A program made the translations under genes and the position numbers. DNA of 64,000 nt, taken from assembly GCA_963457665.1 (NCBI GenBank), contig OY735224.1:39732329-39796328 (forward strand). The letters are read 5' to 3'. Each line of letters starts with the position of its first letter. The stretch's first letter is position 1. This stretch comes from Thysanoteuthis rhombus. Its lineage: Eukaryota > Mollusca > Cephalopoda > Oegopsida > Thysanoteuthidae. This document shows, piece by piece, positions 1-64,000 of the stretch. The notes under the pieces are model-generated. The model did not search any database, was not told where the DNA came from, and saw only the letters and a program-made list of their open reading frames with translations.

Positions 1-1504
1 TACGATTGTAATTGTTGTCCAAAAGTTTCATTATACCAATGGTGTATCCGGCTAAGCCATTAGTGTATTAACGTTACAAAGGAGGGCAAAGTAAAATTTC
101 AGATTGAAGGAGTTTTAATTGCAAAATACATTCAAAATTCGCTGGCCGAAGAAGTTTCCATTGAATGCTGTATTCCTCTCCTTAATAAAGGAGGCTCCCA
201 AGATGATAATTCTTTATATATGCGAGTTATCTGTGAGTATCTCCCGTATAGAGGTTTCCAAAGGCATGTGTGTAAGTATATGACGTCTCATGGCGCTTTG
301 ATCTGATAGGTGGTATGTTAATCTAGATAAGGTGGTAGTTGTGTGTCCAACGTAGACATATGAGGGTTGTTTTAGTAGGAGAAACAGTCCATCAATGGGC
401 ATCTGAAACCATACATGGAGTTTGTCTGAAAACTGGAAGATTTTTGTCTAGAGAGGCTGTTGCTCATTATAAAATTCGTAGTTCGGAATTTTTAAATGAT
501 GAATTATTAATCTTATACTATATTAACATTATACTGTATTTTATATAGTTTTCTTTGTTTTGCAGTCTGTTGTCCTGTCAGAGAGTTTCCTTTGAAACAA
601 TTAAATGTGGTAATCAAAAATATGATAGGGAAAACCAATACTTAACGTTTGTTTAATGTTGTAACGTTCATTGTAGAATGACGTCTAGGAAGCGGAAATT
701 ATGAGTGCTTAGTTAATAAAATTCCTAATATCTGTTACTGTGACATTTGCTCTTATAATTGAGATGGTAATAATTCAGGCTTGTGGGGGTTTCATGCAGG
801 GAGATAGTTAAAATAATGTTATTGGTGTCAACCAAAACGTCCAGAGTGGAATTTTGTTATTACTATCCAATTCGCTGGTGAAATTGAACAGATTTAAGGC
901 TCTCTATTCCTTTTGAATTACTTGGTAGAATCAAAATGCTATTGACATATTGGGTACATATTTCTGATTCGGGCAAATCGACGGAAACAATATTTTCGAC
1001 TTGGGATTTATAGTGATTAGTAAACGTTGGACCACGGAGACTCCCAATGCAAACACCATTTGTCTGCGAGTAGATATTGTCATAATAGTCATAAAAGGGG
1101 ACTTTAGTTGTACGAGCATGTCGGAAGTTTTTGCAGAACAGCAGGTTCGGTTTTCGGTGAGGAAATTGTATTTAAATACACAATTGCAAATAATATTAAT
1201 GGTTTCGTTCGCGGTTTCCGTTGGTGAATATGTTTTTTTAACGTCGGTTGTACTATTTTAAGTACTTGAAGGAATCCCTGACTGAATTTTTTTACCGACT
1301 GAGCCATACTGACTAGCATTACATATCTATGGTGATTTATTTTAGAAATATGCTAGAGCTTATTTCATTCATTAAGTTGCAGTAATAGAAATAGGAGGAG
1401 TTCGACCCTGCAACAGCCAGGCCTGTTATTGTAGAGAGTATTACGAAAACCAAAATGTAAAATATTAATTTTAAAAATCCAATGCAACTAGCAAAACCAA
1501 AAAC
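1..1504. other. Intergenic, nothing recognised
   Basis: AT-rich sequence with short chance open frames on both strands and no splice-linked coding or repeat family that I recognise. Confidence 0.5.
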
Positions 1505-1636
1505 GACTGATAGCGTATGGACTTGTAATCCTTGAAAGTTTTAAATCTGGTTGAGACCAGGACTTTATTTTCACGTGTTTTTTTATGACCATCTACTCGG
1601 CAGGATGCGAGTCTGCCCTAATTACAAAGCTTAGAT
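1505..1636 (+). repeat. SINE-like dispersed repeat (GAGACCAGGACT family)
   Basis: Contains TTGTAATCCTTGAAAG, GAGACCAGGACTTTATT, TTTATGACCATC and GGCAGGATGC. The same order occurs at 29695-29950 and 62450-62670. A tRNA-derived SINE is likely but the promoter boxes are weak. Confidence 0.5.
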
Positions 1637-1969
1637 TAGTGGTTTCGAAACTTTGAAAACTCAAGGACCCTTTTTATAAAGGAAATATTCTGGTGGGCCA
1701 CTATTTTTTGCATTCAGTTATTAGACTAATTAATGATTACAATAAAAGCAATTTTGACCAAATTTGACGTATTTATTTAAAATGGATAACATTTTTTAAT
1801 TCTAATATATGGCACGTGTCTGTGTACAATAATCAGGTTGCTGTGTGATGTTGTTTCTCTGACACAAGATTCGCAATATCAGGTTCAGGGGGGGGGGACA
1901 CTGCTGCAGACCCCAAGCATTATCTGACGGGCCCCTAGAGGTATGCTGACCCCAGTTTCGAAAAGACTG
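1637..1969. mobile_element. hAT-like MITE
   Basis: About 333 bp. The left end is TAGTGGTTTCGAAACT; the right end, read in reverse, is CAGTCTTTTCGAAACTGGGG, which resembles hAT termini. The flanks GCTTAGAT and GCTCAGAG match at 6 of 8 positions, consistent with an aged 8-bp target duplication. There is no coding capacity. Confidence 0.6.
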
Positions 1970-1977
1970 GCTCAGAG

Positions 1978-2459
1978 TGTATTCAGTTATCTACTGGGAA
2001 TACTGGAAAATTTGTCTTAATGGAGAGTTCTTCACACTCTCATACTGGGAATCAAACCTTCGACTTTCTGCTTGTGAGGAAGATGAGCTAACCATAACGC
2101 TATCTGAGCCAACAAATACTTATCTACTGACACACAAACGTATTGACATTGAAATCATAGACACTATATAAAATACCTAATCAAATAAAACAATATTTGT
2201 ATACTTGATTTATCGGCCGTTCATATTCCAATGGGAATTGTTCCGTATGGGACGGACGCTTAACTTCCCCTTTTGAAAGAATGTAAGTGTTAGCTTAGCT
2301 TCGCTTAGTGATATTTTCTGGAACAGGTTTTATGATAAATCCTCTTCCTCAGACTCCTGTAATCATTTTAGATTTTCACTTCCAAATGTTTATTGTGGAG
2401 TTGTTGTATAGAATCTCCTGTTCATCCGAATATCTATCAAATCTGTTATCAAACACACA
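1978..2459. other. Intergenic, nothing recognised
   Basis: AT-rich spacer between the MITE and the RTE-type LINE, with only short chance open frames and no clear repeat match. Confidence 0.4.
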
Positions 2460-3845
2460 AAAAAAAGGAAAACCTCCAGCACTAGATAATATCACTATCA
2501 TTCTACTCAAAAAAGATGGTAAGTTCTTCAACAAAAAATAGCTATTCTATTCAACTTATGTCTAAAACACAGTAGTCCCGAAAGACTGGAATACAGCAAT
2601 CATAATGCTTCTGAATAAAAAAAGAAACCCAAAGACCTCAACAACTACAGGCTGATAAGCCTACTAAACTCAATCTACAAACTTTTTACAAAAATCATCA
2701 CCAACCGGATCACTTAAACACCAGATAAAAACCAACCACGGGAGCAGGCTGGATTTAGAAGAAACTACTCGACCATGGACCATCTCCATTAAATAAATCA
2801 GCTGAAAGGGAAAGTAGCAAAATATAAAATGCCACTCGCTGTAACATTTATAGACTTCAAGAATGCATTCGACTCCGTAGAGATTCCCATGGTCATGAAG
2901 GCCATCACTCTACAAGGTGTAGACCCAGTATACGTTAAAGTTCTACAACATATATACAATCACAAAACTCCTTTCCCAGGCTACATAAGGACTCTGAACC
3001 CTTCCAGCTCCGAAAAGGAATAAGATAAGGTGATACCAGCTCATCCAAACTCTTCACAGCCTATCTCGAGATTATCTTCCATAACCTGGACTGGGAGAAT
3101 AGAGGAATCAAAATGGACGGCGACTATCTATGCAATCAAAGATTTGCAGACGACATCATCCTTTTTGCAGAGAACCTATATGACCTCCAACTAATGCTAC
3201 ATGAACTAAATGAAGAAAGCAAATAAGTTGGCCCACACATGAACTTCAGTAAACCGAAAATCATGTGCAACGATCACATTAAGAATAAAGACATAATTGT
3301 TAAAATGGAAGATGTAAAATTAGGGAAAGTAGACCACTACATCTACCTAGGACAACGAATCTCTATGAAACCCACGGAAGAGGAAGAAATCAAGCGAAGA
3401 ATCACCCTAGGATGGCAAGCCTTCGTCAGAGCAAGCTCAGCCTCCAAAAACAAGTTGATCCTAATGATTCTAAAAAGAAGTGTACACAACCAATGCATCC
3501 TTTAGATAGTCACTTATGGAGCTGAAACATGGAATCTAACCAAGAGACTGACTCGCAAACTGAGAAATGAGAAAATCATGCTCAGCTTCACATGAAGAGA
3601 TCACAAGACAGCACAGTATATATGGAAGAAAAACGGGAGTTCAAGACATCATAGAAACTATAATGAAACTTAAATGGCAATGGGCAGGTCATGTTGCAAG
3701 ATTGACAGTCAACCGATGGACATCACGACTCACAACGTGGATCCCCAGAGATCATATGCAAAACCGTGGCCGACAGAATACAAGATAGCGAGATGAACTA
3801 GACAAATTTAGAAAATACTGGCTGCAATCTACCCTTCGACCAAAT
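2460..3845 (+). mobile_element. RTE-type LINE fragment (reverse transcriptase), decayed
   Basis: Broken frames read GKPPALDNITI, PKDWNTAIIMLLNKK, NYRLISLLNSIYKLFTKII, QAGFRRNYSTMDHL, FIDFKNAFDSVE, the catalytic FADD (RFADDIILFAE, near 3150), YLGQRIS, and the C-terminal [18 protein letters not shown] and IPRDHMQNRGRQ. These are the ordered landmarks of an RTE-like reverse transcriptase. Several stops and frameshifts make it dead. The endonuclease half is missing. Confidence 0.85.
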
Positions 3846-6041
3846 TCCACAAAATTTAATTGGGAACTTCTGGGGTATCGGGTGGACAGCCATTTCCATT
3901 GTTCAAGACGATTGTTATAGGGTAAATATTAAAAGTCAAGGTATTTACCACGAAGCTACCAGCCTGTGATGGTTATCATGCCAAACTATGAACTTCCAGC
4001 GTGTCGGGGCTTCTTTCTGTCCACGACATTTGGTTTCGCATCTAGAATGGGAAATCCTGACTGGACAAACAGCTGAGAGAATGTATATAGCCATGGAAAT
4101 AAGAGGATTGTTACCAGAAGAACAGAACAGATGCAAGAGAGGAACCAAAGGGGCGAATGACTCACTCTATATCGACAAGATGATCTTGAAAGGAGTGAGA
4201 AAAAGAAAGAAGAAAATTGTAATGGGATGGAGAGACTATAAAGAAGCACACGGTATGATTCCACGCAGCCGGATACTCGGATGCCTCAGAATGTTCAAGA
4301 TCAGTGAACCAGTTGTGAGATTTATAGCCAACACGATGAAAAACTGGAAAGAAGACTTGACAGCCACAGGAGAAAACTTAGCAGAGTTAAGTATGAAAAC
4401 AAGAATCTTCCAGGGAAACTCTCTGTCTCCATCACTATTACTTTTAAGTATGATACCAATCAACAGTGTCCAGAAAAACAGCAAAGGATAACAATTTTCC
4501 AGTCAACCACCTAATGTACATGAACGACATTAAACTATTTGCAAAGAACAGTGGAGAGCTTTAAACGCTATTCAACAAAGTGAGTGAATACATATATGAT
4601 ATTGGAATTGAGTCTGGAATAATAAAAAAAAAAATAAGTGCACTAATGGTAATGCACAAAGGAAGGCTCGCACCAGCAGAAGGAATCGAACTCTCGAACG
4701 GCAAAAAGATTAGAGCATTGACCACACAGAACCGATACAAATACCTGGGAGTTCTCGAATTTGACGCGATGAAACGGGAAGAAAAGGAAGAGAAAATAAG
4801 GAGAGAATACTTTAAAGGGGATGAGGAAAATATTAGAGACTAAACTAAACAGCTGGAACCTTATAAGAGGAATGAACACGTGGGCTGTATCAGTACTGAG
4901 ATACTCAGGACCATTCCTTGGATGGACAAAAGAAGAACTCCAGTCAATGGACTGGTGAACAGGAAAACTTATGACAATGCATTAAGCCTTACACCCCAGA
5001 GATGACACTTAGAGACTGAACTTGAATAGAAATGAGGACAGCAAAGGAATCGTCTGCATAGAAGAATGTGTCTAGAGGGCCAAAGCAGGTCTAGAAAAGT
5101 ATGTGCAAACAAACAGTGAATAAGTAATAAAGGATGCCCGAAGCAACGCAACGAACAACCAAAAAGTAGAAAACAATTGAGCTACACTGCAAACAAGGAA
5201 TGAAAATGGGAACAGAAAAAACTATATGGAGAATTTAAAAGACTGATGTGGCAAACGAGAGATCATGGATATGGCTACGAAAAGGAAACGTGAAGAGAGA
5301 AACTGAATCGCTCACCATGGCAGCCCGAAACAAATGCATCAGAACAAACTATATCAAAATGCCGCTTTATGTGGATAAAGAGACGAGACTGTAAACCACA
5401 TAACTAGTGAATGTAGTCAACTAGCCCTGCAGGAGTATAAATAAAGACGATAGAGTAGCAATAGCGATACGCTTGGAACTGAGTAAGCAAATGGGATTTA
5501 AGCATGCAGAAAAGTGGTACCAGCACAAACCAGAGACAGCCCTGGTGAATGAAAACCACAAATTACTTTTGGATTTCAACATCCAAAATAACCAGCCTAT
5601 CCAAGTGAGATGACCAGACCTAGTAATCGTGGATAAGAAGAGGAGATTCTGCAAATGATGGACGTGGTCGTGCTGGTAGACCACAGAGTAAATAGGAAAG
5701 AGAGTGAAAAACTCGGGAAAATGCCAGGACCTGGCAAGACCAAGGTGTGAAGGTCCTGAATGTCAGGCTAGTACCAGTAATAGGTGGTGCACGAGACTGG
5801 AGGAACTAGGGATGAGCGGAAGGATCAAGACTGTGAAGACTACAGCACTGTTAGGGACTGCACGAATACTGAGGAAGGTGCTAGAAATATAAGATCTACG
5901 ACCCCAGCTGTTAGCAGTGGCCTAGAAGAGATAAGAGGGGGGAAGGGGGAAAACACAGCATACCACAATTTATGGTGGAGGTACGAACCACAGCGCTGCT
6001 GTGATTGGTGGGGGAAAGATGAGAGGAGGCCTGAAAACCTG

Positions 6042-6187
6042 AGGAGACTTAATGTCACTCAACCTTCACCGATAACCACTGGGCAACTGGTGTGAAACTG
6101 TTAAACACAGCTCTGCTGTGGACAGTAAGATTGTGGAGAGAAGGGCATGCTGTCACTCAGTCTCCAGCTGTGAATAATAATAATAAC

Positions 6188-6245
<58 letters not shown>

Positions 6246-6410
6246 TCACTCAGCCTTCAGCAATGACCACTGGGCAACCGGTAAGAAACTGTAAACCGCA
6301 GTATTACTGCGACCAATGAGTACTAGGAGAGAAGGGCTGGAGACTTAAGGAGACTTGCTGTCACTTAAAATCTAGCGGTTACCAACGGTCAACTGGTGTG
6401 AGATTGCAAA
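6042..6410 (+). repeat. Tandem unit repeats in the LINE 3' UTR
   Basis: A motif around AATGTCACTCA..TTCA followed by ACCACTGGGCAACTGGTG and TGTAAACCGC-like text recurs at about 6049, 6240 and, more diverged, 6358, separated by (AAT)n. This looks like internal duplication of the element's 3' end. Confidence 0.6.
6176..6244. repeat. (AAT)n microsatellite
   Basis: About 23 AAT units within the LINE 3' UTR. Confidence 0.95.
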
Positions 6411-6431
6411 GAAGAAGAAGAAGAAGAAGAA

Positions 6432-7809
<1,378 letters not shown>

Positions 7810-8865
7810 AACCTTTTCATTACCCAATGAATTGCATTGCTCTTAGGACGGTTTTTTTTCGTTTTATTTTTGATTTAATGATTATTTAATTTTCGTTCGG
7901 GCGTTTTAACGTAGATTAACTTGAAAAATCGATTGGAAACAAACGTGGTTTTAATACAGAAACAAATCTTGATAAATACTGTCAAAAATTGTGTATACAA
8001 TATTGCAGGTTTTAAATAGAGTCTGTTTTCTGTTTTGTTTTGTTTTTCTTGGTTTAATAGACGTAGTATTGTCAGCCATTATTAATTCTTAACTGTTATT
8101 TCTTTCATCAATGAAGATAAACAAAAATTTTTAAAAATCAGTTTTCCACTCTAATAATAAACAGTATGATTTTCTTGGTTTGCTGGTTGTAACACCGGAC
8201 CCTTTCATGGGGGGCAGGGGTTGAAATTTTGCCGAAGAAAATACTTCCTAACCAATGTTTCAAACAATGCACTCTTCCCCGTAAACGAAATTCAGAATTT
8301 TTTTTTTTTTTTTTTCAGAAGAAAATTATCATCTCAATCCAATTGTATCCATGAATTCATTTCCACTGGCCGTTGTTAGTGGGTTCGGTCTTCATTGGAT
8401 GTATCACTATTGAAGATCAGACACAAAACTTCTATGTGAATGAATGGTATGAAAAAAGTGGATCTGGATGTAGGTTGTATAGCAATAATCGGTGAGTCAA
8501 TCTACCAGGTTGTGGTCCTTGAGTTCGATCTTCATCGGAACTCCCAGTATAGATCGATCGATACCAAATCATGCTAAGTTATATACTAATATCTTGCACG
8601 GCATTTTTCTGTCTTTAACACTGGATTCTTCCACTCTGCGATGAAAAATTTTGCTGATAAAATATCTCCTACCCACTATCTAAAACTATGAACTCCTCAA
8701 ATGAAAGTTTCATTCTTTTTTCTCAAAAATCGTTTCATATAAATTAAAATACAGGTAAATTTTTTTCCACGGGTATTATTTTTGTGATAGAAATAATCGT
8801 AGTTTGAATTTATTCGTCATCCGACAAAAACAGGCTGATTCACATTCATAAAGAGACAGACAGGC
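7810..8865. other. Intergenic with possible tRNA-like SINE remnants
   Basis: AT-rich. B-box-like text GAGTTCGATCTTCATCGGAA at about 8520 and a related GGTTCGGTCTTCATTGG at about 8383 suggest two decayed SINE copies. Confidence 0.35.
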
Positions 8866-9042
8866 TGAGAGAGAGAGGGGGGGAGAAAGGGAGGGAGAGA
8901 GAGAGGGGGAGAGGAGGGGAGAGGAAAGGGAGAGAGAGGGGAGGGGAGAGGGGGAGAGATTGAGAGAGAGGGGGAGAGATTGAGAGAGAGGGGGAGAGAG
9001 AGGGAGAGAGAAAGAGCTAGAGAGCAAAGAGAGGAAAGAGGG
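8866..9042. repeat. GA-rich purine tract with 18-bp repeats
   Basis: (AG)n and G-run mixture. GGGGAGAGATTGAGAGAG repeats near 8950-8995. Open frames in it are low complexity. Confidence 0.85.
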
Positions 9043-9170
9043 TCAGTAGCGTAATGGTTTGTGAGTCCATATCACACACCAAATCGCTAATATAAGTGAG
9101 TTCAATCCTCAAAGGGACCCCACTGCTGTGGTCTTGCGTCTAAGTAAAGCTAGACCTGGCATTTTGGAAA
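9043..9170 (+). repeat. tRNA-like SINE remnant
   Basis: A-box-like TAGCGTAATGGTT and B-box-like GAGTTCAATCCTC about 50 bases apart suggest an RNA polymerase III promoter of a SINE. The body is short and degraded. Confidence 0.4.
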
Positions 9171-9266
9171 AAATAGTTTTTGTTTTTATTGAAAGTACTG
9201 GATAACCCGGATCTCCCAAAGACTTGAGAAGCCAGTTCGTGCACATTTCTTCTGGTAGGGCTAACT

Positions 9267-9272
<6 letters not shown>

Positions 9273-9351
<79 letters not shown>

Positions 9352-9380
9352 GTGTGTGTGTGTGTATGTGTGTGTGTGTA
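9273..9380. repeat. (TA)n/(TG)n microsatellite
   Basis: Long TA array passing into TG units. Confidence 0.95.
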
Positions 9381-9429
9381 TAACTTAATAGCATTAATAA
9401 AAGGTTTGTAAGCATTCAAGAAAAATGAA

Positions 9430-10408
9430 CTATTTTGGCTGCTATCATTCCGTTTCTCTCTTCGGGTTTCTTCAGCGTAACCATGCCCATGATCTATCGT
9501 CTGCGATATTCGTACTCGTCTTTTGAATTCCCCGAGTTGGTTTTTTCGTTCCCCTTTTTCTTTCCTTATTGTCTGCGTTGCTACTCCCTTGTTTACTACT
9601 TTTTTTATTGTTCCATCGCTTCAGGCACTTTGTATATTTTCTCTTCTTGCTTGCACACGCTTTTCTAATCCCATTTTGACCTTTTGGACACAGTCTTTTA
9701 TGCTGATGTGTCCTCTTTTTCTCCTTTTCTCAACACGTACAGTCTATCTGTGCCATCTATAGAGTGTAGAGCCTTGTACATCATCGTAATCTTTGCCGGT
9801 CCATTCATGGCAATTCTTCCTTTACCCAACCAAGGAATAGTCGTTTGCACCTTTCTACCAATAATTCCCTTTTATTCATACCTTTTATCTATTTTTGCTA
9901 TTCAACTTGGTCGCTAGTCCTAGTCGCTATTATTTTTCTTATCCTCGTAAGGTATTCTTTTTTTATTTTCTCTTTCATTTTTTCCCGTTTTATCACTTCA
10001 CATTATGAAACTCCTGGGTATTTATACATTGGTCAAGTACGGTTAAATCTTTGATTTTGTTGTTGTCTGGCGATTCGATCTGCCGCTATAAGCCTTCTCC
10101 TGTGCATTACCATTAGTGCGCATTTTTCTATTCTGAAGTCTATTCCAATGTCATCGCAGTATTCTTTCATTTTGTTGGATAATATTTCGAGATTTTCCCT
10201 GTTCTTTGCAAATAGTTTCATGTCGTCTTTGTTTTAGAGGACTGGTATCCTTTATTGCTTTTCGATAATCTATTTTGTGGTATCATAGTTAGTAAAAATA
10301 TTAAAGGGGACAGAGATCCCCCTGAATGCCTCCCCCACACACACACACTTTTATACTTATTTCACCCAAGTTTTCTCCTATAGCTGTCAAATCTACTTTC
10401 CAGCAAGA
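9430..10408 (-). mobile_element. R2/R4-like LINE fragment, reverse strand
   Basis: On the minus strand the order matches the element at 3960-6431: a DSTGKQ-like segment near 10390, FAKNRENLEILSNK, DIGIDF..EKCALMVMHRRRL near 10090-10220, then ALHSIDGTDRLYV near 9760, and MGMVTLKKPEERN near 9470. Many stops are present. It abuts the purine array that begins the duplication unit. Confidence 0.7.
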
Positions 10409-10795
10409 GTGAGAAAGGAAAGAAGAAAGAGAACCCAGAATTTGAAAAAAAAGAAGAAAAATTAAAAAAGAAAGAAAGAAAAAAAAGAGAGAACTAAAAA
10501 AACGAAAGAAAGAAAGAAATGTACAAGACCATCAGAGAGAGAAAAAGAAAAGGAAACGAAAGAAAAAGAGAGCCCATGTGTCGACAGAAAGAAACAACGC
10601 GAAAAAGGAATAAAGAATGAAAAAAGAAAGAAAGAGGAAGCGAAACAAAATAATCCGAGAGAAGAAGCAAAAAGAAATGAAAGAAAAATACAACTGAGAA
10701 TTCAAAAGAAAAGAAGAAAGAAAGAACGTGAGAAAGGAAGATAGAGTTGAGAAAAACAAAGAAAAAAACAAAGAAAGAATCAACAGATAATAATT
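10409..10795. repeat. GAAA-rich purine array at the left edge of duplication unit A
   Basis: Degenerate AAAG/GAAA repeats containing AACTGAGAATTCAAAAGAAA, which also occurs in the array at 45314-46186. The unit boundary lies in or near it. Confidence 0.85.
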
Positions 10796-12140
10796 GACAT
10801 TGTTCATTTGTCGTCTGTCACGCTTACGCCTCTGAGACGTCTAGTGACTTGTTTGAAATAGCATTTTATGTTTCATTAAACTTGACAAGTTGTATCTTAA
10901 TTCAATTTTTCCTTTAGTTTGATATTCAGGAATTATTAAACACAGACAAGAAAAAATGCAGAACAAAATAACGTTTTTGATATTATATAAGTACAATGTA
11001 ATTGCAAAATTACTTAATCATTGCCGTCATTTTTGAAGACATGGGTAAATTAGTGAAAAAAAATGAATAAAAAAACGAAGAAACTATCTTTTTAAAGACA
11101 TAAAACAATTCACTGTCGCGGGTACAGGTCATGAACAGGATTTTGAAGATGAGAAAAAAGTTTTTTATTTAAAACATCAAAAAGAAAAGGGCACGAAAAT
11201 TTTCTTTGACTTATTGTTTATCGAATAATCAGATCGTCTTGTCAGGTCCGGGTTCAGTTGCAGAAATAAGTGCTTAAACAAATTCTAAAAGGATATTTGC
11301 GTCGTTGTTTACATGATTTCTTCAGTTTCTATTTTGGTCTGGTTGGCTCGCAGTCTGATTGGCTGGCTGGCAATGCATTTATCACACGTTCTGAATGCAC
11401 CAAAGATGCTAGGGACTAGAAATTTAAATATTTACTTATGTCTTATGTTTTGTTCTTAAATGGGTGCAATTTGCTATCTAACTTTATGCAGAATTGATCC
11501 CTTAGGCAGTCTTCAAGCTCGTTATTTTTTTTAAATTCAAACTTTTTTTCATTGCCCACTTCCCAACAAACCGCGAGAGAAGTAACTTATCCATTGATCT
11601 CTTTTTTATAATGTTTTAATTGATCCCCCCCCCCAATATGGCATAATAGCGTGACAAGTCGGAATATGTATTCGTTGACAAAACATATACTGAGGAGAAA
11701 ACTCGTTTAATAAAGTTGAAATAGATGGTTGCAAATTTGACGTTTTCTCCTATTTCAAAAATCATCATTTGTTTTAGAAAAGAAATACTGAAATTTCCAA
11801 TAGATAAGAGCTATTTTTTTAAATGGTAACCTTTAAGTGGAAAAATTCTGTTGTTACAGAGAAACAGAGCAAAATCAGACTGTTGATTGTATCAGGAGAT
11901 ATCTTAAAGTTTGAAATCCAGAAAACCACATTTGTGAAGGTCTAAAATCCCAAAAATACAGTTTAGGAAAATATAATTATAAAAAAAGTTCTTGAGTTAT
12001 TTATTTACATTCTGAAAGCGGATTTATTCAAAAAACATAAAAACACATTAACCTGAGGAAGAAAAGCACAATAAAAAACTTACTCTAAAAGGTAGTCCTT
12101 TTTATACCTGTCATTGCCTGCCACTCTTTAAAGCTATTAG
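10796..12140. other. 5' flank of copy A, shared with copy B flank; contains dispersed repeat family B
   Basis: TTTGTCGTCTG, GACGTCTAGTGAC and TCAGGAATTATTAAACAC recur in the same order near 46215-46360. From about 11240 to 11690 lies a copy of the family seen at 23040, 29960 and 62700 (TTTCTTCAGTTT, GGTCTGGTTGGC, ATCACACGT, TGCTAAATTGATCC-like text). No gene is seen. Confidence 0.55.
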
Positions 12141-12144
12141 TTCT

Positions 12145-12302
12145 CAAACATAAACATTGCAACGATGGGTGAATTGAAAAGCTTAGCTTCAACAATGGAC
12201 TATAAAAGGTGACAATGGGTGCATTGGAACGCTTAGTTTCAACAATGGACAGTAAATGACGACGATTGGTACATTGGAAGGCTTAGCATCAACAATGGAC
12301 TC
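12145..12302. repeat. Tandem repeat, about 52-bp unit, three copies
   Basis: The unit runs from AACAATGGAC to GCTTAG, with GGGTGCATTGGAA inside. It is diverged between copies. Confidence 0.65.
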
Positions 12303-12415
12303 AGTTTGAGGGTCAGTCTCTTGGCTAGGTCTGTGTTACAGCTCCATAGGTGACTATCGGGAGGATGCATTGGTTGTAGACCCTTGCAAACTATCAATTC
12401 TGATTCAGTGATTCT
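12303..12415 (-). mobile_element. RTE-type LINE scrap
   Basis: GGGTCAGTCTCTTGGCTAGG and CTCCATAGGTGACTATCGGG are reverse-strand RTE C-terminal text, also at 48057-48150. It marks the left end of the highly similar promoter/exon-1 tract. Confidence 0.7.
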
Positions 12416-13108
12416 TCACTTCCTCTCTTACTATAATATTATATTGACTTGAACTTTTATGAACAACTCAGTGCTCAAGGTTAGGAATTGTAATTAAAAA
12501 CCGCATTTATTGGGGTTAATAATACAATTATTAATGGGAGTATGTTATATTTGAGATACATACACGATGCATGAATCTGAAGATTTTCGAAACTGAAGTC
12601 ATTGCCGCTGCACAAAGATCAAAACGAAAACAAAGTGATATTGTTACTGAAATACTATCTTCCTGTAAAACAAATGAAAAAATATACTTACGTAAGTGAA
12701 AATCTGTGTGTTTTAATAATTTTGGCACATTTTCTTCATTTAGGCCCCTCTATTACATATGCTACCGACCCTGTACTCACTTAATCCGCCCTTGTGTTTG
12801 TATGTCTTTGTTTGAACGTGCATATGCTCGTATGTGTGTGTGTGTATATATGTGTGTGCCTCCGTGTGTACGTGTGCCTCTGTGTGTATGTGTGCATATG
12901 TATGCACGTGTGTGTATGTGCATATTTTTGCGATCCAAGGAAAGCAGACTCGTTTCGTTCGAAAAAACAACATAATAATTGTTCTAGGGTGAAGTACACA
13001 CGTATCCGGTTTAGTAGCAATATTTATACGTACCTGTATTCTGGTTCATTCAGAGGTGGGTTATACAAAAAAGAGGCGGGGCTTAACATTTGAAAAAAGA
13101 CAAGTTCT

Positions 13109-13182
<74 letters not shown>

Positions 13183-13239
13183 CTTGTTATCAAAGAATAT
13201 CTGCGCATCAATTCGTAAAGAACACTCACACAAGTGGAC
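12416..13239. other. Upstream region of copy A, nearly identical to that of copy B
   Basis: Contains a TG/CG-rich tract (12820-12925) and a (TA)n array (13111-13181). It matches 48150-49099 closely except for tract lengths. Control elements are not identified beyond the TATA box. Confidence 0.6.
13111..13181. repeat. (TA)n microsatellite, 60 bases upstream of the copy A TATA box
   Basis: About 35 TA units. The copy B array at 48981-49040 is shorter. Confidence 0.95.
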
Positions 13240-13246
13240 TATAAAA
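13240..13246 (+). promoter_or_regulatory. Putative TATA box of copy A
   Basis: TATAAAA lies 122 bases before the ATG. This would allow transcription to start near 13270 and leave a short 5' UTR of about 100 nt. The same box and flanks occur at the same distance in copy B, and its degraded form appears upstream of both exon-1 relics. The start site itself is inferred. Confidence 0.6.
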
Positions 13247-13367
13247 AGTTGATGTAAGACTACAGTTGAATATTTCTCTTTACTAGTCATTTCAGTTCAA
13301 AAGAAGCTTTTGATCTAATCAAGTATTTTCTTCATTGTTTTGACTGTAAATTGTCGAAGTGAAAACA

Positions 13368-13481
13368 ATGGCCAAGTTGAGGTTATTTTACGCATTTTTA
13401 ACCCTATCCCTCGTTTGCTGTTCAACTTTTGCCAAACATGATATAATAGACATCACGATTCCTCACACAGAATGGGACGGT
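13368..13481 (+). CDS. Copy A exon 1: signal peptide and mature N-terminus
   Basis: 114 nt, residues 1-38, phase 0 end. The ATG at 13368 opens a signal peptide of about 22 residues followed by [16 protein letters not shown]. The donor is T|GTAAGT. The open frame runs on into the intron, but only as far as the donor does it match the paralogue's exon structure. PHM proper has a Cys here (C47) that is absent. Confidence 0.9.
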
Positions 13482-16409
13482 GTAAGTAGACACTTTTCTG
13501 ACACTTTTATCATTTTTCCGTATAAAACAGGGCTACCACACGAGTTTCATGCGCCCTGGGCGAGACTTCAAATTTATCTCCTTGATTGTACTCTTAACAA
13601 CTATTTTTTTTTTCAGTTTGGAGTTGTAAGACCTTTGTGTCTTTGCGACTACCTAGTTTTACTTGATGAACTGGCTGGTGTAAAAAAGGGAATCGGGGCT
13701 TAACATGAAAGAAAAAAAGCAAGTCATTCGTGCAACATGACCAGCCCATTGCCATCTGAGTTTTTTTTTAATGGATTCTATGATGTGTCTTGCTCCTGCT
13801 TTTTCCCTCAATATATTGTGCTGTTTTGTGATCTCACCATGTTTGGTTGAGCATGATTCTCTCGTGTGCGCGTTGCATGGTTCTCAGTTTGGTAGTCAGT
13901 CTCTCGGTTAGGTTCCCTGTTTAAGTGACTATCGAGAGATTTCCTTGGTCGTATACCCTTCTTTCTAGAGCTATCGAGATTTTTTGTTCTTGAAGGTTGA
14001 GCTTACTTTGCTGAAAACTTGCCATCCTCGAATAATTCTGTGCTTGATTTCTTCGTTAGGGGATTTGATAGAGATTCGTTGTCCTACGTAGATGTAGTGG
14101 TCTACTTTCTCCAGCTTTGCAGTTTTGATTCAGATTGTTATGCTCAAAATCTGAAAATGTTTGTTGCGCACGACCTTTATTTTGCTGAAGTTCATGTGTC
14201 GGCCAAATTTGTTGCTTTCTTCATTCAGTTCGTCTAGCATTCGTTGAAGATCATGGAATTACTCTGCAAAAAGGACGATGTCTTCTGCAAATCTGAGCTT
14301 GCTTATGTATTCACTGTCAATTCTGGTTTCTTTATTTTCCAAGTCTAGACTTCGGAACATCATCTCAAGGCAGACTGTAAAAAGTTTCGGTGAGTTGGTA
14401 TCACTTTGTCTCAACCTTTCTCGGAGATGAAAGGGCTCTGAGTCTTAATGTAGCCTGATGAAGGAGTTGTTGTGACGGTAATATATGTGGTACTACTTAT
14501 AAGGGGTCCACACCTTGTAGAATGATAGTTCAATGACTTTGGGAATTTCCACTGAGTCGAAGTCTTTCTTCAAGTCAATAGATGCTACATCGAGTGGTAT
14601 TTCATATTCCGCTGCTTTCTCTTTTAGTTGATTTATTGAATAGAGATGGTCCATGGTTGAGTAGCTTCTTCTAAAGCCAGCTCATTCCCGTGATTGGTTT
14701 TCTTCAAGCGTTTTGGTGATTCAGTTGGTAAAAACTTTGCTGAAAAGTTTATTGATGCAGTTGAGAAGACCTATCAGTCTGTAGTTATATAGGTCTTTTG
14801 GGTTTCCTTTTTATAACAGCATTATGGTTGCCGTGTTCTAATCTTCTGAAACTTATGTTTTAGGCATAAGTTGAGTAGAAAAGCTAGTTTCCAAATGATG
14901 TTTTTACCAGCTTTCTTTAATAGGTCGATGGTGATGTTATCTGGTCCAGGGGCCTTTCCTTTTTTTGTTTATTTGATGGCCTATTTCACCTCCCATGGCG
15001 TAACTATTGGGATAACCTCGAACTGATTTTTGCATCTTGCACATTCTGTTCGTTGTTTGGGGGCACGTTTGACAATCTGGTCTCTGTCGATTGTTAGGTT
15101 TCAATTTTTTTTTTTAGTATACTTGTTTTTTGTTTCCATCCTGTGTCGAGAGCTTTGGAGCCCGACCTTTTTTTAGAATTGTTTCGGTGATTGCCGTCGT
15201 GTATCTTCTTTTATTTTCTCTTCGTTTTCTTTGAATGGTTTTATTTAGTTCGGTTGCTTCAATTTTCTCTTTTGTTTTTGCTGGTGTTTCTTGATTTCTG
15301 CGTTTTCCATGAAGTTCTTAATTTCATCTAAGATTTTACTGATGATTTGTGTGCTCTTTGGTTTGAACATAGCGGCCACTTCAATTACAGAGGCTGTTAT
15401 TTTGTTGAATTCGTTGATGTGGGTGTCGTCCTCTTCTGGTTCGGTAAGAATTTTATATCTCTTTTTCATTTCAAGCTTGAGGGCCTTGGTGAGTTCTTTT
15501 GGTGCGTTTAGTGTGGAACAATCCCCTGCGTTCTTTGCGGTGTTAATTTGAATTTCACACCTTACCATCCTGTGGTCACTTGAGACTTAAAAATTGCACC
15601 TTCGATTGAATTCTAATGACTATTTTCATCAGTTTGAAGTATGCCCCTAAGTTTTTTTGTGCCAAGACAATTACTCCTCCCTGATAGAGGAATCGGCTTA
15701 TAAAAGGTTTCTTGGCGTGAAGAAAAATCAAGTCAAGCAAAAATTTAACCTTTCACAGATTAATTGTGCATTATTTCGTAAAGAACGCTCCCACTAAATA
15801 CCTATAATATTCTGAGCTAAGACTGAGAGGAAAAAAGAATATTATCCTTTACTGGTCGGTTCTGCCCGTAAAAAGATTTGTATCATCAAGAAAACTCCGC
15901 TGTTTTTATTCTTCTATTTCACTGTAAGCCGACCAAACTGACAAATCATGGTCAAGTTGTTTTTGTTTTGTTCTGTTTTTTTTTTTTTTCACATTTTTAA
16001 CCCTTCGTCCTAATCAGGAGAAGAAAATAAGACAGTTTTTTTTTCAAATTTAGCTAGATTTACCATTCCAGTGCCCCTTGCTTTGAACTTCTTCTATTAA
16101 CTTAATGTGTATTAAGCGATGACGCCTTTGATTTCTAAATTCTGTTCCCATTGTGGATCCCAACATTCTCGTGGTAGACGTTAGATTCTAGTTGGAATTT
16201 AGAAATACTTTCATTTCACATAATGACTGATTAAGATATACAAAATATCGGAAATGTCGGTAGTGAGAATCTCATAAAGGCAATCTTGTTTTTCTTCTTT
16301 TTTTATCATTGTAATTTGTTTCCTTGATTTGCTATTTCGTGTAATCATTTAAGGAGCCCTTCACCTGAGACTGAAGGTAAAAGAAGGTTTTTCTTGAGAA
16401 GTTATTGAG

Positions 16410-16446
<37 letters not shown>

Positions 16447-17446
16447 ATACTATACAGCTGCTCTACCCATTGGGCATAGACAGGCATATGAGAAATTAGA
16501 ATAAATACAAAATTCGAGAAGGGAGAAATAGATGGAGTTTGAAACAAGGACATGTATGTTGGATACAAAGTTTGCTCTAGAGATTACTGGATTGAGAGAG
16601 TTTTTCTGGGCATGTGAGAAGCGCCAATTAGTGCGATCTTTTGTATCTCAGATAAAGATGGATTTCCTGGTATTTTTAAGGTGTGCATTAGTATTCTTCT
16701 TAATCATTCGTAGCGCCCAACTACTACTGGGATAGTGGTTGTGTTTAAATGCTACATTCATGCGATTCTATCTCAAGATCCTTATATTTTGGAAGTTTTT
16801 CAAATTCTTTTGCCGCGATGTTTTTATCAGACGAGATGGTCATGTCTATATGTTACAATATAAAGGTTGATGGGAATTTTTGATCCAATATTTGATTTTA
16901 TTCTTGAAATTCTTATTTTATTTTAAATAGTATTTTTTTATGAAAGTAATTCTGGCATAGGATTAAGTTATATTTAGATTCTTGATCAAAGAGTAACCCT
17001 TTTCAGTCAATAGGACTATAGGAACATCGTAAGTAGATTTAGAGACAAGATAGTACTCGCTTAGAACTCCGGCAGATAACCAGTCATAGCCACCAAATTG
17101 AAAAGACATTAGGAGAAAGGAAGTGAAAGGAGGGGGGTGATAAAAAAGGGATGGTGTATAAGGATTCCAATCGCGGAAGTAAGAAAGATGGATTGTAAGT
17201 TCAGTTGCAGGGGTGGAATAGAAAAGAAAAAAGATTGATGATCATCTAGTTCCGCTATCAGGTAAAAGAAGAGGGCAAGTTAATTTAGCAAAAGAGATAG
17301 CGAAAGAAAAGTGACCCTTGCCTCTAAAAAGGAGATCAATTGTTGGGCACCAGTGCAGACAGAGCAGACACTGTTGGTCTAATGGGGTTCCAAAGCTCTC
17401 AATACGCTGGTAGTTGAAAGACATTGAACTCTCACTCTCCTTTCCT

Positions 17447-17487
<41 letters not shown>

Positions 17488-18245
17488 GTGGGTATTTTGT
17501 TTAGTTTTCAGTCGGAGACAATGTACGTACTTTTAGTCGGCTGAAGAAAAAAATAAAGGCATGTGCTGCAGCTCTGGAAAGCAAACGTGAAAGCAATTAT
17601 CCTTCATATAAACTGACATTTATGATCTTTGAAATCTATTATTATATCTAATTTCTTTGATTGTGTAAAGCTTTCGATATGTATGATGAAGTTCTACAGC
17701 AAATTAACGCCTTAACTTTCCTGCATATTTGGTGGTTTGTGCCTATCGCCCAACCTTTCACAAAATCTTTGGAGATATCGCACGGACAGGCATGAACATT
17801 TGGTGATATTATCTGGTGTGGACATATAACTGCAGCGTAACGTAGATCATTTTGGATGGATCCACCCTTAAAATTTAATCACTTCTTCGGTTCTCTAATG
17901 CCCTCCCACAACATTTCATTGGAATTAAATTAGAACGTTTGGAGATGTGTGTGCAGTCATACATTAAAATTCATTGAGAACTTTCGGTGATATTGCGTGG
18001 ACAGAAGGAAAGACAGAAAGAACAGTGGAAAGAAGCGACCGAATATGTATATATTTCTCTATCTTCGTTGACAGCAGTAAATATCCCCGTCAATTTTTGA
18101 CGGATATTCTGCCAGTCTTTTTATAAAAATGACTCAATTTTCACTTAACAAGATATCTTTCTCTTTTTATTTATTTCAAGGTTAAGAGTGTGTTGTGTAC
18201 AGCGTACCCCATCAAGGCTAACAGATACATTAGTGAGTAGAGTCT

Positions 18246-18280
<35 letters not shown>

Positions 18281-21200
18281 ATTCCCAAGGTTACAGACGG
18301 GACATTAAAATATAACTAGATTAAAACACCTCCCCAACGGGCGGAGTAAATTGATATCCAAAAAAGAGTTAATAAACTAGAAAGATAGATTGATGGAAAT
18401 AAGATAGCATTTAATTTTTTTCTATAAAGAATCACTGAAAGACAAACAGAAGTAAATACATCAATTTGAATTATATTGTTATTATTTTTTACAAAAATGA
18501 GGGAGATTTTACAATAAGAGACAAATGAATTTTAAAATGTTGCACTGAAAAGGAGCTTCGGCTTTTAGCCGGTTGAAGGGAGTTTTAACATTGATAGATG
18601 AGAAAATCAAACAACTTTTCTTTCAGCTGAAATCTGTGCTGCATCCATTCAACTGGTTGTCGAGGGGTATTTTCTATTCCATTTATGTCTTTGGTGCCTG
18701 ATGTTATCTTTACAAGACTTGGCATTATGTTCGCTTCTAAGGGCTGATGTTTGGGGAAGTTCGGGAATAGGTTCCTATAGAAGTGATCCTGATTAAGCTT
18801 TTAGCTTATATTTGTTCTTTCCGAATTCGATATTATTAATTTTTTCAACTATTTACTTTCATCTTAATTGTTGTTGCTTTCTATCGCAACTAAACTCAGG
18901 CTGGGTTCCCTTCAGCAACGCGTAAATAAATTAAAAGCAGAAATCGGAATAAAGAGGTGAGAATCGAACTCACAACCCTTTATGCTGCGGGTGTCTCGCA
19001 TAATGCGCGACCGTTCTTACCACTGAACTAGTGGAACTCAATGGCAAGCCATTTTTACCTTTATTCATTCTCTTAGATGAAGTATTGTAAAAAAAATGTT
19101 TTGCTAAAATTTAGGTACATTTTAAAAGATAGAGATAGAGATAGAGATTGAGTTCAAATAAGAGGGTCTAGTTCGATTCCAGCCTGGAATTTGTTTTTTA
19201 TTCTGATCCACGCAGTTGATTTATTTACCTGCTAAGTAAAATAGTTGAAAAAATGATAATTATAGCAATATAATTTAAACTGATGTAGTTACTTCTGCTT
19301 TCCTTTCAGTAATTTCCTTTTTTCTTTTTTCTTTTTTTCTTATCAAATGCTATCTTTTCATAAGCCTATCATTCAATTTTATAACTTTTTGTCCGGGTGG
19401 GAGCATCAATTTAAATACCCATTAGGTTAAGTATTTAGTTACTGTCAAATAGAACGATTAAAAATTGAATTAAAATTCTCATTGTTTTAAGTAAATCTGA
19501 TCGTTAATTTTAAGCATTTATGAGTTTGACAAGGCGAGCGTGTGTAACCTTACAATCTCAAGGAGATTGGCTATTTCTAAAATTATAACCAGAAATAGAA
19601 TAAATAGAACTTTTTGGAGATAAGATACATAAAAATAATCTATGTTTATTGTAAGATTTGACGAAATTGTATATGAAAATTCCATTTACAAAATGTGACC
19701 ATTAAGCAATCAAAAATTGATACCAATATATACGTAGGTTTTGTTTTAATATGCCATTTTTTAAATTTTTCTGATAAGAAATATCGTTACTAACTGTTCC
19801 CCATTTAAATATGTTTGTATGCTTTCAATATTATTATATATCTTTTTAAAGAAAGCTCCGAGTCTAACTTAAAGCAGAAGTCGCTATAAATAGGAAAAGA
19901 AAAATAAACACAGATCTTACACTTTATTATGAGACAGGAGAAAGAGTCCAAATTCTTAGAGAGGAGGACAGTAAGAGAAAGGATGTAGCCTGCGTAGAGA
20001 TTCTCTGAGGTTTTGTGAGGGAGGGAAAATCTCTGAACTAATTTCTCTTATGTTCTCCCTCTTACTCTCTCAACCCTTGAAAAAACAATTAAAGCAACTT
20101 CCTGCTTTTTACTCTGGCTGAAAAGGCCACCAGTCAATCGAATCTTTTGTACCTAAGGCACGAAAATTGTGCTTGTTTCGATATAGATTTTCAATTGGGA
20201 ATCGATCCACGCCCCCTGCAGACATTGAGGAGATGATTTTCAATCTCTACCTTGCTAAATGTCCGTCTAGAGCTCGTAGGGATGCCCACAGAAAATTCCA
20301 TGGGTTAGTTTGAGTAGTTTTTATAGTAGGCCCTCACATACGGATAGACAGACGGGTAGACATTTGGTGAATTATAATAGAGATGAGCAAAACTCTGTTT
20401 TCCTTTTGCTTGATTTAAAGAAAAACTCATCAGTTATTTATTTAATGATTTGACATTATTAATAATCTAATTATTTCAATCCTTTATGTGCTTCAGGAGA
20501 AAATTGTTAAAACCATTCACATGTGTCGTTATAAGTGGCAAAAAGAGTTTTTTTTTCACTTTATATTGTAAATTCTCTTTGTTTACAAAGGAGTGAACGT
20601 ATTTTCGGATCTAAAATTGTGCAAATATGTTTTTCAATTTTGGACAATGAGTTCAAAATAAGACGTAAAACAATGGAAACTGCTCGCAATATAGATCAAG
20701 TATTTTGCTAGGGAACCAACAACAAACGTACTGCTCGACGTTGGTTCAAAAGATTTCGAATCAGAGACGAGACCCTTGAAGATATGGACGACCTTTTGTA
20801 ATTGATGACATCCAATTGAGATCTAGCGTTGAGCGTTCAACAGGAGTTTGACATTTGCACCGAATCGGAAAAGCTCTAAATGTCACGCGAATGATCCCGA
20901 ATGAAAAGCAAAAAAGATAGCATGACGTGCAAATGACCCTGCAGAAATTGAACGAACTAGGCTACGAAACTCTGCCTCATCCAGCTCACTCACCGGACCG
21001 CTCTCCGGCAGACTACGAATTTTTCAATCTTTTCGACCACTCACACCAAGGAAATGTCTTCAAAAGAGAGGCAGCGGCTCAAAATGCCCTTGGAGGATTC
21101 ATTGATTCAAAATGCCCAGAATTCTATTCTTTGAGAGTAAATGGATTTGTTTCTAGTCGGCGAAATGTGTAGATTCTGAAAGTTGTTATTTCGATTAATA

Positions 21201-21681
21201 ATTAATAAGCTGATATACTGCTTTAAAGTTGATGGTTAAAAACAGTGATTATTTTTGCACCAACCTTATAACTACTCCTAAACAACACCTAATTTACCTT
21301 CAGTTTTTATTAATACAATATAAAAATACCCGCCTTCCAGGTGGTTTACCCCAGTTATGTGGGGCCTACGGCCGTAAAACTGTGAATCTAATGATTCAAT
21401 GTTTCATTACAGTAAGGTCTACATAGCTAGGGATTGCTGCCAAGAGGGGGGGGGTATTATTAGCTAGTTAAAATAAAATATGAAAGTAACAAAAAACACT
21501 TCTACACATTCTCAATGTGCCCGAAAGTAAATCTTGATTCTTTTTTTTTCATTATTCTATCTCCAGAAATGTTTTATCCACTTCATCGTATGAAAACAGT
21601 CAAACATATTACTGCTGTAATTTGTGATGTTCCACATTCCAAAGAAAAATATTGGTAAGTCTTGAAAATGTAGTCATCATC

Positions 21682-21714
<33 letters not shown>

Positions 21715-24534
21715 TCTTTCAACGTTCGTGTATTGGACATAGACCTTCCCTAGGATTCGCCACACTTCTCTATCATGGGTGTCACGGAGTTAGTACTTTC
21801 TGATTTTATCTAGCTTGTCTCTCCATCTAATATTCGGCCGGCCTCAGTTGCACATGTGATCTCGGGGGATCCACAGCCTGTGTCGTAATGTCCATCGGTA
21901 TCCGCCATTCTTGCAACATGGCCAGCTCATCGCCATTTTTGATTTTTAATGGATTCTATGATGTCCCTGACTCTTGTTGGGTGTACTGTGCTGTCTTGTG
22001 GACTCTCCATGTGAGGCCCAGCATAATCCTTTCATGTGCACGTTGCATGGTTCTCATTTTGAGGATCTGCCTCTTGGTTAGGTTCCATGTTTCAGCTCCA
22101 TAAGTGACGATTGGGAAAATGCATCGGTTATACACCCGTCTTTTTAGGATTAATGGGATCTTCTTATTTTTGAAGGTTAAACTTGCTCTGCTAAAGGCTT
22201 GCTATCCTGGTGCGATTCTTCGTTTGATTTCTACTTTCTTTTGATGGTCTTGTGGAGATTCATTGTCCTTGGTAGATGTAGTGGTCTACTTTCTCCAGTT
22301 CTGTGTCCTTGATTTTGATCTTAGTGTTTTTATCTCCGATGTGGTTGTTGCACATGATCTTCGTCTTGCTGAAGTTCATGTGTAGGACGACTTTCTTGAA
22401 CTACCCAAATCTTGATCTCCCAATGGTCCAGCACCTTTTTCTTCTCCAATAATAATTTCTACATTTTTGGGCACATTTTTTCTCTATTTTTGTACTCCCA
22501 GTCATACAGCATCATTTATTGTGATTTATCTTCCAAAAGTACACAAATATAAAATAGAACAAGATGGTTATCATGCTGATAATGTTTGAATCTCTTCTAA
22601 TCGGCTAATACAAGTAATCAATCAATCCTTATCGCACCCCCAAATCAGGAATTTTCCTGAAACCGGCATTTGTTGAGTGAGGCTGATTAAACACTTGAGA
22701 AAACCACTCTATATAACTGCCTGAGAAGAGGTTATTACATCCATTGTAAACCTTGACAGAAACCAGTTTAAATAACTCTATAGGTACGCCATTCGTCTAC
22801 CTTCTTGGTCATGTAAGTTCGTAAATTAATCGTCTAACAAAGAATAAATTATTTTTTTAGCCTGACAATGGAGACGGGCGTCATTTTTAAAGCTTTAAAA
22901 ACCCTTTAACGCTTAATTTCATGAGGTTTATGACAGGATAATTATCAAGGGAAATGATTTCTCTTTGAAATTTTCCCTTTTGACTATTAGGTGATTTTTC
23001 ATTTTTTTTTCTTCTTTCTTTTGTTTTTTTCTTTCTGTTCAATTCACTGAAGAGTTTCATTATCTGAAAGCGTCAACCAAAACTTTCAACATAGATTTCT
23101 TCATTTTTTTAAGTTGGTCTGGCTGGCTATGAATGTATCACGCGTACAGGTCGCACCATGAAGCTAAGGGACTGAAGTTATAAACACTTACTCCTTATGA
23201 TACAGAAAAAAAATACTTTTTCTTTTTTTCGAAAATATCACTTGAAATCCAAATGGGTTTTTTGCAATGTAATTTTTGCTAAATTGGTCCCAACTTTGTG
23301 CCTGGCTGTGTTAACGTTTGTTTTTAAGGAAAATCGGACTTTTAGTGATGTAACAAAAGGTTAGCTAGGTGACTAATACATTGATTACCCCTTTTCTAAT
23401 CTTTTGATCAATCACCCCAAACACGGCATATTTTTGTGCTCTTCAGTGGAATGTCCCACTGTCATTGCAAACGGTTACAAGTGGTCCATGAATTTAAGAG
23501 TTTGGACATAGATCTTTCCCAAGGTCTGTTGAAGTAAGCATAAACCATAGAGAACGATGGGCCTTACCCTGCCACGCTGACCCTGAGATCTTAGTTTGGT
23601 ACTTCAGTCATCCACGACAACGCAGAACGTACCTGGTACAGTCCTAGACTTCTTCACTGCACTGTAAGCTTTTCCGATTACATCCGTTAAAAAGATAAAA
23701 GAAAGATTACTTGAAAACTTGAAAACACTGAAAGGGCGTATACAACTGCCAACATCACTGTGATGAGAGGTAAGTGAGCCTGGAACCGCCCCAAAATTTT
23801 ATCCCTTCTTTCGTAGTGCATTGCCTACTCTTTCACAAAATTTCATTGGAATTCATTGAGAGCTTTCGGAGATATCACGCAGACAGTCATAGATTTTTGG
23901 CGCTATTATGTGGAGTGGACATATAACTACGATGAAGGGGGGGGTGATTTGTATCACTTCTATGGCCTATGGTTGATCTTTCCACAAAATTTCATTGGAA
24001 TTCATTTGGAGATATCGTGGGTAGAGTCATCAGCGTATGAATGTATGGAAAAAAAAACGAAAAATATTTCTCAATGAAAACCAAAATCCTGGATCCATTC
24101 CTAAAATTCAATCAACTCTTTTTCTGCCCCATTGTCCACCCTTTCACAACATTTCTTTGAGAACTTTCAGAGATATCGTGTGGAATGGAATAAGTACCAT
24201 CGTTGACAAGGTTAATTAATAATACTCAAGTCTACAATGCCGGATTGGTTTATGACATTTTTGTAATCTTAAAAATATTTTGTTCCTTCTAATTGTTCAC
24301 CGATTTGTTCGATTTCTGATTTTTCAGGGAATGCCTCACCCCAGATCTGGTTTGTGGTGCCAGTAAAAAGGAAAGTCCCTGGTACGTGGCTAAGGATGGC
24401 CCAGCTTGGTATTTGCCAAAAGGTTTGAGTCTCCAATTTTTTCAACTATTACAGCAAAATATGTGGTTCCCAAAGTGTGAGCCGCGGCTCCCTGCAAGAT
24501 GAGAGAAAACGAGAGGAGGTTTCGGGAACCACTG

Positions 24535-24622
<88 letters not shown>

Positions 24623-25171
24623 CAAGTTACTTGGAGGGTTTGTTCGATCTCTGTTTATTTTGGTTTTATGGAGATTAATTATAAGTATAAGTCTGGTTCC
24701 TGGAGATCTGACTCCCAAGCAGTACTTCCTCATTGTACTAAAAGAGGTAGTGTTTGAGCAGTTATTGTCTGTACCCACGTACAAATAAATGTGTGTGTCT
24801 CAACGTTTTAAAAGGGCATTGTACCGCATTTCATCTCCGTAGGATGATGAATAGACGCTAGATACGACTTGGAAAGGAGATGGGCGCTGTCAAATGACTT
24901 CCTTAGTTCTGAAGAAGAAGAAGAATACAGTCAAATCAGGGATTCTTCTCTGATGCTTAAACAATGTCTGGTATTACTTGGAGAGGAGATGGGCACTGCC
25001 AAGTGTCTCCATTTGCCCAAGAAAAGTATTTTCTCCTGTTGTTCACATAAAGAAGAAAAGAGAAGAAAAAAATCAATTACCATGTAAAATTTGATAGTTT
25101 TTAGACTTTGTAGTTTCGATTAAGACTTTTTGATTTCAGACTACCATGCAGGTTCTGCTGAAAGTTCAACT

Positions 25172-25230
<59 letters not shown>

Positions 25231-25371
25231 CGTTTCTGTTTTTTCTTCTCCCGGCGTCATTGCAGAGTTGTTGCCTCAGATGATTACCATCGACCCACGC
25301 TGGAAGAGTCAGTCGATCTGTAGTTGCTCGTCCCCGCGTTGGGTGGCTTTTGAACAATCTGGCGGATGAGA

Positions 25372-25458
<87 letters not shown>

Positions 25459-28400
25459 ACGTTTTTTCATTGGGAGCGCTTTTTGATCCAACACCCTATA
25501 TTTACACAGTTAATGTACTAATAGGCCTAGACGTCTCTTATAACGGCATTTTCAGCATGTTAAAACGGATGTCTATTCAAAAAGGGTTTTTACTAAGAAT
25601 AACGTATTTATAATTATTCTGTTGGAATGAATATCCATTCCATATATATATATAATTAGATGAAAAATAATTCAACAAATGGCATTTAATTCAAAATTAC
25701 CTTTTAAGCTTGTGGTTCTCAGAGTTCCAAATAGGCCTATAACAATTTTAAAGACACAGGCTAAACCGTCTTCGTTGCAGCCAGAAAATATAGTATCTAA
25801 TTCTTACCGACTCAATATGTACTAGGAAAGGGAGATAATTGCAAACTATTCTCGTCGGGATATATTTGAAAACCAGTAGTTCACTGCAGATTTTTCTTTT
25901 TTACTGTTAAAGTAAAGTCCACTAAAATTATTTCAAAATTTTGTGTTCAGATTTGGCTGTTCCTACAGGTAGTAATGATGGCTACATCGTTGTACAAGTT
26001 CACGCCCCCGTTGGGATGAAAAGTAAGTGTATGTCTTCACGCTCTCTCTGTTTTCTCATTTATCTTCAACTGTCTTCTTTTTGTGGAACTGCGGGCACTT
26101 CAGGGCATAAAAAGCAAGTTTTTTCTTTTGAAGTTGCAGAAGCCGGAATAATACAAAGGTAATAATTTTACAACTGGGAAAACGTCGCCACCAAGTCCAC
26201 TTAAATAATTTACACTCTGGCCTGAAACATGCAATTCCTTCATCTGTATTATCAGGTTATTCATCTGGTGCACCGAAATATTATCCTTTCCTGTGACTCC
26301 TTATTTAAGAAATCCATCTTCTGGTTTGTTTAGACCAGCTTTTCCCAACCTTTTCAGACTTGTTTTATAAATTTAAAAAATTCTCGTCATATCCCACCTT
26401 GGTCTAGAATCTAAATTTCCTTATTGTTGGATTGATATGAAACTTGGTCCCAACCTTCAGTTTGACCTTCTCTTCTTCTTCTTCTTCTTCTTCTTCTTCT
26501 TCTTCTTCTTCTTCTTCTTCTTCTTTTCCCTAACTTCTCTTCTTGCTACTATTACCACTGATGGTGGACGCATCGTTGAACTTATCGTTCTTGATGTTGA
26601 GTAACTATATCAATCTGCCATTCCAGTACAATCAACACCGGATTTTTTTGCGACCGGCCTCAGGGTGAACATCACAGACCGCAAGTAAGTTGACATTTCG
26701 GCACATTTTTCCACACATTTTTGACTTTTGCTTGAATGTCTGAATCTTGCGTAGATAAATCACCTACAAGTGTACTAGAACTAGTTATCAAAAAATCATT
26801 TAAAATTATCTTTCAACAAAATAGATCTTTTATCTAAAATTATCTAAAGAAAATGTCAGCATAATATTTAGGCACGCGTTTGAAGAAAAAAAACAAACGA
26901 ACTATTATTTTAATGGTGCGCAGTGACGTACTCATGCAAGTTTCCAAAGTTGTAGCCCTAAATATGTGACAAGGGGCGCCATCACAGTGTACACGTTGAA
27001 ACGTCCAAATCCAAAAAGTTTCAATTTATAAAATGTCCGACTTATAAAATGTCCAATGAACATAAAGTCCACTGAAGGACCAGTACAAAAACGTCCAAAG
27101 CATTTTTAGCAACACCAGAGACGCTATTCAAGGGAATTTGTCGCGAGGGTGGCGTGAAGTACGTGAACATATACGTGTACATATGTGTATCTATCATGTG
27201 TGCTTGTTGTGCGTATATATGTATAAATTGACCGGCTTTGCCTCAAACCTTTGAGCATTGGATCTTTTTGCATTGGACCTCATTGCATTGGCCGTATTTG
27301 CATTATTGGACGTTTTTGCATTGGACGGGTTTGTATGATTGGGCCTACTGCATTGGGTGTCTTTGCACTGGATGTTTTTTACAAGATTTCAAAAAGCAAA
27401 ATCAGCAACAACAGATATCTAGTCACTTAAGATATCAAAAGTCGGTTACAAACAAACCATCAATGACACAGCCATTTAATCGACACTAAAGAAGCAGTTC
27501 TAGGGAATCGTTCGTGTGAATGGTCTGGGGCACGTGCAGGTGTATATGTGCGTATCAAAATTATGTGCATATATGAATAAATTGGCTGTTTTTATATTTA
27601 ACCTCATTGCATTGAATGTGTTTGCATTGTTGGACCATACTGCATTGGTCCTCTTCGCATCGGACGTTTTTGCATTGGCCCTTTTGCATTGGACGAGTTT
27701 GTACTTGACGTTTTTGCATTTGACGATTTGCATTGGGTGTTTTTGCATGGGACGTTTTTGCTTGTTAGATGCTTCATCTTTGGACCATTTTCAATAGACA
27801 TTATGAACTTGGACAGTCAGTTTGAGTCATTTTTTTTTAAATCGGCCCTTTTTTATTGGACTTGACACCAAAATTCTTTAATTCTTTTCATTCACTTTTT
27901 TAGGCCTAAATATTTTTCTGGAGAGGCAGCTTACGGTAATAAAGGCTATATTCCTGCCAATACAACAGGTAATCAATTATTTTATCACATTATTGTACCC
28001 AAATTGACTGAACGGTCAGTCTCTAATGAAAAAATTTGATCATGTCACTATAAAATAACAAGCCTGGCTACTGGAGGTCAAACTCTTCTCCTACTTATAT
28101 TACTGCAACTTTTATATTTTATGTATGATGAATAAAGAAATATAAAAAATATCTATATTAGTATCAATGTATTTATTCAATACAAAAAGGTAAGAGAATC
28201 ACCTATCGATCACTTGTTCAAGATTCAATTTATCGAAGGGAACTGTTAATTTTATAAAAGTATTTATTTATTCGAATAAAATAAACCCTAGTATATCTCT
28301 GAATTTTTGAGATGAGGTATTATTATTATTTCTATTACTATTCGGGCCATCCTCATCTTGGTTGATTTTCATACAACGTTTCGGCCGTTATACTCTACGG

Positions 28401-31400
28401 CCTTCATCAGGTATCATCTGGTAGGTGTGGAGAAATAACGAACCTTACCCTTTATTTAACCGACGGAGGTATATTGACCACACTCCCCTCTTAGCATTAG
28501 TAGTATCATTCTAGATTCAATCCCAGTGTGAGACAATAATAATAGAAATAAAATAAACCCTATTTGATACATAAATTTCCGTAGATATGTAAGACTTGTC
28601 AGTTTGGTTCAGTTAGTAAAGGAGCCGCCCACCAATCAGTTGGCTGCGAAATGTCAATTTTACCCATCAATTTGGATTAATGCAATGAGGCAGGCACGGA
28701 GTGGAGAGTTTACCTTCCAAAAAGTAAGCGTGATTTTATCTTCTTTTTACAGTACAAAAACGAAGTCAACTCCATACTTGGACTGCAATTACTTGGTTTG
28801 TGTTGGACCCCTCCCCATCAAAAAAAAGAAAAAATATTTTTGGATGACCAACGAGATATTTTTCACGTCTCGTACAGGTTTTGGGGGGTTAACATCGCAT
28901 CACCTAAGTATGTCAGTCTCCAACCTCAACAGTCCAGATTTGGTTCTGTTTGCTATTGAAAGAGGAGAGATTTAAGGCCGTGGACAAGATTAAAGAGAAC
29001 ATGACAGGATGTCAATCCTGAAAAAAGACTTTACAGACTTTCATGAAAAGTGAAATGGATGCTGGGATATCTGCGTGAAAGATGGAAAGGGGCGCCCCGG
29101 GGGCACCATCAACCAACCAAAAATACAGCCTAAGAAATTCATATAGGTTCTTGGCAATTCTTTTTTCTATGAAATATCCCCCTGTTCACATGATATCTCA
29201 AAAAATGTGAAAGGGTGGACAACAGAGTGAGAAAAAGTTGGGGTGGATCCAAGTATCTTTCTTTGAGAGATATTTCTTTTTTTTTACAGTTTAGTTTATG
29301 CTCACGGCAGTCTATATTATATCTCCGAGGATTTTCAATGAATTTCTATGGAAATTTGTAGAAGGGTGAACAAGTCAAGAAAAAGTCAAACAAAATATCT
29401 TCATAGTACCCATGTTTATTTCCTTCATATTATTTCACAAAGCCAGAACCAAAAACTGAAGACTAAATATGAATGGATTGTATGTAAATGTAGGTTTATA
29501 CCACCGCATTCATTAACATTGGGGATTCATGATTAATAATGTATGGAGTATTAGCACAGAAAGATCACCAAAATTTTAGATATCCTGAGAAGAGAACAAG
29601 TTCTAGATGGCAGGGGATGACACCATGGTTACCACCACGGCTGACGCTTACCATAGGCCTGCCACTGTGCAGGGAGTATTTCGATGACATCCTGGTTTAA
29701 GTTGCGACAGCTTAGTGATCCTTGCAAGTCTCACGTCTGGATGAGACCAGGACTAAAGTTTTATGACCATTCCCTTGGCAGGATGCACCCAAACCACAGA
29801 GCTTCGAGTGTACTGCACAGGAAAATTTGATTTAATGAAGAATTTTTCACATTCTTTGATCATACCAGGAATTGAATCCGGGACCCTCTTTTAAAGCAAA
29901 CGTACTTACCATTGAACAATCCATGTGGACTAGGTAGTTACTTACCTTGTTCTTTTAGTAGCAGGGTATTTCAAATTGTGTGCAATGGTTCTTTCTGACA
30001 GAGCAGTAGATATTTGCTTTGCATCTTTCGTCAGGCCCAGTATAACAGAATCAGCTCAGGCATCTTATGAAAATATCGGACAGTCTTCATTACCTTCTTG
30101 TAATAAAGTAACATTATAACTTTTCAGAAACTGTCAATCAAAACTGTCACGAGAACAATCGATATAGGTTTCTTCAGTTTTTAAGTAGGTCTGACTGGCA
30201 ATCTATTTATGTATGTTTCACGCATACAGGCTGCGCCAATAGAACCAAGGAGGCTGAAAATTTAAACACCCACTCCTTATGTCTGGAAAAACAGTTGTTT
30301 TTGTTTTTTTGAAAATCTTCCCCAATAATCTTTTCAGTGGGTGTTCAAATTTCCAATGTAGGTTTATGCTAAATCGATCCCTTTGTTTGTTTGTTTGGTA
30401 GCGTTCACACTCGTCTTTAAAAATTCAAGATTTTTTTTGTCAATCATTGTCTGCCCAACAAAGGGCGATAGAAACAACCTATTCGTGTTAACTGATTATC
30501 CCCAACGGGGAATGCTGTCAAAAGATGTTTACCATATGACGGTTTCTATTGAGTGACTAACCAGACCTATTGACTTTTATAATTTGTTACTTACAGATTT
30601 TGTCGCTGATGCTGCCTGTATTTGGCCATACGATAACAATCCCGTGTTTGGTATAGCTATTCATTCTCACACAATGGGTAAGTGAAAGAAAAATAAACAA
30701 CATCCTCTCATACAATCAACTTCCATTCACGGGTTTTTTTAACAACAACAAAAAAATGTTACAGTTCTTGTCTGCCAAAAATCAGTTGTTGTAAATATTT
30801 AATGAATTATTAGAATTGTTATCGTTTTTTGTTGTTGTTTTTTTTTAAGATTTTGTGTTTTGTTCTGGTCGATGTTGTAGTAATGAAAGACGCCGACGAA
30901 CTGTGTTTCAATTAAGTATTTTATTTCCATCAATTCACGTGAGGAGAATTCCTGCTGGCGAACTGACTCGGCCAACGCGAGCTATTGCTTGTTACTCGAT
31001 CCCATCCCACAGATAATGTCAATAAACATTTTGGTATGAGCTTACTACCCATGAATTCATGAATGATTTCATATAGACGAAAAATGTATCATTTAGTTGT
31101 TATCATATTTTTGTGTCAATTTTTTTTTACTTTTATCTTTTGTAGCTACAGCTATTTCTGGTTATATCTATAGAGACGGTAAATTCATTGAATTGGTGAG
31201 AGCTGACCCAGTATATCCTGAGGTATATCCGTCTATTTATCAGTCTATTTATCTATCTATGCCAGTTTATTCATGTCTATCTATCTATCTATCTATCTGT
31301 CTGTCTGTCTGTCTGTCCATCTATTTCAGTGTTCATAGTTATCTATCTAGCTATGTGTCAGTGGGTTTGCTCGATGGTGTGACTGAGATAGTTGAATATC

Positions 31401-32013
31401 TGTCCAGGTAAATGCCCGGGTGTTGAATGCTGATTGAGAGGTAAGACAGGAAGATCACTCCCATTCGGAAGATTGGTAGAACACAATCTTCTCTTATTTG
31501 GTAAGGATTGTGGGATAGCAAGCCTTCGGTAGAGCAAGCTCAACTTTCAAGAACCAAATGATCCCAATAATCCTAAAAGGAAGAGTATACAACCAATGCA
31601 TTCTCCCGATAGTCACTTATTGAGCTGAAACATGGAACCTAACCAAGAGACAGGCTTGCAAACTGATAAGTATACAACGTGCACATGAGAGAATCATGCT
31701 CTACTTTACATGGAGAGATCACAAGACAGCACGGTATATAAGGAAGAAAACAGGTGTTCGTGACATCATAGAAACTATTAAAAAACTCAACTGGCAATGG
31801 TCAGGCCATCTTGCAAGAATGAAAGACAACTGATGGACATCATGTCTCACAACATGGATCCCCAGAGATCACATGCGAAACCGAGGCTGACAGAACACAA
31901 GATGGAGAGATGAACTGGACAGATTCAGGAAATTCTGGCTCCGCGATGCCCATGATAGGGAATTATGGCAAATCCTGGGGAAAGTCTATATCCAACGACG
32001 GACGTTAAAAGAC

Positions 32014-32072
<59 letters not shown>

Positions 32073-32778
32073 GAATTCTAAGAATTCTAGGAAACTGGAC
32101 ACTGACCACTCCATATCATCACAAATTTCCGCCTTACTCTGCCGTTGTATATAAAATCTGACGTGCTCTTTTAATGGGTTATCAACTGATATAACATGCC
32201 AATTTTACCTTGTTGTTTTCTGTCTACAACACCAAGAGATAACTTTCATATCTTGGGCAAGAATTACTTCATTATTGCATGATTGGTAAGAGAAAGATTC
32301 AGTGCAATATCTGAACTCTTTGACAATTTCTCAAGTGAAATAGCTTCTCACCCTTTAATATTTTAAGCTCTTATAAATTTGCAATTGCAAATTTACTTGA
32401 AAATATAATTCGGGCATTTTTCTTACGACAATGGTAAAACTGATAAAATACATGGCTTACGTTAAATTTCCTCTTTTCAATCTTTTACAGCCAATTATTG
32501 ACATTTCTGATCGGAAACTTGTGTTGAAGAAGGGAGACAGTGTGGTAAGTATCTATCTATCTATCTATCTATCTATCTCAATCTGTTCATATCTATCTAT
32601 CTATCTCAATCTGTTATCTATCTTTCTTTCTTTCTATCTATCTATCTATCTATCTATCACAGTCTGTTCATATCTATCTATCTATCCATCTATCTATCCA
32701 TCTATCTATCTATCTATCTATCTCAATCTGTTCATATCTATCTATCTATTTATCTATCTATCTATCTCAATCTGTTCA

Positions 32779-32814
<36 letters not shown>

Positions 32815-33785
32815 ACAGTCTGTTCATATCTATCAATCTATCTATCTATCTATCTATCTCAGTCTCTTCATATCTATCTCTATTCATATCAATCTATCTC
32901 ACTCTGTTCATATCTCTTAATCTATCTCGATCTATTCAGATCTATCTATCGTATCAAATTTTCAACATAGAGTTCTTCATTCATTTTCAGGTGATGCGTT
33001 GTACTCTGACCAACCCTACTGACAAGATCGTGAAATTCGGGTAAATACATACATATATGTATATTTATCAGATATGTGTACGACGACGGGAAAATCTAAG
33101 TCTAAAAAATGAAAACAAACTGTCAAATTCTTTGGTTGAATGTTGATTGAATATCATCTCGAAAAAGTTTGGGTTTTTTTTCAAAGACGATATCATAAGA
33201 TGGTTTGCATGCAATCTGAGATTGGAACAGACACAACGGATTTAATGTTCACATGGGTGAACACTTAATAAAAGTGACACGAAAAATGGGTCACGTTTGT
33301 TGTTATACTTATTGATTCCTAATCGTCGAATACGTTTTAGGGAGTAACCTTCATGAGTAAGCCCTGTGTTTTGAAAATGTTAAATGATGCGCAGCATAAA
33401 ATAATATCCATGTACAATACATTACGATAATACTCAATGTAAAATAACAAAATACGTATTATGACACGGCCCAAAAAAATAAAGAAACAAAGCTCTGTAT
33501 CAAAATTATACTTGGAAGGGGCAATGTTTAATCAACACTGCCGGGAGCCATGTTAATGTAACTTTTTTGGTTTTAAATTCTCCGAAACTCTTAGATGTCA
33601 AACAACAGATCATTCCTACAAGAAATATTAACACTTAGTACCATGGTATCAAATTATGCGAAAAACACGAAAATCACTGAAAAAATCACATGAATTACAT
33701 TTACAGATATTGAGAAACAATTGACTGAAATAAGATGAGACAGGTTTTTTTTAAAATTTAGTGTTTAAAGTTTTAAATCTTTTTA

Positions 33786-33856
<71 letters not shown>

Positions 33857-34691
33857 CCGTACTTCTAATAGACAATAAGATACTTTCTGAATAGATATGG
33901 CTTATTGGTCGAAACTGTAAACAAAATGAAGCATTCAAAGTAGACTGATGGTATTCAATTTCCAAAATCTCAGGTTACTGACTGTTAATTTGCTCAACGC
34001 TGATTGACCGATTCTGAATTCCCGAAGTCAATGGAAGACAATTCGAATGACTTTGATTGGTAGTTTATTATTCACAAAAACACCGGTTGGCTTTCTTTTA
34101 ATCAATGCAATGGAGGTCTGCTTACGATTTATGAAAAAAAAGCATCTATTGTAAAAGTACTCATTATTTAGAAAAGTACTCATTATTTCCATTAGTTGAG
34201 TTCTCATTATTTGCAATGTATATTGTATACACAATTTATGAAGAAAAAATGATTTTGATATACGATAATCAATTAACAAATGAGTGTGTGTGTCTGTACG
34301 CTATTAGATAACATGATCTTCTGTGGTCAAGCAATGCTATTGAATGTATCAAGTTTTTCAGTCTTCAATGTGTTGGGTTCGATCCTGACTGGGTGCCCTA
34401 TTCCTGTGGTATTGTACCTTAATGAAAAGAGCTCAGTAAATATCAATTTTATCTTTCACTCTTTTTCAATTTTTCTACAGGTTCAAACACACTGATCAAA
34501 TGTGCAATTTTTTTATATATCATGGAATCCCGACGGCCGATTATGATTCTTACGAGCAAATCGTCTGTGGCAAAGACGCACAGACCTTCCATTTGAACAA
34601 TACAATTATGCCGAAAGATTCCACACTCCCTGACAAGGAAGGCTACGCAAAACTGATCGCTCCATTCCACTTGAAGAAAACAAAATATTAA
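13368..34691 (+). CDS. Secreted PHM-like copper type II monooxygenase family protein, copy A (12 exons)
   Basis: Twelve exons join in frame to 1017 nt, giving 338 residues plus stop. Residues 1-22 form a signal peptide (basic MAKLR start, hydrophobic core, Ala before the likely cleavage). The rest aligns by eye with the PHM core of peptidylglycine alpha-amidating monooxygenase: TVKH at 66-69 (PHM TVHH), QVH at 132-134, HSH at 204-206, QMCN at 275-278. Expected copper ligands H69, H134, H204, H206 and M276 are present; the partner of H69 is K68. Cysteines 44, 75, 87, 94, 189, 256, 277 and 298 match four PHM disulfides (C44-C87, C75-C94, C189-C298, C256-C277). No lyase (PAL) domain or membrane anchor follows, so the product should be secreted and monofunctional. 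N-glycosylation sequons occur at NIT 155, NTT 179 and NNT in the last exon. The family hydroxylates a carbon using Cu, ascorbate and O2; because of the Lys the enzyme may be altered or inactive. Family call is firm, activity and substrate are not known. Confidence 0.9.
13728..15665 (-). mobile_element. RTE-type LINE fragment in intron 1 of copy A
   Basis: On the minus strand: a pre-RT segment at 15568-15245 ([14 protein letters not shown]..., [14 protein letters not shown]), then the [13 protein letters not shown] region near 14940, the FIDFKK-DSV segment near 14560, [11 protein letters not shown] near 14290, and the RTE C-terminal region toward 13740. It lacks the last part and its tail. Copy B has no insertion here. 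Confidence 0.8.
15690..16012 (+). pseudogene. Decayed duplicate of promoter and exon 1 in intron 1 of copy A
   Basis: From about 15690 the sequence follows the copy A promoter and exon 1 with many changes. The TATA box has become TATAATA, the Kozak region and ATG (15948) remain, and MVKLFLF gives way to a T-rich slip followed by a match to the TTTTTAACCCT core. The open frame and donor are degraded. It lies where copy B carries its own relic. Confidence 0.65.
16013..17744. other. Intron 1 of copy A, mostly unrecognised
   Basis: AT-rich, with two (CT)n arrays (16412-16445, 17452-17485). Chance frames only. Confidence 0.5.
17745..18115 (+). repeat. Dispersed repeat family A (CTTTCGGAGATATCG type)
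   Basis: Carries internal repeats of CACAA-ATTTCATTGGAATT, GAGAACTTTCGGTGATAT and CGTGGACAG, ending in a GACCGAATAT...CTTCGTTGACA tail. Related copies are at 23815-24215, 58320-58735 and, reversed, 29150-29400. Confidence 0.65.
18181..18232 (+). CDS. Copy A exon 2
   Basis: 52 nt, between a TTTCAAG acceptor and a GTGAGT donor, ending in phase 1. It encodes [17 protein letters not shown]. The Cys (residue 44) corresponds to PHM C81. The paralogous exon at 54048 has the same length and borders. Confidence 0.88.
18233..20639. other. Intron 2 of copy A, left part
   Basis: Contains a short (TG)n, a tRNA-like element at 18953-19039, and otherwise AT-rich sequence without recognised genes. Confidence 0.5.
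18953..19039 (-). repeat. tRNA-derived SINE head
   Basis: Minus strand shows an A box (TAGTTCAGTGGTAAG) and a B box (GAGTTCGATTCTCAC) with a five-base T stem. The acceptor ends do not pair and the middle is too long for a standard tRNA, so a SINE is favoured over a tRNA gene. Confidence 0.55.
20640..21268 (+). mobile_element. Internally deleted mariner relic in intron 2 of copy A
   Basis: Broken frames give [30 protein letters not shown] at the N-terminal DNA-binding part, then jump to [20 protein letters not shown], the third-Asp region and C-terminus of a mariner transposase. The first two catalytic Asp are deleted. The right end is ATTTTTGCACCAACCTTA, a mariner-type inverted terminal repeat next to TA. 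The left repeat is not clear. Confidence 0.8.
21567..21654 (+). CDS. Copy A exon 3: first copper motif, altered to Lys-His
   Basis: 88 nt, CTCCAG acceptor and GTAAGT donor. It encodes residues 56-85. The stretch [12 protein letters not shown] is the family's HHMxxFxC signature with Lys at 68 in place of the first His. C75 is retained. An RTE-type LINE fragment starts just downstream, in intron 3. Confidence 0.92.
21674..22410 (-). mobile_element. RTE-type LINE 3' fragment in intron 3 of copy A
   Basis: It begins (on the minus strand, ends) with the (ATC)n tail at 21674-21714, followed by the C-terminal text also seen at 53665 and 55780: [24 protein letters not shown], and the YLGQRI region. 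Several stops are present. Confidence 0.8.
22411..24327. other. Intron 3 of copy A, right part
   Basis: Holds dispersed family B at 23040-23460 and family A at 23815-24215. The rest has no recognised content, although parts match intron 3 of copy B (57400-57560). Confidence 0.55.
24328..24422 (+). CDS. Copy A exon 4
   Basis: 95 nt, TTTTCAG acceptor. It encodes [12 protein letters not shown] and then AWYLPKG, matching the PHM segment with C126, C131 and the RLPKG turn. The donor is a weak GTTTGA. The paralogue uses GTTCGA at the same place, so the weak site is conserved. Confidence 0.88.
24536..24620. repeat. (CT)n and (TA)n microsatellite, intron 4
   Basis: A short CT array followed by about 30 TA units. 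Absent from the same place in copy B. Confidence 0.95.
24621..25950. other. Intron 4 of copy A
   Basis: Contains two further (TA)n arrays (25174-25223 and 25374-25454) and diverged text shared with copy B (ACTTGGAGAGGAGATGGGCA). No gene seen. Confidence 0.6.
25951..26022 (+). CDS. Copy A exon 5: third ligand of the first copper site
   Basis: 72 nt, TTCAG acceptor and GTAAGT donor. It encodes [20 protein letters not shown] and following residues. H134 in VQVH corresponds to the PHM VLQVH ligand H172. Confidence 0.92.
26023..26626. other. Intron 5 of copy A with (TTC)n
   Basis: A (TTC)n array of about 20 units spans 26465-26525. Upstream text CCAGCTTTTCCCAACC may be an hAT-like end. No coding seen. 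Confidence 0.6.
26627..26684 (+). CDS. Copy A exon 6
   Basis: 58 nt, TTCCAG acceptor and GTAAGT donor. It encodes a beta-rich stretch with an NIT glycosylation sequon (RVNITDRK). The PHM Cys expected in this part (C186) is missing, as is its partner near the N-terminus. Confidence 0.88.
26990..27850. repeat. TTGGACG repeat element with inverted and tandem parts, intron 6
   Basis: Left part (26995-27110) holds several AACGTCCAA/ATGTCCAA motifs. The right part (27240-27380 and 27595-27850) holds many copies of TTTGCATTGGACG in the opposite sense. Two diverged units with similar unique segments (GGGAAT..., TATATG..TAAATTG) lie in tandem at about 27085 and 27400. It is absent from copy B intron 6. 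Confidence 0.7.
27904..27968 (+). CDS. Copy A exon 7
   Basis: 65 nt, TTTTTTAG acceptor and GTAATC donor. It encodes [20 protein letters not shown], the strand region before the second copper site. The NTT sequon at residue 179 is lost in copy B (AKTT). Confidence 0.88.
28378..28410 (-). ncRNA. Candidate hammerhead ribozyme core, probably decayed
   Basis: Read on the minus strand: CTGATGA, then a perfect 6-bp helix GGCCGT/ACGGCC closing an 8-base loop, then GAAAC. These are the conserved parts on both sides of hammerhead stem II. Penelope-like retroelements are known to carry such motifs. I could not find convincing stems I and III or a cleavage site. Confidence 0.4.
29695..29950 (+). repeat. 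SINE-like repeat (GAGACCAGGACT family)
   Basis: Contains TGATCCTTGCAAGTC, GAGACCAGGACTAAAG, TTTTATGACCAT, TGGCAGGATGC and GGAATTGAATCC. The copy B counterpart is at 62450-62670. Confidence 0.55.
29960..30570. repeat. Dispersed repeat family B
   Basis: GACAGTCTTCATTACCTTCT, GGTTTCTTCAGTTTTTAAGT, GGTCTGACTGGC and CACTCCTTATG are shared with 62700-63190 and, more diverged, with 23040-23460 and 11240-11690. Confidence 0.6.
30597..30677 (+). CDS. Copy A exon 8: second copper site HSH motif
   Basis: 81 nt, TTACAG acceptor and GTAAGT donor. It encodes [20 protein letters not shown] and then AIHSHTM. H204 and H206 correspond to PHM H242 and H244. The position of PHM R240, which binds the peptide carboxylate, is Ala here. 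Confidence 0.93.
30678..31145. other. Intron 8 of copy A
   Basis: AT-rich with T runs. No recognised repeat or coding. Confidence 0.5.
31146..31222 (+). CDS. Copy A exon 9
   Basis: 77 nt, TTTTGTAG acceptor, GTATAT donor, phase 0 end. It encodes [20 protein letters not shown] and DPVYPE. SGYxxRxGxxxxxxR aligns with the strand after the HTH motif in PHM. The donor runs straight into TATC-like simple repeat. Confidence 0.9.
31223..31335. repeat. TATC/TCTG microsatellite at the start of intron 9
   Basis: Interrupted TCTA and CTGT units begin almost at the exon 9 donor. Confidence 0.85.
31480..32070 (+). mobile_element. RTE-type LINE 3' fragment with (TGA)n tail, intron 9
   Basis: Text encoding the RTE C-terminus ([51 protein letters not shown] in broken frames) ends at AAAAGACTGATGATGA, and the tail (TGA)n covers 32012-32070. 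Confidence 0.8.
32071..32490. other. Intron 9 of copy A, right part
   Basis: AT-rich, unrecognised. Confidence 0.4.
32491..32544 (+). CDS. Copy A exon 10
   Basis: 54 nt, TTTTACAG acceptor, GTAAGT donor, phase 0 at both ends. It encodes [18 protein letters not shown], matching the PHM strand that ends in GD before the Cys-containing strand. A (TATC)n array starts within the first ten bases of the next intron. Confidence 0.88.
32549..32945. repeat. (TATC)n array, intron 10
   Basis: Nearly the whole intron is TATC repeats broken by TCAATCTGTTCATA and TCACAGTCTGTTCATA units, forming a higher-order repeat of about 40-70 bases. Confidence 0.95.
32991..33040 (+). CDS. Copy A exon 11
   Basis: 50 nt, TTTTCAG acceptor and GTAAAT donor. 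It encodes [17 protein letters not shown]. The Cys (256) matches PHM C293. Confidence 0.88.
33041..34480. other. Intron 11 of copy A
   Basis: AT-rich, with (TA)n at 33787-33853. A B-box-like GGGTTCGATCCTGAC at about 34375 hints at a SINE. No coding seen. Confidence 0.5.
34481..34691 (+). CDS. Copy A exon 12: methionine ligand, C-terminus and stop
   Basis: 211 nt, TTCTACAG acceptor, ending in TAA at 34689-34691. [13 protein letters not shown] carries the Met ligand (M276, PHM M314) and C277. Asn 278 keeps PHM N316, while Phe 280 replaces Tyr 318, which contacts the substrate. C298 completes the last disulfide. The tail ends HLKKTKY with no anchor or lyase domain. Confidence 0.92.
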
Positions 34692-34695
34692 ACGA

Positions 34696-34701
34696 AATAA
34701 A
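34696..34701 (+). terminator. Poly(A) signal of copy A
   Basis: AATAAA begins four bases after the stop codon, so the 3' UTR would be very short. Confidence 0.7.
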
Positions 34702-34849
34702 ACACAAGTTGTTTTTGCTTACTGTTTACAAAGATCGCTATGGTTTCCATCTTTTTTCCTATGTTGGTGTGTTTATGTGTTCATTTGTGTGCTCCAGCAC
34801 TGCTGACCATACTGTTTTATCTATAGACTTAAAAATTGGCATCAGTACT

Positions 34850-35500
34850 CCACAAAACCCCTTCTAAAAATGCTTCTATTTGATTTTGAGAGAAAAAAGG
34901 CATTTTCTCTGTATGACATGCCCATCTTCACGAACAGAGATATAAAAGTCAATAGATCTGACGTCGTTATCAAGGACAATAAAACAGAAGAGAGTTGCAT
35001 GCTCGTTAACATAGCAGTGAGAGAAATACCTACGTGAAAGTTACAAAGAAATACAGAGAGCTGGAAATCGACATTAACAGGACATGGGCAAATGAGACCG
35101 AAATAAAACCAGTGGTCATCCAAGCTCTAAGACTCGTGGAGAAAGCAACGGAGAAGTTCACCAACCACCTTTCAGGCAACAGCAATATCACGAAGAAGGT
35201 AGGGAGAGATAGAGAAAAGCAGGGTAGGGGTACACAGAAGAATTTGGGTGAAACATAAAAATATTCCCAAAAGGAAAACGGCTGAACTCGACTACCGAGA
35301 AAAGAAGAAAGACGAGTATGTAAAATGAGATTGAATAGAACTCGCTTTTGAGTGTCTGTTTGTGGAAGATTTGGTTGTGCCGGGTGCCAGGATAGTTGCT
35401 TCAGGCAACTCCCTTGAGTTTTTCAGATACTACAGTGATTTAGATTTCTAGCCTAAGATATACCGACTGCAAAGCCACGGGTATTTCACTTGTAATAATA
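34850..35500 (+). mobile_element. R2/R4-like LINE 3' end (endonuclease-like part)
   Basis: Reads KVNRSDVVIKDNKTEESCML (the PD...K-like region with Pro changed to Ser), then YRELEIDINRTWANETEIKP and LRLVEKATEKF, matching the C-terminal part of the elements at 3960 and 51480. An AATAATAATAA run near 35496 may be the tail. It lies just after the copy A poly(A) signal. Confidence 0.65.
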
Positions 35501-35689
35501 ATAACACTACTTGTGGAAACAACCAGTCTAGGAGAAAGATAATCTGCCTTGAAAATCGGTATTAGAAATAGTGGTTTTTACCCGGGCTCGAAACATGACA
35601 ACCTAAATTATCATAATTAGGAAAGCTACGCATTTTCACTGTAACATCTTTACTAGACTAAATACCCATCGATTTAGGCCTCCAAAAGT
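35501..35689. other. Spacer, nothing recognised
   Basis: No coding or repeat seen. Confidence 0.4.
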
Positions 35690-36200
35690 AGAAAAGGAAT
35701 TCCCTTGGATTTCCACCCCTAAAAGTGGAAAAAATCAGCCACCACCACCCTAAAAAAAATGTCTACTAAAAGTAAAACAAATCCCTCTGATTTCGACTCT
35801 TGGAAATCAGAAATTTTGATCCCTGAAAAAGAAACCTCCAATTTTGACCCCTGAGAGTGGAAAAAAATCTTCCCTTCGATTCTGACCCCTAAAAAATATC
35901 CCCCCATCAAATTTGACATCTGAAAGTAAATAAAAAATGATTTTGACCCATAAAAGTGAAAAAAAATTTGTTTGCTTTTTGACCCTTAAAAGTGAGGGGA
36001 AATTACCTCTCAATCTGGACTCCTAAAAGTGAAAGGAAATCTTCCCCTTCCGATTTTAACCACTGAAAGCAAACAAAAAATCCTTACTAAAAAGAAATTA
36101 CCCATCGATTCAAACCCTGAAAAGTGAAAAAATCTCCTCCTCAATTGTCAAAATCAAGGTAAAAACATTTTTTTTAAGTAAAAAAGAATCCCTTGGATTT
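35690..36200. repeat. Degenerate minisatellite (GACCCCTAAAAGTG units)
   Basis: About a dozen units of roughly 35-45 bp, each with GATTTTGACCCCTGAAAGTG-like text followed by an A-run and a CCCC or TCCC segment. Unit lengths vary. Confidence 0.75.
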
Positions 36201-37419
36201 CTACTCGAAAAATTTTGTTTTTTTTTTTTTCAATCAATTTCCCACTGACACCTTAAAGGAAAGAAGATCCCCGCTTGAAAAAAAAATGAGAAAGAGAAAA
36301 AATCTCATTCTCCGATTTCTTTTTTTTTTTTTTCAGTCCCTAAAATGGAAATAAAAGTTCCCTGCATATGATCAATCTGACCTCTGGTTCACAAATTTCG
36401 TCATTTGAAAAAAATGTATCCCAAGCATTGTACATCAAAATATGCAGGAATCAAAACAGCACTTTTCAAGGTATCCATGTACAACCAATAAACATCACGA
36501 TAATAAGATACATTAAAGAATGTTTTTGACTCTGAATGAAGAACGCATTTTTATTTCTAAGGACTGAGTTAGGAAAAAAGAATTGAAAATATTCTTTCAT
36601 TACATCATCAAAAAGTATCTCTCGCCATTAATGAGTGATCGTATAAATAGACCCAAGCCCCATCCTGCTGACTTGAATCACCGCTAAAAACTTTGGGGGG
36701 GGGGTCAAAAATCAATTTCTTAAAAACACTACCTGTGGATCAAATCCGTGCCCACAGAAAATACAGGAAAATACTGTGCTCTGTTAGCCTGATTTATTCA
36801 TATATCATGGGGTAAACTGTAATTTGACATATCGAAAATTGAGAAAATCTTTACCAAAATCATAGGCACAGCGATAAATTATGATGCATTGTCTACTTAA
36901 TGTTTTCCCATAAGCCCTAAAAACTGGACTCGACTCATACACGAGGCATAATGTAGATTGAGTATTTGTTGGGATGAAGTCGATGGTTGATGGCAAATCG
37001 ATAAAACATGATGCTTTGCCAATATTTCTGATAATCCTGGGATTATATCTCGAGATTCCTATGACTGCTCGGACATATGCCCCGTATATTACTCCTAGAA
37101 GTTATCTGGGATACTTTAATTCAGTCATTGAGCGCCTTAATAGCTAAGTCATTGAAGGGTTATCTCATCAGCCTCAAGAATGGTGGTTGACTTATACTCA
37201 ATGTATTTAGTAAATCAAGGGTTCTTCGGCCAAAACACCGAGTTGGACCTATACACGACACACGTCGAAAATTAACTATTTCTTAACTAAAATCGAAGTT
37301 CCGACCCATGAAAGGTTGTCTTATACACGAGTATACAGAGTAATTGGAAACCGTGATAAAATGTCGACTTAGGTTTGGGGGCATTTCAAATATCGATTTC
37401 CTTTAAGGTTTCGACCTGT
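36201..37419. other. Spacer, nothing recognised
   Basis: T-rich and AT-rich sequence without gene-like coding. Confidence 0.45.
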
Positions 37420-37429
37420 TGGCGTCTTC

Positions 37430-37645
37430 TGCTCGCGGAGCTTTTGATGATGTCTTCTGTCCCGTGTCTTTGGGGGCTGATGCCTTCTCTTCGAGGCCTT
37501 TTGGTGCTGATGCCTTCTGCCTCGGGTCTTTTGGGGAGGACATCTCCTGTCCCGTGTCTTTTAGGGCTGATGCCTTCTGCCTCAGGTTTTTTGGTGATGA
37601 TGTCTTCTGTCCTGTGTCTCTTGATGCTAATGACTGGATGACTAG
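37430..37645. repeat. 30-bp minisatellite, about 7 units
   Basis: The unit is close to GATGCCTTCTGCCTCGGGTC plus TTTTGGGGCT. Two alternating types (TGTCCCGTGTCTTT and TGCCTCGGGTCTTT) are seen. Because the period is a multiple of three, several frames stay open and give 10-residue repeats, but no gene context is visible. Confidence 0.85.
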
Positions 37646-38440
37646 TTTTGCATTTTTTAAGCGCCCAAAAGCCGAATGAGTTAGTATTCTTTGATCAGGT
37701 GGGTATATTCATACAGAGTAGGGACCTTGTAGACTGAGGCATGACCAATTCTATGACGTTTGCATGATCATCTGGATAAACGTGGACAAACAACAATTGG
37801 AAGTGGGCTACGACACGCACGTGCACATATATACACACGCATATGAATGGATGGAGCAAAACAAGCTCGTTATCCATAACTCTACGATAGGCGCCTTTTT
37901 TAGTCCATTTGAAAAAAAAATAAACATTCCTGCTTTCATGAAATGTATGTGTGCGTGTTGAAATGTGTACGCATGTGCTTGTGTATGTAAGCATATGTGT
38001 ATATCCATATGTACTTGTATCTGTGTGGATGTGAATGCAGTGTACGTGAGAGTGTGAGTGTGTGTAGGTGAGTATGAGTGTGTATGTGTGTGTGTGCACG
38101 TGTGTATACATGTGCGTGTGTGCCTCTTCGTTTATGTGAGTGTATGTAATATCTGCGTCTGAGCTTATGTATGTATGCTTGTGTTTGAGTGTGTCTGTAT
38201 ATGTTTGTGTGTGCGTTTGTATTTCCGTGTTTGTGTATGTTAACATGGGTATGTTTGTGCTGTGTGTATTCATGAATGTTTGTATACTTGTGCGTGTGTG
38301 TATACATGTGTGGGGGGTCTCCAAGAAATACTTATAAGATAAATAGGATTGATCCGATTAAGAGTGACTCGCATAGCACCTGGTCGTCGATGCTTTGAGA
38401 CTATATATAAGAATTGATTTAAAATTGTTTTCAACATTAC
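37646..38440. other. Spacer with TG-rich region
   Basis: The TG/TATG-rich tract at about 37950-38310 produces long low-complexity open frames on the minus strand. Not considered coding. Confidence 0.7.
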
Positions 38441-38449
38441 AAGATGAAA

Positions 38450-38451
<2 letters not shown>

Positions 38452-38506
<55 letters not shown>
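38452..38506. repeat. (TA)n microsatellite
   Basis: About 27 TA units. Confidence 0.95.
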
Positions 38507-38513
<7 letters not shown>

Positions 38514-39196
38514 GAACTGTAGAGAGTGAGATAGACTCAGGAGTAAAGTGTATGGAAAATAGGTTTATTTATCTGTAGATGTTTTCATTGAGGGTCTAGA
38601 CATGTTTAGGGATGTATTCCCATCTTCAGTTGTTTACTCTGTGTGTGTACTTTTTGAGGTCATAGGTTTGATGTGGAACATGAGTCCACCATCAGGAGCT
38701 TTGCTTTGAGAGCAAAGAATGATATCCCATTTGCTGGGGGCATCCTGTTGTTTGAGAGAAAGTCCAGCCAGTGTTGAAGTCTATGGTTTAGCAGCAGCAA
38801 TGGGTCTTGGAGAGGACATAAGGTCTCAGGATAGGAGGGAAGTGATGTGGTGTTAGATTGTGTGGGTATGTTAGGGATAGTGAAAATTGAGGAACTACAT
38901 AGGTTTTGACCTTACAAGTCATCAAAAGTATGCTGGCTATGATTCGTACAAGTGACATGAATGGCTAAGGTGGAGCTTGCTATGGGTGTGAGTGACTTTG
39001 AAGTTCCCAGTACCGAAAGTATCTGCGGTGGGTAGATGTGGATGTGAAGTTATTGTTAGTAAGAGGTTTATGAATTAGAGATCTATGTGCTTTTCTTTGT
39101 TCATTCTATTTACTTTGTCTAGGCCAAATAATACATTTGACGAGTAAAAACAAGAGATCTTTTCAAATAAGTTTCAACATAACATAACGCAATTTA

Positions 39197-39198
<2 letters not shown>
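38507..39198. other. Unrecognised sequence, possibly part of a retroelement
   Basis: Less AT-rich than its surroundings, with broken minus-strand frames (AFALKAKLLMVDSCSTSNL-like) that I cannot place. Confidence 0.3.

Positions 39199-39256
<58 letters not shown>
39199..39256. repeat. (TA)n microsatellite followed by a purine tract
   Basis: About 28 TA units, then GAAA-rich sequence to about 39400. Confidence 0.95.
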
Positions 39257-39260
<4 letters not shown>

Positions 39261-39399
39261 AGAGAGTCGTCAAAGAAGGAAAGAAGGTGAGAAAGAAAGT
39301 ACAAGAAAAAATTAGAGAAAGAGAGAAAGAAAAACAGAAAAATAGAAAGAGAAAAGAATTGAAAGAAAGGGAGAAAGAAACACAAAAAGTCCCGAAAAG

Positions 39400-41389
39400 T
39401 TTGACTTTTTAGATTTTTTCATCGATAAAGAAAGATGTATTGATTATCACAAACTAGCTGTCTGGTCTTCGACTGACTCTAATGAATTGTAGGCGTGTCT
39501 TTTATAATAAACGAGGCTGGAAAAACAACGTGCAGCATGCGAGGAAATATTACTGGTGAACCTGAATTGTATCAGTTGATGCCCTTTCCATTAATAAGGA
39601 TCATATCGTTTAGTTTGGAGTCCATGTCGTGCGTTTACTTGATGATATTGTTGCACAATAGATGCAGAAAAACCACAAAGCCGGTAATTCGGAAGTTCCT
39701 CTTGTGCATCGAAAGAATAGGCACCTGCTTAATGCTTTTATGCGTGTGAATGATCCCATTTCTGTTTTCCCAGACTAAGAAAACAGATCAGAGCATTTGC
39801 CCCGATGAGGTTATGCACGTTGCCTTTTGCCAGGAGAAAGGGTTTCAGACATCGCTACTTCGATGGAGTCATTAGCACAGATCGTGAGGATACCAGAGTT
39901 TGGGCTTGGTCAAATTTTTCTCGTGTGGGTGACTAAATATATATATTAAGTGAGAATGACATTTTATCGGTCCATTTTCTGTGCGTTAAAGTCTGTAAGT
40001 GACATACGGCTTGATTACGTGTGCATACGTGCGCATGTGTATTATCATACACGCAATGTGTGAACTTAAATGAGTGTATGTGTGTGAGTATTATAAATGA
40101 CATAAAATACATACGTGTGTGCGAGCTTGTGTGTGTTATTGGACATACGCTTAGAGAGACACACATTTTAGATAGACTAAAGATGGGTAGTCAGTAAGAG
40201 ATTGGCCATAGGAGCTAGTTCAAGTTCAGTTGTCAACATCCATCTCGACTATTTGTTCTCATGTACTAATTTTTTTTAAACTAAACTGCATTCTCATGCT
40301 ATTAAAATTAACTAACATCGTCCGATCTTTTGGAGAGAATAACCCGTGCACGATTCTAAAGAGAGAAGTAAATAAAACGTAAAATACTCAACCAACTACT
40401 AGTTCTTGATATGAAAGTGGCTGTTCCTTTCTACAGCTTATAGCACCAACATGTGTAGCGTTTCCTTTGCAGATCTCTCACAATGTTCCCAGCGACCTAT
40501 TTGAATCACAATGGGCTTTCTGCATCGAAGGATTGTACTGGTGCGCGTGTAGAGTGTCGGTGTGATGCATAGAAATAGATCAATTTCTGAGATATCTTCT
40601 ATTAGGTTTTAGGAAATACAGTAATAACGACTGATTTTTTTTTCTCAAGTCAGAAACCCTCAATATAGTATTAAGCAAAGAATAATTTGGGATTTCGATT
40701 TGTTTTTTGGAGATTTTGACGTTTCTGGATATTTAACTTCTGGGAATCTGATAATTTGAGATTTCAACATTCAATTTCATAAATAGAGGGTATTTAGGAA
40801 GAAGAGAGTGGGGGAAAAGAAGAACTCACTTCGCCGATCCTCACAATGCAAGACTTGACCATCGTTGCTCAAATGACAGCGTCAACGTAAGTTTTCAGAA
40901 TGCTTCAACATCAACAGCTATTTTTCTTGTTCAGGATATTGGCTACTTCATTTTTGAAAAAAACAATCATGGTTGGTTCCATGCCAAGGGGTGCTTTTTC
41001 CCCATAAACTGCCGCTTGTTTTTGCCACAAGTTCACTCACCATAATGTTTTCTTGTTTCTGATTTATTTTGCGGGCGATAATCACCGGTTTGACTCCCGG
41101 TAGAGAGGTGCGCTTGATTGGAAGAAATCTAACTGGATCTGGAATAGGTGAGTTTGATATAGAAATTTGTTTTATTAACGAATATAGGTGCTAGTCGGGC
41201 ACAAGGACAGGTTAAATCGCTTGCTTTTCTGTTCCCACCACTTCATGACGCTTCTGTTAGCCATATGATGAGCAGAAAATTTTCGTCTTTTTATTACTAA
41301 GATATGTATTGCATGAAAGACGTAACTTTTACACATTTACAAACGAGTGCCTAGTTCATACTGTATTGTGGGGTTGATGATAGTGTAGT
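39400..41389. other. Spacer, nothing recognised
   Basis: No gene-like frame or repeat that I can name. The 84-codon frame at 39495-39749 has no visible homology or splice context. Confidence 0.45.
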
Positions 41390-41680
41390 ATATGTTTATG
41401 AGTTGATGATACGATAGTCTATGACCAGCGATATCCTGATCCTAAAATTTTGCTGGCCACAGTTTCAAATATGATCTCTGTAAATCCACGTTGTGGGTCG
41501 TGATGTCCATCGATTGTCTGCCATTCTTGCAACATGGCCAGCCTATTGCCGTTTAAGTTTTCTAATGGATTCTATGTATTTTGCATGGTTCTCAGTTTGG
41601 GGGTCAAATCTTTTGGTTAGGTTCCATGTTTCAGCTCCATAGGTGATCATGCTATTTCTTACGGGTCCCATGCAAGTATA
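41390..41680 (-). mobile_element. RTE-type LINE scrap
   Basis: GTCGTGATGTCCATCG, TTGCAACATGGCCAGCC and TTAGGTTCCATGTTTCAGCT are reverse-strand RTE C-terminal text with an internal deletion. Confidence 0.7.
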
Positions 41681-41817
41681 TATGTATAGTTGAACCTGTT
41701 CGTAGATCTGGATCAGATATATGCATCTTGAAAATTTGATTTAGTCCTTTTCAAAAATGTCTTCGAACAATTTATTGGTTTCAAAAGGGAACTCAAAATA
41801 GAATGAGTCATTTTTTA

Positions 41818-41988
41818 AAAAATGGGCTGCAGCAGAAATCGAGCCTGCGTCCAACTGAGGGTCATCTTAGCACGACGTCGCTCTTGAATTAATAAAGTGG
41901 TTATTGGAACTTGCCAGTGTAAGAGGGGTGTCCCGTCGAGACGACATCCTGTTGGACGCAGGTTCGATTCCTGCAAGCAGCCTATTTC
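41818..41988. repeat. Inverted pair of tRNA-derived SINE pieces
   Basis: The right arm has GTTGGACGCAGGTTCGATTC and CTGCAAGCAGCC, with a B box. The left arm is its near reverse complement (GGCTGCAGCAG, AAATCGAGCCTGCGTCCAAC). About 95 bases separate the arms. Confidence 0.65.
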
Positions 41989-42398
41989 AGTTGTTTACTC
42001 TATTTACGCTGTCTGGAACAGCTGGCATATTCATCGTGTAAAAAAGCGATATATATCTTGATCAGCGATTTTAACCTTTCTCAAGGTTCGAACCCCATTT
42101 TGAGATTTCAGAATCTCCCTTGCACCCTTTTGGGGCTAAAAACTTGAATTTGAAATTGCCAAAATTGGCTAAATGTATCAGATGTCAACATTAAAAGTTT
42201 TTTTATCAAGATATGAACGGTAAAACCATTTAATGCAGTGGAGGCTGCTGCTTTTTCTCAATTAACTTTGAGATGGGTGTCGTTTTGGTGCTGAGAAATT
42301 GTCACCGTCTTCTCGCACCTTCAAAAATTGCATTACATACCACCTGAGGTTGCATGCATCCCCGTTTTAGAATCAATGGCCTACAGGGGTAAATAGAT

Positions 42399-42399
42399 A

Positions 42400-42489
<90 letters not shown>
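42399..42489. repeat. (TA)n followed by (AG)n microsatellite
   Basis: About 25 TA units directly joined to about 19 AG units. Confidence 0.95.
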
Positions 42490-42491
<2 letters not shown>

Positions 42492-42532
42492 CAGGCTGAG
42501 AAAGACTTACGATTAGAAAGAGATAACACCCA

Positions 42533-42563
42533 ACACGTGTTTCATGGCTGATCCATTCATCAA
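42533..42563 (-). ncRNA. Candidate hammerhead-like motif
   Basis: Minus strand: TTGATGA (C of the core changed to T), a 4-bp helix ATGG/CCAT, GAAAC and the self-complementary ACACGTGT that could form a very short stem III. Low-confidence relic, possibly from a Penelope-like element. Confidence 0.3.
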
Positions 42564-43689
42564 GTGTAATGGATTGTATCCGGTTTCAATCTCATCATTT
42601 GCTCTTTGATTTTCCGTTAAGACACGGTATTTAAAACAAACCTAAATAGATTTTATTGCTTCGATTCCGTTCATGAGAACGATGTCGTCACGAAAATGAC
42701 AAACTATATTTCAACAAGATTTGGATAAATTATTTTATATATATATATGGGAAAGTTTATGTCCGACAAAATGTGATAATTGTAGATACTATTTTGTTAG
42801 GGAATATATTTATGTACGAACGTCCTTCTCTTCATTCTGATGTATTTTAGTGCAACGGCCTCACCCAGAAAACAAATTGAAAGTAAAAAGGATTTTGTTT
42901 TGATGATTTCGCTTAACTTTTTTCTCTTCTCTCCTTACAATTCTTCAGAAGTAAACGAGGAGGATATTCTTTACGTCTTGTGATGGAAGAAAACAACATC
43001 CTGGTTCATTTCTGCCAATTTCCCACACAAGTCTTCACGGAATTTTCCAACGAAAAATATTTCTTCGAATTTTCTTTACTTTTTTCTTCGCAGAACAAAT
43101 ACGAAATCCATTAAAACGGTTGTCTCCAAATGCATGTAAACTAAAGAACATTGCAAGAAGGTTAAAAACTACGGCGAGCAAATGAAAAAAAAAGACAAGA
43201 AAACTGAATCTTAATACATACAGATCTAATAACCATTTATATGACAGCAACCCTCTCGATAGATAAATAGATAAACATTACTGAATCCTTTTGAATTGTT
43301 GAAACTTTAGCTTGAAAAATTGGGAATTTACCCCCTGTCGTTTCGTGGACTCCCTAGGCTTCCTTTAGGAAGTTTGGAATTGACCGACATAATCCACGAA
43401 CCGCTGTGCTTGTCCAGGTACATAGAAGATAGAAGAGAGATAAATAACCAAGCCTTAATTTTGGACACAAACTCAGGGATCAACTTAGAGACTATCTATG
43501 TTGCCGATTGAACCCTCTCTTTAAAAAAACTATTCAGAAGGGGTTTAGATAAAAACAGAAACATTTTTCTTAGCCCCTGAGAGGAGAATATGCACAAAAT
43601 TTCTAGTTTCTACAATAAGCGGTGTCTTCTGTGCCAAAATAGATAGGTAGCAGCTGCCCCTCCCTATGACCCCCCCATGCCAAGTCCAG
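42564..43689. other. Spacer, nothing recognised
   Basis: AT-rich with chance open frames. Confidence 0.45.
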
Positions 43690-44540
43690 ATACTTCATCA
43701 TCAGCCTTTTAGCGTCTGTCGTTGGACATAGACCTTCTCCAGATTTCGCCACACCTCTCTATCGTGGGCGTTGCAGAACCATTACTTTCTGACTTTTGTC
43801 TAATTCAGCTCTCCAGCTAGAGTTCTGCCGCCCTCAGTTGTGCCTGAGATCTCTGGAAATCCATAATGTGAGTCGTGATGTCCATCAGTTGTCTGCCATT
43901 CTTGCAACATGACCAGCCCATAGCCATTTGAGTTTTTTTAGTAGATTCTATAATGTCTCGGACTCCTGTTTTCTCTTTGATATACTGTGCTTTCTTGTGA
44001 TCTCTCCATGTGAAGTTGAGCACGATTCTCTCATGCGCACGTTGCTTGCTTCTCAGTTTGCGAGTCTGCCTCTTGGTTATGTTCCATGTTTCAGCTCCGC
44101 AGGTGACTATCGGGAGGATGCATTGGTTATATACTCTTCTTTTCAGGATAAATTGGATCTTCTTGTTTTTGAAGGTTGAGCTTGCCCTGTCGAAGGCTTG
44201 CCATCCTAAAGTGATTCTTCACTTGATTTTGATTCCTTTATTTGTTCATTCTATATTTCAGGAGATCATCTCAAAGCAAGTGAAGAGTTTGGGTAAATGG
44301 CATTATCTTCTCTTACTCCTTTTTCGGGCCTGAAGAATCTTTATGTAGCCTGATAAAGAAACTGTTGAGCCGATAAATAAGCTGCAGAACTCTTTCATAT
44401 ACGGAGTCTACTCCTTGTTGTATAATTGTATCGATGACTTTTACGCCTTCTTCAAATCAACAAATACTATAAGTGGCATATTGTATTATGCTGCTTCAAC
44501 CGCCGCAAATGTTAATTCATGAGTTAAATTAGTTGAAACT
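43690..44540 (-). mobile_element. RTE-type LINE 3' fragment
   Basis: Minus-strand text gives RRTLKG near 43715, the [13 protein letters not shown] region near 43900 (read from CCATTCTTGCAACATG), the [14 protein letters not shown] segment, HERIVLNFTWRDHKKAQY, and the FDSV region near 44440. Stops and deletions are present. Confidence 0.8.
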
Positions 44541-44559
44541 TGTCTCTTAATAAAATTCA

Positions 44560-44756
44560 TGGTTCTTCTCGTTAGTCCCCACCAAAATCTAACACCCATA
44601 ATCCCCCGAGACCACATGCAAAACCGAGGCCGGCAGAATTTTAGATGGAGAGACGAGCTAGATAAGTTCTGGAAGTACTGGCTCAGCGATGCCCATGATA
44701 GAGAAGTGTGGCAAATCCTGGGGAAGTTCTATGTCCAACGAAGGACGTTAAAGGAT

Positions 44757-44797
<41 letters not shown>
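44560..44797 (+). mobile_element. RTE-type LINE 3' end with (GAT)n tail
   Basis: Open frame IPRDHMQNRGRQNFRWRDEL, FWKYWLSDAHDREVWQILGK, FYVQRRTLKD then stop, followed at once by (TGA)n. The C-terminus is intact, so this is one of the youngest-looking fragments here. Confidence 0.85.
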
Positions 44798-44801
<4 letters not shown>

Positions 44802-45313
44802 CTTCAAATATTAAAGGTGTACCTTGTCTATACACTTGCGTACTTCGAGCATTGACGTATTTATCATGACGGATGGGTTTATTACGAATCACTGATAGAA
44901 AACCGTCAAAGGACATCTCAAGCTAAGATACATTCGTCATTTAGGGATCAGTTTATCGATTCATAACAATAAAAGATCGACCCCCTCTTCATTGATCTCC
45001 ATTCTATGTACAGAGACTTTTAAAAAGTTTAAAATCTGCTTCAAATACGCGAATCGTCTCTTCTTACACCATTTTATTCGAACTTATATTGAAGCTGTGC
45101 GTGCAAAGTATAAAAGTTGTAATTTGTCTACACACTCATATGAGCATCATTTTAGCGTGACCCATTTAACGTTACAAAGCCACTAACGGTTGTATTTAAA
45201 GGTATAGATTAAAAGCAGTTTTTCATGACATATGGTCATCTGGATCTCGCAACAAGTATGTCTTAATGGCTTTTGTTTTGGATATTGAAAAGTATGTGTG
45301 GACACTGTGGTTA
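44798..45313. other. Spacer, nothing recognised
   Basis: AT-rich. A 64-codon frame at 44992-45186 has no homology that I recognise. Confidence 0.45.
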
Positions 45314-45316
45314 GGA

Positions 45317-45355
<39 letters not shown>

Positions 45356-45571
45356 GAAGGAAGGTGAAGAGAAGAAAAAAAGAAAGAAAGAAAGGAAGGT
45401 GAAGAGAAAAAAAAGAAAGGAAGGAAGGTTAAGAGAAGAAAAAGAAAGAAAGAGAGAAAGAAAGAAAGAAAGAAAGAAAGGAAGGTGAAGAGAAGAAAAA
45501 AGAAAGAAAGAAAGAAAGAAAGGAAGGAAGGTTAAGAGAAGAAAAAAGAAAGAAAGAAAGAACGGTGAAGA

Positions 45572-45636
<65 letters not shown>

Positions 45637-46140
45637 AGCAGGATCATCAGAGAGAAGAAGGAAAATAAAATGAAGGGGACAAGAACCGAGAAGTGGAAAG
45701 AAACAAACTAACAAAGGAAGAAAAGAAGGAAGAAAGGAAAGAAGGAAAGTGAGAGAAAGAAAAAGAAACAAACAAAGAGAAAGAAGTGGGAGAGGAAAGA
45801 AGGGGAGAGGAAGGAAAGACAGAGAGAAAAAAGTAAGAACGAAAGCAAGAGAGAAAGAAGAGGCAGAATCGTCAAATAAAAGAGAGAAAAATATAAATGA
45901 AAGGGAAAGAGAACCGAGAAATAAGGAAAGGAAAGAAACAAAATCATCAGAGAGAAGAAGCTAAAGTAAATTAAGGAAAATGCAACTGAGAATTCAAAAG
46001 AAAAGAAGAAAGAAAGAAAGACAGAAAGAAAGGAAGAAAGACTAAAAAAATAAAGAATAGATAAAAGAAAGAGAGAAAGAAAGAGAGAAAGAAAGAGAGA
46101 AAGAAAGAAAGATAGAAAGAAAAAAAGAAAGAATGAATAA

Positions 46141-46173
<33 letters not shown>

Positions 46174-46186
46174 GGAAAGAAAGAAT
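45314..46186. repeat. GAAA/GAAG purine array at the left edge of duplication unit B
   Basis: About 870 bp of AAAG-type repeats with a higher-order unit including GGAAGGTGAAGAGAAG. It shares AACTGAGAATTCAAAAGAAA with the array at 10409-10795 but is over twice as long. Confidence 0.95.
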
Positions 46187-46739
46187 CTTCATATATGATA
46201 ATTGGCCTTGTATATTTGTCGTCTGCCAAGTCCATGTTATTTATGACGTCTAGTGACCTAACTTACCAGAGATAGAATTTTGTAATACGCTGAACTTGAT
46301 GAATTGTATCTTCATTTGAGTTTATCTTTAAAATAGTTTGATGTTCAGGAATTATTAAACACGGGCAAGAAAAATGCACAGCAACATATTTTATAAGTAC
46401 AATGTATTTGCATAATTTCCTAATCATTGTCGTCATTTTTGATGACAAGGATAAACTAGTGAATGAAAAAAAAGCAATTAAGAAAACCAGGGAAAATATA
46501 TTTAAAAAAACATAAAACAACCATTTATTGCCACATCTACAGGATATAATCTGAACAAAGTTAAAATCCTGAAAGCAACAATCCTGAAAAAACAAAATCC
46601 TTTAAAGATGAGAAAGAAATGGCACGAATCTTTCCTTTGACTTTGAATAACAAGATGGTCTTGTTAGATCCGGGTTCGGTTGCCAAAATGAGTGGTTGAA
46701 CGAATTCTAAAAAGATATATCCGCTTTTGTTTCAATTCC

Positions 46740-47085
46740 TCTCTTTTTTTTTTCAACGAGAGAAATTTATAAGCTAGGTCTATTACAAAAACAAAGTCAG
46801 AAAAACAAAATTTATTCTTTCTCAGAAAGAATTTTGAAAAACTGGAATCGTTTACCATCTCATGTAAAAATACATAATCTTAAAAATAACTTAGATCATC
46901 TTATAGAATATATTAATGGGACAATTTTAGGGGTTTTCAGCTGAAACATAGAAGAATCTAGAAAAATTCATTATCTCTTGAATTAATGTACATCGTAATG
47001 TTGAATAAGTATATTTTTTGTAAAATGTTATCGGATATGCCCATAGAGGCATTTTTGATTAATAAATAAACAAAGTTAATTCCCA
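46740..47085 (+). mobile_element. CR1/jockey-like LINE 3' end
   Basis: A frame reads REIYKLGLL and FSERILKNWNRLPSHVKIHN, then LKNNLDHLIEYING and a stop, the usual FxxRxxxxWNxLP...LDxxx ending of such reverse transcriptase proteins. A short 3' UTR ends in AATAAATAAACAAA. It lies in the 5' flank of copy B. Confidence 0.65.
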
Positions 47086-47719
47086 CGAAAAAAAATTCAC
47101 GAATATAGTTGAGTTTTTACGAGAATCTTCATAGAATTGGTCGACTGGATGTTGAAAACGGAGTGACAAAGCGAAATCTATTTGCTGTCAAAATATATGC
47201 AAAGTAGAAAATTTGTTTTTCAAAGTTAAAGTCAAAAAGTTGCAAACTCCACGTTTTTATCTTTGAATTTCTATGAGTTATTTTGTGGGTAAAGAAACGA
47301 CTGAAATTATCAAACGGATAGGAAATATTTCTAAGAAAAAGTTGTTACTTTCAAGTAGAAAAGTCTTTTGGTAGAGAAAAACAGAGAAAACAGGAAAAAA
47401 AAACATTATATGAACCGAGTTTTTCTAGGTTTGAAATCCAAAAAATCACAATTGTAGAGGTCCAAATTCATGAAAATTATAATTCGGGAAAAATAGGTTT
47501 TAAAAGCTGATTTACTCGTGGAACATACAATATTTTTCTTTATACTCTCGCTGGACTATCGTCGGAGATTAGTGTGCAGCAACAGCACATGAAGATTTCA
47601 TTGCATTATTTTGAAAACTAAAATCAATAAACCCTAAAATAAACTGTTTCCTTTGTATTGCATTAAATCCCTGGGGGAGCTGTAATAGCAGGAGCCCACT
47701 GTATAACACTTCGAAAGGC
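47086..47719. other. 5' flank of copy B
   Basis: Diverged match to the copy A flank around 11700-12100 (for example AGGTTTGAAATCCAAAAAATCACA). No gene seen. Confidence 0.5.
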
Positions 47720-48150
47720 AGCTCCATCATCATCAGCAGCCTTTAACGCCTATGGTTATACACAGACCTTCTCCTGGATTCGCCAAATCTCTCTATGGTG
47801 TCGCGGCGTCAATATCTGCTGAGCCTACCTAAATCGTCACATCATCTTATTTTCTGCCAGCGACAATTTCGCATATGATCCACATTTAGATTTGTAATAT
47901 CCAGCAGTTGTCTGACTTTCTTTCAACATGGCTAGCCCATTGCCATTTTAATTTTCGAATGGATCCTTTCGTATCTGACTATTGTTTTTATTTTCTGATA
48001 TACTGTGAGATTATGCATAATCATATTGTGTGCACATTGCGTGGTCCTCAGTTTGAGGGTCAGTCTCTTAGCTGGGTTCCGTGTTACAGCTCCATAGGTG
48101 ACTATCGGGAGGATGTAGACCCTTGCAAACTATCGATTCTGATTCAGTGA
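47720..48150 (-). mobile_element. RTE-type LINE 3' fragment upstream of copy B
   Basis: Starts with CATCATCAGCAGCC tail remnant, then CTTCTCCTGGATTCGCC, CAACATGGCTAGCCCATTGCC and GCTCCATAGGTGACTATCGG. The right end is shared with copy A at 12303-12415. Confidence 0.75.
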
Positions 48151-48979
48151 TTCTTCACTTCCTCTCTTACTATAATATTATATTGACTTGAACTTTTATG
48201 AACAACTCAGTGTTCAAGGTTAGGAATTGTAGCTAAAAACCGCATTTAATTGGGGTTAATAGTACAATTATTAATGGGAGTATGTTATATTTGAGATACA
48301 TACACGATGCATGAATCTGAAGATTTTCGAAACTGAAGTCATTGCCGCTGCACAAAGATCAAAACAAAAACAAAGCTTCATTGTTACTGAAATATCAACT
48401 TCCTGTAAAACAAATGAAAAATTATGCTTACGTAAGTGAAAATCAACGTGTTTTAATCATTTTTGTGCATATTCTTCATTTAGGGCCCCTCTATTACATA
48501 TGCTACCGACCCTGTACTCACTTAGTCCACCCTGTTTGTATGTCTCTGTTAGAACGTGTATATGCTAGTATGTGTGTGTGTGCCTCCATGTGTGTGTGTG
48601 CCTCCATGTGTATGTGTGCGTATGTATGCACATGTGCGTATGTGCATATTTTTGCGTACATGTGAATACATCCATATCTGTACGTGTGTGTCTGTGTGCG
48701 TTCGTATGTGAGCGAGTGTATAGGCATGTGTGCAGTTGTATGACTCTGTACATGCACGTCAATGTATACGTGTATATGTATGTGTGCGTGTGCCAAATTC
48801 TGTTTCAAGGAAAGCAGACTTGTTTTCTTAGAAAAAGCAACATGATAATTATTCCAGGGTGAAGTACACACGTATCCGGTTTAGTAGCAATATTTATACG
48901 TACCCGTATTCTGGGTTATTCAGAGGCGGGTTATATAAAAAGGAGGCGGGGCTTAACATTAGGAAAAGAAGGCAAGTTC

Positions 48980-49042
<63 letters not shown>

Positions 49043-49099
49043 CTTGTTATCAAAGAATATCTGCGCATCAATTCGTAAAGAACACTCACACAAGTGGAC
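48151..49099. other. Upstream region of copy B
   Basis: Nearly the same as 12416-13239, with an extra stretch of TG-rich repeat (48565-48795) and a shorter (TA)n at 48981-49040. Confidence 0.6.
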
Positions 49100-49106
49100 T
49101 ATAAAA
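49100..49106 (+). promoter_or_regulatory. Putative TATA box of copy B
   Basis: TATAAAA 122 bases upstream of the copy B ATG, in sequence nearly identical to the copy A promoter. Confidence 0.6.
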
Positions 49107-49227
49107 AGTTGATGTAAGACTTCAGTTGAATATTTCTCTTTACTAGTCATTTCAGTTCAAAAGAAGCTTTTGATCTAATCAAGTCTTCTCTTCATTGTTT
49201 TGACTGTAAATTGTCGAAGTGAAAACA

Positions 49228-49341
49228 ATGGCCAAGTTGAGGTTATTTTACGCATTTTTAACCCTATCCCTCGTTTGCTGTTCAACTTTTGCCAAACATG
49301 ATATAATAGACATCACGATTCCTCACACAGAATGGGACGGT
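49228..49341 (+). CDS. Copy B exon 1
   Basis: 114 nt, identical in DNA to copy A exon 1, with the same T|GTAAGT donor. It encodes the signal peptide and mature N-terminus. Confidence 0.9.
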
Positions 49342-50997
49342 GTAAGTAGACACTTTTCTGACACTTTTATCATTTTTCCGTATAAAACAGGGCCACCACA
49401 CGAGTTTCATGCGCCCTGGGCGAGACTTATAATTCATATCCTTGATTGTACTCTTAAGAACTATTTTTTTTTGCAGTTTGGAGTTGTAAGACCTTTGTGT
49501 ACTTTGCCACTACCTAGGTTCACTTAATGAACTGGCTGGTGTAAAAAAAGGGAATCGGGGCTTAACGTGAAAGAAAAAAAAGCTAGTCCGGCAAAAATGT
49601 AACTTTTTGAAGATGAATTGTGCGTCAATTTGTAAAGAACATTCCTACAACTTGACTATCAAATGCTGGTCTAAGACTGAGAACTGAGAAGATTGTTTTT
49701 CTTTTCTGTTGGTCGGTTCACTTCGTAAAAAACTTCGTGTCATCAAGAAGACTGCTTTTTTTGTTGTTTTTTCTTCATCTTTCCATTGCATTGTGAGCTG
49801 ACCAAACGGACAAACAATGACAAAGTTGCGGTTATTCTTCACAGTTTAATTCTTTCCTTCCCATTAGAAGAAAAACAAGACTTTTTTCAAAGAAGTTTTT
49901 CATGAAAGTTTAATGAAATTAGGAACATTTTCGATATTCTGGATATCTCTATCGGTCATTAGATCAGAGAAAGTATTTCTTAACCCCTACCAGATTCAAA
50001 CGTTCAACATGGCAATGCTGCATTCCATGATAGGAACAGAATTATAAATAAAACAAAAATCAAAATCAAAAGGCGCCATCTTCCAAATTCAATTTTTAAT
50101 TCTGTTTCCGTCGGGGAACACAGCATTCACGTGTCGGGCGTTTGAATCGAGAAATACTTTCATTTCATTTAATAAGGATGATGATATGATCATTTCCAAC
50201 AAAAGGACTAAGGTCTGTTGGTGTGGATTTGAACGTACAGTACATAAGTCATTCAATTAATTCACAGTGTCATTGTCGATATCTTCCCAATTTTTGTCTA
50301 ATCTGTGTTTGAAGGTGTTCAGTGTTAGTACAACTGCGGTATCGACAGAAAGATTATTCCAATCATTTACAATCTGTTGAGTAGAGAAATTAGCTCTTGG
50401 AAGTTTAACTGAATGATTCTTGAGTTTCCCCTGAGGATGTTCTCATGAGAAATTTTAGTGAGAGAGACCAGCGTATTAATGTCTATCTGTGCTCCATTGC
50501 ATTCATGATTTTATGCATTTGGATCACATCGACGGCATCTGTAGACCAGCAATGGGAGTTTCAATTCTTTTTTTACTGTCTTTGTAGGATTTGTTTCTTT
50601 TAGCGATGTGACCACTTTAGTCGCTCACCGGTGAATAGACTACAGTGTTTTAATGTCCTCTTGGAAATAAGGACCCCATATTGAATTATTCATGACTGAT
50701 GAAGATATCAATAATATCCAAAATGTTCTTAATTTCATGAAAATCTCAGAATAACAATCTTGTTTTTCTTTTCTCAAATTTTAACGAGCAAGGCGTCAGC
50801 GATTATCATTGTTATTATTATTATCAGTATTGTTATTATTATTGTTGTTGTTATTCTTATTGTTGTTATGATTATTGTTATTGCTATAATTATTATCATT
50901 ATTATTATCATTATTGTTATCATTATTGTCATTATTGTTATTGTTATTATTATTATTGATATTATTTTAATTGTGGTTATTATTGTTGCTGTTGTTG

Positions 50998-51028
<31 letters not shown>

Positions 51029-51333
51029 TATCATTATTATAATTATTATCATTATTATCATTATTATTATCATTATTATCATTATTATTATTATCATTAT
51101 TATTATTAATATTATTATCATTAGTATTATTATTATCCTTATTATTATTATCATTATTATTATCATTAGTATTATTATTATCATTATTATTATTATCATT
51201 ACTATTATCATTATTATTATTATTATCTTTAGTATTATTATTATCATTATTATTATCATTATTATTATCATTATTATTATTATTATCATTACTATTATCA
51301 TTATTATTATTATCATTAGTATTATTATTATTA

Positions 51334-51404
<71 letters not shown>

Positions 51405-53599
51405 GTGATGCTTTTCCCTTGATAGCTGGTTGTATTCATTACTCACCGAGCTTCAGCTTGAAACTTAGGGCAGGCAACGATGTTATAACTTAGTAGGCAT
51501 TAAGAGGTTTTTTTCTAAACAAGACGAGGCGATAGAGACGGTATATGGTTGTATAAAAGCCCAAATATTTACAAGGACGGCGCTTTTCGAAGGTGATGGG
51601 CGATGCCTGTGAGGATAATTTTCTGTATTTCATTGATGTTTCAGTTTTACTGATATTCTACCTAGATATTTGTTGACGCTCTTTTTAATGATCCCAAGGG
51701 CTCCTAAGAAGTATTTCAGTCTGAAGTTGCCACATTTTTTGTTATCTCAATTTCCTCGTCTTTATACCTAGACAATATCTCATACTCTTTTCCAGATATG
51801 TTTTTTGTCTGATGGAATGGTCGTATCTTTTTATAGACAACCCCTTTCCTTCCCGTCATTAATCATTGTGTTTGGGTGGTCGGCTTTAATGGTTTGATCC
51901 CTGTGTACCGGGAACTCCCATAATATTGCCACATCTTGAGTTCCAGTTTAAGGTTCGTGGTGGTGTCGATATCAATGTGTAGCGTGTGGTGTGTCATAGC
52001 GATTACAGACTATCCAGTGGATGAACTGTCTCACTCTATCGTGTCTAAGTCGGTATTCATTGAGGCCTAGAGCAGGACATCTAGATATGATGTTGTCGAT
52101 AGTCTGAGCGGTGCTATCACAGAACCAACATTCGGGTTTAGCTCCGTTTTTGATGAAGGTTCTGGTTTGGGGTAGCAAGAATGAAGCCTTCTGTTTGGGC
52201 TTTTAACCCTGAACTACATAGTCACTAATGGGTTTAATTATCATCTACATCAGCAAGTTAGGTACGGAGTGTGCAATGGCTGTGCATGAAATTTTGTTCT
52301 CAGTCATCTTTTAATATTCCCTATTGCTTGTTGTACTTTGTGTTGGGGCTTGTTGGTTTCTGTTGGTCAAGTTTAGTTCACCTCACAGTCACCATGCGGT
52401 TGTCACTTGCTTGCAGATTAGCGTGAAGGTCGATGGTTGCAGTTTTGTATGACAGCTCTAACTGGATCAGACCTCTGTCATCGTTTTTTCTTAGGGAGGT
52501 AGATTCGATCTACGTCAGCTTTTGGTGATTTTGCAGTCAATGAAAAGTTTCCTTGTTTAGAGCTGCTAATCATATTAGCCCCCTAAAATGTGAATTACCA
52601 GAATTGATCTAAGGAGATAAATACTGGTAAGTAGCGTGTTCACTGCTTAAGTACAAAAACAAGGTTAGTGCACAGTTAGTTGGATTGTTAACAAAACGCA
52701 GAAATAAGAACAAACGAATAGGTTAACAACAATGCTAATTTTTAATTCATGAGTGAATTGAAATAAACGAGGATGGAGTTTCTGCCAACACAGATATGTG
52801 GAGGGATCTACCGGGATAAGGATGGAGAGATAGGAAGGATGAAGGAAAAAGAATGTCACCAAGTAAATGTGAGATAGAGTCTATAGAATGTCCGTCAGTT
52901 TGGTCATCCTGGTTGTACGCACTATGAAGCTATCTTAAGAAGTCCGACCTAACTACAATGAGAGTGCTTAACTTAGATAGGATATGTTCTTGAGATGAAT
53001 ATGTGATGATGCGTGTGTAAAAAGATGTGAGTATAAAAACAACATCAACTGTCCTAACTAAAGATAGAGAGAGTGAAGAGACTTGCTTAAATCGAGGCCG
53101 TCGGAACAAAGAGAGAGAGGGGGGGTCTTTACCGCCACAGTTTGAATACCTTAAAGATAACGATGAGTTATCTTATTGATAGTTCTGTGTGACGTCAAAG
53201 AGGAAGCGACTAGGAATTTACCATTTCTACAGTAATGTAAGGGATAGCAAGTAGATCCCTATCAAAGGCAGATAACTCTGTATATATATGATTTTCTTTT
53301 GCTGGAAAAGGTGGGCACAACACTTGCTTTAGCGTCGATTCTGTGCATGTCAGCTATGTTCCAAGTTATGATATTAAAACTTTACTGCACGATAAGTATT
53401 GTCAGGATGTTGATGGTTTGCAATGCAATTCTGAAAGTTCAACCCAATTTTTAGAAAAGCTCGAGCCCTCTGCAGTATTCCTTTTTATTCTTTCTCTCGT
53501 GAATTTATGAAGACAGACAGAACGACAGAAAGACGTAACCGAACACATACACCTCTAACTTCATTGGCAGGGGTATATATTCCCGTCATCTTTGACGGG

Positions 53600-53665
<66 letters not shown>

Positions 53666-56600
53666 GTCTTTTATCTTCTGTCGTTGGACATAGGCCTTCC
53701 CCAGGATTTGCCACACTACTCTATCATGGGCATCGCTTGACTCTTGTCTTTTCTTGGGTGTACTGTGCTGTTTTGTGGTCTGTCCATGTGAGGCCCAGTA
53801 TAATTCTTTCATGTGCACGTTGCATGGTTCTCAATTTGCGGATCTGTCTCTTGGTTACGTTCCACGTTTCAGCTCCATAAGTGACTATTGGGAGGATGCA
53901 TTGGTTATGCACCCTTCTTTTTAAGATTAATGGGATCTTCTTATTTTTGAAGGTTGAGCTTGCCCTGCCAAAGGCTTGCCATCCTACTGATAAAAACGTG
54001 TCAATTTTCATTCAAATAAACATCTTTCTCTCCTTATTTATTTCCAGGTTAAACGCATGTTGTGTACTGCATATCCAGTCAAGGCCAACCATTACATAAG
54101 TGAGTGGTTTCGTTTTTTAATGTATGTCTGATGGTCAGAAAAAAAGATATCAAAATATATTAAGTAAAAAGTCGTTCATCTTTTTGCTGTATTTGAAGGA
54201 AAACGGTGAAAATTTAAAGAAAAAACTGTCTTGTACGAATCATGTATTTAATTATTATAGAAGAATTATCAGTTTATTCCTTCCATTTATCAATTGTTTA
54301 TCATCTGTGGGAAAAAAAGATTTTGAAAACCTCTCAAATGTTTTGTTGAAATTGTTGAAAGGAATATTTTTTCAGTTTTTTTTATAATTTTTTGTCCAAG
54401 TGAACGATGCACAAATAAAAACAATTTAACAATTAGATTCATTTGAAGCCATTACTGAATATTTTCTATCAAGTAGGAGATAATCGTTCATTTTAAAACC
54501 AGGAGTTGCCCCAAGTTTACGTGCGTAATCTTGGAGATTACCAACTAATAATTCTTAATCATAATAATAATCCAACTATTACAATACGCATTACGTATAA
54601 ATCAATTTATTAATTTATCTTCTGTCACGCTAAGGAACGCAACTTGTCTATATTATCATTAAATGGGTTACGACATGATAATGTAGTAATGTAGAATTTT
54701 ATGTTCTAGTGACCTTGTAAAAATGCTGAATTTAAAGTATCATTTTGGAAAAAAAGGTAAAAAGTAATAAGAACAAAAAGTAAAAAGAAGTTCTTTTGCA
54801 GTCAATAAACCGCTATTCTTCTATTTCACTGCAATACAAATCCTTATCAGATGATAATGTCTACAAAATGCAATGTGCATCCATATATTCCATACATGCA
54901 GTCATTTTTACGGCACAGGTGAACTACTTACCTTATACATCATGGAGATGTACTTGACCTCTCTGTCGCGACGTTTATCTCCTTCCTATCTTGGAAAAAT
55001 AGTTATAGACTTAAAACGTTTCGCTGCAGATGGTTTTACACCATAATTTCCAATGAATTCCGCGTTTTGTTTTGTTTTTTTTAAGCTAAAAAATGCATTT
55101 TCAAAGCTGTGTAGAAGGAGCCCTTAGAAGTACGGAAGACTAATATAGCTGTATTGTTAGCGTTTTACGTTTACATAACTAAAATTAAACCAGTCGAAAT
55201 TACTACTCATCTTTTTACATTTGCAGCTTTCATTTCGATAAGGATTCAATTTCGTTTTTAGTATTTACATATATTTCATAAAAGAAAAAATTCTTCGAAA
55301 ACTACGAAACTGGTCTTCGACCAACACACACTGTATTAGTTTTAACTACTAATTACTTATTTGATATTCAGATATTATTATATCTGGCTTTAAAGAATTT
55401 AGAGACACAGAAAATGAGCCGATTATGACTTTTTTTAAGTACGACAAGTTATGGTCATAAAAATGATTTTTAACTTAAATTACGTCATCCTTTTACAAAT
55501 CATTTGCAGTTGATGTGATAAAACTTGGTTTAGAAAAAACGACGGTTTTTATTCAAATCAACTGTCATGTCTCAGTTTATTTGAAATAAACGTTCAACAG
55601 GATTTGCCTGTAGTCTAAGTTGATGCCAAAATAATTGCGGTTTTTGTTATTTTTAACTTTGATGATTATTTTGGAATAAACTATTGTTTAATCATGTTCA
55701 CGCAACATACCATTTTAAAACGTGAATTTCGCTCTATTTATGTTGGCAGAACGTTTTCATTTCACGTTTTCATCATCATCATCAGTCTTTTAACGTTCGT
55801 CGCTGGACATAGACCCTCCCCAGGATTTGCCACACTTCTCTATCATGGGCGTCGCGGAGCCAGTTATTTCTGAACTTGTCAAGCTCGTCTCTCCATCAAA
55901 TATTCTACCAGCCTCGGTTACGCATGTGATCTCAGGGGATCCATGTTGTGAGTCGTGATGTCCATCGGTTGTCCGCCATTCTTGCATCATGTCCAGCCCA
56001 CCCCCATTTGAGATCTTTAATGGATTCTATGATGTCCCTGACTCTTCTCTTTTTCTCGGATGTACTGTGCTGTCTTGTGGTCTCTCCATGTGAGGCCCAT
56101 CATAATTCTTTCATATGACCGTTGCATGGTTTTCAATTTGCGGACGTAAAGCAACGGAAACTGCTCGCAATATCGGTCAAGTATTTCGAGAGGTGACCGT
56201 CAGCGAATGCTCAACACTGATTTCAAAAGTTTTGAGATGGAGACGATAGCCTTGGTGTCATGGACGTCCTTCTGTGACTGAGGACATCCAATTGAGGGCC
56301 ATTGTTGAGGCTGACCCACATAAAACAACTCTAGAGGTTGCAGAGGAACTAAACATTGATCATTCAACAGTTGTTCAACATTTGCACCGAATTGGAAAAG
56401 CGAAAAAGCTTGACATGTCACACGAATGATCCTGGATGAAAAACAAAAAAGATCGCATGTCAGGCAAATGACCCTGCAGAAATAGAACGAGCTACGAAAT
56501 TCTACCTCATCCAGCTTACACACTAGACCTCTCTCCGACTGACTGCTACTTTTCAAGCATTTCAACCACTTCATAAAAGGGAAGGTCTTCAACAACCAGA

Positions 56601-59600
56601 CAATTGCTCAAAACGCTACGAAGAATTAACTTGTTCCAAGACCCAAAAATTCTATGCTTCCGGAATGAATGGACTTGTTTCTAGTTTACAAGATATGTAG
56701 ATTCTGAAAGCTTTTATTTCGATTGATAACTTTTATTCTTAACTGCTTTAAAGTTGGCGGTGAAAAACTGCATTTGTATCAACCTAATATTTACTTAAAA
56801 TAACAACTAATTTATCTTTAATTTCCACTAATACTACCTATATCATTGGTATAAGGGCATCAAACTACATAAGAAACGACCAAAAAAACAATATGTAAAA
56901 ATGACATTCAAAGCCACATTTTTGGCAAATATAGGCTGTCTCATAGAACCGCGTTTTTGGTAAAAATATGCTATATCGTAGAATTGTATTTTAGTGAAAT
57001 ATAGGTCATAAAACCACCCCAAGTAATGATTTGATGTTTTATGGTCATGGACTTCATTTAGCTGGGGGTTACCGCGAGGGGCCAGATACGTTTAGCTTAA
57101 TGAAATGAACATGGAAACAGCAAAAACCTCACGAATAAATTCTCAATTTGCCCGAAAGTAAATCTTGATTTTATTTTCATTTTCTACCCCCAGAAATGTT
57201 CTATCCGCTTCACCGTATGAAAACAGTTAAACATGTTAGTACTGCAGTTTGTGATGCTCCATATTCTACAGACAAATATTGGTAAGTCTTGAAAATACAG
57301 TACAATCCCCAAATCCGGAAACCTCTGTAGTTCGGTACTTTTTGAGTCATTTAACTCTATTTACAATTTCAATTTGATACTTAAGATCACCCTTTTCCCT
57401 ATTTTTGTACTTCCAGTCATACAACGTCATTTATTCTTATTTTCCCTCCCGAAAGGTCACAAATATAAAATAGAACCACGTGGTTATTATGCTGATAATG
57501 TTTGAATCTCTTTGGATCGGATAATACAATTATTCAATCACTCCTTATCGAACCCCTTAATCCAGAATTTTCCCGAAACCAGCTCTTGCCAGGCGCAAAG
57601 GGTTCTGGATTAGGAATGCTTTAGAGTAATTCTTACTCTAGTATCAAATTCTCAGTCGGGTTCTTGGTGATCTTTGTTTGGGTTTTATAAATAGCTTTTT
57701 TGGTGGGAAAAAGGATCTTATATGCTGTAAAATACGTTAGGTTCTTTCAGTGACAAGCTACGATAGTTGACAGAGAAGAAAGGGGCTGAGTGAACTCTTC
57801 AGCAAACTGCTCTCCCATAACTACCCGACAGAAAGTTGTTACACCAATTATCAATCTTGACAGAAACCAGCATAAGCTTGGCTGCGCTAGGGTCAAACTT
57901 CCTTACTCCAATAAAATCTAAAAGGTAAACAAAGTACAAATTGATTTCTCCACACATTATAATTCCAAAACTATGTGTCCCATTTCAACTCCTTCGTTAG
58001 TAGTTGCTGTAAATTGGATTTACAAACTTTAGTGAAACAAGTCGACCTGAGCTGGGTTGTGGGAGTGGATTCGGCATCAGTTTTTGCGTACGTCACTGTG
58101 TCACTGTTATTCGTGCATGACGTCATCGGTTTTTGGTCTTTCGTTGTCATCCGTCATTGTCGTTACAAACGAAATTAAAGTCAAAACTTCATAGTTGTGC
58201 CGTATTCGTCGGCCATCTTGGTCACATGACTTTGTGAATTGATTGTCTAACAGAGCATAAATGGATTTTGTATTTCGACGATCAAAAGAAAAACGGACGT
58301 CATTTTCAAAGCTCGAAGAAATCTCATTGGAATTCCCTGAGAACTTTCGGATACATTACGTGCACAGTCATGAACTTTTGCCAATATCATGTGTTGCAGG
58401 CATATAACTACGATGCAGGGCAGATAATTGTGCACTTCTTCTGTAGCCTACTGTGGGCCTTTCCACAAAATCTCATTAGAATTTACTGAGAACTTTTGAA
58501 GATACCGTGTGTACAGTCATGAGCATATAGATAAATGCATGGAAAAAACGTAAAAAATATCTTTCAATCAAAGCGAAATTCCAGGATCCATCCTAAGATT
58601 TAAGCAAATCTTCTCTACCCGATTACCCACCCTTCCACTTAAATTCATTGAGAACTTTTGGAGATACTGTGCAGCTAGACAGACTGATAGATGGAAAGAC
58701 GCCACCAAATACCTATACCTTGGTTGTTAGGGGTGATCAATATTACTCAAGTCTGCAATGCTTGTTTTGATATTTTTTATAAGTTTGAAAATAAAATCGA
58801 AAAATATGTCTGATTGTTTACTAATTTGTTTATTTATTGATTGTTCTTTTAATCAGGGAATGCCCCACCCCAGATGTGATTTGCGGTCCTGGTAAAAGTG
58901 TTAGCCTCTGGGCAGTTGCTAAGGATGGTCCAGCTTGGTATTTGCCCAAAGGTTCGAATCTTTTGTTTATTTGTTTTTTTAAAAATAGCAGCGAAATCTT
59001 TCTGTTATTCTCAAAGTGTGTGTCGCGGCTGCCTGCAAGGTAAGAGAGAATGAGAGAAAGGGATCATTTTTCTACTTAATTTCTCTGTCTGTTTCAAGTT
59101 GGTCGTAGAGTTTGTCCACAGCAATTCGTGGTTAGAGATTAGTTATAAGTGTAAACCCAGTTTCTAGAGATCCAATTCCCAAACAGCACCTCCTCATTGT
59201 ACTAAAAGATTTAGGGTCGGTGAGTAAAACCTGACACCTGCAGCAACGTTAATGAAACTGAGCAATTAATTTCTCTACCCACGCGCAAATAAATGTGTGG
59301 GTCGCAACGTATTAAAAGGCATTGTACTGCATTTAATTTCCATAAGATGATAAATAGATTCTGCATACTACTTGGAGAGGAGATGGGCACTGTCAAGTGT
59401 TTTCCTAGTTCTGAAGAAAAACGTCTGTCAGGAATTCTTCCCTACTGTTACTATACTTTACTATAGTATCTAATCATTTTCAACGGTTTGTGTCTTCAAC
59501 AAGGGAGGTAATTACAAACTATGTTTATTATCAAAATGTATTTGGACACCAGTACTTAACAGTAATTTTTTTATTTCTCGCTGACGTCTGGTAAAATTGT

Positions 59601-62600
59601 ATCTGCATTTTGCATTTAGATGTTGCTGTACCCACGGGCAGTAATGATGGCTACATTATTGTTCAGGTCCACGCCCCCGCTGGGATGAAACGTAAGTTTT
59701 TTTTCTTAGCTTCATTTCCTTCTTTTTCTCACTTTTCGGCTAAAATTACAGGCATCTTACGGCATAAAAACAAGAGTTATTTGAGGTCACTGAATTTGGA
59801 CCGATACAACTGTAACAGTTTTACAACCGGGGAGAAATAACTTCAAGACCATTCTACGAATTAACACTCGCCTAAAATGCACAGCCTGGGTTTTCAAGTT
59901 ATCCACCCAGAAACTACACCAACAGATTTTCATCATTTCCTGTAATTCCTTATTCAAGGAATGCATGTTCAAACTGGAGGAACCCTCGAAATAATTTTCA
60001 TATATGAAAGAACCCCTGCATAAATACATTATGAGTACAGCTAATGAGACTTCAATGTGTTCAAAAATTGTATAAGTATTTTAATCTAAAAGTAATTATC
60101 AGTATTCTGCAGCGTACAGGAAGATTCCTTCAAAAAATATTTTTCAAACTTAGAATTCATAGAATTGATGTTTTCCATAAGTATTATGCACTTTAGAAAA
60201 AAAAGTAAATGATCAGAGAATTTTTCGTTTGAGAAAATGAAATTTATAACGATTGTAAAAAAATAACTGCTGGGCTTTTCCGTTTTGTAAAAACTCTCAT
60301 GTTGCTGGCATCAAATGTCATCAAAGCAATGACTGTCGATTGTTATAGAGAAAAAACCTCAAATGAAGCAAAATGTTTCAACGCATGAATTGAATTCTCA
60401 TGGAACTCTCAACAAGCTCACGCGGAGCCCTGGGGTTCCGCGGAATCTTGGTTGAGAAAGACTCCTTTAGACATCTTCGAATTTTCCCAGCCAGCTCCAT
60501 ATCTCCAGGAATTCGCATATTAACTGGAAACAGTGGTTTCTAAAAGATTATTTTAACACGACGGACGCTTTTTTGTTCTTTGTACTTATGGTTCTTGTTG
60601 TTAAATAATTATATCGATCTGCTATTTCAGTACAATCAAGACCTGATTCTTTCGCGACCGGCCTAAGACTGAACATCACAGACCACAAGTAGGTTGACTT
60701 ATTCCCTTGCGAGACCTTGTAGTGACACATTTTACACATATTTTCAAGTTTTGTATAAATATCAGTACCTTGCATAAATGAATCATCGTAGCTCGCTCGT
60801 TTACTAGAACTAATCGTTTAAAAGTTATCTAAAATCAACTTTTTGGAAAAAAAATTGATCTTTTAATATAAATTTATCCGAAAATACCGCCACAAGTTTT
60901 GGGCATTCAAAATTACTGTAGAGACAAGAAAGAGAGAGAGAGACATATACACAAATACTCATACACAGAGGAGTGAAGAGAGAGAGAAGAATACGTAGCC
61001 CCCTTGGCTGGGTGGTCGCGCAGGCATTGTGGAAATCGAGACAAATGAAAGTCTCAACGTAAAGACGTTCTGCCAAATCAAAAATACTTAGCAAGACGCT
61101 AGTCAACTGATGTGATGCCTCCACCCTAATCATACAGTTTAGAGTGTACTCTATTAGCTGCTGAATGCTCAAGAAAATTATCCAAGTGAAGAGTTTTCTT
61201 CGCTCATACCGTTCAAACTGCTGAACTATTCAAGTGGATCCATACTATCCAAGCGGACGTTACACGGACTAGATTCAAGCGTTAAGGAAAGACAGAGGTT
61301 ACTCCCTAATCGTCAAAAATTGGATTTGCAATTTATGCTCCGTACTACGTTCGCGCGTCATCTATGTAACAAAAACAGATGCTGAATCTTGATTATTCAG
61401 TATGTCCCTCAAGTTCTGTTCTTTCCTATTTTCAACGTTATGATAAAAAAATATTCGATAATTCCTTTCATTTGCTTTTTCAGGCCTAAATATTTTTCTG
61501 GTTTTGCGGCTTACGGCAACTTGGGCTATATCCCAGCCAAAACAACAGGTAAGCAATCGTTTTATCATGATATTATTGTGCCCCAATTACCTGAATGGTC
61601 AGTCTTCTAAGAAATAATTTCATCATATCACTATGAAACAGACAAAGTCAACTTCCATTCCTACTTCGACTGAAGATGATTACTGCAATTTTTGTATTGT
61701 ATATACAATAAATCATTAGAATATTTTGGGATTATTTTTCCAGTTTAAACATATTCATTTATTAGAATCAAATAAGCTTTTGCGTATCGGTAAGATACAA
61801 TTTCGTAGATATGTAAAACTTGTAAGTTCGGCTCAATCGGTAAGAGAACTGCCTATCGATCACTTGGTCGTGATTTCAATTCGTAGATATGTAAGGCTTG
61901 TCAATTTAGCTCAATTAGTAAGAGATCCACCAACCAATCAGAAGTAATTTCAAATCATTGAAGGGAAATGATAATTTTACACATTGGTTTAGATCAACGC
62001 AACTTGTCTGACAAGCAGTGAAGAGTTTACCTTCCATAAAGGCGAGGATTATTCTTGTTGTTGTCAACTCCACACTTGGTCTGCAAATATTTCGGTCTGT
62101 CAGGGAACCTCCCCACCGCCAAATATTTTGAATGACTGCACGAGTCATTTCTTACGTCTCGTATGAGGTTTTTGGCTTAATATTGCATCATCTTGTTCTG
62201 CCAGTCCCCTCTCCCTACAATCCAGATTTGGTTCTGTTTGCCCTTGAAAGGGGGGAGATTTAAGACTATGGATTAGAGATTAAAGAGAACACGTATGTGA
62301 GGTCCAAAGCGTTGTATTTTGAAGGGGAATAAGGTGCCATTGCCCTGTGAAGGCTATAGTTTCGTTCCTATCAAATGGTTTGATACTGTCAGAGTAGTGT
62401 CCCCCACGCTACGACTCTTAAGAGACAATCCCCAATGGAGTATAGAGGCCGGTAACGAAAACAGCTTAGTGGTTCTTGCAAGTCGAGACCAGGACTTTAT
62501 TCAAGTTTTATGATCAACCTGTTGCTTTGATGGAAGTCCACCCAAAGGGATACCCACACCTTGCTCACACAGCTTATAGTTTATTCTATTAGCCGCTGTG

Positions 62601-63287
62601 GGCACAGGAAAATTTGTCCAGATGAATAGTCTTCGCTCATACCAGGAGTAACTATTACACTATCCGAGAGGACTTGGTGGCACCTTACCTTGTACTTATC
62701 GTAGCTTGAGAATTTAAATTGTTTGCAATGATTCTTTCTGTCGTAGCAGTTGATATTTGCTTAGCACATTTCGTGAGGCACGGTATAACAGAATCAGCTC
62801 GGGTATCTTATGAAAATAACGGACAGTCTTCATTACCTTCTTGTAATAAAGTAACATTATCTCGTCCGAAACCGTCAACCAAAGCTGTCACGGAAACAAT
62901 CGATACAGGTTTCTTCAGTTTTTAAGTAGGTCTGACTGGCTACTTAGTTATGTATGTATCACCAATAGAGCCAGGGGGCTGAAAATTTAAACATTCACTG
63001 CTTATGAAGAACAAATAAGGGTCCAACTTATAATCTAGTTCTATGCTAAAATGATCCCTTTGTTTGTGTCTGGCTGCGTTCAAACTTATTTTTTTGAATA
63101 TTCTAATCATTTTAATGATGACTATCCAATAAAGGTGATGGTCACATCACGGTTTCTATTGAGTAACTAACCAGACCTACTGACTTTAATAATTTGTTTC
63201 TCTCAGGTTTTGTCGCAGATGCTGCCTGTAGTTGGCCATACGATAACAATCCTGTATTTGGTATCTCTCCCCATTCTCACACAATGG
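49228..63287 (+). CDS. Secreted PHM-like copper type II monooxygenase family protein, copy B (exons 1-8, runs off the right edge)
   Basis: Tandem paralogue of copy A. Eight exons totalling 625 nt have the same lengths and phases as copy A and encode the first 208 residues. Exon 1 is identical in DNA to copy A, so the signal peptide is the same. KH replaces HH in the first copper motif here too; QVH and HSH are intact. Cysteines equal those of copy A. Differences include loss of the NTT sequon (now KTT), Ser in place of Ala at the PHM R240 position, and Pro before the HSH motif. No frameshift or stop is seen in these exons, so it looks functional rather than a pseudogene. Exons 9-12, including the Met ligand, are expected beyond the window. 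Confidence 0.88.
49545..49865 (+). pseudogene. Decayed duplicate of promoter and exon 1 in intron 1 of copy B
   Basis: It aligns with the copy A relic and with the active exon 1. The TATA position reads CTATCAAAT. The ATG at 49817 begins MTKLRLFFTV and stops with TAA at 49847, so it cannot supply a full signal peptide. Confidence 0.65.
50200..50720 (-). mobile_element. CR1/L2-like LINE 3' end in intron 1 of copy B
   Basis: Minus-strand frame reads PRANFSTQQIVNDWNNLSVD then TAVVLTLNTFKHRLDKNWED with a stop soon after. The upstream part fits the KIMNxI...D segment of the same protein. Confidence 0.7.
50790..51410. repeat. Long ATT/ATC microsatellite
   Basis: About 620 bp of ATT with frequent ATC, GTT and other variants, purest at the right end (51325-51405). 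It follows the 3' end of the reverse-strand LINE at 51480, as its tail would. Confidence 0.95.
51440..52560 (-). mobile_element. R2/R4-like LINE fragment, reverse strand
   Basis: Minus strand has ECWFCDSTAQTIDNIISRCP, ALGLNEYRLRHDRVRQFIHW (a CCHC-like Cys/His segment), then YEILSRYKDEEIEITKN at about 51760. This is the C-terminal half of the same class as 3960 and 34850, with stops. Confidence 0.7.
52561..53500. other. Intron 1 of copy B, right part
   Basis: AT-rich, unrecognised. The end near 53500 joins a family A fragment (GACAGACAGAACGACAGAAAG) as at 18001 in copy A. Confidence 0.45.
53596..54000 (-). mobile_element. RTE-type LINE 3' fragment with (ATC)n tail, before exon 2 of copy B
   Basis: The tail is at 53599-53663. 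The minus-strand frame at 54011-53724 reads [40 protein letters not shown] and [20 protein letters not shown], with a deletion before the tail. It ends only 50 bases before exon 2. Confidence 0.85.
54048..54099 (+). CDS. Copy B exon 2
   Basis: 52 nt, TTTCCAG acceptor and GTGAGT donor. It encodes VKRMLCTAYPVKANHYI. It differs from copy A exon 2 at 14 of 52 bases, in contrast to the identical exon 1. Confidence 0.88.
54100..55769. other. Intron 2 of copy B, left part
   Basis: AT-rich. TCTGTCACGC and TCTAGTGACCTT near 54620-54710 weakly resemble the 5' flank of the unit. Nothing else recognised. Confidence 0.4.
55770..56143 (-). mobile_element. RTE-type LINE 3' fragment, intron 2 of copy B
   Basis: A short CATCATCATCATC tail, then TTTTAACGTTCGTCGCTGGA, CTCTATCATGGGCGTCGC and CTTGCATCATGTCCAGCC on the plus strand (reverse of the RTE C-terminus). 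It is joined directly to the mariner relic. Confidence 0.8.
56144..56787 (+). mobile_element. Internally deleted mariner relic in intron 2 of copy B
   Basis: Counterpart of 20640-21268. It keeps the N-terminal part (ETARNIGQVF, LRAIVEADPHKTTLEVAEEL and [20 protein letters not shown] in one or more frames), then the same jump to GCAAATGACCCTGCAGAAAT and the C-terminal part. It ends CAACCTAA. Confidence 0.8.
57194..57281 (+). CDS. Copy B exon 3: first copper motif, Lys-His
   Basis: 88 nt, CCCCAG acceptor and GTAAGT donor. It encodes [20 protein letters not shown] and following residues. The His-to-Lys change is shared with copy A, so it predates the duplication. Confidence 0.92.
57282..58856. 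other. Intron 3 of copy B
   Basis: Contains family A at 58320-58735 and text matching intron 3 of copy A near 57400-57560. No gene seen. Confidence 0.55.
58857..58951 (+). CDS. Copy B exon 4
   Basis: 95 nt, AATCAG acceptor and a weak GTTCGA donor. It encodes WECPTPDVICGPGKS and then [10 protein letters not shown]. Both cysteines are kept. Confidence 0.87.
58952..59619. other. Intron 4 of copy B
   Basis: Collinear with copy A intron 4 (TGTGTCGCGGCTGCCTGCAA, TTGGAGAGGAGATGGGCACT) but without the TA arrays. Confidence 0.6.
59620..59691 (+). CDS. Copy B exon 5
   Basis: 72 nt, CATTTAG acceptor and GTAAGT donor. It encodes [20 protein letters not shown] and following residues; the His ligand in QVH is present. 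Confidence 0.9.
59692..60630. other. Intron 5 of copy B with hAT-like MITE remnant
   Basis: Between about 59960 and 60465, GGTTCCGCGGAATCTTGGTT and GAGAAAGACT at the right end resemble an inverted hAT terminus. The left end is unclear. Confidence 0.4.
60631..60688 (+). CDS. Copy B exon 6
   Basis: 58 nt, ATTTCAG acceptor and GTAGGT donor. It encodes QSRPDSFATGLRLNITDHK, keeping the NIT sequon of copy A. Confidence 0.87.
60689..61483. other. Intron 6 of copy B
   Basis: A SINE-like segment is suspected at 60995-61240 (GGCTGGGTGGTCGCGCAGGC). The TTGGACG element of copy A is absent. Confidence 0.4.
61484..61548 (+). CDS. Copy B exon 7
   Basis: 65 nt, TTTTCAG acceptor and GTAAGC donor. It encodes PKYFSGFAAYGNLGYIPAKT. 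Glu-to-Phe and Lys-to-Leu changes make it more hydrophobic than copy A. Confidence 0.88.
61549..63206. other. Intron 7 of copy B
   Basis: Holds two tandem CGTAGATATGTAA..CTTGT units (61805-61950), the repeat matching 28580-28990, the GAGACCAGGACT repeat at 62450-62670 and family B at 62700-63190. Confidence 0.6.
63207..63287 (+). CDS. Copy B exon 8: second copper site HSH motif
   Basis: 81 nt, TCTCAG acceptor and GTAAGT donor. It encodes [20 protein letters not shown] and then SPHSHTM. Both His ligands are intact. No match to exon 9 is visible in the remaining 713 bases. Confidence 0.9.
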
Positions 63288-64000
63288 GTAAGTAAAATGA
63301 AAACAATGATTTTATACAAGTTTTTTTTCTGACATTATGAATGTAAACACCAGGTTTGTCAGAGAGTTTGAGAGGTTTCTGGCTGAAAACAAGTCAAAAA
63401 ACGGACCAAAATGGCTAAATGCCGAAATTCTTCCTAAAAGCTATCATTCTATTACTGAAAGTAAATCATTGAAGATGGCGAAAGGTTCTATCCTTTTTTA
63501 TAAGTGTGTGTGTTTATATGTCTGTAGATAAAACGGTAAGGTTAGGAGCGGCTGGAACACACAAACAGACTAGTAAATTGTCATCAGTATTGCCCTTTTG
63601 AAATATTCTATTCCATTTTGTGAAAAAAAAGAAGCTTGGGGAGGGGGGGCTTTATTTTGATGGGTTTATCAATATAATCTACATTCTGGAAAATGTATAT
63701 GTTATTTTCAAATGTTTTTACGCCAGTGATGTCATAAATAGAATTTAACCAGTCCATACCTATTCTTCGCTTATCATTTTTTTTACACCATTTCAAAATT
63801 TGAAGATATGGTTGTTCAATTATTGACTGCGATGGCAAGTATGTATTATTTTTTTTATGAATATCGGAAATATTAAAGTTTGTACTTCATTATTATCAAC
63901 TTTTTGTCGCTATTTACCTTCATTATGTTGTTGCTCTTTATTGAAACTTCGCACACACGGAGTCCCGTTAAAAAATGAATAAACAAATTAAGAGAACGTA
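63288..64000. other. Start of intron 8 of copy B, to the window edge
   Basis: No exon 9 match. A 76-codon minus-strand frame at 63838-63608 (IEQPYLQILKWCKKNDKRRI...) is not recognised and may be a transposon scrap. Confidence 0.4.

Follow-up and report, generated by a model that had tools for sequence, protein, structure and literature searches.

A family of PHM-like genes in the cephalopod Thysanoteuthis rhombus with lysine or arginine in place of the first CuH histidine

The genes described here are related to PHM (peptidylglycine alpha-hydroxylating monooxygenase), the core of PAM, an enzyme of the last steps in peptide hormone production. They match proteins of the dopamine beta-hydroxylase (DBH), tyramine beta-hydroxylase (TBH) and MOXD1 type less closely. 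PHM carries two coppers, CuH (held by H107, H108 and H172) and CuM (held by H242, H244 and M314). Its R240 presumably anchors the carboxylate of the peptide substrate, and its fifth disulfide is the pair that we take to be numbered 47-186. The loss of a CuH ligand has been studied in rat PHM: PMC6123673 reports that Ala at H107, H108 or H172 yields an inactive enzyme, that the H107A mutant (PDB 6ALV, 5WJA), when crystallised under the wild-type conditions, is without CuH but retains CuM, and that in citrate-grown H107A CuH is found on H108, H172 and two waters in one of two molecules. For molluscs, PMC6635378 describes a raised level of DBH-like monooxygenase protein 1 in warm-reared octopus paralarvae, and PMC5685644 describes changes in DBH-like transcripts in infected snails. 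A text search of PMC7656900 gave no occurrence of monooxygenase, peptidyl, dopamine or hydroxylase, and the passages found in PMC12607849 had no relevance to the family. No Lys/Arg variant of the PHM His pair, nor a family of this kind, was found among the literature titles and abstract beginnings searched, which gave partial coverage and included few subscription journals.

Two PHM-like genes, A and B, were modelled in the window (the whole 64,000-nt stretch of contig OY735224.1 that was analysed), the models being predictions based on splice signals, reading phase and similarity to PHM (Table 1). Copy A is complete; exons 9-12 of copy B lie at most 4.9 kb past the window end (locus L041), its Met exon starting 4.6 kb beyond that end. 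Used as genome queries, exons 2, 3 and 4 each returned the same five loci, which form a family on one chromosome (C29): A, B and three further copies, C, D and E. The frames of A-D are complete (338 codons), with AG/GT splice sites at the model introns and no internal stops. The GTAAGT donor of exon 1 is common to these four copies, and exon 3 of A and B has an AG acceptor, a GTAAGT donor and matching phases. In A-D the 338 codons are closed by a stop at the end of exon 12, and the lyase part is absent from the gene as modelled. Copy E shows exons 2-8, followed by satellite-like repeats; exon 9 was not found at this locus. Two other structures for the 5′ part of the gene were discarded. An exon 1 extended through SDTFII...HEFHA, which resembles the DTYFC stretch of PHM, lacks an in-phase donor, and this reading is not conserved in D, whereas the true exon 2 is conserved in A-D and also present in E. 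Splicing of exon 1 straight to exon 3 was modelled and dropped. The Cys of exon 2 is the counterpart of PHM C81 in a profile alignment of the corrected paralogues with PDB sequences. Copies A and B look like intact PHM-derived genes.

Table 1. Coordinates of the modelled features in the window
Feature	Position	Strand	Remarks
Copy A, complete gene, 12 exons	13368..34688	+	338 codons, then TAA; predicted
Copy A, exons 1-12	13368-13481, 18181-18232, 21567-21654, 24328-24422, 25951-26022, 26627-26684, 27904-27968, 30597-30677, 31146-31222, 32491-32544, 32991-33040, 34481-34688	+	
Copy A, exon 1	13368..13481	+	hydrophobic N-terminus (signal peptide by eye), then a 16-residue segment
Copy A, exon 2	18181..18232	+	17 residues; kept in A-D
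Copy A, exon 3	21567..21654	+	30 residues; Lys at the H107 place (21602-21604); His108 kept
Copy A, KHITAVIC	21602-21625	+	
Copy A, exon 5	25951..26022	+	VQVH, third CuH His (H172)
Copy A, exon 8	30597..30677	+	HSH, CuM His pair (H242, H244)
Copy A, exon 12	34481..34688	+	DQMC with CuM Met (M314), then conserved C-terminal tail
Copy B, exons 1-8 of 12 within the window	49228..63287	+	predicted from splice sites and homology
Copy B, exons 1-8	49228-49341, 54048-54099, 57194-57281, 58857-58951, 59620-59691, 60631-60688, 61484-61548, 63207-63287	+	
Copy B, exon 2	54048-54099	+	counterpart of copy A exon 2
Copy B, exon 3	57194..57281	+	30 residues; Lys at the H107 place (57229-57231)
Copy B, KHVSTAVC	57229-57252	+	

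The original prediction held that the HH pair of PHM is replaced by KH in both copies, reading KHITAVIC in A and KHVSTAVC in B. Both motifs were located, and they are the only two places matching [HK]H[MVIL]..[FVIA].C in a six-frame scan of the whole window. In a phmmer search of PDB sequences with an early model, which still carried a false exon 1 end, the exon 3 stretch aligned with TVHHMLLFGC of PHM (E = 8.1e-18) and the query Lys fell under the Ala of 5wja, the H107A mutant mentioned above. When the corrected sequences of all five paralogues were combined in a profile, PHM was its best PDB match (E = 2.6e-22) and the register was unchanged; both the relationship to PHM and the place of the ligand pair were upheld. 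Exon 3 reads KH in A, B, C and E and RH in D, the codons at the H107 place being AAA for Lys and CGC for Arg. Since five loci carry K or R at this position, a one-off sequencing slip is not the explanation, but the loci are paralogues and do not necessarily represent five independent events.

The other five ligands expected in copy A (H108, H172, H242, H244 and M314) were all found, as were the four remaining ligands of copy B that fall inside the window. All five are kept in A-D, and E retains the four encoded by its surviving exons; H108, H172, H242 and H244 are therefore present in all five loci and the Met in the four complete copies. The three-His CuH site is incomplete throughout the family, and the His, His, Met site of CuM is complete in A-D. 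R240, which in PHM precedes the first of the CuM His by two residues, is replaced by Ala, Ser or Asn, and two PHM positions adjoining the Met ligand vary between copies (Asn/Asp and Phe/Tyr). Eight mature Cys columns do not vary among A-D. Seven of them line up with Cys of PHM and the remaining one falls beyond the aligned region, none of these columns being a counterpart of the 47-186 pair. An N-x-T sequon was noted by eye at 155-157 in all five loci.

Selection was expected to have kept the fold, and selection on the protein was borne out by the open frames, by the invariant Cys and by dN/dS in the six A-D pairs, which is 0.15-0.28 for the whole frame and 0.13-0.28 when exon 1 is left out, at dS 0.20-0.68. 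The C-terminal tail (304-338), a region with no copper ligand, is the most constrained (pN 0-0.036). Among A-C, residues 270-303, which surround the Met ligand, have the highest replacement rate of the parts compared (pN 0.11-0.19), an observation that speaks against a one-copper protein; in pairs with D its pN is also high (0.15-0.20).

The reading that we favour, with a probability of about 0.5, is that the family encodes PHM-derived glycoproteins that are secreted, consist of the PHM core alone, bind the M copper only and do not amidate peptides. The basic residue that replaces the first CuH His would prevent the H site from being loaded as in PHM, and its side chain would probably lie near the emptied copper position, beside H108 and H172. 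With the M site complete, a protein holding one copper is most likely; two-copper, ascorbate-driven alpha-hydroxylation would be lost, and either the M copper or the interdomain cleft may serve an extracellular binding role or an oxidant-driven one. The retention of H108 and H172 in every locus is not explained by an H site that is merely dead. It would fit an enzyme that still binds two coppers, with CuH held by H108, H172 and water, or by a neutral Lys, the swap tuning potential or substrate range. We consider this unlikely, as D carries Arg at the H107 place and Arg would be an improbable ligand for copper. According to PMC6123673, H107A is inactive and its standard crystal lacks CuH; the copper seen at CuH in one citrate-grown H107A molecule nevertheless makes a two-copper state conceivable. 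A bolder proposal, which we regard as doubtful, is that the PHM fold has a natural branch with one copper. The positive side chain of Lys or Arg would there take the place of the H-site copper, between H108 and H172, and the M copper would work without an internal electron store, for example by using peroxide or electrons from an external donor. If this were true, evolution would have arrived at the single-site enzyme that copper chemists engineer. A natural K/R family that retains its other ligands under purifying selection is a ready-made system for studying the M copper acting alone, and for asking whether molluscs have put the PHM fold to a new secreted use.

The one-copper reading has its main competitor in a pseudoenzyme, in which copper is unnecessary and the fold has a structural, storage or binding role, as in a secreted protein of eggs or mucus or one that acts as a carrier; a DBH-related glycoprotein of the snail albumen gland may offer a parallel. 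This is possible, though we judge it less probable, and it agrees with the absence of R240 and of a CuH ligand, with the variation next to the Met ligand and with a strongest constraint that falls in the ligand-free tail. Against it, all remaining ligands are retained in the copies that have those exons, and across A-D all 4 of the ligand His columns are fixed, compared with 4 of the 11 other His columns (chance about 0.05, suggestive only). That the genes are decaying or unexpressed is very unlikely. Copy E appears truncated, and further along the chromosome (C29:47.2-50.9 Mb), 7-11 Mb from the genes, lie at least 80 last-exon fragments, 63 of 80 with an internal stop (a hand count from an early-model query), but the frames and splice sites of A-D are intact and dN/dS is well below 1 at the dS observed. 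An artefact, in which a wrong exon, an alternative HH exon, RNA editing or an assembly error masks a normal HH pair, is more improbable still. The gene models do come from sequence alone; however, exons 2-4 agree on the same five loci, and no close HH version of exon 3, which would have undone the prediction, was found in the window by the motif scan or in the genome by a search that reaches close relatives only, since it missed the HH exons of the PHM-type and DBH-type genes. In coleoids many messages are recoded through A-to-I editing. From AAA, however, this can produce only codons for Lys, Arg, Glu or Gly, and in CGC there is no A to edit, so His cannot be restored in this way.

Membership in the copper type II ascorbate-dependent monooxygenase superfamily, at the level of sequence and fold, is supported by the C-terminal domain. 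Copy A scored 64.9 bits for PF03712, above the curated cut-off of 23, and four of the five members matched, E being without most of that domain. For PF01082, the N-terminal domain, the early models gave 16.6 and 17.8 bits (cut-off 30), and two of the five corrected models matched at E <= 0.1 (best 1.2e-05), copy A giving no match; the five-paralogue PDB profile alignment spans this domain. Genome searches yielded four matches for PF03712 and seven for PF01082, corresponding to genes on C32 and C4 and to two weak places (C20, C11). None was a member of the C29 family, and Pfam-based gene counts are therefore lower bounds here.

The paralogues resemble the PHM core of PAM in their best PDB match, in the identical order of the ligand motifs and in seven shared Cys, and differ from it, and from bifunctional PAM, in Lys/Arg for H107, in the residue at R240, in the missing 47-186 pair and in having no lyase part in the modelled gene. 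With rat H107A, a model for the copper state, they share the ligand lost and the other five retained, but that mutant has a man-made Ala and an unaltered R240, and theirs is a natural basic residue. Human DBH, of the same superfamily, also matches in sequence, though much more weakly than PHM (6.8e-7 versus 2.6e-22 with the corrected profile; 9.3e-5 versus 8.1e-18 with the early model). This genome also has PHM-type and DBH-type genes that are more distant, and their HH exons were found separately from the exon 3 search. In the PHM-type gene, the HH exon ends where exon 3 of the paralogues ends, apparently in the same phase, whereas the DBH-type gene has its HH in a differently built exon.

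The motifs KHITAVIC and KHVSTAVC, originally noted in two genes (copies A and B) resembling peptidylglycine alpha-hydroxylating monooxygenase (PHM), were both found, each within an exon of 88 bases that has AG at its acceptor site and GTAAGT at its donor site. The models of both genes are summarized in the table; exons 9–12 of copy B reach up to 4.8 kb past the window end. Exon 2, which in copy A encodes a 17-residue peptide, was recognised by comparing the introns of A, B and two further paralogues, C and D, for common short exons. The exon 4 donor is weak (GTTTGAGT or GTTCGAAT), and alike in all five copies found. Copies A–D each encode 338 residues with no stop.

Positions of the PHM-like copies and associated features (window coordinates unless contig C29 is named)
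Feature	Position	Strand	Description
Copy A gene	13368–34688	+	12 exons, phases consistent, 338 residues, stop-free, then TAA
Copy B gene	49228–63287 (exons 1–8)	+	exons 9–12 beyond window, in locus L041
Copy C	39.676–39.700 Mb of C29	−	genome search by exon
Copy D	35.638–35.658 Mb of C29		genome search by exon
Copy E	50.83 Mb of C29	−	genome search by exon
KHITAVIC, copy A	21602–21625	+
KHVSTAVC, copy B	57229–57252	+
Exon 1 surroundings, A	12936–13725
Exon 1 surroundings, B	48806–49588
Transposase remains, A	20662–21316
Transposase remains, B	56143–56834

The assembly (2.73 Gb, 514 contigs, the window lying at C29:39732329–39796328) was searched exon by exon. Queries for exons 2, 3 and 4 each gave five matches (E values up to 10), corresponding to copies A–E, and the exon 2 peptide recovered the same five loci as exon 3; exon 9 gave four, A–D. 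For copy E, the 13 kb that follow its exon 8 showed nothing recognisable as exons 9–12, and the 1.9 kb ahead of its exon 2 showed no exon 1. The family therefore consists of the complete genes A–D and the partial copy E. The residue pair at the CuH motif is KH in A, B, C and E (codon AAA at the first position) and RH in D (CGC). Since the five loci have a common origin, the replacement counts as one or two events, not five.

In phmmer alignments the Lys fell on the first His of PHM TVHHM (H107, rat numbering); in PDB entry 5wja, the H107A mutant according to PMC6123673, its partner is the Ala of TVAHM. A five-member profile matched PHM (E value 2.6e-22) and DBH (6.8e-7) in the same register; the ligand pair lies where it had been placed. 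The remaining CuH ligands (H108, H172) and the CuM ligands (H242, H244, M314) all have aligned counterparts, as had been proposed for copy A. Where PHM has an Arg two positions ahead of its first CuM His, the family has Ala, Ser or Asn.

Same-genome genes served as controls. The PHM-type gene on contig C4 contains MDTSHHILLYGC, QIHY and DDEMCN; the CuM His pair was not among the motifs read, that stretch being covered in part. The DBH/TBH-type exons on C32 contain LVHHIEVFHC, EVHY, LHTH and DEMC. In three-frame translation the C4 HH exon starts at about the same place as family exon 3 and, like it, ends in VW before TAAGT, whereas the C32 HH exon differs in build. These boundaries point to descent of the family from PHM.

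For the six pairs among A–D (dS 0.20–0.68), Nei-Gojobori dN/dS was 0.15–0.28 over the whole frame and 0.13–0.28 downstream of exon 1; for E against A–D, limited to exons 2–8, it was 0.14–0.21. Across A–D, eight Cys columns of the mature protein never vary; PHM has an aligned Cys at seven of these. Among the 15 His columns of A–D, all four ligand columns are invariant versus four of the other 11; as the chance of this pattern is ∼0.05 (our own arithmetic), favoured conservation of the ligand His is suggestive only. The stretch with the Met ligand (residues 270–303) showed pN of 0.11–0.20, which counts against a constrained M site. With the identical exon 1 of A–C set aside, no other part of the protein is as constrained as the C-terminal tail of A–D (304–338; pN 0–0.036), which lies past the end of the PHM alignment.

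PMC6123673 reports that rat PHM with Ala at H107, H108 or H172 is inactive, and that H107A in the wild-type crystal form has CuM present and CuH absent; grown with citrate, one of two molecules held CuH on H108, H172 and two waters. By analogy, the family members, with Lys or Arg at 107, most likely bind one copper and are unable to run the normal reaction, and loss of the Arg before the CuM His would separately speak against peptide amidation. The retention of H108 and H172 is not what a simply dead H site would predict, and argues most strongly that the site has been altered or that the basic residue acts as a stand-in. The observation itself is confirmed, and the original interpretation (a fold kept by selection, with one copper, new chemistry or a non-catalytic secreted role) is supported in part, for selection (dN/dS 0.13–0.28) and the copper-site residue swap; the C4 exon boundaries add probable PHM descent.

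The exon 1 coding sequence is identical in A, B and C (C in locus L040), and the regions around it in A and B share 93.6% identity. Exons 2–8 of these copies, unlike exon 1, have pS of 0.15–0.45, a disparity suggesting that the 5′ end was exchanged late or underwent gene conversion. Remains of a mariner-like transposase, named from its reading frame, lie in one shared intron of A and B; given the shared intron and 68.6% DNA identity, the element probably inserted before the duplication.

An early gene model used as query gave at least 117 matches, all on C29 (repeat counts are lower bounds). By our own count, at least 80 last-exon fragments lie at 47.2–50.9 Mb (L012–L034, L043–L046), 63 of the 80 with an internal stop (hand count), and at least 16 exon-1 fragments at 47.3–50.7 Mb. 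The next downstream last exon within 60 kb was on the opposite strand for 14 of 16 exon-1 fragments, on the same strand for one and not listed for one. Within this region the exon searches gave no exon 2, 3 or 4 other than those of E. The fragments look like an amplified broken gene piece, not genes. A ∼109-base repeat follows copy E (L059, C29:50815000–50822499); the weak likeness of its frame to the C-terminal tail (E value 0.2–3) is probably chance.

The genome also holds 52 matches to PF14830, the mollusc-type haemocyanin domain, which marks it as a mollusc genome. One unit scored 708.7 and 709.7 bits against the best units of PDB chains 6r83 and 4yd9 (the latter from squid, Todarodes), and 465.0 and 448.5 bits against 3j32 (from a gastropod) and 8trz, so that the source is likely a coleoid cephalopod. 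On C25 (56607734–56625492), nine haemocyanin units have equal scores and lengths and ∼2.18 kb spacing, suggesting very recent tandem duplication.
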